Origin: Dugong dugon
Taxonomy: Eukaryota; Chordata; Mammalia; Sirenia; Dugongidae
Length of the DNA stretch: 64,000 nucleotides
Assembly (NCBI GenBank): GCA_030035585.1
Contig: CM057476.1
Location: 22,242,501 to 22,306,500 of the forward strand
Direction of reading: 5' to 3'
The position numbers and the translations under genes were made by a program. A model generated the notes under the pieces. The model saw only the letters and a program-made list of their open reading frames with translations, searched no databases and had not been told where the DNA came from. The number at the start of each line of letters is the position of its first letter. Within the stretch, counting starts at the first letter, position 1. Below, one piece after another: positions 1 through 64,000 of this stretch.

Positions 1-133
1 AGGACGGCAGCTAAGGCCACCCCCCCACCCCATCACCTCTACCACTAATTTCCATTCCTGTAGGAACATGACTGCCTCCCAGGCTAGGGGGAGGGGGAGT
101 GAAGGGAAAAGGGGAAGAGGAGGGAGGAGGAAG

Positions 134-262
134 AGGGTTGTCAGATTTAGGGGGAAAAAATCAGGACACTTATGCAATATCTGGGACAACTGGTACTAAA
201 AAATTATTTATTATGAGAAATCCAAATTTAACTGGGCTTCCTGTATTTCCTCTGGCAACCCT
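134..262. repeat. MER53-like palindromic DNA transposon copy
   Basis: The ends are inverted complements: it opens with AGGGTTGTCAG and closes with CTGGCAACCCT. The inner part carries the family's typical cores (tacttatgcaatat and aatttaactgggc). It resembles MER53, a short non-autonomous palindromic DNA element. The family name is from memory. Two more copies lie at 4.5 kb and 11.2 kb. Confidence 0.55.
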
Positions 263-1280
263 ATAAGAGGGGGGTGAGGGAGTGAGAGGGGACAAGGAGG
301 ACTCTCTTGGAGGATGGTGACAGCACCCACAATTTGAGACAGGCATGTTTTGGGAGACTTGGGAGAAGACAACTGGCTGTCAGTGGTGCAGCGTGGAGGG
401 ACAGGGTGGCTCATCCTGGCCCACTGAGGAAAAGGCTGCCATGTGGCGGCAGGCTGAAGGATGAGGTGGAGGGTCCTTTGGGCCAAGGATGCTCCTGTTG
501 CAGCTAAAAGAACCCTGCTGTGAGCAGGGGAGAACTTGGTACCAGGAGGCAGAGGCCATGCAGGGAGCCCAAAGCCAGGGCTGGAGCTGAGAACTAGAAA
601 GTGCCCCTCAGCATCTGCTGACTCCTATCCATGGTGGGGTGGGGGACCAGCCCCTACTCCATAACCAGATTTGGTGGAAAGCGACCCTCCCCAGCACCAA
701 GGCTCCAAGTCCAATTCTGAATGCCTGGGAGGAGGCATGTGGGAAGGGAAGAGACCCACTTCGTGGCCCTGGCTGATGGGCTCCCCACTCCAGCAGTGGT
801 CAGCAGCAGTATAGGGGTGAGGAGACCAAGGCTGTAGATCCCTAAAGGCTGTGAAGGGAAGTAAGGACTCAGCCTAGAAATGCAAAGAGTGTTGAGGAGG
901 GGGGGCCTCAGCTACCCTTGGGAGGTAAAAGATGGTGGGTGGCCTCAGATTGTTTCCATACGAGATATCAAATACAACAGCTAAGGTGCTAGGCAGCCAC
1001 AGGCCCTACCTGCACCTCACCTACCAAAAGGCTGCCTCCCTCTCCCCTCCACCGTGCAGACACCAGGGAAGGGCAACTGATGGGAATGAGTCAACTCCTG
1101 ACAGGTGAATTAAGCCCCAGACCTGCATTTTGCCTTTCCCAGAAGCCCACAGCTGTGGGGCTTCTCTGGGAATCCACAGTCAGTCAGACAGTTAAGAGGC
1201 CAGCTTGTCCTCTCACGCATAGCACTGACCAAGACAAGTGCAGAGAAAAGTAAGACCAGGCCCAACCACCAGGGAAATAG
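263..1280. other. Non-coding spacer downstream of the ZP3-like relic A
   Basis: About 1 kb of moderately GC-rich sequence with no reading frame that looks coding. I see no recognisable repeat family in most of it. It lies past the 3' end of the minus-strand ZP3-like gene. Confidence 0.4.
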
Positions 1281-2164
1281 AAAGCTTTATAATAAGAATA
1301 AAAGGGACGGTTTAGTAGTCTTCCGACGGAGCCACTGTCTCCAAGTCTTCCTCTGAGGTAGACTGAGTCGCTCCCTCTCTCCCCTCCTCAGACAAGGGTC
1401 CCTCCACTGCCCTGTGTACTGATTCCATCTCCAGGTCCTCCATGCTGCTGGTGTGCTCCCTCAGCCCACCCCACAGGCTGCCAAGAGAGCAGGGCAGCCA
1501 GCCCTGGAGCACTACCCTCAGGGACAACAGGAGCAGGGTTAGCCGCTCGGCGCCACACGTGAAGGCTAGTACAGCCACAAGCCGGTCCTTCAGTGTCCTA
1601 CAGGAGCTGGGAGGGAATGAAGGGAGCCAGTAGCACTGGTGGTGCCGGACAGCTAGAGCTGACCGGGAGTCCAGTCATTCACCAAGGCATAACAAGAAAA
1701 GCTAGGAGCACGTGGGAGGCAGGGGCGTGGCTGGAGATGACAAGAGGGCAGCGGTCAGGACGGACAACTATCCATGAGCATGGACAGCAGGGGTGACCCA
1801 AGTCCTTTTAGGGCCTTGGCTGCCCCCTAGTCCTGTGCCTACCTTTAAACCATGATATTGGTGGCTTCTTGACCTTCAGTGGCCTATAACCACCATGTGG
1901 GGCTCCCCTTCGCCTGGAAACTCTGTGGAAGGGAAACTGTTAGCACTGGGATCTTCCTCCCTTCCTTGCGTGGAGGAAGGACACCATCCCTTCCCAGTCC
2001 CTAGCGGAGCCCAAAGCCAGGTTATTCCTTTAAGCAAGTCTGTCTTCATCTGCTAAGTGGGGGAAGGGGGCTGGGGGTAGGAGCAGCAAGGTTGTTACCT
2101 AGCAGATTCAGGAGAAAATAATTGAAGAACAGAATATCCATTAACGAGGTACTGTTTAAATTCT

Positions 2165-2337
2165 GGAGCCCGGGTGGTGAGGTGGTTAAGAGCCTGGCTA
2201 ACCAAAAGGTTGGCAGTTTGAATCCACCAGTGCTCCTTGGAAATCCTATGGGGCAGTTCTACTCTGTCCTATAGGGTTGCTATGAGTTAGAATCGACTCA
2301 ACGGCAACAGATTTAGTTTTGTTTTCTTTTGTTTTTG
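2165..2337 (+). repeat. AfroSINE copy
   Basis: tRNA-like head (ggagcccgggtggtg, gttaagagcctggctaacc, gttggcagtttgaatcc) and the RTE-type tail (tatgagttagaatcgactc), followed by a T-rich run. It lies in an intron of ZP relic A, in the antisense orientation. This family is restricted to Afrotheria. Confidence 0.85.
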
Positions 2338-3756
2338 TGAGGTGTAGGGGGAGAGTTTGGTTAAATTCTAGTACATCCATCTATGGATAATTATAAAATA
2401 TATTTGACCTACAGAGGTGCCCATAAATTCTAGAAGAGGAGGCATTTATAGAATATTACAAAAGCCAGACTATTATACTAATGTATGTATATAGCCAAAG
2501 CCACTTCAATGTGTCTACACTAAGACGCTAGTTAATTATCTGCGCGATAGAATGGTATCTTTTTGAAGCATCTCAACTTTCTACGAGTATTGTGTATTTG
2601 CTTTATTATATTTGTTTAGTAAGGGGGCAAAGGGGGGCAGGAGAACAAGTTATTTGAGCATCCATCATTGGACTTGGTACAGAGCAGGCACAAATCATGC
2701 CAGCTTCCTCCTCAAAGAACCCGCAGGACAGAGGAGGCAGCTAAACGTGACCAGCCAGCCCACAGCTGACCCCACCCAAGCCACACTCTCTTCCTATCCC
2801 CTCCCGCCCCACCAGCCCAAGATCCACACCCAGGACCTGCACTTTCCCCCCAGGCCACTTGGTGGATTCAGTGACATCCATCTGCCCACACAGCCAAAGC
2901 CCCTCCCCTAGAAGGACAGCCCTCTCCAAGCAGGGCAGCCCCCTCCCCCAACAGGGCAGCTTCCCATTGGCCTTCCTGGCATACTCCCACCCTGTCCCTT
3001 TGCACCACACTTCCTCTGGGAAGGAACAGCCAACGTCACAGCAATCTCAGATGGAACTTTTCCCCTTATCATCTGCAAGTTGCCAGCTGTCAATGGCAAA
3101 GGCAGAAAGACATGCCCAGTCAGTGGAGGGCAGGGGACAGTCGGCCTGGAGAGAGGGCCTGCCCCAGATCCCAATCCAGCCATGGCCATGTGAGGTGTGT
3201 GACAGCAGGCAGTCACTTGGCCTCTCTGGACTTTCCTTCCCTGGGTTGGCCTGTACTAGGGAAAGACTACCTCCATTTCCAGGGTAAAGATTCCCCACAA
3301 TGCAGGTGCAGCATCCTAGCACAGAGCCTCTGCCTTTCCCCACTGCTTGGCTCCCAGAACCCTGGCCATATATCATGGAAGCTAATGCTTTTCTTTTAAA
3401 AATGGCCGCCCTGAGACTCAGACCGGGGAAGCTTGAAATAGGAAGGGTTCACCTGTATGAGGAGGTGTTGTAGAGACAGGATTTCCGGCCAGGCTCAAAG
3501 GGTCTCGTCCAACTCCAGATGCTCATCCAGCAGATGATATAAACCTGGAAGGAGGGACCAAGGGAGAACTTGGGACTCCCCAGCCCAGGGGAGAGGGCTC
3601 CTCCTGGGCCTCTCAGCTCCTGGCACAGCACATGCCACCCTGTGCTGAACAATATTACACCTTCTTTTCTTCCCAAACTGGGCACCACCAGGGAGGAAGC
3701 CAGGCCAGCCTGTGACTGTCACAGCCCAGGCCATAAGAGGCCCCTGTTGTTGTCAA

Positions 3757-3968
3757 AGGTCCCTGGGTGGTGCAACGGTTTGTGCTCGACTACTAACCAA
3801 AAGGTTGGCAGTTCGAAACTACCCAGCAGCACTGTGGAAGAAAGGCCCGGCGATTTGCTTCTGTAAAGATGATAGTCAAGAAAATCCTATGGAGCTCAGT
3901 TTTACACATGGGGTCACCATGAGTCAGAATCGATTTAACGGCAATGGGTACAGGTTGTTGTTGTTGTT
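3757..3968 (+). repeat. AfroSINE copy
   Basis: Well preserved: aggtccctgggtggtgcaac head, A- and B-box-like tRNA segments, body cggcgatttgcttctgtaaag, tail gagtcagaatcgatttaacg and a (gtt)n end. It abuts a second SINE of opposite orientation at its 3' side. Confidence 0.9.
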
Positions 3969-4241
3969 AGCTGCCGTAGAGTCGGCCCTCAACTCAGGGT
4001 GACCCCAGGCACAACGGAACGAAACGCTGTCTGGTTCTGCACCATCCACCATGATCAGTTACAGATCAGACCATTGTGATTCATAGAGTTTTCATTGGCT
4101 GAAACTTGTTCAGCATCAGAGCAACACGCAAGCATCCATCGACAAACAGGTCATTGCTGCGCGTGAGGTGCGTTGGCAGCAATCCGACCGGGGTGTCCCG
4201 TGTGGAAGGTGAGAATTCTACCGCTGAACTACCACTGCCCC
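3961..4241 (-). repeat. SINE with tRNA-Gly head and RTE-derived body
   Basis: Read on the minus strand, 4241-4170 matches tRNA-Gly: GGTAGTTCAGCGGTAGA (A box), AATTCTCACCTTCCA at the anticodon arm, and a worn B box. The body (ctgaaacttgttcagcatc, gcatccatcgacaaacagg) matches the 5' region of the RTE copy at 33.3-33.45 kb. The tail (gttgttagctgccgtagagtc) matches the RTE 3' end at 29.88 kb. It is therefore a composite of a tRNA and both RTE ends, not a tRNA gene. Confidence 0.75.
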
Positions 4242-4540
4242 CTAGCAAGCCCTTAGAGGTAGAGAGAATGTCTCTGATCGTCTTGACCCATGAGCTTACT
4301 CTCAGCAACAAGGATGCTCACCGTAGCCCTGGTTTTGAACAGGGACAGTCTTGACCCTTTGGGTAGTTTCTGCAGTAGAGAACTGATTCAGTTACAACTG
4401 GGCCAGACAGCAGGGTTGTGTGTGGCTGTTAACTTTCGCAGGAAAATACAGAAATCCAATTTCCTATTCACAGAAATGATATTAAGTGGGAAAAGGGGAG
4501 GGCAGAAAACAGGTTCTAAAATGGCAAATATAATCTTATT

Positions 4541-4645
4541 TAGGACGTACTTATACTAAAAAAAAAAAAAAATCACTCATTGGTTATTGGAAGTTCACAT
4601 TGAACTGGGCATCCTGTACTTTCATTTGCTAAATCTGGTAACCCT
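4541..4645. repeat. MER53-like palindromic element, partial
   Basis: Right half of the palindrome: ggacgtacttatactaaaa, an A run, gaactgggcatcctgtac, ending CTGGTAACCCT. It sits 117 bp below the 109-nt exon of ZP relic A. Confidence 0.5.
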
Positions 4646-5277
4646 ATTAGGGAATCCAGCACTCCCTTCCTCTGACCCAAACAGCCCTTAGAAGGGAAGC
4701 AGATTAACAGGATCAGAGCCCCCAGACTCCAGCCAGGCCTGGGGCACCCCAGAGCCCTCACCTCATCCTCCTCCACATCATCATTGAGCGTGAAGGCTTC
4801 CACACTGAAATGCAGTGTCTCGTTATCCTTCCGGGACCAAGGGCCAGACCTGGGGCCTATTGAGAGGCACCTGGATGGGGGAAGAGATAGTCAAGGGGGC
4901 CATTGAGGCGGTCACCTGGGAGACTAGCAGGAACAGGTTTCCTGGGAAACCACAGAGGCCCAAACTATGGGCAGTTATGTTCAAGAGTGTTCGCTCCATA
5001 GTAGAGCTATGGGACAGACATGTTTAGCCTGAGCAAAGGCCACAAGTTACAAGGTCAGCCATGAGGAGTAAGATTCCAGGGCCACTGCAGCCACTCAACA
5101 GCCTGCACCCTAGCTGGGAAGAATAGCCCTGAACTCTGTCAAGTCACACACACAGCTCAGGTGGGCAGGTCCAGACTCAGGCAAGGTGAGGAGTAGCAGG
5201 CCAGACAAAAAAGGTTGGTCGCCAAGGATCTACTTTCTAGCCAGGGATTTTTTTAACATCACATGCACGTACAATAG

Positions 5278-5571
5278 GAGCCCTGCTGGTGCAGTAGTTA
5301 AAGCACTCGACTGCTAACCAAAAGATCGGCAGTTCCAACCTACCAGCCACTCCGAGGGAGAAAGATGTGGCAGTCTCCTTCCATAAAGATTTTACAGCCT
5401 TGGAAACCCTGTGTGCTCTGCTCTGTCTTATAGAGGTTCTATTCTGTCCTACAGAGTCTCTAGGGACTGGAATTCACTCAACAGTAATGGGTTCACATGC
5501 TAGCAAGGCAGACGGACCTCAGTGCACAAGTACCCCAACAGCCCAGCCAAGTGAGACCCAGGGGAGGAAGG
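5278..5571 (+). repeat. AfroSINE with an extra 78-bp non-SINE tail (copy 1)
   Basis: SINE part 5278-about 5493, with a duplicated tctgtcctacagag-type segment in its 3' half. From 5494 to 5571 follows sequence beginning cacatgctagcaaggcagac that is not part of the usual SINE. The same 78-bp tail follows the AfroSINE at 7281 with four transitions. The copy lies in an intron of ZP relic A, about 75 bp below the ZP-core exon. Confidence 0.75.
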
Positions 5572-6173
5572 AGTCTGGGGCAGCATTGGGCTTCAACTTG
5601 GAAGCAGCCCCCCTCCCTGCCCCTGTTCCTGGCAGCCCTACAGACCCCTGGTTGAAGATGAGGGCGTACATCCTCTGGGAGCGGTTCAGGTGCTGGCTCT
5701 GGGTGCCCACACACTCATCCACATAGAGCTTCATGGTCCCGTTTAACGCCAGCTGGATGTGGGCCTCGAGGGTCAGCCACAAGCCTTCCACGTAGGGGGA
5801 CAGCTCAGCAGCTGAGCAAAGAGGGGTATAAGGGCTATGTCTGGCAAGTAGTCGTGGCCACCATCCAGCAAGCACCCACTGTGTGCTAGGTAGGTAACAG
5901 GTGCTGTTCCAGCTGATCCTCAACAGTCCTTGAGGTATTTCTTATGCCTACTTTATAGATGGGGTGATAGAGGCTCAGAGAGGTGGTTGAACTTTGGTTC
6001 TCTTACCCTAGTTTGCTCATCTATCAAATAGGAGCATACCTGTCCCACCAAGGGGGGAAGACTAAAATCAGAAACAGGATGATGTATCCTTGCCAGGAAG
6101 CAGAGGCCAGTACAGCCCCTCATTCAGCCCCCCTTCACTGGCGAGCCCTGGGGGTCCACACACCACATGCTCT

Positions 6174-6174
<1 letters not shown>

Positions 6175-6212
<38 letters not shown>
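6175..6212 (+). repeat. (CA)n microsatellite
   Basis: About 18 CA units. It lies only about 16 bp inside the intron from the splice donor of the 6229-6381 exon of ZP relic A. Confidence 0.95.
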
Positions 6213-6213
<1 letters not shown>

Positions 6214-6879
6214 CAGTCCAAGACTCACCAGGTAGCACCTGGAGTACCACCTGTAGGCCCTGTGTGGTGTGCTGTGAAGACTCCTTGAAGGGGTCCTTTG
6301 GAGGGCCAGGTGGGACCTGTGTCTGACTGGCTGCAGCTGAGCTGTTCACTGCCTGCCAGAAGAGCAGTCTGGGCTGCATGGCTGCAGGGTGAAGAGAGGT
6401 AGGCAGCAGGTCAAGGGGATGCAGCAGGTCCCTCAACTGACTGGATGGAAAGTTCCTTCAGGTAGGCAGGGAAACTGCTCAAATCAGCTTCCCTAGCATG
6501 GGAAAGCATAGTAAGAGCTGCCTTCCTAGCGGCCTGCAAGATGTAGGCCATTCCATTCTGTTGACCTCACAACTGTCCCCATTTTACAAATGTGGAAAGT
6601 GAGGCTGGCAAGTCCCACTGTCACATGCCCACAGTAACACGGAGTCGTGAGCTGCGGAATTCATACTGAAACTCCCAAGCTAGGGCTCTGGCAGAGATCT
6701 TTAAAGATTAGAGTTGTTTTATGGCAAGATACAGATGACACTAAATAGTCAGTAAATGAAAACCAAGTTTACCCACCTATTCCCTCTCCCTATGAGTAAC
6801 AACTTTTTGTTGGCGTGTGTGCACCTGGCCTGTGTGTGAGCAGATTTGTATAAATGTGCTCACCCCAGCAAGGTCCCCA

Positions 6880-7140
6880 CTTAATTCTTTTTTTAATTGT
6901 TGTAAAAAAACTACAGTTAACACAACATTTGCTAATTCAGCATTTGTCACTGGTACAATTCAATGACACCAATTACATCAAACATGTTGTGCAACCATCT
7001 CCAGTATACATATTCCATATTTTCCATTCCCCTAAACAAAAACTGAAAGCTAGCTAGACAAACATCTCCCTCTCACCCATCCCTGGTAACCAGTTAAACT
7101 TTGCTTTGTGCACATTTGTCTGTTTTACCCACTTAATTCT
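6880..7140 (-). repeat. Old L1 (L1M-type) 3' fragment
   Basis: Contains tacaattcaatgacaccaat and catgttgtgcaaccatctcc, the worn signature of the 3' untranslated part of old mammalian L1 elements, read on the minus strand. It is too decayed for a subfamily. MIR-like sequence lies at about 6580-6660 (ttttacaaatgtggaaag). Confidence 0.6.
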
Positions 7141-7280
7141 TTTTACTATTTGGGCTCCTATGCCTTGCCACACTGCCTTTAAGAGTGATTATCTAGCCCA
7201 GAGGGCCTGGGGCAGACCAAGGAAATGAAAGAGGGAGTTTGGGTTTCTCTTTTTTTTTTAAGAGGAGTAGAATTTAAGGA

Positions 7281-7599
7281 AGAAGCCCTGGTGGCACAAT
7301 AGGTAAGTGCTCCACTGCTGTCTGAAAAGTTGGTGGTTTGAACTCACCCAGGGGCTCCGTGGGAGAAAAACCTGGTGATCTGCTTCTGTAAAGATTACAG
7401 TCAAGAAAACCCTCTGCGGGCAGTTCTACTCTGTCACATGGGGTTCTGCTCTGTCCTGTAGAGGTTCTACTCTGTCCTATAGAGTCTATGTGGGTTGGAA
7501 TTGACTCAACAGCAATGGGTTCACATGCTAGCAAGGCAGACAGACCTCAATGCACGAGTACCCCAACAGCCCAGCCAAGCGAGACCCAGGGGAGGAAGG
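7281..7599 (+). repeat. AfroSINE with an extra 78-bp non-SINE tail (copy 2)
   Basis: SINE part 7281-about 7521, then the tail 7522-7599 beginning cacatgctagcaaggcagac. The tail is about 95% identical to that at 5494-5571, while the SINE heads are much more divergent. Both tails stop at the same point (ggaggaagg). Confidence 0.75.
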
Positions 7600-8220
7600 G
7601 AATCATCTCAAAGGCAACAACAGCATCTAAGGCATCCAGTCAGTGTTTGCATGCCAGGCCTTGCCCCAGAGGCCAGGGGGGCAGGATGGGGTGGTCCCAG
7701 AGCTCAGCCTAGCTGAGCCGACTACTCTGGGCTCCTGAGTTCCTGCCAGCCTGGGGCAAGCCAGAAAGCCTCCCCAGAGACAGTGTGAAGGAAGGAGGAG
7801 AGGAATGGGTGCCCCAGGGTCCCTGTGTCCTCAGCCCTCTGTGGGGGTAGAAGCAGGGAACCCCCAGGGGCGGGGGACATTGTGAGGTGGGGCTGAGTGT
7901 GGGGGGGTTACCCAGCAGAGCGACTCAGAGGCCATCAGGAGAGATGTCGCCTCCTCCCTGTGTCCCAGGATGCCAAGTCCTGCTCCTGCTGCAGCCCAGG
8001 TGGGGAGTGGGAGGATAGAGGGGCAAAGGGGGGTTGGTAGAATGAGTTACCCTGGAGGGGATTCCCCAGGTCCATGGCTGGCAGGGAAGGCTCAGCTCAG
8101 GGGCAGGGAGTGCTGGAGGAGGAGGAGGTGCCCACCTTAGGTCCCAAGGCACCCCATCCCCCAGACCTCACCAAGCAACAAGACTACAGCATCCAGCAGA
8201 AGCCCCCTGGAGGCAGCCAT

Positions 8221-9680
8221 AGTGAAGATAAATCATTGCCCAATCCCCCCACAAGCCTCCTTAAATTGGCGCAGAGGAGGCTAGGGAAGGAACAAGCGCC
8301 ACTTGGAGACCACAGGTGAGCCAAGTGCTTGGCTGAGGTGGGCTCTGGCCAAATACTTCCACATTCCCCCACCTGCAACCCCTCCACCTGTCTGCAGTGC
8401 CTTCCGATTTTAGGAAAATCCCAAGTCGTCCTCACTCACATAAGGTCTAATAAGAATAGTTAAGAGTCCACACTGATTGAAGGCTTACTGCACAGTGGAC
8501 TTGATGTTCTCATCTACAAGAGGCCATCAGGGTGGCACCTGCTGCATAGGATTGCTATGAGGGTTACATAACACAAAAGTCAGCTCAGTGCCTGGCAGAG
8601 TAAGAGCTCCATCTTGTCCAAGTGTAGAGATGAGGGTGATCGTCGAGGGTGCTGTCCAGCAAGGTGATTCTATCTGGGGGAAGTAGTCCGGAAGGGTTCG
8701 TGGAGAAGGTTATCATTAGAGCTGTTGGGAATCATGGAAAATACCAGAACAGAGGAAGGACTGGGGTAAAGAGGGATATAGTCACCAGTGTGATCAGATC
8801 AGAAGAATGTTCCTTTCTGCATTGGGAATTTAAGGAGTTCCCAGGCTTTTAGTTTGTATAAGTAAGACCACAATGATTATCCTTCCACACACATCTTTGG
8901 ACGATTGTCCAGTTATTTCCTCAGAATAAATTCTTAGGCGTGCAATTCTTGAACCATATGATTGGTATATTTTATATCTGAGTTAGTCATCAGATGGAAC
9001 AATTCAATCATTTCCCCTTGAACTGGATGTCACTTTTCACAACAATAATGGCCAGTATTTGTGGAGCTTTAAGTATGAGACCTGCCCTGGCTGAATGCTT
9101 TGTGAGCAATTTCTCTTGAAGCAGCTCCAGGAGGTCATTACTGAGAATTATCTTATGTCACAGTGAGGAAACCAAGGCTCAGAGAGGTTAGGTAACTCAC
9201 CCAAGTTCACAAAGCTTGTGAGTCAGCTCTGCCCCTGACTCTGTAGAGGGCCACAGGCTGGAAGGTGGTAGGCATGGAAGTTCAAGGCTGGGGTTCCATA
9301 CCAGCTCTACCAGGAGAATGCATGGGCTTGGGCCAGTGACTCAAGTTCTTTGAACCTGAGTTCCTCTTCCAGGAAACAGGGACCTAGCAGTACCATCTCA
9401 CAATGTGATTGTACAGATTAAATGAGCCACATCACATGAAGTGCTTAGCACAGGATCTGGTGCATACTAGGAGCAGTTCACCAACAAATAGCATTATCAA
9501 CAACCCTAGAAGCACTCTGAGCTGGCAGGACCTCTGGGCATGTTGGGAGGTGCTGCCCCCCTGTGGTGGTGCTGAGCATTGTGTGGAGCCGGCCGCTACT
9601 GAGACCCAACTCCCAGCATGCTCTGGGGCAAAGGCCTCAAGGCCTAGGGAGGGGAAAGACTTCTCCTCTCTTCCCCTAGG
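8221..9680. other. Spacer upstream of ZP relic A
   Basis: No coding signal recognised. It holds a MIR-like stretch at about 9120-9230 (aaccaaggctcagagaggtt). A short element at about 9598-9622, cccaactcccagcatgctc, resembles the ZNF143-type promoter motif, without supporting CpG richness. Confidence 0.4.
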
Positions 9681-9893
9681 TCCCTGGTGGCACAAACAGT
9701 TCACCCTCAACCACTAACTTAAAGGTTGGCAGTTTGAACCCAACCAGAGGCACTGCAGAAGAAAGTCCTGGCAGTCTGCCTCTGTAAAGATTACAGTCAA
9801 GAAAACCCTATGGAGTAGTTCTACTCTATAACACATGGGATCGCTATGAGTTGGAATCCATTCGATGGCAACAGGTTTGGTTGTTGTTGGGCT
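9680..9893 (+). repeat. AfroSINE copy
   Basis: aggtccctggtggcacaaac head, ggttggcagtttgaaccc B-box region, ccctatggagtagttctac, tail gctatgagttggaatccatt and a gttgttgttggg end. Confidence 0.9.
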
Positions 9894-10061
9894 TTTTTTC
9901 TCTTCACCATCATACCAGTAGGGATAGGCCCCATGCAGAAGCAAGGATATCGAAGAACAGGAAGAAAATTGTAATTTCCCTAGCACCTGCCACCTCTTAT
10001 CTGGTTGACCCCGCTACACCTGTTTCCCCATCCATCCATCAAATGGGGACAATCCACTTAA

Positions 10062-11061
10062 TTGTGCTTATGAGGAACCTATATATAGATCAAGAGGCAG
10101 TTGTTTGAACAGAACAAGAGGATACTGCATGGTTTAAAGTCAGGAAAGGTGTGCATCAGGGTTTTACCCTTTCACCATGCCTATTCAATCTGTATGCTGA
10201 GCAAATAATCCGAGAAGCTGGACTATAGGAAGAATGGGGCATCAGGATTGGAGGAACACTCATTAACAACCTGCATTATACAGATGTCACAACCTTGCTT
10301 GCTAAAAGTAAAGAGGACTTGAAGCACTTACTGATCAAGATCAAAGACCACAGCCTTCGGTATGGATTACACCTCAACATAAAGAAGACAAAAATGCTCA
10401 CAACTGGACCAATAAGCAGCATCGTGATAGACAGGAAAAAGACTGAAGTTATCGAGGATTTCATTTTACTTGGCTCCACAATCAACACCCATGGAAACAG
10501 CAGTCAAGAAATCAAAAGACACATTGCATTGGGCAAATCTGCTGCAAAAGACCACTTTAAAGTGTTGAAAAGCAAAGATGTCACCTTGAAGACTAAGGTG
10601 CACCTGACCCAAGCCATGGTGTTTTCAGTCACCTCCTATGCATGTGAAAGCTGGATGATGAATAAAGAAGACTGGAGAAGAACTGATGCCTCTGAATTGT
10701 GGTGTTGGAGCAGAATATTGAATATACCATGGACTGCGAAAAGAATGAACAAATCTGTCTTGGAAGAGGCACAACCAGAACGCTCCTTAGAAGCAAGGAT
10801 GGCGAGACTACATCTCACATACACTGGACGTGTTATCAGAAGGGATCAGTCCCTGGAGAAGGACATCATGCTTGGTAAAGTAGAGGGTCAGAGAAAAAGA
10901 GGAAGACCCTCAGTGAGATGGATTCACACAGTGGCTGCAACAATGGGCTTAAGTGTAACAATGATTGTGAGTATAGCGCAGGACCGGGCAGTGTTTTGTT
11001 CTGTTGTACATAGGGTCGCTTTGAGTTCGAACTGACTCGATGGCACCTAACAACAACACCA
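10062..11061 (+). mobile_element. RTE-type LINE, 5'-truncated 3' kilobase
   Basis: The 3' part of the single RTE reading frame: RT palm to C terminus. A continuous frame runs 10295-11035 and includes SKEDLKHLLIKIKDHS, LRYGLHLNIKKTKML and the C-terminal motif [16 protein letters not shown]. The catalytic YADD box is degenerate (YTDV at about 10275), so it is dead. The 3' end is gagttcgaactgactcgatg then cacctaacaacaac, the tail shared with AfroSINE. The endonuclease half is absent. Confidence 0.88.
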
Positions 11062-11211
11062 CATTGGTCATTAAGGATTGTCTCCCATCCCCTTCTCAGG
11101 AAAGAGGCAGGCTGGAGAGAGGGTGCCCCACCGCTTAAGGCTACTTGGAGGAGGCATTCCTTGCCACAGAGAGAACCAGATAGTGCATCAGAACAGAGGG
11201 AGGGCTTGGGG

Positions 11212-11383
11212 GGACTGCCAGATAAATACAGAACGCCCAGTTAAATCTGAATTTCAGATAAACAGTGAATAATTTTTTTATTGTAAGTATGTCCTATGCA
11301 ATGTTAGGGACATACTTATACTAACAAAGTACTTGTTGCTTATCTGACATTCACATTTAGCTGGGCATCCTGTATTTTATTTG
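11212..11383. repeat. MER53-like palindrome, left part, split by an L1
   Basis: gactgccagataaatacag through gtatgtcctatgcaatgtta and its inverted partner, up to catcctgtattttatttg. The element resumes at 14957 after the L1 block and ends at 14992 (ctgacaaccct). This copy shows the full palindrome best. Confidence 0.65.
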
Positions 11384-12731
11384 TGTGTGTGCTTTAAGTG
11401 AAAGTTTACACTTCAAGTTAGTTTCTCATACAAAAATTTATACACACGTTGTTATGTGACCCTAGCTGCTCTCCCTATAATTTGACAGCACACTCCTCCT
11501 TTCCACCTTGGATTTCCCATGTCCATTCAACCAGCTCCTGCCCCTTTTTGTCTTCTCATCTTGCCTTTGGATAGGAGCTGCCCATTCAGTCTCATGTATC
11601 TACTTGAGCTAAGAAGCACTCTCTTTACGAGTATCATATTATGTCTTATACTCTAATCTTTGTCTGAAGAGTTGGCTTTGGAAATAGTTTCGGTTCTGGG
11701 CTAACAGAGAGTCTGGGGACCATGTCTTCCGGGGTCACTCCAGTCTCAGTCAGACCATTAAGTCTGGTCTTTGTATTAGAATTTGAGTTCTGCACCCCAC
11801 TTTTCTCCTGCTCCGTCAGGGACTCTCTGTTGTGTTCCCTGTTAGGGCGGCCATTGGTGGTAACCGGGCACCATCTAGTTCTTCTGGTCTCAGGCTGATG
11901 GAGTCTCTGGTTTATGTCTGTCTCCTGGGCTAATACTTTCCTTGTGTCTTTGGTGTTCTTCATTCTCCTTTGCTCCATGTGGGTTGGGACCAGTTGATGC
12001 ACCTTAGATGGCTACTTGCTAGCTTTTAAAGACCCCAGACACCACTCACCAAAGTGGAATGCAGAACATTTTCTTAATAAACTTTGTTATGCCAGTTGAC
12101 CTAGATGTCCCCTGAAACCATGGTCCCCAGACTCCTGCCCCTGCTACTCTGTCCCTCAAAGTGTTTGGCTGTATTCAGGAAACTTCTCAGATTTTGGTTT
12201 AATCCAGTTGTGCTGAATTCCCCTGTATTGTGTGTTGTCCTTCTTCACCTAAGATAATTCTTAGCTACTATCTAGTTAGTGAATACTCCTCTCCCTCCCT
12301 CGCCACCCTTGTAACCATCAAAGAATGTTTTCTTCTGTGTTTAAACCTTTTCTTAAATTCTTATAATAGTGGTCTCATACAGTATTTGTCCTTTTGCATC
12401 TGACTAATTTCACTCAGCATAATGCCTTCCAGATTCATCCATGTTATGATACTTTTGAAGATTCATCGTTGTTCTTTATCACTGTGTAGTATTCCATTGT
12501 GTGAATTTATCAAAATTTGTTTATCCATTTGTCCGTTGATGGGCACCTAGGTTGCTTCCATCTTTTTGCTACTGCAAACAGTGCTGCAATGAACACGGGT
12601 GTGCATATATCTATTCATGTGACGGCTCTTATTTCTCTAGGATGTATTCCAAGGAGTGGGATTGCTGGATCGTATGGTACTTTTATTTCTAGCTTTTTAA
12701 GGAAGCACCAAAGTGGTTGTACCATTTTACG
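11384..12731 (-). mobile_element. L1 3' end (ORF2 C terminus and 3' UTR)
   Basis: Read on the minus strand, the 12.6-12.7 kb part encodes the typical L1 ORF2 end (KVPYDPAIPLLGIHP). It is followed by the lineage-style 3' UTR, which also occurs at 41.5-42.7 kb in the opposite orientation. Its outer edge at 11384 is flanked by an 18-bp direct repeat (catcctgtattttatttg, 11366-11383) that recurs at 14957-14975. The whole 11384-14956 block therefore behaves as one insertion. Confidence 0.8.
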
Positions 12732-12734
12732 TTC

Positions 12735-14699
12735 CCGGAGGCAGGGCCAAGATGGCAGAGCAGTCAGACGCTTCCAGTGGTCCCTCTTACAACAAAGACC
12801 AAAAAAAACAAGTGAATCGATTACATATGACAATCTAGGAGCCCTGAATATCAATGGCAGAGTTGAGGAATTGGACTGAGTGGAAGGGGGAGGGAGAGAC
12901 AGTTCAGAAGCAGCAAGGAGTTGCCAGACCTGACCTGGCAGGAACTGACACCCTGCAAGCCGGATAAGCTGGCATGCACAGTGAGGCAAACAGTGGCATT
13001 CGAAACGCATTTCCTACATTGGGAGAGACCAAGCAGTGGAGAGTTGATTCAAGCCTCCAGAACCAGTGAAAAGCGGCACTCAGTCAGCAAAAGATAAGTA
13101 CATGCATCTAACTTACCTCACGGATCAAAAAACACCCTGTTTGGGAAGAACATCTCTCCCATTTACCTTCTCCCTCCCTGCTCTGCACCGGGTCCTGGGC
13201 CAGCTTCAGTGACTGTGGCATTCCCTCGGCCAGAAGTAGGACCTCACGTGCCCTGAGCCATTCTCTGGGCCTTGGAGAGGGAACAAATTAACAAACAGGA
13301 AAAAGTAATCTGCCAGCTCCCCTAAGCCAGGAACTCAGGGCAGGCACAGCTCCCTAGGCACAGGCATGAGGGGTCCACACACTTTGAATGCCTTTCACCA
13401 CTCCATAGGCCTGTGTGGGCCCATTTCAACAGGGTAGGACCTCATTAGCACAGTACAACAGGGTATATACCTGAAGCCTAACTTCAACTGTATCAGCTAT
13501 ATGGTGGAGTGTCAGGTTTGTGACATTTGACACCACTCTGCCCATTAAGCAGGGCCCTCACCTACCCACATCAGGGGCCTGAGGACTGGTGGCTCTGCCC
13601 ATGCCACCTAGCCACCTGTGACAGGGGTCCAAGAATAAGTGGTGCATTGGGTGTCCATAGTCCGGCTGCAAAACCTACCCACCTATGCACTCTAGGGAAC
13701 AGGGACATGCTTTCCTCGAAGACACTCAGGGGCATCTGTCAGCCCCCTGCCTTGCTCAGTGCATGATTCCCTACTGCAGACAGATACCTGTGCCTACTCC
13801 AATCACCCCTGCCTGTCTAGGACTGTAGGTGAGAGCCTGCACCACACACTTGGTGACCGACTACCTGGACACCTGAGCTGAATCCATACAAGAAAAGTAA
13901 ATGGATTCCTGGGCTCACATACCTAGTAACAGATCTAACCACCTGGTGACAGGACGTTAGAGCTTCAAAGGTGCCAATAATCAAACTAGCTCACACGAGC
14001 AGCCTATTTAGGCATACCAAAACAAAACAAGAAGCTAGGACACAGTAAGCAAACATAAAATAAATAAATATAATAACTTACTGATGGCTCTGAGACAATA
14101 GTCAATATCAAATCGTATAAAGAGGCAGACCATGATGGCTTCAGCAAGCTCCTAAAACAAAGAATCAAGAAATCTTCTGAAGAGAACCTCTTGGAATTAC
14201 CAGAGGCAGAATACAAAAGATTAACATACAGAACTCTTCAAGAGATCAGGAAGGAGATCATGCAAAATCTAGAGCAAGCCAAGGAACACATAGACAAAGC
14301 AATAGAGGAAATTAAAAAGATTATAGAAGAGCACAGTAACAAATTTAACAGGCTGCAAGAATCCACAGAAAGACAGCAAATAGAAATCCAGAAGATTAAC
14401 AATAAAATTTCAGGATTAGTCAACTCAACGGAAAGTCACAGGAGCAGAACTGAGGCAATGGAAGTCAGAATGAGTGAAATTGAAGATAAAGCACTTGACA
14501 CCAACTTATTTGAGGAAAAATCAGAAAAAAGAATTTAAAAAAATTAAGAAACCCTAAGAATTATATGGGACTCTATCAAGAGAAATAACCTATGAGCAAT
14601 TGGAGTACTACAACGGGGGAATAACAGCATCGTGAAAGATGAGAAGATATCTATCCAAGATGCTCATCGAACCCCACACAAGGTAGATCCTGAACGCCA
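12735..14699 (+). mobile_element. L1 5' UTR and partial ORF1, inverted relative to its flanks
   Basis: Starts near ggaggcagggccaagatgg, the classic L1 5' end, and runs through about 1.45 kb of 5' UTR into ORF1. A coiled-coil-rich ORF1 N-terminal frame lies at 14191-14538 (QEIRKEIMQNLEQAKEHIDK). Beyond it the frame is broken, but ETLRIIWDSIKRN and HKVDPER still match the ORF1 RNA-binding part. It stops at about 14699 in a short overlap (gaacgccac) with the next, oppositely oriented L1 5' end. Confidence 0.8.
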
Positions 14700-14956
14700 C
14701 TGCTTGCCTCACCATGCATGCCAGCTGATCCCACCTGCAGGGTGTTGGTTCCTGCCAGGTCAGGTCTGGCAACTCCTCGCTACTTCTGAATCTTCTCTCC
14801 CTCCCCCTGCCACTCAGTCCAATTCCTCAACTTTGCCTTTGATGTTCAGGGCTCCTAGATTGTCATATATAATTGATTCACTTGTTTTTTCTGGTCTTTG
14901 TTGTAAGAGGGACCACTGGAAGTGTCTGACTACTCCACTATCTTGGCCCTGCCTCA
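14690..14956 (-). mobile_element. L1 5' UTR end, minus orientation
   Basis: The reverse complement begins gaggcagggccaagatag and follows the 12735-13007 segment for about 265 bp with roughly 88% identity by eye. Many of the differences are at CpG sites. It forms a head-to-head inverted repeat with that segment, separated by 1.7 kb. Confidence 0.8.
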
Positions 14957-14992
14957 CATCCTGTATTTTTATTTGTTAAATCTGACAACCCT
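14957..14992. repeat. MER53-like palindrome, right remnant after the L1
   Basis: catcctgtatttttatttg is the second copy of the target duplication and also continues the MER53-like element interrupted at 11383. It ends tctgacaaccct. Confidence 0.6.
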
Positions 14993-16160
14993 ATTCCCAA
15001 GGGTTCGATAGCAAGGGGGGCTGAGCTGCCTGGGCAAGGGTACAAGCCATTCTGTGCGAGGCACTTCCAGCTTCTCATTTCAGCCCTCACAAGCCAGTGG
15101 GAGGGGTCTCCACCACCCCTCCTCCCCTTTCACAGCGAGGCCACTGAGGCGCCCACTGCTCAAAGGCTCACAGCTGATGTGCACAGAGCAGGAGTCAGGT
15201 CCTGGGGTTGGGCTGGGCTGCAGCCTCCAGGTAGAATAGACCATGGCCCTGGCCTCAGGCTCCTGGAGAGGAGGGAAGGTCGAGATTGCTACAAGCTGTT
15301 ACCACCATGATGGAGGAAGCAAGGGTTGGAGGGAGCCCAGAGGCGGCTCCCAAGCCAGGGTAAGGGTGAAAGGTTTCCTTGAAGGGTTGAACTGTGGGAT
15401 CAACGGGCTATAATCAGGGGAGGGTGTGCCTGCAGGAAGGGGTAGGAAAGGCGTGGAAGGGAGTGTCCCATTTGGAAGGGATAGTGTAAGAAATGCTGGA
15501 GTCAAGAAACCAAAAAGGACAGAAAGGCAGAAATGAAGATTTGGGGTAAGAAAGTGAGGAAGGTATGTATGGTGGTAGTGGAAGTAGCTGGCAGGAGAGG
15601 GAGGAGTCATCGCCATCATACAGGGCCTTGAGTGTGTGACCTTGGGCAGATCCTTTCCCTTTCCAGGTCTGTTGCCCCAAGTGTAAAATGAGAGCATTAG
15701 GTTGGTTTGCCGCTTAAGCTTCTAGTCTAATCTTTATTTACAGATACCTGGAAACCCCTTCATCTCTACTGGTACAACCTCTGATCTGTGCCCTTCTGAG
15801 AGTTTGAGAGGAGACAGAGGGCTCTTAGTCATTCACACCACAGTGTAAACAACAGATTATTTTTTCAGAGCATGAACTCTGTTCTGAACGTTTGAAGAAG
15901 TGGAAAAGTAAACCTGGAGACGGGTCCAGGTCTTCGCCATCCTGCAGGGGCCCCACCTGCTCGGCCCCCTGCCCAAATACTAAAGGGGCGGAGGGAGAAG
16001 TAGGCCTGAGCCCAGCTTCCCTGTGGCTGCCACCTCACTCCCCCACCGACCCAAGCCCACACCGGGAACACCGCCTCACCAGAGGCCCAGCTCTGGCCCC
16101 TGCTCTGGGGGCCTCATTTTCCCAGCTGTCACAGGAAAATTAGACAAGTTAAAGCCAGCA
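14993..16160. other. Spacer between the two ZP3-like relics
   Basis: No coding exon recognised. Weak MIR/L2-like phrases occur at 15635-15690 (gaccttgggcagatcctttcc, split here as gaccttgggc and agatcctttcc). Confidence 0.35.
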
Positions 16161-16168
16161 GTGAATAT

Positions 16169-16174
16169 CTCTTT
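16169..16174 (-). terminator. Polyadenylation signal of ZP relic B
   Basis: AATAAA on the minus strand (plus TTTATT), about 35 bp past the stop codon of the transmembrane-tail exon of ZP relic B. Confidence 0.6.
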
Positions 16175-17308
16175 ATTGGAAAGACCTGGTGGGGAGGGGG
16201 GCTTCCTCAGACCCTGCAGCCCAGACCTGCAGCTGAACATGTGGCCAGGCTCTGGGCCCAGAGCCAGCGGCAGCGGGTGAAGACACATAACCCCACACCC
16301 AGGACAAACATCAATGCCACCTCCAGGAGCAGAGTCCCGGCCATCGGTGTCAGCAAGCTGGGGAGGCTTCCTGGTACAAGGAGGGGCTGCTTAGGGCCTG
16401 GAAAGGCAGGGAGTACACTGGCAGGGGCAAGGAGGGGTCCAGTAACAGCCCTGGCCACCCCGAACCATGTTGTTTACATATGAGAGACAGTACACGGCTC
16501 CTGGGTTCAGCTCATTCTTCTGTGACCTCAAGCCTCAGTCTCCTCATCTAGAAAGTGGAGCTGATTGTGTCTACTGCATAGGATTATTGGGAGGATTAAA
16601 CGAGATTAGGCATAGAAAGTGGAAGTCCATGCCTGTACTTGGTAGGGTAGCATTTATTAACAACATATAGTGGGTGTCAGTTAATCTTCAGGGTAAGGAA
16701 GCTCAGAGAGTAAGTGGCTTCCAGGGTGACAAGGTGAGCAAGCTTACAGTCAGCTGGCCTGATGGTTCAGGCTGTGCTCTAGCAGGCCCCAAACAGAGGC
16801 AGTGGGGCTATGGTCAGGGGAGAAGGAGGCAGCCAGAGCCAGGTTCTTCTGGGACCGATCAAGGACCACTGGACTTGAGGCCCAGTGTCTCTCACTGGAA
16901 GGGGACCCCAAGAAGGGCCCAGGCTCTAGGAGAGACTTTCCTTACTCACCTCTGAGTCTCCTGGAGTCAGAAGCCTGACTCAACTCAGACAGGGCAGTTT
17001 CTTCTGTCACTCGGTCAAAGGCCCCCTCAGGGACCTACCCGAAGGCTGGAAGACAAAGACACCCCGACCGAAAGGGTGTTAAACTACCCCTACACACACA
17101 CACCCATACACTGAACCTGCTAACCTTGACGTGTCAGCTCACTGTTCCTGGAGGTTAAGTGAGAGAGGAGTAACTATGACATGAGTTACTAAGAGCCTTC
17201 TCCCTCCTCTCTAAAACTCCCAGAAGGGCACAGATCAGGGGTTGTATTGGTGCAAATGAAGGAGTCTCCAGGTATCTGTAAATAAAGATTATACTAAAAG
17301 CTCAAAAG

Positions 17309-17505
17309 GAGTCCCTGGATGGTGCAAATGGTTAAGTGCTCAACAATTAGCCAAAAGATTGGTGGTTCGAACACACCCTGAAGCACCTTGGAAGACAGGC
17401 AAGCAGATCTGTGAAAGGTCACAGCCTTGAAAGCATTGTGGAGCACAGTACTACCCTGCATACATGGGGTTGCCGTGATGTGACTTGACAGCAGCTAACA
17501 ACAAC
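17309..17505 (+). repeat. AfroSINE copy with 13-bp target duplication
   Basis: agtccctggatggtgcaaat head and gacttgacagcagctaac tail. It is flanked by aaaagctcaaaag on both sides (17296-17308 and 17506-17518). It lies in an intron near the 3' end of ZP relic B, with a MIR-like stretch just beyond (17535-17610, gaaactgaggcccagagag). Confidence 0.9.
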
Positions 17506-18296
17506 AAAAGCTCAAAAGTGGTAAACCAGCCTAATGCTCTCATTTCACACTTGGGGAAACTGAGGCCCAGAGAGGGAAAGGATTGCCCAAGGTCACACAG
17601 AGTAGGAGGCTCCCCAGACAGGGGCCAGCCCCTTTCTTGGTTCTACTGATCAACGTGTTACTTCAACTGGGTCTTTGCAGTTCAGGAGGCCAATGTCAGC
17701 CTCCTCAAAAGTCTTTAGGAGCAAGATGGTGCCTTCTGCAGGCCCACCCACACAGGATCGTGAGTGGCTCCCAGGGCCAACTGCCTCCCCAGCCTCAGAG
17801 CTCACACCTTCCCCCCAAACCAGGGGGCTCCTACCTGATAGGGCCCTTTGATGGGGTGACCGTGGGACTGGGCAGGTAACCTCACAACAGTTACACGTAC
17901 TGCTCAGGGAGGCATTGTCCAGAAGTTCCCACCTATAGGGACGATGAGGATGGGGTAGAGAAGGGTCTGCTTAAGTCAGTGCACCAGAAACTGGAGACCC
18001 CAAAGCCCAGACCTGTATTTTACAGGTGAAGAAACTGAGCCTTACAAAAGTTCAGTGACTTGCCCATGATGCCACAGCCAACAAAAATTGGAACTGGGAT
18101 TCGAACCTGTGTCTCAAGCAGAGTCCGAAGTCTCCATTCCCAATATACCTCACACTTCTAGGCCAAGGCAATTAAGGCTGGTTTGGCTGGCCATGGGGAA
18201 CTATTACAAGAGGGCCAAGCTTTTTGGAAAGTTAGTCTGAGCCACTTTGAGCCTCAGTTTCCTCTTCTGCCAAAACCCTAGCTCCCAGGCAATTAA

Positions 18297-18511
18297 AAAC
18301 AAAACAAAACAGTTGCCAGTCAAGTAGACTCTGACTTATGGCAACCCCACGTGCATCAGAGTAGAAATGTGCTCCATGGGGATTTCAATGACTGATTTTT
18401 CAGAAGGGGATTGCCAGGCCTTTCTTCCAAGGCACCTCTGGATGGACTCAAACCTCCAACCTTCCAGTTAACAGCTAAGTGTGTTAATCATTCGCACCAC
18501 CAGGGACTCCC
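18297..18511 (-). repeat. AfroSINE copy, minus
   Basis: Reverse complement of the family: head cctggtggtgcgaatgatt, tail at gttgccagtcaagtagac. The phrase caggcaattaa occurs on both flanks, consistent with a target duplication. It lies 83 bp from the 92-nt exon of ZP relic B. Confidence 0.88.
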
Positions 18512-21500
18512 ACAGGCAATTAATGAGGTCATACACATTAAACACCTGTTACAGGCTAGGGCATGCAGTACACTTTCAGTGTATATGACTCACCTGTTCG
18601 TGTCCCTGTGGAAGGAGCAGGCTTTCGTGGTAGCATCAGATGGGACCTTTGGGTCCCAAGCTAGCAGCTGGCAGTGGACATAAACCTGTGGGGACAGAGA
18701 CCCCAGGCTGAGGAAATGTGGGGAGACGGGGGTGGGGATTCAGGCCCTGAAGGCACCTGCTTCCACTCACGTCATCAGGAGAATCGGCAAAACTGAAGGC
18801 CTGGAAGGAGAGCTCCAGTCTCTGGGGGACCTCTCAAGGGAAGAAGCGGGAACGGGCATCCTTGCCATCCACCAAGCACCTGGAAGGCCCAGGTTGGAGG
18901 TCAGCATGGCCCAGAGGACAAACCTGAACGGGGGTCTAGCCCCAGTCTGGTCTCAAACTATCACACACCATCATTTGTTGAGAGTTCTGCATGCTGGGCC
19001 CTGAGCTAAGCATCTCCCCGTTCAGCCTATCTACACAACAGCGCTATGAAGATTCTGGCACTCTCCTCATTTTACAGCGGGGCAGAGGCAACTGAGGTGA
19101 AGAAGCCAGTAAAGGGCTCTTGTGCCAGAGACAACCACCCAAGAACTCCCAGAGGACACCATTTGGACATCTGTCTCTTCTAGCTCTAGACAGGCTCTCA
19201 GCCCCTGCCCTAGCCTCCCCAGAGACGCCACCGACTGAATAGTCTACACCCTACCCTGTCTCCCTCACCCAGGTCCAGTACCCATGATGCCCAATGAAGG
19301 TGTAGTACACAGGGGCCACTTCCAGATCCCGGCTGGGGCTGGTCACACACTCATCCACATATAGCTGTAAGGGCTGATGGGAGCTGCCAAACACGGCAAA
19401 TTCCACATGGAGCTCAGAGCCTAGGAAAATAGTGCTGGTGTTGGCCCCATCCTGGGCTGGAATGAAAACCAAATGGGGAGGACACGAGGCTCTGAGACAT
19501 TGAGGGGCTTGCCCAAGGCCACACAGCAAGAGGGAGGCAGGCAAAGCTGGGACCAGGTCATCAGAAGCCCGGGCCCTTCCCCCGCTGCCACCCGGCCCTT
19601 CATCTCTTCCTGCTCTCACCAGGGGTATATTAGCTTGGAACTGGACGCACAGGAGCCCCTGAACCAGGGACCCTTCCCCTTGGGGCACTGCCTCAGCCCA
19701 GCTGATGCCCCCCACGTGCGGGAAGGGATGAATCAGGTCAAAGCCTGAAGTCCAGATGTCCAAGCCCAGCCAGAGATCCAGTAACTGAGGAGACTGGGGG
19801 CGAGATGGGGGCATTAATGGGAGCCTGGCATGTCAGGGTGACCAGAAAGCAAACACTTAAGGCTCATGACAAGTTCCCAGGACAGCCCAGCCAGAGAAGG
19901 GGACAGGAGAGAAGCATCCCGGAGAATCCCAAGTTCCAAATACAGACTCCCAGGCCAGTCTGGCTCACACCAAGGGGGCCATGAGATCGCTGCCTGCTCT
20001 CCTGGACCACTGGAAGAGGTAGCCCTCCCAGCCCCCTTATAGCCTCCTGCAGGATCTCCGGGGGTGCAGGGCCCAAGATGGGCTAAGGGGCAGTAGACAG
20101 TGCTCACTGCTTGGCTGTGCAGCTGACTCAAAGGCGGAAGGCAGGAATAGGGGGCTGCTCTGAGCGACTAGGTGGGGGCGTGTTGACCAGGTTAGCAAAG
20201 AATTCCACCATCTTCCCTGAGATCTGAGGGGATACCAGCGCCTTAAGAAGCCAGGACGACTATCTCCCCAGCTTGGTCCTACCTCATTGTGTGGCATCAG
20301 TCACTTGCTCTCTCTGGGCCTCAGTTTCCTTTCTAGGACATGCTCAACTTCCATTCTCACTCAAAAACTTTGAAGAATGATGTGCTAAATTGCACCTGGT
20401 GGCAGACAGAGGGGCCTTCCCCTCTGTGAACCTTGGTTTCCTCATCTGGAAAACAGGATGATAGTTCCACCTCCCTCGTAGAACTGTTGAGTATGAAAGG
20501 AACAAATACAAGCAAGGGCATGTGGTAAACATGCAGATGACAAATAGCAAGTTTGCATCATGCCCTTGGCCACCAAATTCTGTACATTCAGGCCTTTGCT
20601 TCTTTTAGAAAAAGGAAACAGGCTCAGAGAGGCTGTGGCCTGCCCAAGGTCACACAGCAAGTCAGTATGATCTGATTCTACCCCTTTCTCCAGCCCAGGT
20701 ACCCCAGCTCTGCATCTCTCCCCCAAAATCTCCCAGGTACCCTCAGGCTCCTGACAGCCTTGTCCCCATTAGCCTCAACAGGCCCTTCACCAGCCGGATG
20801 AAGCCATAAGCCTTAAATGGGGCAGCAAAGACCACATAGCCAGGCATGATGGGGACCAGGGAGGGTGGGCAGGAACCAAGACGCAGGTGGCGGCCATCGA
20901 GCTGGGGCTCCCTCCTCACTGCCAGGAGGACCTTTGTCTGCTTACATTCCTGCAGGAGGTTGTCCCCTGGCAGCCCAGCCCAGGCTGGTGTGCAGAGAAT
21001 GGCCTAGGTCAGGGTGTGGCCAGCAGAGCCTGCCCAGAACCCTCCCCAACTGTACCCACTTCCCCATTCAGTCCACTGTTCCAGCGTGGAGCAGGAGCCA
21101 GGTAAGGTATATCTGAGGTCCACAGACTTTCTCCCCTCCACCGTGGCCTGCGGAGCCTGAGAGCCCCTCATGTGAGCACCTACTACGTGCTAGTCCCCAG
21201 GACGCAAAGATGAAGAGCCATGGGCTCTTGACATCTGTGCATGTGCACACCAGTAGTTCTTTACAAGGCGGGACCACCAGCGAGGAAACCAGGGACCAGA
21301 GGGGGCTCACAGAGGGCTCAGCTAAGGGGCAGTGGTCCTGAAGGATGCTCAGAGCTGCCCAAGAGGAAAGGGATTTCCAGCCAAGTGTGGGGCTCAGAGG
21401 CACAGGAGGGTAGGTGATGGAGAGGAGGATAAGGCTGGGGCATGCTGACAGCTTAGACTATAGACCAGGAACACAGAAGCCGGAAGCAGACCTGGTCAGT

Positions 21501-21899
21501 CCTAGCGTTAGGGAGAGCCCTGAGGCTGGAAGCTGGAGTGAGCAAGGAATTCGTGGGAGATATCACAGGGATGCAGGCGCCACAGGGGAGGTGGGAGGGA
21601 GGGGATGGGAGAATGCTAGGTGGTTATCAGCCTGAGCAGGGATGTGGGAACTGGGGGGAGAAGAATGGGAATGAGGGAGACTCAGAGCACTTAAGGGGGC
21701 CAGAGGGAGCAGCAGTAGACTGGGCAGAGGTCGGGCGGGTGGGGCTTGGGAAGGGGACCTGGCCAGCATGGGGCAAGAAGGGTGGCAGGGAAAGGCCCAC
21801 CCCACCCTGAGGGACTCCCAGCCCCAGAGGAAGTCGTCAGACTCACCCTGTAGCTGCAGACACCACCAGAGCAGGAACCACGATCTCATCATCCCCATC

Positions 21900-22540
21900 C
21901 TGACTCACCAGCAGCCCGCCTGACCCCTGGCCCCTACAAGTCCAGCCCAGGTGTAGGCGGCCCCACCTGGATGGGGTTAGCCCACCTGGCTACAGCTGGG
22001 AGGTGAGGGGCAGGGCCAGAGTCCTGATGAGGGCTGATTTGTGGGGCTGAGTGAGAGGGGCCCTGGGATGTTTCCACCCCGTGCTCCACACCACCCCCCT
22101 GCCTCACTCAATTAGACTGAACCCCTCCCTCCTCAACTCTCCACCCTTCTTAGCTGCCAACAAAATGGTCTGGCCCAGAATCAGGGAGGAAAGCCTCCTT
22201 CACCACGCCCAGGGAGGCTCCCTTCTCTCCAGGACTCCCGAGGCCCCTCATGAGGGGTCTCATGAGGTGCTCAGACAGGGCTGCCTTCAGGCCCACGTGG
22301 TATCTGTCTAACAGGCTCCCCTCCTAGAGCCTCGGTGCTTAATGAGGCTTGCAGTAAGTGGGCAATGTCTACCCCAGAGAGCCCTGGAGCACCAATTGTG
22401 AAACCCCAGGCACCAGCAGGGCCCAGCACCAGGCTCTGTGAGGGATGTTTGACTGCAGAAGTGAGCCTCCACCTGGGGGCCCCAGCCCTGCTCCCCACCA
22501 TCATACCCTGCTCATCCCCAACAGAAAAGCAGAATAAAAC
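21900..22540. other. Spacer between MTFP1 3' end and ZP relic B
   Basis: Only about 640 bp separate the first ATG of ZP relic B from the MTFP1 polyadenylation signal. I see no further gene in it. A plausible promoter for relic B would have to lie here. Confidence 0.4.
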
Positions 22541-22555
22541 TCAAATTCTTGAGGC

Positions 22556-22561
22556 TTTATT
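22556..22561 (-). terminator. MTFP1: MTFP1 polyadenylation signal
   Basis: AATAAA on the minus strand (plus TTTATT), 518 bp past the MTFP1 stop codon. It gives a 3' UTR of about 540 nt. Confidence 0.75.
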
Positions 22562-23078
22562 GGGCTCCTGGGAGGGCCTGGCCCAGAACTATCCTGCCTT
22601 CCAGCCAGGCCCCTGCAGCCCCTGCACCAGGGATGGGCAGGTAGGAGGATCAATCCTCAGGTGTCCCCGCTACTACACTCCCCCATTTTTCCATGTGCCA
22701 TGGGGTGCCTCAGCTGAGCAGCTGGGAGGCCTGGATCCTCGCCTCCTGAGTGATCTTCGGCATATCCCTTGCCCCCTCTGAGCCTCAGTCTCCTCTTCCA
22801 CCAGCTGGAAGGGTGCTACTTTCATGTTGAAGACAGGGCTGGGGCTGGGTCCACCCAGGGTCCAATCACACTTAGGCTCATGGATTCCAGGGAAGCAGAC
22901 AGGGTCCAACTGCAGCGTGGCTCCTCCAGGCCTGTCTCTAAGCTTCAGTCCAGCTCAAACCCACTTGGGTGCCAGGACCTAGCACCAAGAAGCCAGGCAC
23001 CCATATCCCTGGGCAGGAGGAGGAAGCTGGCATGGAGCAAACAGTGGGCCAACCCACAGGCCAGGTACCAGAGGGGGG

Positions 23079-25794
23079 TCAGGAGGAGCTGGGCTTCTCC
23101 ACTGATGGGTACAGCTTACGCAGGCTGGAGTCCAGGAGGAAGTCCACAGACCTGAGCAGAGATTGGGGATGGTGAGCAGGGGGCCATGAGTGCTAATAGG
23201 GGAACAGAAGGCAGAAAGCCAGGGCTAGGGAGAAGGACTCCTGGATGTGGGATACAAATGACATCCAGGTGAAAAGACCTGTTCTCTCTCCCCTCCTCCC
23301 ACCTTTGGCTACCTGGGGAAGCCAGGATCAAGACTTCCTCCTCTTTTTTCAGTGAGGGAAACTGAGGCTTTGAGATTTTTGCTGTCACTGTTTAGAAGCT
23401 TCCCATGGGGCTTGTTAAGCTGGTGGGATGAAAGCCATCTATGCTAAAATGAGGGGAAACTCATTGAAACCAACACGGAGTGGGTTGGGGTGGGATGGGG
23501 AGAAGGGCAGCACGGTGGGGAGATCCAGACCCCTAATGACATCATTTGAGGGCCTAGATCCAGCCATGCCTGAAAGCAACACAACCTGGACTTTTTGGTT
23601 TCACAAAACAATTAATTCATATTTTACTTAACCCAGTTTCAATTGGGTTTCTGTCACTAATACACCCAAAACCCACCCCCTCCAAGGTGTACCTGCTCCT
23701 GGCTGCCTTTGTAACACTAGACTTTCTTTCCGGGGATGTATTTGTCCTGTGTCCCATACCCTCGAGGCACACCCTTCCTTTACTGCCAAAGTACCTGCCA
23801 GATCATATGACAAGGGCACAGACTGTCCTTTATCCCTCGGGAGTCCCGAGGGCCAGCCCTGCCTCTACTGCCATTGCTCTGTGCAATGTGAGCAAGTCCC
23901 ACGCCTCTCCAAGCCTAATTCCATGTCTGTTGAGTGGATGACCCCTGAGGCTGGGAGGGACACCCACCTGTCGATAGGGTGGACAATGACAGGGATAATC
24001 AGCAGCCCCAGTGCAGTGGTGGTCCACTTGCGGACAGTCAGAGGCCAGCGGGTGGCAGTGCCCAGGACGTAGAGGGAGGCAGCACACACGCGGTTGATAG
24101 TGAAGCCTGGGATGGCCACCGAGGCCAGAGCCTGCCACACAAAGGTGTCCACCACAGCCACCGTCACCCTGGTACTGCGGCTTGCTTCCGGGCTTGACAC
24201 CTGTGGACACAAGTGGCATAACATAGCCTGGGGTGGAGGCTGGGAACTCGGGGACAAGAGGCATTAGGCTGGACCAGGGAGCGGGAGGTGGCCAGTACAC
24301 ATTGAGGAGGGAAAACCAAACTGGAGTAGTGCTGAGTTCTGGACTGTACCACATGCAGGGCTGGGGGAAGACTGTACTACACGGAAGGGCTGAGAATGGA
24401 CTCCATCACATCCCAGGACTGGGGTATAGACTAGACCACATGCAGGGCTGAGGATTAATTATCCCAGAGTTGGGTCAGGACTGCACTATATGCAAGGCTG
24501 AGGGTACATTGTGGGGAGGGTGGATTCTACCACATGCAGACTGGGGTAAGGACTGCACCACAGGTGAGGTTATGAGGGGTGAACAATCCCATAAGGGGGG
24601 ATGGGCCTTACCACATGCAAACTGTGGAATGAACCACATGGGAAGTAGGATGTCCCACAGTAGGGGCAGGTGGCTAACACTCACGTCTCCAGCCTTCTTG
24701 CCCTTGTCGATGGCATCAGCCAGCACATAGGAGCTGGACACACCGTAGCTCAGCCACACCACAGCTGCTGGCACCAGAGAGCGGAAGGCCTCCCCCACCT
24801 CATTTGCATAACCTGAGGGAAGGCGGGAGGAAGACAACACTTCTCAGGCCCACGGGCTGTCCCACAGGGGGGCGCTGGTGAGAGCTGGTTCTAATCGTTG
24901 TCTGCTATACAAGGTGCACTTAGGCAAGCATCTTTACCTCTGAGCCTCGGTCTCCTGACTTGTAAAACGGGACCATTGTGGGGAGGCCGAGCACACATCA
25001 TCATTCACTAGTTCGATGCCTTTGCCTTCCTAGCCTGGGTTCTAGAACATCTGTACTAATGCGGAAACAGGCAGCAGGGAGCCCGCCCATGAGCAGCCCC
25101 ATGGATCCGGCACTTATGTGCCAGGCTCTATCTCACTCTACCCTTATAACCACCACCTGATGATGGGAGCCCTGCTCTTCGACCCTTTTGCCAGGAAGAA
25201 AACAGGCACAAACACTGCCAGTGAGTGTTGTTAGTTTCCGACTAGTCATTTCCCACTCATGGCGACCCCATATGAGCAGAGTAGAACTGCTCCACAGGGT
25301 TTTCAAGGCTGTGACTTTCGGAGGCAGATCTCCAGCCCTGTCTTCCCAGGCCCCACTGGGTGGGTTGGAACCGCCAACTTTTGGGCCAGTAGTCCAGCGG
25401 TTAACCATATTTCCGCAGTGCTGAAATGGGAGCCCAGATCAGCCTATGCTCAGGCACGCCAGCGGTCAGCGCGGTCCCCATTTCCTCATGGCTCCATGTT
25501 CAAGCCTCCGCCCCGGGAGGATTAACTTGCAGAGACGCCCGAGCGTAAGAATGGACCCACCAGCGCTGTGTGACCTTGGGCAAGTCCCTAGCCTGTTTGA
25601 GCCCAGTCTCCGGCCCCAGGCAGAATGAGAAGACCCTCCAGTCTCCTCCTCGCTACGGGCTGGCACCTAGCGCCCCTTATCACTCCAGGCACATGGTGGC
25701 GAGGGGATCATCGCGCCCCTCGCCCGCGCTCACCCAGGTACCGCACCCACGTGTCTCGGTAGAGGTCACGCTCAGCGGCCCGCCGCTCAGGCAT
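23079..25794 (-). CDS. MTFP1: MTFP1, mitochondrial fission process protein 1
   Basis: Intact four-exon CDS: 25734-25794, 24685-24812, 23968-24200 and 23079-23151 (495 nt, 164 aa; the human protein is 166 aa). All introns are GT-AG with agreeing phases. It starts MPERRAAERDLYRDTWVRYL. Exon 2 carries YANEVGEAFRSLVPA and SYVLADAIDKGKKAGD; exon 3 carries VTVAVVDTFVWQALASVAIP, RVCAASLYVLGTATRWPL and IIPVIVHPIDR; exon 4 ends LRKLYPSVEKPSSS. The ATG sits in a GC-rich 5' exon, as in human MTFP1. The protein is a multi-pass inner-mitochondrial-membrane factor; the family is known for promoting mitochondrial division and for control of its level by PI3K signalling. It lies downstream of SEC14L2 on the same strand, the gene order known in human. 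No defects seen. Confidence 0.97.
25226..25423 (-). repeat. AfroSINE copy, minus, in MTFP1 intron 1
   Basis: Reverse complement carries cagccttgaaaaccctgtgg and a gaaatgactagtcggaaac tail with a (ttg)n end. The head is worn. It is inserted between MTFP1 exons 1 and 2, in the same orientation as the gene. Confidence 0.85.
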
Positions 25795-26060
25795 GGCGCT
25801 CCCGCTGCGGTCCCGGCCACTGCAACCACCTCTGACACCTCGACCTCCACTAGCGCCCCTGTCGGCCGCGGCAGGACCGGCTCAAGGTCCTTGGCTGAAG
25901 GACAATTCCTGCTGTTCCCGCTCGCAGGGAGCGTCTGCAAATTCCCCCTAGCACAGGAGCCCCTCTTCCGGGTTCGGGTTTTCCTGATTGATTTTATGTT
26001 TTCTCTGGGCTGAGGGGGCGGTGCCTTCTCTCTGCCCCTCTCCCAGCACTGACTGTGGTT
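25735..26060 (-). promoter_or_regulatory. MTFP1: MTFP1 promoter region
   Basis: GC-rich, moderately CpG-rich block covering exon 1 and about 200 bp upstream (gcgcccctcgcccgcgctc; ggccgcggcaggaccggctc). No TATA box is obvious. It is assigned by position over the first coding exon. Confidence 0.5.
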
Positions 26061-27050
26061 TGGGGAGCCAAAGAGGCCTGGGTTCGAATTCGCATGTCAC
26101 ATTCCCTAGCTGTTTAACCTTGGGCAAAAGTCTCTACTTAGCTGAACCTCGTTTTATTCATCTGTAAAATGGGGGTCACGACAGCATCCACTCCCTAGGA
26201 CAGTGCGGGGAATTAATTATAACAGTCACATTTACTGAGCTTACTACCGGCCCTGCCCGGGCCGTTCGGTAAGGACTCTAGCTGGTGGGTCACTTTGTCG
26301 GGTCACACATCTGCTTAAGAGGTGGAGCCGGGATTTGAATGCAGGCAGTGTGGCTCCAGAGCCCATGCTGTTCCAGTGAGCTCACTAAATGAGACTGGAG
26401 GAGTGAGTGGTGTGTTCCCTGGCGAGATGGATGCCTGGACTCTTAAGTCTATTCCAGGCAGGTGCCATGTTCATCTATCAAGCACCCGGGTCTAACTAGG
26501 ATTGGTCTGGCTCCAAACCGAGCCTCTCTGGGGCCGGACTTTGAATGAATGAATGAATGAGACGGGGGGAAGGGTTGTAGTCCAGGGAAATGAGCGGAAC
26601 ATCTTGGAGGTTAGTGTTTACAGCAGGAGGATCCCCTTCCTCTGCTAGAACTCAGTGTACCCATCTGAGCAATGGGAGGGGCTACAATTCACTAAAACTC
26701 GGAATGTCAGAGAGGCAAAGGCATGCCATTAGAAGCATGCAGTCCTGGGTTCAAGCCCCTGCTGTGGCGCATATTAGCTGTTAGCCTCCCTGAGCCTCAG
26801 TTCCCACGTTTGTAAAAAATGAAGGTAGCCGTTATTTACTTGTACCAGGCTGTCTTCTGAGCGCTTTGCACTAATTATTTCCTTGAATCTTGGCAACAAC
26901 CCAAGGCGGTAAAGAGAGTTGTTGCGTGGTACACAGTGGGCGCTCATTAAGGGTTAGCTTTGAGTATAATCAAATAAAGATGGGGAAAACGAAGATGATT
27001 GATTCCCTATTAAGAGCCAAGTTTTCAATCCTGGGCGCCACTGACATCTT
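26060..27050. other. Spacer upstream of MTFP1 with MIR-like remnants
   Basis: MIR-type phrases (26120-26190, ttgggcaaaagtctctactt and catctgtaaaatgggggtc; 26690-26900) and a short (GAAT)n run near 26543. No gene seen. Confidence 0.5.
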
Positions 27051-27139
27051 AGGGTCCTGTAAGACAACCCAGCCAGTGCTGATCTCGCAGGGAGCTGGGC
27101 TCCGGGGTTCAAAGCAGTCCTCAGCCCCTGAAACACCGG

Positions 27140-27500
27140 GAGTGTTGGCGCGGAATTAGGAGACGGTCCCTCGCACCACGTGATGCCGCTTCTCCGCCTC
27201 CTTCGCACTCCGGGTCCCTGCGCGCTCTCGCCAGGACCCGCACTGGTCGGCGCTCCAGAGCCGCTAGCGCGCAAGAAGAATCCTAAACGGGGTGGGGCCT
27301 CTGCCCTCACCGTGAAGGCGGTCAGGAGCACTATCATTGCCCTTAGAAAAGATGGCGGAAGACAACACACCGACTGAGCCTAGGAAAGGCGTACGCGAGA
27401 GAGCAAGGGAGAGTTTCTGCGCGTGCGTTCCGCCTATTGGCGGGAAGCCGTTGCTGGGCTCCCAGAGGCAGAAGTTTGGGCCTCTGAGTGAAGAGCAGCC
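27140..27500. promoter_or_regulatory. Orphan CpG-rich promoter-like block
   Basis: CpG-rich sequence between the SEC14L2 3' end and MTFP1, not over a known first exon. It holds a CACGTG E-box (27178-27183), a YY1-type element aaaagatggcgg (27347-27358) and an overlapping CCAAT-box/E2F-type element ATTGGCGGGAA (27436-27446). A short plus-strand ORF begins at the ATG within the YY1 site (27352-27567, MAEDNTPTEPRKGV...). I recognise no protein, so it may be a non-coding or divergent start. Confidence 0.5.
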
Positions 27501-27551
27501 AGGAACAAGGAGCAAGGCGTTAAATTCCACTCCCTACGCACTGAACGTTAC

Positions 27552-27557
27552 TTTATT
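27552..27557 (-). terminator. SEC14L2: Likely SEC14L2 polyadenylation signal
   Basis: AATAAA on the minus strand (plus TTTATT), about 1.45 kb past the SEC14L2 stop codon. It is the first such hexamer I see downstream. A 3' UTR of this size would be reasonable for the gene. The signal touches the edge of the CpG-rich block. Confidence 0.5.
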
Positions 27558-29004
27558 CATTGGTTAATGTTCCTAACAGAGCGTTATAAACCAAGGAGTG
27601 TGGCTGGGGCCACCACTCGTCCACATCAGCCCTGCCCAGTGCTCCCTGGGCTTCGGCAAGTGGAGCTTCCCAAGCTGGGCCAGGGCCTGGGTTTCTGAGG
27701 GACAGGCGTTCCCGCGAAGGACAGGGGCGCCCTCACGTGTTCTAGGCAGCCCAGGACCTCGCGTTCATCCGCAGAAGGACGTGGTTCAGGTTAAGTGCTG
27801 TGGCTGCCCGCAGGGCCGGTGTCCTGTAGCCCCTGGACGGTCGCCGACTGCCCCCACTGCCCATGCCTGCTTGGAGGCCCTGCGGACGGAGGGGCTGGGG
27901 GCCAGCGAGGCCGCCTGGTGCTGCCCCAGACCCTGGTTGTGTAAGATGCTGACCTGGCCTTTGGCCTCCTGCCCTGGCAGCTGCCTCACCTAGTCCACCG
28001 CGGGGCACGAGGGGCCCTCTGCACCCACCATGCGTCTCCCAGAGATGGGACTGCCAAGACCCCGCTCAGGTCAGTCAGGAAGCGGGTTGGCTGCCGGGGG
28101 AAAGACTCAGGCTGGGAAATGCCCTGTGTGCTGTTGTCATGATCCTAAGTGTCATCTTTGCCTGGGGTGCCAGAAGGAGGGTTACTCCGTGAGAAGCCAG
28201 AGGCAGTGAAAGGGAAATGGAAGGCCCAGGGCTCACTCCCGCCCCAGCCTCCCTGGCTTTTCACTGGGCTGGGATTCCTGGAGATAATTTCCCTTGTGCT
28301 TTGTTTGCGTTGGAGGACAGTGGCTGGGTACTCAAGCTCACTCTCCCAGGAAGTAGAGTCACTGACAATCACTAGTAATTACAGAGGCAGCCAGTGGCAC
28401 CCAGGAGTTGCTGAAGTTTTCAGGGTGAGGGAGAGGCCTGCTTATCTTCCCCTGAGTGGGAAAATCTATGCTGACTCAGGCCACCTTCCAAGACCTGGGA
28501 AAAGCCCAAAGCTCCCCTGGCCTCAGTGATGGAAAGTCTGGAACGCTCTGATGCCCACCGTAATTCTAGCAACTGGCTACCTTGCTACTCCCCATTATGA
28601 TCTAGACTTACATGTTCATGTGGGGGCAAGTTCCTCCCCTACAGCTGGCTTCCCTGAAACATTAGGTCTCAGTCTCTCTCCCCTTTTTCTAATTTCTTCC
28701 CTGCTGTCACCCCAAGGTCCCCCCCTCCCTGTCTTAGCTGTCACTGGACAGGTGAAGTTGGCACAGCTTACAAGATCAATAGATCCTATCATGGTGCCCA
28801 GCCCCTGGGACTCCTCAGTAATTTCGGAAGCAAGGAGATCCACTCCAACCACCCTTTCTCTCCCTGAGATGAAGGCTCCCCAAATCCAGCCAGGAGTCTT
28901 TCCTTCAGCCCAGTTTCTTTGGGCTGCAGGGTGCTAAGTGCCACGAGGGGTGGAAATTTGAGAGGGAGACACTGAGGGGGCCAGGCCTGCTGTGGGAGGA
29001 GGCA
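27558..29004 (-). other. SEC14L2: SEC14L2 3' UTR (inferred)
   Basis: Lies between the SEC14L2 stop codon and the first AATAAA. No repeat of recognisable family and no coding exon seen. Its extent is inferred from the polyadenylation signal only. Confidence 0.45.
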
Positions 29005-32000
29005 TTACTTTGGGGTGACTGCCCCCAGCTGTTTCATCTTTTCTTCTGAGGCTTTGTCTGGAAGCAGGACCTCCACAGTGAAACTGACCTTCTTGGCATG
29101 AATGAAGCTGTAGGTGTTGTCAAACCGCAGGACATCTGAAGGGAGGCAGAAAACCAGACATTCAGGCAGTTCTGACAAAGGGCTTGGGGACAGCGATTAT
29201 TGTTGATTTTTGTTGACTGAGCAGGGCAGTGTGGTAGGTAATGGAGATGAAGGTAGCATAAGCCATGGTCCTTAACCTTCTGAAACCGAGTCTAGCTGAG
29301 CTGACAAGATATTCATTGTACAGGAAAAAAAAAAAAAAAAAAGGCAAGTGCCATGTTGACATGAGTGACAGAGACAATCACTTCTGTAGCAGTTTGTAAT
29401 CAGAGGGTCCTGTAAACTGAAATCACGTGCAAGGCTTTCTAGAGGAGCTTGAACTGGGCCTTGAAAAGAGGGAGCAGAATTTCGTAGCAGCAGCAGTAAT
29501 AGTAATAATACTAATAATGGCTGTTTGTGTGTCTCAACTCTGCTCAGCATTGTGCTGGTAATCTGTTATTTCACTATTTCTTACAATAATCCCATGAGTT
29601 AAGCATTAGTCCTGTTTTATATATGATAAAAAAGAGGTCATGTAATTCCTGTGTCACACAGTTAAGGAAGTGATAGGCCTGGAATTTCAGATTCAGAACC
29701 CTTGTTTTACCCGTTAGTCCCCATTGCTTCCTTTGTCCTGCCAGCATAGGCCCGGGAAAACCCAGTCAATCAGCTTCTGATAAAAGAGAAAACGTGCAAA
29801 CTGTTTGAACCAGGAATTTATCCCACAGAAAGATAAATGGACAAGAATGTTCATTACAGCACTGTTTGTAATAATTGTTGTTGTTAGGTGCCATCGAGTT
29901 GGTTCCAACTCATAGCGACCCCATGTACAACAGAACGAAACACCACCCCGTCCTGCGCCATCCTCACAACCATTGTTATGCTTGAGCCCACTGTTGCTGC
30001 CACTGTGTTGAGGGTTCTTCCTCTTTTTCGCTGACCCTCCACCTTACCAAGCAGGATGTCCTTGTCCAGGGACTGGTTTCTCCTGATAACATGTCCAAAG
30101 TATGTGAGACAAAGTCTTGCCATCCTCACTTCTAAGGAGCATTCTGGCTGTTCTTCCAAGATAGATTTGTTCGTTCTTCTGGCAGTCCATGGTATATTTA
30201 ATATTCTTCACCAACACCATAATTCAAAGGCATCAATTCTTCTTTGGTCTTCTTTACCCATTGTTCAGCTTTCACACGCATACAAGGCGACTGAAAACAC
30301 CATGACGTGTGAAGATGGAGGCAGAGACTGGAGTGATGCCACCACAAGCCCAGCAATGCCTGGGGCCACCAGAAGCTGGGAGAGACAAGGAAGGACCCTC
30401 CCCTAGAGCCTCTGGAGGGAGCGGCCCTGCCCACACCTTAATTTCAGACTCTGCCCTCCAGAACTGAGAGAGAGTAAATGTGTGTGGTTTTAAGCCCCTC
30501 AGCGTGCAGTATTTTGTTATGGCTGCCACAGGACACTCATTCACATAGTTTTGCCTGTGCACCTTTAAAATAGAATTTTTTTTTCCTTTTTTTTAAAATT
30601 GTGCTTTGGATAAAGGTTTGCAGAGCAAACTCATTTCTCATTAAATAGTCAGTACACACACACACACATACACACAAACGCCATGGCTTGGGTCAGGTGC
30701 ACCTTAGTCCTTAAAGTGACATCTTTGCTTTTTTAACACTTTAAAGAGGTCTTTTGGAGCAGATTTGCCCAATGCAATGCATCATTTGATTTCTTGAATG
30801 CTGCTTCCATGGGCGTTGATTGAGGATCGAAGTAAAATAAATCCTTGACAACTTCAATCTTTTCTCCATTTATCATGTTGCTTATTGGTCCAGTTGTGAG
30901 GATTTTTGTTTTCTTTATGTTAAGGCGTAATCCATACTGAAGGCTGTAGTCTTTGATCTTCATCAATAAGTGCTTCAAGTCCTCTTCACTTTCAGCAAGC
31001 AAGGTTGTGTCATCTGCATATCGCAGATCATTAATGAGTCTTCCTCCAATCCCAATGCTGCGTTCTTCTTCATATAGACCAGCTTCTCAGTTTATTTGCT
31101 CAGGATAGAGATTGAATAAGTATGGTCAAAGGATACAACCCTGACACACACCCTTCTTGATTTTAAACCACACAATATCCTCTTGTTCTGCTTGAACCAC
31201 TGCCTCTTGGTCTATGTACAGGTTCCGCATGAGCACACTTAAGTGTTCTGAAATTCCCATTCTTCATAATGTTACCCATAATTTGTTACAATCAACACAG
31301 TCAAATGTCTTTGCACAGTCAATAAAACACAGGTAAACATCTTTCTGGTATTCTCTGCTTTCAGCCAAGATCCATCTGACACCAGAAGTGATATCCCTCA
31401 TAACATGTCCTCTTCTGAATCCAGCTTGAATTTCTGGCAGGAAAAGGCTTGAATTTCTGGCAGTTCCCTGTCAATGTACTGCTGTAACCGCTTTTGAATG
31501 ATCTTCAGCAAAATTTCACTTGTGTGCTATTAATGATATTGTTTGATAATTTCCACATTCTGTTGGATCACCTTTCTTTGGAATGGGCTAAAATATGGAT
31601 CTCTTCCAGTGGGTTGGCCAGGTAGCTGTCTCCCAAATTTCTTGGCATAGATGAGTGAGCGCTTCCAGCACTGCATCCGTTTGTTGAAGCATCTCAACTG
31701 GTATTCTGTCAATTCCTGGAGGCTTGTTTTTCACCCATTCCTTCAGTGTAGCTCGGACTTCTTCTTTCAATACTGTCAGTTCTTGATCATATGCTACCTC
31801 CTGAGATGGCTGAACGTCAACCAATTCTTTTTGATACAGTGACTGTGTATTCCTTCTATCTTCTTTTGATGCTCCCTGCATCATTTAATTTTCCCCACAG
31901 AATCCTTCAATATTGCAAGTAAAGGCCTGGATTTTCTCTTCAATTCTTTCAGTTTGAGAAATGCCAAGCATGTTCTTCCCTTTTGGTTTTCTAACTCTAG

Positions 32001-35000
32001 GTCTTTACACATTTCATTATGATACTTTATCTTCTCGAACTGCCCTTGAAACCTTCTTTTCAGCTCTTTTACTTCATTTCTTCCTTTTGCTTTAGCTACT
32101 CGATGCTCAAGAGCAAGTTTCAGAGTTTCTGACATCCATTTTGGTGTTTTCTTTCTTCCCTGTCTTCTTAATGACCTCTTGCTTTCTTCATGTATGATTT
32201 CCTTGATGTCATTTCACAACTTATCTGGTCTTCAGTCATTAGTGTTTAATAAGTCAACTCTATTCTTGAGATAGTCTCTAAATTCAGGTGGAATATACTC
32301 AAGGTCATATTTTGGCTCTTGTGGACTTGTTTTAATTTTCTTCAGCTTCAACTTGAACTTGCATATGAGCAATTGATGGTCTGTTCCACAGTTGGCCCCT
32401 GGCCTTGTTCTGATGATATTGAGCTTCTCCATCGTCTCTTTCCACAGATGTAGTCAATCTGATTCCTGTGTATTCCATCTGGTGAGGTCCACGTGTATAT
32501 TCACCATTTATGTTGTTGAAAAAAGGTATTTACAATGAAGTCATTGGTCTTGCAAAATTCTATCATGCGATCTCTGGAGTTGTTTCTATTACCAAGGCCA
32601 TATTTTCCAACTATTGATCCTTTTTCTTTGTTTCTGACTTTTTCACTTTCCAATCCCTAGTAATTATCAATGAATTTTGATTGCATATTTGATCAATTTT
32701 AGACTGCAGAAGTTGGTAGAAATCTTCAATTTCTTCATCTTTTGCCTTAGTGGTTGGTACGTAAATTTGAATAATAGTCACATTAACTGGTATACGTATG
32801 GATATTATCCTATCACTGACAGCATTGTACTTCAGGATAGATCTTGAAATGTCCTTTTTGACAATGAATGTGACACCATTCCTGTTCAATTTGTCATTCC
32901 CAGCATAGTAGACCATATGATTGTCTGATTCAAAATGGCCAATACTAGTCCATTTCAGCTCACTAATGCCTAGGATATCGATATTTATGCATTCCATTTT
33001 ATTTCTGACAACTTCCAAATTTCCTAGATTCATACTTTGTATATTCCATGTTCCAATTATTAATGGATGTTTGCAGCAGTTTCTTCTCATTTTGAGTCCA
33101 TCAGTAAATGAGAGTCCCGAAAGCTTGACTCCATCCATGTCATTAAGGTCAACTCTACTTTGAGGAGGCAGCTCTTCCCCAGTCGTATTTTGAGTGCCTT
33201 CCAGTGTGAGGGGCTCATTTTCCGGCACTATATCAAACAGTGTTCTGCTGCTATTCATAAGGTTTTCACTGGCCAGTTTTTTCAGAAGTAGACCGCTAAG
33301 TCCTTCTTCCTAGTCTGTCTTAGTCTGGAAGCTCTGCTGAAACCTGTCCACCACACGTGACCCTGCTGGTATTTGAAATACCAGTAGCAAAGCTTCCAGT
33401 ATCACAGCAACATGCAAGCCACCATAGTAAGACAAACTGACAGACACGTGGTGGTTTGTAATAATACAGATTGGAAAAAACTCAAATGTTCATCAAAAGA
33501 GAACTGCTTAAACAGATTATATTGTACTTCCATATGATGGAATACTATTCTGATGTGAAAAGGAAGAAGTTAGCGCTGTAAGAAGTGACTGGAGAAGCTG
33601 TCCACAATATATCCCAAGGCCAAAAAAGCAAGTTGCAGAAAAGTTTGTAACATCTATTAGTAACACTCAGGTGTTTGTCCTAAAGGAAAAGTTTTTCTTA
33701 AATCCTGATAAGTTTTAAAATTTCAAAATTTCTTCAAACATACACTAAATGACAGACATAATTCCTGTGTATGCATACGTGTGTGTATATGTCCTGTAGA
33801 CTATGGAAACATAATACTTTTAAAGGCATGGAAAATATTTTATAGGCTGTCATGGACTGAATTGTGTCCCCCAAAAATATGCGTATCAATTTGGCTAGGC
33901 CATGATTCCCAGTATTGTGTGATTGTCTACCGTTTTGTCATCTGATGTGATTTTCTTATGTGTTGTAAATCCTGTCTTTATGATGCTGATGAGATGGGAT
34001 TGGTGGCAGTTATGTTAATGAGGCAAGACTCAATCTACAAGATTGGATGTGTCTTGAGCCAATCTCTTTTGAGATAAAAAAGAGAGAAGAGAGCAGAGAT
34101 ACAGGGGGACTTCATACCACCATGAAACAAGAGCCAGGAAAATAGCGTGTCTTTGGACCCTAGGTCCCTGAGCCGAGAAGCTCCTCAACCAGGGGAAGAC
34201 AAGGACCTTCCTCCAGAGCTGACAGAGAAAGAAGTCTTCCCTCGGAGCCAGCACCCTGAATTTGGACTTCTAGCCTACTAGACTGTGAGGTAATAAACAT
34301 CCATTTGTTAAAGCCATCCACTTGTGGTATTTGTTATAGGAGCACTAGATAACTAAAACATAGGCTAACAGACAAGACCTGTTAGCAGCGGTTTCCTCTG
34401 AGGAGAGAAAATGGCCATGCAGTTGGCAGAGAAAGCCAAACCTTGGCAAAAAAACAGACTGCTTTTAATCTAACCCTGTTTCTTTGAGAAGTTCCATTTC
34501 AGTCTAACACCCTTTTTTCAAGCGAATGGAATGAAAACAAAAACACCAGCTCCACCCCTTCCCTATCCTAGTCTTCTCTCACTTTTCCCAGCAAAAAAAT
34601 GTATATTTAATCCTGAGATTTAACCCCTCCCCTTTCCTGCCCCTGTATAAATTCATAGTTTAGACTATGGGGAGACATGGCACCCACACTTTCTTCATGG
34701 TGTGAAGTGGGTGAATTAGTCATCTCCTTTCTGCACCAGAGGTCTTTCAGAACCAGTGGTTCCAATGCAGGCACTTCTGGAAAGAGGGAAGCTTCCATCT
34801 GCCCTGGATGAGGGAGCCTTAGCAACCAAAGAGTCGGGCATGCTGGAGAAGAGGTCTTTGAGCTCCTTGGACCAAACAGCAGGCTTGAGATGGCTCTGTC
34901 TAGAATATTTTGTCCTCTGAAACAAGGAACAGGCTGTTTTGAGGCACAGGCACAAGGGCAGTGCAGTCACTGCAGCTCCAGAGTCTGCATGGTTCATTTT

Positions 35001-38000
35001 GATACTCATCATCTACTCCTGGACTCGTAGAGCCCCGAGAGATCCTCCCATCTAGGGTTCCTTAACCTTTTTTGAGTGACTAACCCTTGAGAATCTGACA
35101 AAACACACAATTGCAGATCCCTGGAGCCCATCATGGACCCGCTGGGGAAAGGTATTATTCTGAAGAGGTACCTCTGGAGAGAGTTTGGTACAATCTTGCC
35201 TTCTCATTTATGTATTGAAAAAACATACTTCATTATAAGTTAGCTTTATTTTTTTCTTTTATATTACAGATAGGACATTATACTGATTTTTTTTTTAATA
35301 TATAGGTTGGTCATATTACTATGAATTTCATTTCAGAATAGTAAAAGTGACACCAGAAATCATTTGTTATGAAAAGGGGAGTGTTTGTCTTTAGGATTTG
35401 GAACCACTGCTGAGGGGGAGGGTCCATGGACCCAGATTAAGGTCTCCTGCTCTGGTCCACTCCCCTCATTTTAAGGAGAAAGCAAAATCTCATTATTTAG
35501 AGACACTAGAGAGTTAGTGACAGAACTGGGCTCAGAAATCAGGTCTCTTCACACCCAGCAATGCCTGGCAGTGCTATTTAACCCTCATATGGTGATTCAA
35601 GTCTTCTGGACCACACTGTACACTCCTGGTGGACAGAGTCCAGATCTTTTTTTCTGAGTCTCTTTCTATGCTTAGTAGAGTATTCTACACTCAGTAGGCC
35701 CTCAGTAAATATTAGTTGAGTGAAAAAAAGTGAAATCCATTCAGACTTTGTTTCTCCTCCTCAGTAAGTTAGTATTCTTAGACAAGGACCAGAGAAGCCT
35801 GGGAGGGTTAACGTGCTTTTGCAATTGGAGTTTAATTTCTCCACTGGATGATTATGTTCCACTCTGCAGGGGTCACCTAGTTCTCCAAGGGCATTGCCCT
35901 CCTCCAGGTGAGCTTGCAACCTAACACTGGGTTTCCCTGGGCTCAGGTTAGCTGAGCCAAACTCCAGACAATAGCTGAGCCCACCTCATTGTCTTAACAC
36001 CTGGGAAGGGTAAATGGATGCTATGGCCTGACTGTGCTCCTCCTGGGAATGGGAAACAAGCAGAGCAAGGCCCTGCAGGCAGATGAAGGTTCCTGTTGGG
36101 AATGCAGCCAAGAGGAGCTGAAATAAATTTGGGATTTGCAAACCTAAACCTGATTAAGTTAGAGCTATGGCCTTTTCTCGGGCTGTGTCCTTCAGAGACA
36201 ATAGAGGCGATAAAGGGGTAATGAGCAGTGCTGGAAAATGGGTAGTATGGCTGTGTGATCTTGGAAAATCACTTTCCTGGCCTGGGACTCCACCTTCTCC
36301 ACAATCAAATCAAGGGATGGACCTGATAATCTCCAGGACAGTCTCTGACCAAGTCCGGGACCAGGACTGTAGGTTCTCTGGTGTCTTCTGTCTTTTGGTG
36401 TCTACACAAGCTTCTCTGTGCAAAATGAAATTCAAGCTTGTATGTTCAAAGTGCTCTATCCTCTGTGGATGACAGTATCAGGGCTGGTGCAAAGCCTTTA
36501 TTCTTGCTGAAGCACACAGTATACGCCTTCTTCCCCAGGCCCTGGCTGCTCACTAAGAATACACCCCCTCCCTAGGGAGCCATATTGTATCACAGAGCAG
36601 CTGTGAAGAGGGGGCAGTAGAGACTGAATGTTGCCTGGGATGTGGGTGAGGAGGCAGAATCTGAGGTTGGGTGATGTGTGGACACAGCCGAGACATCTGT
36701 TGAGCTAGTTCAGATCTCTTGGTGGTGCTGCCATGGAGATGGGGCACAGAGCTTCTCCATCCCTCAGCACTATCTCAGGGACAGCCCCTCTCCCCCAGGC
36801 CTTGCCCTGCTAATAATAATGGTGGCTACAGTGTGTTGGGTGCTTAGTATATGCCAGGCATCACGCTAAGTGCTACACAGACCTTATCACATTTAATCAT
36901 CATCGTATTCCTGTGAGGCTGAAAATTTGATCTTCATTTTAGCAGTCAGGAAACTGAAGCTCAGGGAGGTTCAGCCACTTGCCTAAAGCAAGTCCGATAA
37001 GCCCTTGCTCTCATCGTTTTCCACACCTGGCCCCTTGTCTCTGACAGAAAGAACAAACTGGAGATTTGATGGGCAGGAGTGGGAGGGTGTTTATCTGGTT
37101 TTCCTGCTTGTAAACGTGGCCATTGTCAACCAGCTGGGTCACCTGAACAAGTCATTTCCAAGGAGGGCTTTGAACTAGTTCATTCTGGTTCGAAGCCCTG
37201 CTGAGAATTTTCATTTCCACCCTAGATATACTGAATCAGAATCTACAGTTTAACAAGATCCTCAGGTGATTCTTATGTATAACTTCCTGGGAACAACCGT
37301 TGGAAGCCCTGTTTCCAAGCCTAGGTTTCCTCATCTGTGCAAGGAGAAGGGTGAACTGATGGAGAACCACTTCTAGCTCTAACAGTCTGGGATCATAAAT
37401 TCATGGAGGAAGAGGGACCTCACAGGCAGAAACAGAGCAAGGGATTCAAGGCACTGCCAAGACAGATACTTACAGATGCCAGGATCGCTGCAGGTGAGAG
37501 TCCCATCCTCTGGCACCATGTGGGCATTGTACCTCTGGTTGGACAACACTTCTGTCATCTCCCCTGCCCGCTGTCGCTCCCCCATCTTGGTCTTCAGGAA
37601 AATCCCAAAGCCGATGTCTGCCCCATCCGATGCAAACTGCCACCTGCAGGGTATGCCCACCCATTAAGATATAATCCTTCTGTGTGTGCCCTCTCTGGAG
37701 TCCCAACACCAGGACTTCTCCCACCCCAGCACACCCCTGGTGCCTACAGATGGGAGGTTCAGGTAACCTGGAAGGCACAGGCCCCTACCTGAGGACACAG
37801 CCAGGGAAAAGGATCTCATACTCCACTTGGTGAGAGGAGCCACGGGCAATCTGCACACTGTGTTCATACTGCTGTTTTACCTGGTCTCGCACATAGTACT
37901 TCTTGGGGATGTCACCCCCGTAGTTGATCTAGAAGCAGAGCATGAAGTAAGCTGGAATGTGGATTTGAGCCAAGCTCCCCTGTTCATCTCCAGCCCCCAG

Positions 38001-41000
38001 TGGCCCATACCTTGGATTTGCACTTGGGGTTTCCGTCAGGGTCAGTCATGGTACCCCCGTACTCCACAGGCAGCTGGTCAGGGCTAATATGTTTCAGTAA
38101 AACCTCCTTCCAGTTTGCTGGCAGGAGAGGGAAGGAAGAAGACAGACCTGTCACCACTAGGCAAGAGTTCATGGCCCTGGCAGTCTGCACAAAGGAGACA
38201 GAAAAAAACTATGCACCTCCCACGTACAACACAGGCATTAGGAGCAGTAGGGACATGATGCGTGCACCGTACTGTAGAAGGAGCCATCACCAGAGGGTTG
38301 CCTGGCCCTGGACCAGGAATCAGGAGACCTGCATTCCTGTCCTCATTGCCTCTGACCAGCTGTGTAATCTTAGGAAAATCACTTCATTCTGAACCTAGCT
38401 AAGAAGAGAACTTGTTCCTCCTGCCCTGCAGGGTTATGGGAATGAAGTGAACCACGTTCTGGAGAGAGCTTTGTAAACTTTAAAGTGCTCCACACGTATG
38501 ATAGTATTATCATGCCCAGGAAGGTGATACAAACATTTGAAGTGCCAGCAGGAAGGGACAGAGAAAGGGGGGGAGGGCATTCCATGCAGAGGGAACAGCA
38601 TGTGTGGAGGGCAGGAAGGCCTGAATCAACTTGCACTGTTCTGGTTAGACTGAACTCCATGAGGGTGGCTCCTGTGTCTCTTGTTCCTCACTTCAGCCCA
38701 CATGTGGTTGTCTCAGTCGTTACTGACTGACCAAATGAATCACTGTAGAGTGACTCCTTGCGTGGCTGCCCTTGGCTTTCCCCCAGCCAGTTTCACTTCT
38801 GCTCCTGTTGTTCTGGGCTGTTTAGCTGCCAGTGATTTGGCTTATTATCTTTCTAAGCAAGCCCTTTCCTGGCTAGAAGAGTATGACTCCAGTGCAACCA
38901 GTGCTGAGAACCACTTCTCTGCCAATCCAAATTCCTAAACAAATTCCAGCCAAGTGCAGTATTTTGATACTAGAACCCTTTCCATGCTGACTATATAGAC
39001 TATATGTGGGCACCAGCTCCAAGCCATGGGGTACAACCCAGTGTCCTCTGCCCTCATGCTGGCTGGAAACCTACAGTGTCTGTCCAGGGTCTTCCAGCCC
39101 TCAGGTGGACATGAGACCATGCAACTCCTGGGAACACAGTCTCTTGTGATCTTCAGGTGATTTAATCTGTGCTGCTAAGCTCCACTGACCATCTCAAAGG
39201 GAATTTCTTTCCTGCTCCGTTGAAGATTCTGTACCTTCTCAGCCCAAGGCAGGTTGGGATGAAAGAGTTTCAGGTGTGGGTGGGAGAACAGACTGAACCT
39301 CCTATACGGCTCTGCTGCCAGGAAACCAAACTGTCTCATGCACATGGTGGGTGGTAGCAGCAGAAAATCCAAAAATCATAAGCCTTTTGCTCAAATTTTG
39401 TATTTCTTCCCCCAGCTCAGCTGGAGAGTTGGGATAAGGCCAAGAAGATTATTCCCATCTTATAGAGAGATTAACTGAGGCAACATGAAGCAGAACTCGC
39501 TGTCAGAGTTAGGACTAGAACCCAGAAAAGTCCTAAGTTTTCCAAACTGCTTCACTCTCCATGCCAGTGTCTCACTAGCCCACATCTGGAAAAATCTCCA
39601 CTTTTAATGTGTCATCAAGGACCAGAGCTAAAGCTGTTTATACTCGGCCAGAAACTGTCAGACTCCGTAATTACCTACTTCCAAGTTCAACTCTTCAGGT
39701 GGCATAAAGCCTTCCATGAGCCAGTCCCAGTCTACCCTTCTAGCTCTTTCTCCCAGTACTTCACTTCATGCTCCAGCCAAACTGAACTCCTCTCTGTCTG
39801 AGGCAAATTTGACTCCTCTTTGTCCTCCTTGCTGGGTTTTGGGTCATACTTTCCCCTATGCCCTGAAGTTCTCTCTGCTTTCTTGCATATCCAATCCCTG
39901 TTGACGTGCTTCTCTGCCAACCTCATTAATCACTTCTTTTCAGTCTCCCTGGTGGGTTCCTCTTTCTCTGCCTGCTCTTGAGCTTAGATATGTCCTCAAG
40001 GTTCCATTGTCAGCCTCTGTTCTTTGGTGGACAGTCTTATCTACTTTAAAGGTTTGGGCTACTGCCTAGATCTGATGGTGCCCAAATCTCCAGACTGGAG
40101 TTCTCTCCGAAGCTTCAGGCTCAAGTATTCCCAATATCTGTGTATCTCCCCAAACCCATCCAAACCCATTGCCATCAAGTCAATTCTGACCCATAGCGAC
40201 TCTGTAAGAACAGAGTAGACTGCCCCATAGGGTTTTCAAAGCTGTAAATCTTTACGGAAGCAAACTGCCACGTCTTTCTCCCGTGGAGCGGCTGGTGGGT
40301 TCAAATGGCTGACCTTTCATTTAGTAGCCAAGTGCTTTACCCACTGTGCCACCAGACTCCTGTATATCTCACAGACTCCTCAAATTCAGCTTTAAACCTT
40401 TTCTTCCAGTTGCACAGAATGTATGTTATGTATCACGATCAATTCAGTCACACCAGACACCAAGGAGTCATTTTAGATTCATCATTCTCCCTTACTTCCC
40501 ACATCCAGTCAATCAAGTTCTGCTGTTTTTCTTCCTAAAGTCTAAGCCCATCCTCTCCTCTCTGTCTCCACTGCCACTGCCCTGGTTCAGGCGTGTAATG
40601 CCCCTTGTATGGACAATGGCCACAGTGTGCAAACTTGCACCTATGGCTCTGTGGATCTGTTCTTTACAATCTTCCTAGTATGATGTGCCTCGATTTAAAA
40701 TCTGATCATGGCACTCCCATGCTCAGAGCTCTTCTCTGGCTCCCAGTGGCTTGCAGTCATGTCTCAGCTTCCCCGCATGGTGCCCCGGATTCTCTGTGAC
40801 CTGGATCCTGGTCCTTCTCCAGCTCATCTCTTGACACACCCTGCCTCACACTCCATAAAAACTGCCTATGCCGTGCTGTTGAAGGTCTCTGCTCAATGCT
40901 GTTCTTTCTGCCTTGCTTCATCTGGCGGACGCTTACTCATTTTGCAGCACTCAGCTCAGGCACCCCACCTATGTGAGGTGAGGTGAGTGCCCACTCACTG

Positions 41001-44000
41001 CTCCCATGTACTCTGTGGTCCCCTCGCTCATATTTACCATGTTATACTGTCACATCAGTTTGTGTCTCCCTTCCTTGAGAGGCTGAGAGTTCTTCAACAG
41101 ACTCTGTCTTACTCATCTTTGAAGCCTCAGTACTTAGACCATGGCCTGGTACATAATAGGTGCTTGTTAAATGAAGCCACTGCTAGTTGCCCCCAAGTGA
41201 AAGCAAGCTCTGCTCCTAGGACTTCCGTGGTGCCTTCTCTTGCCTTTCCTAGTGTCCTTTCTAGTTTGTGTCATAGCTTTCTCTCTATAGGTCTTCTCTC
41301 TCTCGTTATTCTGTAAGCTCCTTGAGGGTAAGGACTGGGGTTTCATTCATCTTTGAATCTACAGTGATGAGCCCAATACTTTCTCCTAGAGTGTCTGAGA
41401 GTTCTTGTGAAAACAAATAGGAAGGCTCTGTCCCAGCTTGCTCCTGGGTCCCAAACCAGCAGAGGGAGCCTCTGCCCCTAGTGCTGGGGCCACATTTCTA
41501 AAATCAGCCCTAGTATGCCGAGTGAAATAAGTCACAAAAGGACAAACATTGTATGAGACCACTATTATTAAGAACTCAAGAGAAGGTTTATATACAGAAA
41601 AAAAGCATTCTTTGATGATTACAAGGGTGGGGAGGGAGAAGGAAGGGAAATCACTAACTAGATAGTAGACAAGTGTCAACTTCAGTGAAGGGAAGGAGAA
41701 CATGCAGTATAGGGGAAGTCAACACAACTGGACCAACGCAAAAGCATAGACATTTCCTAGATGCATTCAAACACTTTGAGGGACCAAATCACTGGGGCTG
41801 GGGCCTGAGGACCATAATCTTGGGGGACATCTAGGTCAATTGCATAACATAGTTCATAAAAGAAAATGTTCTACATCCCACTTTGGTGAGTAGTGTCTGG
41901 GGTCTTAAAAGCTTGTAAGCAGCCATCTAAGATACATCTATTGGTACCATCCCACTCAGAGCAAAGGAGAAGAAAACCAAAGACACAAGGAAAATATTAG
42001 CCCAAAGGACTAAAGGACCACATGAACTAAAGACTCCACCAGCCTGAGACCAGAAGAACTAGATGGTGCCCAGCTACCACCAACTATAGCTCTGACAGGG
42101 AACACAACAGAGAGTCATGGAAAGAGCAGGAAAAAAATATAGAACAGAATTCAAATTCACAAAAAACGACCAGACTTACTGGTCTGACACAGACTTGAGG
42201 AACCTCCAAAACTATGGCCCCCTGACACTCTGCTAACCCAGAACTGAAAATGTTCCTGAAATGCACTTTTCAAAGATTAGACAGACCAATAAAACAAAAA
42301 AATAACACAGGTGAGGAATGTGCTTCTTAATTCAATCAAATATATGAGACCAAATGGGTAACTCCTGTTCAAAAGCAGGAAGGAGAAGGCAGGAAGGGAC
42401 AGGAACTGGACAAATGGACACAGGTAACCTGAAGTGGAAAGGGGGAACATGCTGTTGCATCGTGGGGATTGCAACCAATGTCACAAAACAATATGTGTAT
42501 AAATTTTTGAATGAGAAGAAAAAAAAAAGATGGGACGATAAGGGGGCAGGGAAACTAGAGTACTGGAAAGGGAACAAACAGAACACAATTAAAGAGAACG
42601 CTGACACATTATGATAAATATAACTAATGTAACTGAGTAATTTGTGTGAAAATTGTCAAATGGGAACCTAACTGGCTGTGTCAACTTTCACCAAAAACTC
42701 AATAAAATATTATTTAAAAAATAATAATAATATAAAAAGAAAACCAGCCCCAGTTTGGGCCACAGATCATTGTGTGGAGTTGAGAAGAGTCTGGGCCACT
42801 CACCTCCCAGGACCATGATCTTCTTACGAGTGTCCTCACTCAGGAAGGGTTTGATGAGGTTATAGGCCACAGGAAACAGCTTGGGGGCTGGAATAGAGAA
42901 CAGGAGATGAGGTCAGGAACAGTGCCTGGTCTGTCCCTAACAGTGTCTTCCAGAGCCCTCCTCCCTACAGCCCCCAGTGTCAGTCCACATGCCCCTAGTA
43001 CTGTGGAGCCTGGATAGGCTGCCCAGGGTCTGTGGCCCGGCATGCCTCTTACCAGCTAGGAACCTCTTGAGTTCCAGCTTCCTCATCTATACAGTGGGTA
43101 GTCAAATGGTCTCTTTCTATCTCACCTGGCTTTGTGGCTTCTAGGAGGCTGTTGTTGTTAGTTGCCAGTGAGTCAATTCTGACTCAAGGCAACCCCATGT
43201 ATGCAGAGTAGAACTGCTCCATAGGGTTTTCAAGGCTGTGACCTGTTGGAAGCAAATCATCAGGTCTGTCTTCCAAGGCGCCTCTCTGAGTGGGTTTGAA
43301 TTGCCAACCTTTTGGCTAGTAGTCAAATGCTTAACTGTTTGCACCACCCAGGGACTCCTTCAAAGGCAGTAGTAAACATAAAAATATTTGTGAAATGTAA
43401 AGTGGTCTGAATATGTAAAGGATCAGCCTTCTCCGCACGTCCTTAGGCCTGCTTCTTTGGCTCACTCTGTTTTACTCTTCTTAAGCTGCCCCAGTAGCAT
43501 TTTGGCCCTCTTTCCCATTTGGCTTCCTCACAGGAAATTCCCAACTTACCTTTAACAACAAAAAGACGCTTCAGTGTTTCAGGATAATTTTCCTCAAACA
43601 TGGAGAGAAACTGTGGAAACAAAATCACTGATTCCTGCAGGCTCAGACCTCTGCCAAGGAGAGAGGCCCTGAGTCCTCCAGGCTAGAATCTGTCCCTGTC
43701 ACCTCACACATCCCTCAGGGCATCCTAGCAGAGAGGCCCAACTCCCTCCCGCCCCCCCACCCTCACCGCCTCACCTCTCCATAGGCCTCCACAGCAGGCT
43801 TCCAGAGATGCTTGAGGCCAAGCCCCTCGCAGTCATAAATCATGGTGATGGTCTCTATCTTCTTCCCCACCTGCAGGGAATGGAGGAGGAGTCTCACCCA
43901 GCTGCTCCATAGCAGAAACCCACCCCAGGTCAGGGCAAATACTGATTGCTCCACATGCTGAAGAAACAACCAGATCTGGGCAGGGCTGTTCCTAGGGTTT

Positions 44001-47000
44001 TCCAGATTGAGGTAATCAACCCAAGCCAGAATTGTGGCCTAAGCAAGTCACTCTTCCTGCCTAGGTCTCCGTGTTCTCATCCATATCTGGGTGAATCTAG
44101 ATTACATCTGAGGTTCCTTCTGTGCAGCAGCAGGACCTGGGGTGGCCTTCCTCTGAATCGCTAAGCGCTCTCTAGGAAGCATGTGGAGCACTCAGTCCGT
44201 GGGTCCTTATGTGGCCACTTATCTCTTAGACACAGGTCCTCTCTGTCCAACCTAAGCCCAGGAAAGTTGGTCTGTGACAAAGATTTTACTAGCCCTCACA
44301 GAAATAAAGATAATGGAATGAGTTTGTTTAAAAGCAAAATTTATTCAGTTTAAAGGATTGTCCCTTATTCTCACAGTATGCCATTCCTATAGTTTTTGGT
44401 GTTGATTATGGCAATAATAGATACTGTGCTTAAGTCCTTACTTGGCAAAATGAAAACTTGGCAACATTATGTCAGTCCCTAAAATTTGAAATTTCAGTGG
44501 TCTGAAAGTTTGGGCCTAAGCCCTGAAGACATGCTTAAATTGCTGTGTGACATCCCTGCTTCTGCTTGAATGCCTCACCGATAGTTAACTCATTCTCAAC
44601 CATGTCATCCACTCACCTTTGTTGTTTGTCGGCCACACTCCTGCAGAAGCAGCTCACAGTCCCGCATCTTGGTCCTGAGCAGGTCCTGTTTGGTGGCTGA
44701 GAACAGCAGCCCCTTGGCATCCAGAGGTCCAATAATATCGTACCAGACTGGGCAGCCATCTAGGTCACAGCCACACATGCCCCCTGACAGATACTGCTGG
44801 ATCACCTGGGCAAAGACAGAGGCGGTGCTTGGTATGCTGGCCTAGGGCATCCATACCATCCCTGTACCACAGGGCCTGACTATAGGCTCTTCAGCTTCTT
44901 CCCCCACACCCCGCCTCTGGGTGACAATAAATACCCACACTGGGAACCATCAGGCAATGTCACACCTTTCCTCTGAGGGTCTCAGTTTAATAGACCCAGA
45001 ACTCAGATTGGGGTCTAACAGGCCTAGAGTGGGCATGAGGCAGGATAATGTGTCCTCACCTCTGGAGGCTGCCAGCTGATGATGTTGTCAATGTGCTTTT
45101 GCTTTCGGAACTCCGCGTGCTGCAAACACACAGTCAAGGATTAAAAATGTAGGAGGCGGGGGGACCCCTTAATAGGCATCTAGCAATAGGGGACAACATG
45201 AACAGACTACAGGTGGGTCATTAGAGGGCAATAGGCAAGAATGGAAAAGAAGTAATTTTAGAGGTCTTGGCAGAACAGATGATAGAATTCTTGGTTCTTG
45301 GCTGGCTCAGAACTCTGAAAGCTCTCTGTTTCCAAGAGAGGGAGAGCACTGGGTCTCAAAGGGATAAGGCCAGGGATGGATTACCCAATAAGCAAGGTAT
45401 GCCCGAGTTTACTTGTGCTTACGTACTAATTTGTAGTACACAATTTCACCTGTTTTTCACCACATCATGTGATATTGTGCACTACAGCATTAGTAAATAA
45501 ACACAGTGAAGCCTGTGCATACCTTGCTTACCGGTTAATCTGCCCCTGGATAAGGCAATACTGGCTGGCTAATACTCAGGTATGTCACACAAGCCAAAGG
45601 CTGCAATTAGGATGAGTGGGGTGAGCAAAAGAGGTCCAAGCAAGGTGTGATTCTGGTGGGGAGGAACTGAGGTAACGGTAGGATGCAGAGCCAAATGGAT
45701 CTCACCTTCCGGAGCATGGCCTCTGACTTTTGCAGGTCAAAGCTTCTTGCTGTAACAGGGAAACATGGTTGGAATCAGGCCAGCAGACTATCTGGGTGTC
45801 CAAGGATGGAGAGGTTTCCCTAGTCCCATGCTGGGGCCAGCTCCTCTCAGTCATCTCCCCAGCTGACTCTTAGGTCATCCCACAGGCAGAAGCTAATGCA
45901 AAGACCTTCAATGAGGGCTTCTAGAAAACCTCAGCTCCTGGGTTTATGGGGACAGCAGGTCATGGTTCAGGGCAGTTGGGGGCAGCATTGTGACTTCATG
46001 GTCAAAAGAGTTTTACCCAAGTGGATGCAGTCAGGTGAATGGTCTTATCTCCCCTCAGGGAAAGTGAACCCTGGACCCCTTATCGATTGGCCTTCCCCCT
46101 TACATGGACAAAGCTTACTCTATCTAGTCCTGAGAATTTGACCCACAGTTCAAAAATAAACATAGCTGCCCCGTAATCTTGAGGTGGAGCTGGAAGAACA
46201 TCCCAGTAGGATACAGGGGTTGCTGAACCTCCTGTCACCCTTGTCATTTCCTCAAAGGACCCATGTGTATACTGAAGGCAAACAAAGACCCCCCCCCCCC
46301 CTCCCAGAGTCCCTAGAGGGTTTTGGAATTAAAGTTCACCTGGGCCACCATTTTATTTTATGCATAAACCCCAATAAATTGTCCCATCCAAACTTGAGCA
46401 CAAAGACCTCACTGCCCACCCCCCCCGCCCCCCGCTTCCTGCTCCCAGATAATCAGTCAATTCTCATTGTACTGAGCTAAGATCCACTCTGGAGACACTC
46501 CGAGAGTGTCACATGACAACTCTTCTAATACTGGCAAATTCTCTGCTGCCAGCCGAAGTCTCCCCTCCAATCATGCTGCCCATCTCAGATCCTTTACCCA
46601 GTCCTCACAGCTTGCTTTCAAGTCCATCCAAATCACTTCCTTTTGGATGTTTTCTGGTTTGCCAGTGCCCTTCTTAGTGTTCTGTCTAAAGCGAGCACAG
46701 CGGCAGGTGTTGTCTGCCCTTCTCCAGTGAAGCCAAAGAGCTTTCTTGATAGCATGTCACACCCTTAACTCAGGTGGAGCTTACAGTTAACTGAAACCCC
46801 CAAATCCTTTTCATCTGTGCTGCTGCTAAGCCTCCAGCCCACATATGGAGAGCTGATTTTCTGGACCTTAAATCCGTCCCTCTCAAATTTCATCTTGTTA
46901 GTTAGTTTCATGTCATCCTTTAAAGACCCTTTGAGATCCAGATTCTGACCAATTTTGCCACCTGACCTATGAACTGCCCCTCCCAGCTGCATGTCCTCTG

Positions 47001-50000
47001 TGATTGGCACCTAGATCTGCTGACAGCCCTGGAACTTGGGCCAGACAGGTTGCCCTCTGGACTATCGCTGGTCCCTTAATCAGTACTCTCCAGAAGCAGC
47101 CAAGTACATTCCCTGACTATGCTGTCGTGTGAAGTCCTATCTTCTCTCTGTGGCCCAAGGGTGCATCACAAGAGATCTGATCCAATGCTATATGTGATTG
47201 GTGCTGGAGACATGTCTGCAGGACTAAACACCCTTCACTCTTGGGAAGTTCTTCTGACTGCCCCTCTTCACATGCTATCATGGCAGCATGGGGCAGGTTT
47301 GAGAGTCATATAACCTGGGTTTGCAACCCAGCTCTTCCACCTTCTCTCTGTTTGACCTTGGTCAAGACACTGACCATCTCTTTCAAATCATCTAATATGC
47401 TAGCAACACTGGAAAATACAAGGCAACATCTTCTCATGAGGAGGGAGCCCAGCTGGACTATGATCTTCCATAGGAACTAGGACACCCTACTGTGAGGAGA
47501 GTCCTTATCTTCTCAGGGAACAGAAGCAGTGGTGAACTGAGCCCCCCTTATTTGCCAGGGTCTCTCCAAGTTGCCACTTGCTCCTGGCGTACCCTGCTGG
47601 GTGCCTCCCCAGGCTGCTGTTTCAGGCCTCTCCAGGGCTCCTGCTGCCCTGCTCGGGGCAGCTCCAAGTGTGGCTTGGTGCTTGTAAGAGAACTCAGCCT
47701 TGGGGCAGCTGTCCTGGGGTCTTGCTTGACCACTCTGTAGTGCTGTGAAATGGGGAGACTCAGACCTGCCTTACTCCCTCACAGGGTTTCCAGGAAATGA
47801 TGATGGAAGTAAAAAGGGTTTGAGAACAAAGGACCAGTTTGGTGGTGAGTTCCCACCATCCCCTTGTTTTATCTTGCCATCTGACTCCTCCTTCCTCGGG
47901 TGCCCAGAGCTCAGCCCCAGTCAGGGGAAGCAGTGGGGACTTCTGTAGCTGCTCTCAATGCCTGGCAGCCACCAGAAAACAGCCCCATGTGGAGGGAAGG
48001 GGGAATAGTGGAACCTGGAGCTCACACCTAGGTTAGAGGAAAGCATTCTGCTGCTGTGCAGACTGCAAATATTTCCTTTAGAATCAAAGGGGGAAACAGA
48101 AAATGTTTCTTTAAAAAAAAAACAAAACAACAAAAACACTAATTGAAATTCACAGTAGGGTCTGAGCAGCCAGAGAAGGCCTGAGCACCTGCCTAGGAAA
48201 TACCAGGCACAAACGAAGCACATGGGAGCCACTTCTGTGTGGAGACAGAGTTTGCCTTCAGGGGGCACCTGCGGCTTACTGGAAAGGGTGCCAGCCTGGA
48301 AATCTGGAGCCCTAGGCTTTTGCCCTCATTCTGCTCCCTATTAGCTGTGTGACTTCAGGTAAGTCCCCTCCCCTCTCAGAGCCTCAGTTTTCTCATCTGA
48401 CTAGTGAGAATGAAAGCACTGTTAGTGTTCCTGTGAGAGGGTAAGCTGTGCCTTCTTAAAGGGCCAGCTGCAAGATGAATCAGGGCTTTGAACCTGTTCA
48501 CTCTGGTTCAAACCCCTGCTGCAAATTTGCACGTCTAATAAGTTCCCAGACAATGCTAATGCTACCGGTTAGGGACCAATTCTGAGAACCACTAGTAGAG
48601 CTATCATACATAAGAATCATCTGAGGATCTTGTTAAAATGTAGATTCTGATTCAGTGTATCTGGGGTGGAAATGCAAATTCTCAGCGGGGGGTTCAAACA
48701 AGAAAGAACCAGTTCGAAGTCCTCTTTCATCCTGCAGCTGGCCCTTTAAGGAGGCCACAGTGTTCCCACTCTCTCCACCCACCCATTCAAGCTACAGCCC
48801 TTTAGCAAACGCTGGGCCAGAATTTCCTCTAGCCCTCTGCTGCCACCCCCATGCTGCCCCTCCACCCTCTCTGGGCAGGCTGGGTGTGTGGGTGGGTTGG
48901 TTTGCAGCTTTTTTGGGAAAAGGAACAAATGACATTTCCCAAAGCACGCTAGGCCCCACATGGCTCTCCTGGCTGCACTTGTGCTCTGGTGTTTGATAGC
49001 AGTTCCTCAAGAGTGTCAGCCAATTAAATTTCTGGAGAGAAGAGGAAAATATATCTCCTTACCTGTCCCAAGACTCCTAGGGAATGTATGTGTATGTTTG
49101 TATAAGTAAATAACCGGGCATGATTAGTACTTAATGTTTCGGAGTATGATTCTACATCATACCTTAATTTCTGGAATTTTCTTTATTGCTTCTACATCTG
49201 GTAATAAACTATCTATAAACTTACGTCAGAAGAACCAGAGAGAGTGGCACATGACGTTTATTACAGGAGAGGAGAGGGAAAAGAATGGAAAGATTTCAGG
49301 AGTTGGGGGCATGCCGGTGATAACCTTGATGCTAATAGAAACGAGTATGCTTCATTTTACATACAGATCTCTGTCATGTCACAACTTGCAACAGGCATGG
49401 CACCCCATCTGGTCCTGTCCTCCCAGAGGAGAAGCCTAGGCCAGAGGTTTGCCCCTGGCCCGGGATGCCACAGCGAGGCCAGGGCAGAGCTGGAAGTAGA
49501 ACTTGGGACTTCTGGAGCCTGGTCATGGTTTGAGAGAGTCTTGTCAGTACAGGTCAGGCTGAGCTCCCTTGTTCCCAGTGCACACTGCCCTCCTTCAAGC
49601 TGTCCAACAGAGCACAAAGGGTTCTAAACTCAGCAGCTCTGCCTCCAACTTTCCACATGGGCCTTTCTTGCTTCACTTTTCCCCCACCCCTTTCCCCAAG
49701 TTGATCAGAAGAGCAGATTTATCAAGAGGCATGGGAAGAACACCAAACTGGTAGTCCACAGACCTGGGTTCTAGTCTTTTCTCTCCCCGCAGCTCACTCA
49801 CTGTGTGATGTAGGATGAGTCACTTCACCTCTCTGAGCCTCAGAGGGTTGACGTAATTTAACTGCCACAGCCTTTTTGGCTCTAAAGGTTGAAAGCTCCA
49901 GATTCTCAGGTTGCCAAGGGCGGGGTTTCCAGAGGGTGCCATTCTGATACCCAGAACGAGCCCCCGTCCCCACCTCCCACTGCCCCTCTTCCCTCACCTC

Positions 50001-52145
50001 GGAGCCAGCGCAGGAGGAAATAGTCATCTGGATTCGGCAGGGCGGGCAGCACATCCTGGACATTCTCCCGAAACTGTGGGGACAGGCAGCTGGGTGAGTG
50101 GCAGGTCCTGCCCTGACCATCCTATGCCCAGGACTCTTTGTAGGGGCCTTTGCTGACCTCTCTTCTATACGGTTCAACTCAGCAGACATTGGCTTCTCAC
50201 TTGTGCTGTGTGGGACACTCGGCCAGCGACGGGTGGCAGGGAAGGAGGTGGGAATAGAGTTAGATGCTGCCCCAGCCTCACTGCACACACTTCCACACCC
50301 TGGGCTGGGGGGGAGGCAGGTGTGTGCCCAGCTAACTGTGACAGTAGGCACTCTGGTACATGCCACAGTAAAAGTTATCATCTGACCAAGCATTCACTGT
50401 GTGCCCAGTACTGATCCTGGCACAGTATCTTATTCATTCCCCACTCAGGGTCCCTAGAGGTATTACTGTCTCAATTCTACAGATGAAGGAATTAAAGCTC
50501 AGAGAGGTTGAGTAACATGCCCAAGGTCAAACAGCTAGTAATTGGCAGAGCTAGGATACAAAGGTGGATCTGTCTGAGTTGAGAGCACACTCTTTCCATC
50601 ATCATCTCCTGCCCTCTTTGTAATGGACTGACTGGGGTGCAGAGAGAAGGGAGACTGATTCTGACTAGGGCCAGGGTTGCAGCAGGGGGAGGGAAGAGGA
50701 CAATCCAGGTGGAGGGAACAGCATAAATGGAGCCATGAAGGTGGAGGAGTTCAGGATGTGCCAAAACAAGGGACAGTGACCCCAGGGATGACACACTCCA
50801 CTCACTAAGGCAAGCAGGCTCCATGTGCCCTCTCCCAGCCCCCAGCTCCTAGCCACTTACTTTCCCTGCTCACTGACCCATAGAGCAGTCCAGAGGGGAC
50901 CAATGAGGACTGGCCACCTCTGCCCCATGCCTAGGTCAGCCAGGGATTCAGGCCACCCCAAGAGCTCCCAGCCCCCCAGGAAAATTGCTCATCCAGGGCC
51001 CAGGCATGAGGCCACCCCTCACCAGGGACCCTACCCAGCCCTGGTTTCCAGTTTAATCACCATCTAATCCCTTCTCTGCCTGACTCCCCTGCGGGTCAGC
51101 AGCAAAATCTGGAGCCTCCCTCTCCAGCCTCCCTGTGGGGGAGGCCCAGGCTGGGGCAAAACCTCCATGTCCTCATGGGGTGGGTGCCTGGGTCCTGCTG
51201 CCATGGCAGAAGACAGCTTCCTCCCTCCCCACACTCCTTCCCAGAATGGAAAACTGCCCAGCTTTGAAGCCTCCAGCTGTGACCTCAAGAAGCGCCAGCC
51301 TCCCCTCTCCTCAAGTGTGACCAAGAAAGGGAGATTCAGTAGAGGGAGGGGGTCCAGCCCTCAAATTGTTGTCCCCCTCTTCTGCTGTGGGCCCACGTGA
51401 CAAGGCAAAGCCAGACTAACCTCTGCCTTCTGAGGAGCATCATCCCCAAGTCCCGGGCCAGGGCGGGGCCTGCGTTGCAGAATAGGGGAGGGCTGCCTCT
51501 CAGCTCACACCAACCCGAACCCAGTGTCACGGGGATCCTAGACTTCAGACACGGAAGCGCTCCCTTCTACATCGTCTAGTCCCACCTCCTCACTTCATCA
51601 GAAGCAAACAGACCCACAGAAGAGAAGGGTTTTGCCCAAGGTCGAACGACGATTTGCTGCTGCAGCAGGGGCTAGGAATGTAAGGAGCTATCCGCCCCCT
51701 TTCCATCGCGCCACTGCCCCTATGGGAGGAAAACCTCACGGAAATGAGAGGAAACCAGGGGCCTTGCCCCTGCCTCCGGGCCCAGTTGCCAGTCCCGAGA
51801 ATGAATGTTGCCTTTGTGCCCTCAGCTGCCTCCGAGGGCTTCCAAGCAACCACATCTTCCCCGGTGGCACTGCCAGCGCTCGCTCGGGGCTGGGGCGAGG
51901 ATGTTGAAACTTCCCCGGGACCCTCGGCCAGCGGAAGGAGGGAGGAAGGGGCGTCCAAGAGGCGCAGGGGGCAGGTGCGGCGGCCGCTTCCTCCGCCACT
52001 CGCCGCAGCCCCCTCGCTTCCCAGCCCTCGGCTCCTCGCTGCTGCCGACGGGCGAGGGCCCCGAGTGGGGCCAAGCCGAGTGAGGACTCACCTTGTCCAG
52101 GGCCTCCTTCTGCTTTGGGCTCAGGTCGCCGACTCTGCCGCTCAT
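29005..52145 (-). CDS. SEC14L2: SEC14L2, SEC14-like lipid-binding protein 2 (supernatant protein factor)
   Basis: Intact twelve-exon CDS: 52092-52145, 49998-50073, 45706-45749, 45060-45119, 44617-44805, 43775-43870, 43550-43610, 42804-42887, 38011-38117, 37789-37928, 37474-37643, 29005-29135. The total is 1212 nt, 403 aa, the length of human SEC14L2, and every phase agrees. It starts [18 protein letters not shown] and ends [13 protein letters not shown]. The CRAL-TRIO N part ([26 protein letters not shown]) is followed by the CRAL-TRIO lipid pocket at about residues 75-250 ([59 protein letters not shown]) and a C-terminal GOLD domain at about 275-383 ([39 protein letters not shown]). The family binds tocopherol, squalene and phosphoinositides in the cytosol and stimulates squalene epoxidation. 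A small oddity is [10 protein letters not shown] where human has Tyr for the second Cys. No defects seen. Confidence 0.98.
29136..29875. other. SEC14L2 intron 11, 3' part, ending in an old L1 fragment
   Basis: Contains an (A)n run at about 29323-29342, an (AGC/AAT)-rich stretch at 29488-29518 and MIR-like sequence. From about 29790 it becomes the ORF2/3' end of an old L1 (gaatgttcattacagcactg), which is interrupted at 29875 by the RTE insertion. Confidence 0.5.
30304..30560 (+). mobile_element. MaLR (MLT1-type) LTR fragment inside the RTE
   Basis: Fossil LTR piece: the MaLR 3' half signature is visible (agagcctctggagggagc, ctgccctccagaactgag, ttaagcccctcagcgtgc, ttgttatggctgccacagg). It is partial, a broken old element with no internal part. 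Confidence 0.6.
30572..30684 (-). repeat. L1 3'-end scrap with (CA)n
   Basis: T-rich run, then ttgtgctttggataaaggtt and a (CA)n tract. This is the same L1 3' end type seen at 11384 (tgtgctttaagtgaaagttt), so a strongly 5'-truncated minus-strand L1. RTE sequence resumes at ccatggcttgggtcaggtg. Confidence 0.55.
33466..33842 (+). repeat. Old L1 (L1M-type) fragment, right of the RTE
   Basis: Continues the L1 interrupted at 29875: gattggaaaaaactcaaatg, tgatggaatactattctg. These are the ORF2/3' UTR phrases of old mammalian L1. The RTE is therefore nested within it. Confidence 0.65.
33848..34360 (+). mobile_element. Solo LTR of a MaLR-type (ERVL-MaLR) element
   Basis: A 513-bp LTR-like unit starting TGTCATGG and ending ACTAAAACA, with a 5-bp target duplication TAGGC on both sides (33843-33847 and 34361-34365). 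It opens with the MaLR-like phrase gaattgtgtcccccaaaa, and a polyadenylation-type aataaa lies near its 3' end. No internal region is present. It looks whole as an LTR and is middle-aged judging by the clean ends. The subfamily was not determined. Confidence 0.75.
34366..37162. other. SEC14L2 intron 11, 5' part: old repeats, no exon
   Basis: Holds a worn hAT/Charlie-like stretch at about 35055-35415 (agggttccttaacctttt ... gatttggaaccactgct), MIR-like sequence at about 36800-37000 (catcacgctaagtgctac; aggaaactgaagctcaggg) and an AT-rich segment at 35240-35320. No coding sequence recognised. Confidence 0.5.
37163..37311. mobile_element. Miniature hAT-like element with 8-bp target duplication
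   Basis: 149 bp bounded by tttccaag at 37155-37162 and 37312-37319. Ends are gagggctttgaac and ggaagccctg, a near match to the terminal repeat of the elements at 48.5 and 63.2 kb. The core resembles MER5A-type sequence (gaatcagaatctac, aagatcctcaggtgattc). It is non-autonomous. Confidence 0.65.
38118..40140. other. SEC14L2 intron 8 (part): old LINE-like sequence
   Basis: Mixed non-coding DNA. 39700-40030 has the C/T-rich style of an L2/L3 LINE 3' region (agctctttctcccagtactt; tctccctggtgggttcctc). No coding frame recognised. Confidence 0.45.
40151..40360 (-). repeat. AfroSINE copy, minus
   Basis: Tail cccattgccatcaagtcaat, body catagggttttcaaagctg, head caagtgctttacccactg and ccaccagactcc (reverse complement of the family). 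The flanks tgtatctccc and tgtatatctc suggest a target duplication. Confidence 0.88.
40550..41380 (+). repeat. L2-type LINE remnant
   Basis: Typical L2 3' phrases: aaaatctgatcatggcactc, tcttctctggctcccagtgg, ttccttgagaggctgagag, ggtacataataggtgcttg. Frames are decayed. Confidence 0.65.
41512..42738 (+). mobile_element. 5'-truncated L1 3' end in SEC14L2 intron 8
   Basis: About 1.2 kb of L1 3' UTR type, matching 11384-12100 in reverse complement. It ends with an aataaaatattatttaaaa tail. A near-identical 15-bp phrase, aaaatcagccctagt / aaaaccagccccagt, flanks it at about 41498 and 42739, so it is probably a target duplication. The element stops 65 bp below the splice donor of SEC14L2 exon 8 and lies antisense to the gene. 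Confidence 0.8.
43150..43358 (-). repeat. AfroSINE copy, minus
   Basis: gttgttgttagttgccagtg tail, ccatagggttttcaaggctg body, gtttgcaccacccagggact head in reverse complement. It lies between SEC14L2 exons 8 and 7. Confidence 0.92.
45371..45548. mobile_element. Palindromic hAT-like miniature element with 8-bp target duplication
   Basis: 178 bp between two copies of gataaggc (45363-45370 and 45549-45556). Its arms are inverted repeats over about 75 bp: cagggatggattaccc and aagcaaggtatgc on the left; gcataccttgctt and ggttaatctgcccctg on the right. The inner arm is gtagtacacaat / attgtgcactac. The TIR start CAGGG and the 8-bp duplication fit the hAT superfamily. Confidence 0.75.
45750..46760. 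other. SEC14L2 intron 2 (part)
   Basis: No exon. Contains C-rich runs at about 46291-46303 and 46420-46433. The rest is unique-looking. Confidence 0.4.
46765..47010 (-). repeat. CR1/L3-like LINE reverse transcriptase fossil
   Basis: A minus-strand open stretch reads [19 protein letters not shown] and [19 protein letters not shown]. The pattern EKDLGV-x-V-x2-KL is typical of the RT C-terminal region of CR1/L3-type LINEs. It is an ancient isolated piece in SEC14L2 intron 2. Confidence 0.5.
47011..48440. other. SEC14L2 intron 2 (part), MIR-like remnants
   Basis: MIR-like phrases at 47290-47400 (gacactgaccatctctttc) and 48330-48410 (cagttttctcatctgacta). No exon or known element otherwise. Confidence 0.45.
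48445..48760. mobile_element. Large imperfect palindrome with MER5A-like cores
   Basis: Arms of about 70-80 bp: cttaaagggccagctgcaag on the left and its complement ctgcagctggccctttaagg on the right. Inside follow cagggctttgaacctgttc and its partner gaaccagttcgaagtcc. The centre holds two oppositely placed MER5A-type halves (attctgagaaccactagtag; gattctgattcagtgtatc). The right arm is the same family as the 37163-37311 element. Confidence 0.6.
48761..49997. other. SEC14L2 intron 2, 5' part
   Basis: No exon. MIR-like phrase at 49795-49850 (gtcacttcacctctctgagc). An AT-rich stretch lies at 49030-49240. Confidence 0.4.
50074..52091. other. SEC14L2 intron 1
   Basis: MIR element at about 50420-50590 (ctacagatgaaggaattaaa; cccaaggtcaaacagctag). 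The distal part becomes strongly CpG-rich from about 51840 toward exon 1. Long overlapping open frames at 51.7-52.3 kb on both strands are a by-product of GC richness. Confidence 0.5.
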
Positions 52146-52380
52146 CGTGGCTCCGGCTCCGACGCGGCGGTTGCGGCAACTGATGGAGGTTCGCCGCCGC
52201 CGGAGTCAAGTCCCAGCCTTTTGCCTGGGCCGCGGGGCCAGCCGCCAAGCCCCGCCTCTTAAAGGATCTGCGGGCGGGGCGGGGAGGGAGAGGCGCCCCA
52301 CCGCGCTCCTGATGCCTGAACCCGGGCTGGAGGCCGAGGCCAGAGGGCAGCAGAAGGTGGCCTGATGGCGAGAGCAGGGA
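51840..52380 (-). promoter_or_regulatory. SEC14L2: SEC14L2 CpG island promoter
   Basis: CpG-dense block around exon 1 with a CCCCGCC box at 52250-52256 and a double GC box GGGCGGGGCGGGG at 52272-52284, about 100-140 bp upstream of the ATG. A TTTAAGAGG TATA-like phrase lies between them in gene orientation. It fits a broad Sp1-type promoter. Confidence 0.75.
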
Positions 52381-55310
52381 GTCTGGGTTCTAGTCCCGAA
52401 TTTACTACCCTCAACGGTCTGTGTGGTTCTAGGTGAGACACCTGAGCTCTCTGGGCCTCAGTTTCTCCATCTGAACAATGAGATTGGACTAGATGCTAAT
52501 GAGCTCCTCCAACATCAGGTCCCGGAAAGGTAGACCCCCCCACCTCCAAGGCGGTTCGGAGATTGCCGGTAGGTACCCTGCCTCCCGGGAACTGTGACGT
52601 TGGCTTTCCCTTTCTAGGATTCTTGCCGTCCTTCTGTCCTGCCATACGTTTATCACCACTGCTGTGGGTCACAGCAACCCCGCGGGGTGCCGTCTGTGTT
52701 GAGAACCTTTCCCCCCAACCTGTGAGCAGGCAGGGTGGAGAGCAGGACACCAGGGTGAAGAGGCAGACAAGAGCAGACTCCTGTTTCTTCACCCAGGGGC
52801 TGGTCCTCTAGCTCCTCCTAAAGGGAGCACACCCTCGGCTGGCTGGAGGAATACTTCCTCTCCTCGGGAATCAGGAGACTTGGGCTGAAATCCCAAATCC
52901 TCCACTTCTTCCTATGAGGCTTCAGCCTGCGACTGGACCTCTCTGAACCCCAGCTACCTCATCTGCTACACAGGGGTGATCACCCAGGCTTCATCAAATC
53001 AGCATGGGGAGAAAGCATGCTAATGTACATATTCACTTAGTGCTGTGTCCAGTGCTTGTGAGCCTCAAGTAAGCACTTTCCAGTCCACCCGCAGCTTCCC
53101 TGAATTGCTACAGTGAAAGTGATGACACCTGCTATCAGCTCATCTGCTTCCCTGGCTTAGGCCAGGCCAGAGCTATAGGCTCCTGTGCGGCTGCAAGTCT
53201 GACCTGTGGGGTGTACGCTCCTGGCAGCTGCAGGCCAGCAGCCTCTAGCCTGCCTGTGCAGTCTGCCTGTCTCCCTGTGCCCCAGGCCCAGCCCCTGCTT
53301 TATACAATGAAGCCCTTTCCTCCTTTCACGGCTCAGCAGCCTTCCCCCTCTGCCTGGATCCCCGTGTGCCCCATCACTTCACTCCTACCTTGATGGTAGC
53401 ATCAGTCACGCGGTGCCTTGGGCCTTCTTTCCTCTTACTCTGTGCCAGGCCCTAGGCACTGTTCTGGGGACCCAGAAATGAATCAGATACCAGCCTGTCC
53501 TCCCAAAGATGAGACACAAGTACCATCAACTAAAATACCAGAGCAAGATAAACGTCCCAGGGAGAGGCGAATTGTAGAAGGCTTCATGGAGGGAGCAGCA
53601 TTTGAGCTGGGCCTTAGAATATAGAAGAGTGGGACAGAAGGGAGACTTGCTCATTCCATGCCACTGGAATGGCATAAGCAAAGGCTTGGTATTTGGGATG
53701 TGTGGCCACAGCCAGAGAGATGGGGAGAAGGGAGTAGGCAGGGAGGATCCAGAGAGCCTTGGTGTTGCCCTTCTTAGCAGCATCTGCCCTTCTAGACCAT
53801 GAGGTCCTTAGGCACAAGGATTTGCCTTACCTCTGAATCCCCATAAGCCCCCTGCTCCCAGCACAGCATCCTGTACCTAGGGACTGACTTTTCAATAAGT
53901 GTGTGTTGAATGAATGAATGCAAGAAATGCTCCAATAGAGGCACAGAGCCAGGTGCAGGGGAGCCCTGGGAGGGAGAGGTAAACATAGGTCATTCAGAGA
54001 TCGCACAGCTCACTCACTTCAGTTAAGAGAAACTGAGGCCCAAAGAGGGCATGGCCTGCCCTAAGTTGTTAGTGGCATGACAGATGTGAAGAACCTTGCC
54101 CAATGTCTGGTATGTGGAGGGTATTTGGTCGTGCCCTCTCCTCACTGCTAGGAATTAATGCCTGTGGGCCTACCACCTCACAGAGCCATGCAGGCCACCT
54201 CAACACTCAGGTCTCCAGGCCAGTGGAAAGCAAACAACCTCCAGCCTCTCTCCTTACTCAGAGGTGGTAGGGAGCAGAGATAGGCTACGGCAGGCCCAGT
54301 CAAAATGCTTGGGAGGGCTTTGCTTTGCTCCTGGTGTGGGTCCCACCATAGGGGTCTGCTGTAGGGTGCAGAGTGGGGTCACAGGTCACAGGCCTGTGGC
54401 TAGGAGGCCCCCGGCCCCCACTTCTGAAAAGAGCTCTCAGTCCCAGCAGTCCTGCGCTAAAGAACCAACCATTGGCTTCTGGCTTGGGGCAGGGCGTGTG
54501 TAAGAACAGCGTGAAAGCAGTGTCTGACTTCCTCCAACTTCACAGGGGGAAAAGAGAACCAAGATCAACAGCCCAAGGCTGATTCCTATGAGGTGGAGGA
54601 CATGCCTCCTCTTTCTGCCATCTCTACCAATTCTGACACCAACCGTGCCTCCCACAGCACTCTCTACTGGGTTCGATAATTCATTGCAATGACCACACAG
54701 AACTCACAGACAATGCTAACAATTTTGGGGTTTATTAGGGAAGTAACAGTTACAACTTAGGCTCAAGAACACTCAGGATACAGTTCTTCCAGCAGGATAG
54801 CCTCTCCCCAGCTGTACTCACAGGCACACCTCTCCCTGGCCCTCAGTCTCTGCCCAAAAGCACTCAGCTTTCTCCGTGGACCGGGAAGCCCACTGAGCCA
54901 TCTCCTGCTGCCAGGTCTCTGCTCCCGGTCTCTCCTTCGTGATGGTGGGCTCCTCCTCTCTGCTCTGGAATTGGCTCTCTTTTAAGGCAAAACTGACCAA
55001 TCCCCTTGGATTACCCTATCACAGTGTCCTGCCCAATCACCTGGGTGGGAGTTACAGTACCATGACTAGAAAGGCCACACGAAAGTAACCAATCAGTAAT
55101 CAATCGCACTGCAGCACGGCTGCCTTCCTTGCCAGATATGTGGTCGAGATCTTTATTTAAGACAGATAGGATGTTCTTTTCATGGTAGCGCCTACTCAAA
55201 GGAAAAGAATAACAACCCCTTATGTTGTTCAATGAGTGAAGTAAGTTACTAAATCACCAGATTTCTAGATCCCTTCAAATAAAGGAGCACTTCACTTGGT
55301 AAGTAAGTTT
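52381..55310. other. Upstream intergenic DNA with L2/MIR-like remnants
   Basis: MIR-like at 52430-52480 (cctcagtttctccatctgaa) and 52920-53060; L2-like at 53280-53900 ending tgttgaatgaatgaatgc. No exon recognised. The next gene expected from human synteny (RNF215) is not reached. Confidence 0.45.
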
Positions 55311-55311
55311 C

Positions 55312-55522
55312 GGGAGTCCCTGGGTGGTGCAAGCGGTTAACATGTTCAGCTGCTAACCAAAAATCTGGAGGTTCGAGTCTACCCAGAGGCACTTCGGAAG
55401 AAAAGCCTGGTGATCTACTTCTGAAAAACTAGCCATTAAAAACCTATAGAACACAGTTCTACTCTGATGTGCATGGGGTCACCATGAGTCAGAGCCCACT
55501 TGACGGCACCTGGTGTGTTGGT
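55312..55522 (+). repeat. AfroSINE copy
   Basis: gggagtccctgggtggtgca head, gaggttcgagtctacccag B box, tcaccatgagtcagagccc tail. Confidence 0.92.
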
Positions 55523-57263
55523 TTGACACTTTACAGTTTACAAGGCGCTTGCAGACTCACCTTCTCATTTAAGCCCCTGATCATCCTGTAAGGTAGCAGG
55601 TCAGATGGTTTATTATGCCCCTATTACAGATGAGGAGCCCGAGGGTGAGAGGAGGTCAAGTGAGAGTGAGTGCTCAGTTGGGACTTGAACTCAAGACTCC
55701 AGCTTCTAGGTTGAATGCTCCCAGGCGCCCACAGACAGGGTTGTCAGCTGCTCTGGGAGCTGCCTGCAGAAGCTGCCTAGGAAGCACAAGTAACACACTG
55801 ACCCAGCGGGAAATAGTCCCAAGCCCCAACCAAGGTCCCCCACCCCATCTGCCCTCTAGGAATCTGGAATTACCCAAGATAAAAGAACCTCAGAAAAGAA
55901 CCCTTCCTCCATCTGTCCCTCCCAGATCCTCTGGCTGCCTGGTTTTCCTCCTTCCTTCACTGGAACTCCCCTACCTCCAGCACACTGTGGAACAGCTAGT
56001 TAATCTGATAATGTAAATCCTAGACACATAATCTAGCAACCAAGCTGGTTACTGGGGAGAAAGTGTCTCCTCCCCACCCCTACCCCTTCCTTATTCCCTA
56101 CAATTCTCCTTCCCTGAGAGGTATGTTGCTCCCCTGCTCAAGAATCTATGATGGCTCCCCAGTTCCTTCATGAGTCAGCCCAGTCCCACTGACTTGCACT
56201 CAAGTCCTACCCTCATCTTGTCCTAATATTCCTTGTGGCCTTGACTGCCCCTCCACCCCTCCATACATCTCCCTTTTCAGCCACAGAAGCAACACGCTTC
56301 CTTTAAACGTATCTCTGCCCTCCTGCCTCTGCCTCTGCCACAAATGCCACTCTCTCTGGCTTCCTCCTGCCAGAGGCTCCCCTGGCCTCAAGGCTCTGAT
56401 CAAATGAAATGAAAATGCTTCTAGGAACTTCCCCTGATCTACCCAACCCAACGTGACCTCTGCCCTCAAGCAGACCCTCTCTCGCAACCCTGACACTGTC
56501 TACTTTGTCTTGGAGTGCTGACACTCCAACAGGAAGAGGCCAGCCTCCACGGTCGGGCAGGCTTGAGGTCAGAGCCAGGGCCTACCCCTCACCAACTCTG
56601 TGACTGGTGTGTTGCTCTGAGTATACCTTGCTGGGGACTGTGGCGGAGGAAGCACGGAAAGTGTGAGCAACTGAAAGAAGGCTGCTGGCACACAGAGATC
56701 TAGGAGGAGTATGGGTAATGGTCCTAGTCTTGGGAGTTGGGTACTAGGTGTGGAGCACCTCAGTGAATAAGACCAACCCCTGCCCTTGAGAAGCTCTCAG
56801 TCCATGGGGACAGCCAAGGCAACAGGTCATTCCAGTACAGTGCAGCCAGTGCCACCAGAGGGGTGCATACAGTAGGGTCCCCACTCAGTCGGGAGGTGGG
56901 GCATCCAAGGTTCCCCAGAGACTTGATGGCTGAGCAGGAGTCAGTAGGGGCAGGAGAGGGGAAGCAGCATGCTTTCCTGGAGGTGAGAGAGTGTGGGCCA
57001 CTAGAAGAATGGACAGCGGGCTGGAGTATGGATGCAGGAGAGGAGGGGACATGGCAGAGCCTGAGAGGATTCTAGGCTGTGTCTAGGAGTGTAGCTGGCT
57101 GAGGAGAGGTCCTGCTGGCAAAAGGCCTCAAAAGAATGCCCATCAGGGCAGCGACTGGCCAGAGCTGCTGTTGGCACCAGTGTGGAGACCAGGCTGGAGT
57201 GGGCAGGAGGTTTGGAGACCATTCACTCATTTATTCACACATTCGCTTATTAATCCTTCCACC
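55523..57263. other. Intergenic spacer with L2-like segment
   Basis: L2-type phrases at 56115-56520 (gctcccctgctcaagaatc; atggctccccagttccttc). No coding exon seen. Confidence 0.45.
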
Positions 57264-58118
57264 GTATTTATTCAGTCTGTATGCTGAGCAACTAATCCAA
57301 GAAACTGGACTACATGAGGCAGAATGTGGCATCAGGATTGGTTGAAGACTTATTAACAACCTGTGATATGCAGATGACACAGCCTTGCTTGCTGAAAGCC
57401 AAGAGGACCTGAAGCACTTATTGATGAAGAACCAAAGACTACAGCTTTCAGTATGAATTACACCTCAACATAAAGAAAATAAAAATCCTCACAACTGGAC
57501 CAATAAGCAACATCATGATAAACGGAGAAAATATTGAAATTGTCAAGGATCCACAATCAATGTCCATGGAAGCAGGAGTCAAGAAATCAACAAAGACGTA
57601 TTGCCTTGGGCAAATCTGCTGCAAAAGACCTCTTTAAAGTGTTCAAAAGGAAAGATGTCACTTTGAGGACTAAGGTGCGTCTGACCCAAGCCATGGTATT
57701 TTCAATCGTCTCATATGCCTGTGAAAGCTGGACAATGAATAAAGAAGACCGAAGAAGAATGGACGCCTTTGAATTATGGTGTTGGTGAAGAATATTGAAT
57801 ATACCATGGACTGCCAGAAGAATGAATAAATCTTTCTTGGACGAAGTACAGCCAGAATGCTGACAGACTTCGTCTCACTACTTTGGACATGTTATCAGGA
57901 AGGTCTAGTCCCTGGAGAAGGACATCAGGCTTGGTAAAGTAGAGGGTCAGAGAAAAAGAGGAAGACCCTCAACAAGATGGATTTACACAGTGGCTGCAAC
58001 AATGGGCTCAAACAGCAATGACTGCAAGGATGGTGCAGGACAGGGCAGTGTTTCGTTTTGTTGTACATGGGGTCACTATAAGTTGGAACCGACTCAATGG
58101 CACCTAACAACTAACAAC
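57264..58118 (+). mobile_element. RTE-type LINE fragment
   Basis: RT region onward (cagtctgtatgctgagcaac; agatgacacagccttgcttg), a broken frame with KSAAKDLFKVFKRKDVTLRT at 57.6 kb, and the family 3' end ggaaccgactcaatggcacc. It carries several frame breaks and small deletions. The YADD box is altered. Confidence 0.85.
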
Positions 58119-60430
58119 ATTCATTCTTTCATTCTCTATTTATTCATTTACCCATTCAAGAAATACTTTACTGAGTGAGAACTGTGCTAACCATGGAGTA
58201 AAAAACTGCCTTCATGTAACTTACAGGACTAGGGGGTGCTTGTGGGTGGGGGTGGGGATGCGGGTTCAGTAATGCTCCCAGGAAGGAGGGCCACTGAGAT
58301 GGGCCATGGAGAACAGAGTGGGGAGCACAGTCCAGAGGAACAGCAGAGCTTGAGGGAGTCTGGATGTGAGGGAGGGCAGGGGGATGTCAGGAAGGACCTT
58401 TGGGGGGCTATTCTGAATTGGGGATTCTCTGTGGGGCCTGTAGTGGGGTTGTCTCCTTTTGGGGCCTCAGCATCCTCCATATGGAACAAGAATAGAGCAC
58501 CTTCCAGGGGTGAATTCAGCCTGGGGATGGGAAATGCCTTCAAAGGTTGAAGACCACAGATGGCTCTCACCGGGTACAGGTCTGGGGCAGGGGGGAGGGG
58601 TGTTAGGAAGTGGGAGGGAGAAGGAGCCCTTTTTGCAGGCCCCTCAGGCAGGGCAGTGAGAGCCCAGATACCCAGAATACAGGATGGTGACCCCTCTGCT
58701 CCTCTTCGTTCTCCCTCCTGCTTTCCCCTCTCCCCCCAGTGAAGAGGCCAGGGGTCTGCGGGGACCTCAGTCTAGGAGGCTGGCTGCTGACTTCCTGATC
58801 ACTTCTGCTTCAGCTGCCTGGCCCCTGCTCTGGCCTCTCCCCCTGCAGTGAGGCCATGAGAGCTGAGGAAGGAGCCCGGATCAGGAGCCAGGAGACACAG
58901 TGCCAAAGCCTAGCTCCCATGGCAAAGTCACCTGCCTTCTCTGGGTGCCTATAAACCAGGAGAAAAACAATCCTCGCCTCCCTCTCAGGGCTGCTGTGAG
59001 AATTCCAAGTGAAATAACGGCTGGCAAAGCCATGTGTGCACCAATGTAAGGGATTATCAGTACTATGCTGTTTTGTTTCTGAAGGCACAACAAAAAGTGA
59101 GAAATGGAGCCCATCTCGCTCCTCCCCAGGAGCCCCACTTCCTTCTCACTTCTGCAGTCCATCCTGGCTTTGTGATGACACAAATCCCTCCCTACCCCAC
59201 TCCCCACAACCAAACTCCCTGATTAAGGCCCTCACCTCCCCGGGTATCACTGTCTAATCCCTAAGCCCTTTCTCACCAGTCTCCAGTTGTCTCAAAGAGT
59301 CAAATCCCTTTAGAATGAGGTGGCCCAGTTAGTGGTGAGGGAGAGGCTAAGGGCAGGGAACTCAGGACTTCCCTAGAGGGTAGGGATGGATTGGAGGGGT
59401 GCTGTAGACTTTGCTTCAGCTCTGGCACTAGCTGACATGGGCCCAGAGACCCCCTTGGGAAGGGTGGGTTGCCAGCTCTACCCCCAACCACTGTATCCAG
59501 ATAGAGGCCAGAGTCTACAGCTAGGCCAGTTCCCATGCCAGTGCCTTTGGGAAGCAGTATAGCCTCAGGGGTGAAGCCACGGACTCTGGAGGCAGACTAC
59601 TGGGCTCCTCCTTGGTTCTATCACCTACCAAAGTTACTTGACCTCTATACCTCAGATTCCCATCTGTAAAATGGCAATGATGATCATACTACCTCATAGT
59701 GTTCTGATGAGATTAAGTGACTCAATACGTGGAAAGGCCCTTGAAGAGTACCTGATATGCAGTGAATGTATGGCTGTTTTTATTTGTACTTCCTCTTCTG
59801 TCCTCAGATATTCTCGTCATTCAGGTCTCAAACCACACACTACCTCTCAGCCAGGCCTTCCTTCCCCTGGTTCTGAACTAAAGTAGCCCCAGCCCCCAGT
59901 CCATCTCTAGTGCTATTTTATCACCTTCGTATGGCACTTAGCATGGCCTAAAATGGTCCTGCTTGTATATTAGCTTATGGTTTACTGTCTGTTCTCAAGG
60001 GTCAGCACTTGGCATCCATTTGTGAGCATGACTGACACTCACCCTGCTCCCTGAGGGCTGGACCGGGGGAAGGAGACAGGCCCCTGACCACCCCCAACTT
60101 CCCAGACTCTCCCCACATACACACCACAATATAGCTGCTGTTACTCTGCACATGACCTTTGTGATCTTGGGCAAGTCATCGCTCCTGTCTGGGCCTGTGA
60201 GGGGTGAGTGGGGAGATGGGATGGAACTGGGCAACCAAGGGACAGTCTAAGATTTTCTAAGACAACGTGTTATAGATCCTGGGGCTCATGCCTATATGGT
60301 TAAGGGATCTCAGGGACCTCCAAGTTCTAAAAATACCCCCTACCCAGCCTAGCTCTTTCTTTGTGTCACTGGGCCTGAAGCCTCCATGGGTGGTGAGCTC
60401 CTGTGAGTTAGGCATTATCTTCCCTGCAGT
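58119..60430. other. Intergenic spacer
   Basis: Unique-looking DNA with MIR-like (59640-59780, cccatctgtaaaatggcaat) and L2-like (59820-59990) scraps. No coding signal. Confidence 0.45.
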
Positions 60431-61260
60431 GCAGTGAATTGCTTTAATATGGCCCTTCTAGTCCTGGTCTTGTATCTCCCACAAAATGATTGGGTGTGCC
60501 TATGCAAATAAGGTACTTGTTGCCCACCAAGGACATTGGACAGTTGTGCTAATGCAAATAAGGTACATGAAATCCTTGTAGGGGATTGGTCAGTTTTGCC
60601 ATCCCGCTAGGCTTAAAGGGAGCCAATCCCAGAGGTTGGATGGGGACCTCACTACCATCAAGAAGAGCCAGGAGTGGAGCACATCCTTTGGATGCAGAGT
60701 CCCTGAGCTGAGAGCCACCTAGACCAAGGAGACAGAGAAAGAGCTGTAACACTGAAGACAGCATGAGACAGCAGTGACACTGGACCGGCAAGCTAGGCTT
60801 GCTGACCCATGGAGTAAGAGAGCTGAGTGCCTTTGTGCAGGATGCTTCCTGGTGGACTGGGGTGCCTCCAGGTACTTATCGATCGAGCTAAACAGCTTTG
60901 TAACACTTGCCCGAATAGGGCAGAGGCCAGGGTGACAGAGAGCTCAGGCTGAGAGCCGAGAGTCAAGGGCAGAGGGCCAAGGGCCAAGAGTGAGGGCCGA
61001 GGGCCAAGAGAAAGGCCTGCCTGCACACATGGCTGAGAAGAAGCTGTCCTGAGAACTGTATCCTAAGTCATTTCTGTTACTTCCAAGTTGATCCTGATCC
61101 TGAACTGTAACCTGTTACTTCCTAATAAACCTCATAACCACAAGTATGGTCTGTGAGTTGCGCTGAATGAATTATTGAACCCAGCCATTGCAATGAATTA
61201 TTGAACCCAGCAGAGAAGTAGAGAGTGCTGCAGGAGGGACAGCTGGTGTCAGGATTGGTA
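60430..61260 (+). mobile_element. Fossil endogenous retrovirus LTR
   Basis: LTR-like region with two octamer-type motifs ATGCAAAT 50 bp apart (60502-60509, 60552-60559), CCAAT-type boxes and a polyadenylation-type cctaataaacctc at about 61120. The boundaries are approximate. Family undetermined (ERV class I or ERVL). It is partial and old, and it leads directly into retroviral internal sequence. Confidence 0.55.
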
Positions 61261-61720
61261 AAAAGGTTAGAGATTGGAGGTATGTCTGACCTCCACCTCA
61301 TAGGAATGAGCCTTGGGCTGATGGTGATGGTGATTCTCTCGTCGTGAAGTTAGACGACATCTGACACCATGCCATTTTTACATTTCCCAAAAGCCTTTTG
61401 TAAACACAGCAGAGACCAACACTGAACCTCCACTATGGCCCTATTACCTGGGGACCAGGCTACCACCTGGTGGCAGGTTGATTACATTGACCTCTTCCAC
61501 TGTGGGCCAAGGTTTGCCCTCACTGGAATAGACACATATTCTAGATAAAGATTTGTTTTCCCTGCTCAAGAGAATGCCTTCTTCATTTCTGTAGCCTTCT
61601 GCGTGGCACTGCATCTGACCAAGGAGATCACTTCACAGCAGAGAAGTGCAGCAGTGGGCTTCTGCCCCTGAAATTAGCTGGCCTTACCACATACTCCATT
61701 CCTGGTACCAGTTTTAAAAT
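61261..61720 (+). mobile_element. Fossil retroviral internal piece (integrase-like)
   Basis: Contains a stretch with the integrase core style (WQVDYIDLFHCGPRF, TGIDTYS at about 61480-61550). Only a small part of pol remains next to the LTR. It is broken by several lesions and large losses. Confidence 0.55.
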
Positions 61721-61935
61721 ATTCCCTGCCCAGCCCATCTCATTCCTGGTTGGGGTAGTGTGTTCCACATCTCACACTTTCATTAACATCTTCATTTCTT
61801 CCTAGGTTCCCTGCAGCTTCAGGGGCTGAGGAGAGACAGGAGGAACTGTGGGTCTCCTGCACACAGCCCAGCCCAGAGCCAGGAAACCTTGGTTTCCAAG
61901 GAAGAAGCCACTTGGAATAACAGCATGTCTCCTGA

Positions 61936-62160
61936 ACAAAACCAAAACCAAACCCATTGCCATCAAGTCAATTCCGACTTATAGCGAGCCTATAGGAACC
62001 ATGTCTCATGAAACCCATTGCCGTCAAGTTGATCCCGACCCATAGTAACCTTATAGGACAGAGTAGAACTGCCCCATAGGGTTCTCAAGGAAGTGGATTC
62101 AAACTGCCAACCTTTCGGTTAGCAGCTGTAGCTCTTAACCACTGTGCCACCAGGGCTCCA
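61936..62160 (-). repeat. AfroSINE copies, one inserted beside a remnant of another
   Basis: A short tail remnant (cccattgccatcaagtcaat, 61950-61995) is followed by a fuller minus copy from about 62010 (cccattgccgtcaagttgat) to ccaccagggctcc at 62159. The phrase catgtctcatgaaa flanks the fuller copy on both sides, its target duplication. Confidence 0.8.
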
Positions 62161-62325
62161 TGTCTCATGAAAGGACCCCCGAAAGGGAAGTCAAGCCCAC
62201 AGATCCCAGCATGTTTCACTTCTGGGGCCAGGTGGGGAGCTGGTGGGGACAGGAACTGTCACTCTCTCACTGTATGTCTCTGGGCAAGCCACATCCCTTC
62301 TCGCATCCTGTGTCCCCAAAAATGT

Positions 62326-62405
62326 CAAATGGGAACTTGGACTCAATGATTTTGGAATGTCTCATGAAAGGACCTCCAAAATCACTGAGTCCAAGTTCCC
62401 ACTTG
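62326..62405. repeat. Inverted repeat, 31-bp arms and 18-bp loop
   Basis: Left arm 62326-62356 (starting caaatgggaacttggactc) and right arm 62375-62405 (ending gtccaagttcccacttg) are reverse complements with about 29 of 31 positions paired. The loop contains tgtctcatgaaagg, which also occurs at 62161. Confidence 0.85.
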
Positions 62406-63165
62406 GCCTGAGGTTCAGCAGTGCCCTGGTCTCCTCTACCAGCTCTTCCATCCCTTCTGGGGTCCTCAGCCCCCTCCTCTTCATATGCTCTCCTCCAAGG
62501 AGAGCCTCGTGGGCTCACTCATCTTCCTGCAGTAAATCTCGAGTCCTTTGCTGCCTCCCTTCCTGGGCTCACACTCTCTCCAGCAGCAGCTCCACTCTTC
62601 ACTGCTCCTCCACCTACACTCCCCACTACTCCCCCTCACACCTGGTCCCACCAGCACAAGGGCCTTGGCTGGGCTGGGCTGGGCTACATCATCCCACAGG
62701 AACATTCTCAAGCTCTTGTCTCTCCCAGGATAACCAAGGGTTGCCCAGCAGTAGGACAGACCGGTGTAACTCTGTGGATACCTGCCAAGTCTTCATGGGA
62801 GCTCCAAATCCCATTGAAAGGCTAGGGTATGGATATTTGTAGGGAAGGGGGCCTGTGTTCTAGGTGAGGGACAAGTGTAAGCACAGATCTGTGCTTGACT
62901 GGTGTGTGTATGCTGAGGTGGGGGCAGTGAGGATCCCCTGCCTGGGGTTGCAGAGAGGGCAAGTAGCAGGAACAGGGATAGGCAGACTGTGGAGCCAAGG
63001 ACTGGCTGATTACAGGGTATGTCCTTGCAACCCTGTCACTGGGCTGGACACTCACAGCATCTGTGAAGATTCTCCCTGGGCACCAAGGTGTATTTTGCGA
63101 TTTATGAAAAATGATTCCATACTTACAAAGGAAGGATATAAGGAGTACTCATGTAGCTTAAAAAG
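62406..63165. other. Intergenic spacer
   Basis: C/T-rich on the plus strand to about 62700, then unique-looking. A long plus-strand open frame here has no recognisable protein character. Confidence 0.4.
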
Positions 63166-63628
63166 CAGGGTTTCAAACCAGTTCTTCCCAGTTCAGTCAT
63201 GGCCAAGGACACAAAATCAGAATAGACACAAATTTCTTAAATTTGGGTGAACTGTGATAACCAGAATGGGAAAAATTATGGGTCGAAGCCCTGCTAGAAA
63301 CCTAAAATCCCTCTTAGAAAATGAGGGCAGTGTATGCACTGCATAGCAACCAAATCTCTTGCCCGTCGGGTTTTGAGCAAAGTTGCCAAGTTCCAAGACG
63401 GCGGCTGACCTGGCTGCTTTGAATGTGTTGCTCTCCACAGTCCTGCCAATAATCCAAACTCATCCATCAGGCTCTTGAAAGGGCTCACTACACCTGAGTC
63501 TTCCATTCTAGGGCCTCAACCTGTAATTTTTTCCGTTCTGGATTGCCCAAAATGTAAAAATTTGGGTCTGTTCCATTTTTTTGTTCGTTGGCCATGAGTG
63601 AACTGGTTTGAATCAGTTCGAAGCCCTG
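63166..63628. mobile_element. hAT-like non-autonomous element with 8-bp target duplication
   Basis: 463 bp between two copies of ttaaaaag (63158-63165 and 63629-63636). Inverted arms of about 125-130 bp start CAGGGTTTCAAACC and end GTTCGAAGCCCTG, with internal matches such as ccagttcagtcatggccaa / ttggccatgagtgaactgg. About 200 bp of unrelated sequence sits between the arms (63297-63503). The family was not recognised by name. Confidence 0.72.
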
Positions 63629-63636
63629 TTAAAAAG

Positions 63637-64000
63637 CAGAACATCCCCCAATGCCATTGGAGCCCTTGGGATGCCCCTCTCCAGTTACATCCTATTCAGC
63701 TAAACTGAACCTTGTCTTTCTCATTCTCTTGACTTCCTTTGGAGTTTTGTTACACATGCATGTATCCCTAAAGAATATATTCAGCCCTGCGTATTTTTGA
63801 ACTTAAACAGTATTATTTGGAGACTTGTTTTTTGTGCTCAACATTCTGTGAAAATCACCCATGTTGATACACATAACCAATTGATTGTCTTTTTTCTCTT
63901 GTACAGTATTCTACCCGTGAAGATACACAATTTAACCCCTGAGTTGTCTTTAGCCTTTTACTATTCAAACAGTGCTGCTCTGCACATGCCCAGGGCAGGG
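63637..64000 (-). repeat. Probable old LINE 3' remnant at the window edge
   Basis: Phrases such as aacattctgtgaaaatcaccc, cut here as aacattctgtgaaaatc, and tgtacagtattctaccc followed by aacagtgctgctctgcaca resemble worn L1 3' sequence in the minus orientation. The family is uncertain. Confidence 0.35.

What the first reader, a model, noticed from the sequence alone, without database searches (positions are those of the whole stretch)
1312..21898. Two tandem ZP3-like egg-coat genes beside MTFP1, both apparently decaying
Two separate minus-strand genes show the ZP3 layout: signal peptide, ZP domain with LYVDECV, a CLVDG/CLSIG exon of 109 nt, a YVHC/YIIC exon of 92 nt, a CNCCE/DCCDVGC exon, and a hydrophobic tail. 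Exon lengths and phases match between the copies, so they arose by duplication. I do not know of a ZP3 paralogue in this chromosomal neighbourhood in well-annotated placentals. They could be the last traces of an ancestral ZP3-like locus lost elsewhere.
Basis: partly seen in the sequence, partly recalled or inferred. Interest (0 to 1): 0.88.

Follow-up and report, generated by a model that had tools for sequence, protein, structure and literature searches.

The report
Two dead ZP3-like genes beside MTFP1
Next to MTFP1 this genome carries two broken relatives of the egg-coat gene ZP3: one is the wreck of a gene that turtles and lizards still have, the other is a stripped-down version whose protein-coding counterpart is annotated, undescribed, in a sloth and a tenrec.

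Summary
Two minus-strand ZP3-related genes lie between MTFP1 and a SEC14L3-like gene, and both are pseudogenes here. Gene B (21898-16207) is the mammalian remnant of a full-length "ZP3-like" gene annotated in turtles, lizards and alligator (47-55% identity over ZP-C and the stretch after it). It has three in-frame TGA codons and a lost ZP-N cysteine. It is not ordinary ZP3, which lies on another contig. It is probably the ZP3.2 subfamily, whose pseudogenes are reported in panda, cat and opossum. Gene A (8220-1312) is the surprise. The only relatives found are "uncharacterized" proteins of a sloth (E 9e-95) and a tenrec. They keep eight ZP-C cysteines, two hydrophobic patches and a membrane-like segment, but show no ZP-N domain and no RxK/RR furin site before the outer patch. 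That is a standalone ZP-C architecture, reported only from nematodes in the passages I read. Here gene A has two frame breaks and a TGA at a ZP-C cysteine. So "both decaying" holds here, but "last traces" does not: gene B's lineage survives in reptiles, gene A's apparently in sloth and tenrec. Expression and function are untested.

The parts
21847..21898 (-). gene B exon 1: start codon and hydrophobic signal-like peptide
   Evidence: drawn there one base shorter; the GT donor follows 21847; by position and translation only
20791..20984 (-). gene B exon 2: first half of ZP-N; one ZP-N cysteine replaced (YGF where sauropsids have CGF, CSF or CNF), 5 codons shorter
   Evidence: sauropsid ZP-N profile 30.2 bits
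20115..20223 (-). gene B exon 3: second half of ZP-N, in-frame TGA at about 20130-20128; 3' end as listed has no GT donor
   Evidence: profile 17.9 bits against shuffle best 3.6
19738..19806 (-). gene B exon 4 remnant (linker/internal patch), in-frame TGA at about 19740-19738; boundaries not fixed
   Evidence: 6 of 7 sauropsid pieces hit here by tblastn, E 8.4e-4 to 0.16 in a 1,050-base stretch
19282..19456 (-). gene B exon 5: ZP-C with LYVDECV
18771..18879 (-). gene B exon 6 (109 nt, CLVDG), in-frame TGA at about 18836-18834
18594..18685 (-). gene B exon 7 (92 nt, YVHC)
17835..17932 (-). gene B exon 8 (CNCCE)
16207..16397 (-). gene B last exon: transmembrane-like tail (GTLLLEVAL..., turtles GALLLEVAL...), stop at 16207; the exon(s) between exon 8 and this one not identified
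   Evidence: read beside turtle proteins
8172..8220 (-). gene A exon 1: start codon and signal-like peptide
   Evidence: 9 of 16 residues as in sloth
7912..8051 (-). gene A exon 2: non-ZP N-terminal stretch; frame break near 7956; edges uncertain (out of phase with exons 1 and 3 as drawn)
6229..6381 (-). gene A exon 3: linker with hydrophobic strand LQVVLQV
   Evidence: strand 95-101 in the sloth model
5646..5811 (-). gene A exon 4: ZP-C with LYVDECV
4762..4870 (-). gene A exon 5 (109 nt, CLSIG)
3453..3544 (-). gene A exon 6 (92 nt, YIIC)
2991..3086 (-). gene A exon 7 (DCCDVGC); TGA at about 3049-3047 where sloth and tenrec have the first cysteine of CxCC; donor uncertain
1843..1922 (-). gene A exon 8: external-patch-like PLKVKK; frame break near 1882
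1312..1606 (-). gene A exon 9: hydrophobic segment and acidic tail, open to its stop
23079..25794 (-). MTFP1, upstream neighbour
   Evidence: read; Pfam MTP18 E 7.1e-20 on the typed exon chain

Best explanation
The locus is a relic of two old ZP3-family genes. Gene B was a full egg-coat-type ZP module (signal peptide, ZP-N, ZP-C, membrane tail), the mammalian counterpart of the sauropsid ZP3-like gene and probably the ZP3.2 subfamily. It is dead here. Gene A descends from the same family but lost ZP-N and the furin site. Its product in sloth and tenrec is best read as a membrane-anchored, uncleaved, eight-cysteine standalone ZP-C glycoprotein. Without ZP-N it should not polymerise as ZP3 does. 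With both hydrophobic patches kept and no cleavage site it should stay folded and tethered, presenting ZP-C as a binding or dimerising surface. Shown: architecture in the database models, relatives, lesions, place. Inferred: the subfamily name, selection in sloth and tenrec, membrane topology, the binding role. In this genome gene A is dead too: the TGA falls on a ZP-C cysteine, before the outer patch and the membrane segment.
For: Gene B: 4 of 4 proteins found at E<=0.001, of 293 candidates, are reptile proteins, two of them named ZP3-like. It joins 11 sauropsid proteins with 95.3/97 support. Canonical ZP3 is elsewhere (C12). Gene A: 3 of 3 proteins found at E<=0.01, of 6,422 candidates, are the sloth (two isoforms) and the tenrec. 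Pfam finds ZP-C but no ZP-N in either. The four ZP-N cysteines of Natator have no counterpart in sloth; the eight ZP-C cysteines all do, in sloth and tenrec. RxK/RR lies between the last ZP-C cysteine and the outer patch in 10 of 10 sauropsid proteins checked and 0 of 2 gene A proteins (P0003 left out, it has RHQR). No ZP-N remnant lies between A exons 1 and 3 (best -3.5 bits; the best of 100 shuffles is 3.6), while the gene B control scores 30.2 and 17.9. Sloth-window identity is higher in ZP-C, 104 of 147, than in three other exons, 74 of 152 (Fisher p 1.5e-4). No further copy was reported in this genome (4 of 4 matches in the window).
Against: No DNA of sloth or tenrec was available, so no dN/dS; the proteins are database models. 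The tenrec model starts inside exon 3 and lacks a signal peptide, so it may be incomplete or partly decayed. No expression data. The Pfam ZP-N model is insensitive here: it passes its cut-off, narrowly, in 2 of 3 sauropsid relatives and misses Caretta, so its silence on gene A alone is weak. The structure model has mean pLDDT 49, and an antibody domain ranks 8th in its fold search. Gene A's long branch and the assumed root may distort its placement. The tree puts window A with sloth rather than tenrec (70/86), against the expected order if the window is afrotherian. The protein search needs shared 5-mers; one search did not list four known relatives (P0002, P0003, P0004 and the tenrec protein), so absences there mean little.
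Confidence: 0.75

Rival explanations
1. Gene A is dead in all mammals; the sloth and tenrec entries are over-predictions from a pseudogene that happens to be open.
For: The tenrec model lacks the first exons and a signal peptide; sloth isoform X2 lacks much of ZP-C; fast divergence outside ZP-C. A recent death is not excluded: at 0.05 neutral substitutions per site an open frame has probability 0.002 (sloth) and 0.011 (tenrec).
Against: At 0.1-0.2 substitutions per site the probabilities fall to 5e-6 to 2e-11 (369 codons) and 1e-4 to 1e-8 (273 codons) (assumed indel rate 0.1 per substitution). ZP-C is better kept than three other exons, and all eight ZP-C cysteines are kept in both species.
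Confidence: 0.2
2. Gene A is a therian or placental tandem copy of gene B that evolved very fast, not an older paralogue.
For: The two lie head to tail about 8 kb apart, with equal 109 and 92 nt exons. A+B monophyly is not rejected by KH (0.065) or SH (0.2). Long-branch attraction would pull A outward.
Against: With the root assumed on canonical ZP3, the best tree puts A outside B + sauropsids (97 ultrafast bootstrap for B + sauropsids); AU p 0.037 against A+B. No sauropsid gene A was found, so the older date needs losses.
Confidence: 0.4
3. Either gene is a canonical ZP3 copy or another ZP family (ZP1/2/4, uromodulin type).
For: The ZP-C fold is shared by all.
Against: Solved-structure matches at E<=1e-3 are ZP3 only; uromodulin appears at E 0.7 for B. 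B is 33% identical to chicken ZP3 but 47-55% to sauropsid ZP3-like proteins. This genome's own ZP3 exons lie on C12. ZP1, ZP2 and ZP4 were not put in the tree.
Confidence: 0.03

Closest known systems
ZP3-like proteins of turtles, lizards and alligator (probably ZP3.2 of Feng et al. 2018, PMC6262864)
   Same: Gene B: ZP-N plus ZP-C in the same order, membrane-like tail; 47-55% identity over 152-153 residues.
   Different: Gene B is broken by three TGA codons and a lost ZP-N cysteine. Assignment to ZP3.2 rather than ZP3.3 is inferred; that paper reports ZP3.3 only from Neopterygii and Sauria.
ZP3.2 pseudogenes reported in panda, cat and opossum (PMC6262864; text parts 1-3 of 5 read, supplement not open to me)
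   Same: A decayed ZP3-like gene in a mammal.
   Different: The main text names neither MTFP1 nor SEC14L, and the parts I read report no ZP-N-less neighbour. Whether those pseudogenes lie at this locus is unknown to me.
Standalone ZP-C proteins of nematodes (Weadick 2020, PMC7456536; passages read)
   Same: ZP-C without ZP-N, signal peptide predicted for most, R/K cleavage site generally lacking, as in gene A.
   Different: Independent origin: gene A derives from the vertebrate ZP3 family and keeps a transmembrane-like segment.
Betaglycan ZP-C (3qw9) and C. elegans LET-653 (PMC7665627; passages read)
   Same: ZP-C can fold and act without ZP-N; the LET-653 ZP-C has eight cysteines, as ZP3 and gene A do.
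   Different: LET-653 has ZP-N, and so, as I recall, does betaglycan. The structural likeness rests on a low-confidence model.

Membership tests
ZP3-like gene of sauropsids (gene B) | ZP-C domain | tested here: met
   PF00100 E 1.8e-19
ZP3-like gene of sauropsids (gene B) | ZP-N domain | tested here: met
   Sauropsid ZP-N profiles 30.2 and 17.9 bits, shuffles up to 3.6; Pfam ZP-N itself was not reached (query without exon 3)
ZP3-like gene of sauropsids (gene B) | groups with them, apart from canonical ZP3 | tested here: met
   95.3/97; only two canonical ZP3 sequences in the tree
ZP3-like gene of sauropsids (gene B) | same chromosomal neighbours in reptiles | not testable with these tools
   no reptile genome DNA held
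ZP3.2 subfamily | groups with Xenopus and Anolis ZP3.2 | not tested
   reference sequences not fetched; inferred from the distribution in PMC6262864
functional gene (A and B in this genome) | undamaged reading frame | tested here: not met
   B: TGA in three exons; A: TGA in exon 7, frame breaks in exons 2 and 8
standalone ZP-C protein (gene A in sloth and tenrec) | ZP-C present with its cysteines | tested here: met
   E 5.1e-10 and 9.4e-10; eight of eight cysteines in both
standalone ZP-C protein (gene A in sloth and tenrec) | ZP-N absent | tested here: met
   no PF23344 at E<=1 (an insensitive model here); no cysteine before ZP-C; no ZP-N exon in the window's gene A. The tenrec N-terminus may be incomplete
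standalone ZP-C protein (gene A in sloth and tenrec) | maintained by selection | tested here: inconclusive
   frame survival estimate and uneven identity; no DNA for dN/dS
standalone ZP-C protein (gene A in sloth and tenrec) | made as protein | not testable with these tools
   no RNA or proteome data

The most novel reading that the evidence does not exclude
Gene A is an undescribed ZP3-family paralogue older than the split of mammals and reptiles. It discarded ZP-N and its furin site and still works in sloths and tenrecs as a membrane-tethered standalone ZP-C protein, the first such in a vertebrate. It has died in the lineage of this genome, beside the corpse of the ZP3.2-type gene.
Probability: 0.4. 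Interest if true: 0.78.

Novelty: new variant of a known kind. Interest (0 to 1): 0.6.

Why it matters
The review PMC8005149 (section 2.2 read) says that most placental mammals keep four egg-coat genes and that other ZP3 branches were lost. A second ZP3-family lineage with open frames in a xenarthran and an afrotherian would mean that the inventory is incomplete. A ZP-C that has outlived its ZP-N would also give vertebrate workers a natural test of what ZP-C does alone, a question raised by the nematode work. The dead copies here give a syntenic marker (MTFP1 to SEC14L3) for finding the rest and dating the losses.

Tried and rejected
Canonical ZP3 copy: rejected, since this genome's ZP3 exons are on C12. 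A recent A/B duplication: not favoured but not excluded. A decayed ZP-N exon between gene A exons 1 and 3: a weak tblastn hint near 7819-7693 (E 8.6) did not survive a profile test with shuffles. Reading the gene A TGA as selenocysteine (it replaces a cysteine): considered and dropped, because frame breaks elsewhere kill the gene anyway; no SECIS search was run beyond the Rfam gathering scan, which listed only a mir-1302 match. PF00100 over the whole genome gave 23 places, none in this window: single exons here score too low, so that search says nothing against the locus. A first Fisher test from BLAST pieces (p 1.2e-6) is replaced (p 1.5e-4), which leaves out exons 2 and 8 because of their frame breaks. 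The ORF list was not used for domain searches. Literature searches returned no paper; others returned listings. None of the listed titles and abstract starts, nor the passages I read, names this locus or a vertebrate standalone ZP-C gene; the library holds open-licence papers only. All allowed protein and paper searches are used.
Full report
What is there. Reading the minus strand and assembling exons gives two genes below MTFP1. Gene B runs 21898-16207 and gene A 8220-1312. The ZP-C exons of both (A4-A7, B5-B8) have AG acceptors and GT donors in agreeing phases. Two exon lengths are identical between the genes, 109 and 92 nt. Pfam gives ZP-C for both, and in the Protein Data Bank the matches at E<=1e-3 are ZP3 for both. 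This is far beyond chance.

Where it is. The typed MTFP1 exon chain hits Pfam MTP18. A SEC14L2 tail exon lies at about 29.1 kb, and its paralogue, a SEC14L3-like last exon, lies about 2.6 kb below the window start on the opposite strand. The names SEC14L2 and SEC14L3 are recalled, not from a call. The assembly is 3.16 Gb in 196 contigs and unnamed; that it is afrotherian rests on repeats that I recognise from memory.

Gene B. All four proteins found at E<=0.001, of 293 candidates, are reptile; two bear the name ZP3-like. A profile search from both genes listed 10 proteins: eight sauropsid ones (Caretta again and seven new) and the two sloth isoforms. In a 17-sequence tree of ZP-C and the stretch after it, gene B groups with 11 sauropsid proteins (95.3/97). 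tblastn with these proteins recovers ZP-N parts 1 and 2, ZP-C and CxCC and, more weakly, the linker exon (6 of 7 pieces, E 8.4e-4 to 0.16). The last exon reads like the turtle membrane tail; what lies between it and exon 8 was not identified. Lesions: in-frame TGA in exons 3, 4 and 6, one ZP-N cysteine changed, five codons missing in exon 2. This genome also has canonical ZP3 exons at C12. Feng et al. (PMC6262864; text parts 1-3 of 5 read) report ZP3.2 pseudogenes in panda, cat and opossum and similar stretches in horse. The review PMC8005149 (section 2.2 and passages read) lists ZP3-2 in monotremes, while noting that the platypus set needs confirmation. Gene B is most simply that gene, but the subfamily name was not tested here.

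Gene A. The only relatives at E<=0.01, of 6,422 candidates, are Choloepus didactylus LOC119519504 (isoforms X1 and X2) and Echinops telfairi LOC123521618, both called uncharacterized; one is a xenarthran, the other an afrotherian. X1 is 55% identical over 96% of my query. Against these, gene A here has a frame break in exon 2, a TGA in exon 7 where both relatives have a cysteine, and a frame break in exon 8. Exon 2 as I drew it is out of phase with exons 1 and 3, the exon 7 donor is uncertain, and the join of exons 8 and 9 is out of phase too; these may be further breaks or wrong edges. No other copy of gene A was reported in this genome.

Architecture of gene A. Pfam finds ZP-C in sloth and tenrec but no ZP-N at E<=1; the same model passes its cut-off narrowly in two of three sauropsid relatives and misses the third, so this alone is weak. 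The first cysteine of the sloth protein, C136, is the first ZP-C cysteine; the eight ZP-C cysteines align one to one with the turtle ones, while the four ZP-N cysteines have no partner. A profile of nine sauropsid ZP-N exons scores -3.5 bits at best between gene A exons 1 and 3, below the best of 100 block-shuffled sequences (3.6), while gene B gives 30.2. The RxK/RR site between the last ZP-C cysteine and the outer patch is in 10 of 10 sauropsid proteins checked and in neither gene A protein (one sauropsid protein, P0003, was not in that count and reads RHQR). A hydrophobic strand before ZP-C (LQVVLQV) and one after it (GPLKV) remain, and the model of the sloth protein shows both as strands, followed by a long helix. 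That model is weak (mean pLDDT 49, 14 sequences). Its six best Foldseek matches are ZP3 chains at TM-scores near 0.3; endoglin, an antibody domain and betaglycan ZP-C follow.

Is gene A alive in sloth and tenrec? Under drift an open frame of that length should not survive long: P about 5e-6 at 0.1 substitutions per site for sloth and 1e-4 for tenrec, but 0.002 and 0.011 at 0.05, with an assumed indel rate. Window and sloth agree at 104 of 147 ZP-C residues but 74 of 152 in three other exons (p 1.5e-4; exons 2 and 8 left out). Against this, the tenrec model starts inside exon 3 and has no signal peptide, sloth X2 skips much of ZP-C, and both are models. I recall that NCBI usually needs transcript support for alternative isoforms, which would hint at expression in sloth; this was not checked.

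Age of gene A. With the root assumed on canonical ZP3, the best tree places A outside gene B and the sauropsids, in a group apart from the two canonical ZP3 sequences (92.7/96). Forcing A with B is rejected by AU (p 0.037) and not by KH or SH; forcing A with chicken ZP3 likewise gives AU 0.035, KH 0.074 and SH 0.18. The branch to A is the longest, so I leave the date open. A sits with sloth before tenrec (70/86), against the species order if the window is afrotherian.

How it most likely works. Weadick (PMC7456536; passages read) showed that standalone ZP-C proteins exist in nematodes, mostly keep signal peptides and generally lack cleavage sites, and said they had never been found before. PMC9154058 (passages read) cites independent ZP-C domains from C. 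elegans. PMC7665627 (passages read) showed a ZP-C acting without ZP-N. Gene A fits that picture from a vertebrate ZP3 ancestor: secreted-pathway entry, eight-cysteine ZP-C locked by its two patches, no cleavage, membrane anchor. A binding or dimerising role at the surface of an oocyte or other cell is inference.

Verdict. Gene B is a known kind of relic at a locus that I found named in no paper seen. Gene A is a new variant: apparently a vertebrate ZP-C without ZP-N.

Noticed in passing
window 11275-11326 (+): Match to Rfam mir-1302 just above the gathering score (62.5 against 62), in a palindromic stretch; I take it for repeat-derived rather than a microRNA gene, from memory of that family.
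   Followed up: no
window 32614-33309 (-) and 30.0-32.2 kb: Open frames that read like pieces of a LINE-type reverse transcriptase and endonuclease (from reading the translations; no family search run).
   Followed up: no
G000:C19:22239824-22239906 (L012): Last exon of a SEC14L3-like gene on the + strand, 87% identical over 83 bases to the SEC14L2 tail exon of the window: the two SEC14L genes flank MTFP1 and the ZP3-like pair.
   Followed up: partly
P0007, sloth isoform X2: A sloth isoform joins YVDEC of exon 4 straight to exon 6, removing the second ZP-C cysteine; it may be noise or a sign of transcription.
   Followed up: no
G000:C12:106827084-106851185 and G000:C18:74163644-74339989: Clusters of ZP-C family matches in this genome, not identified.
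   Followed up: no
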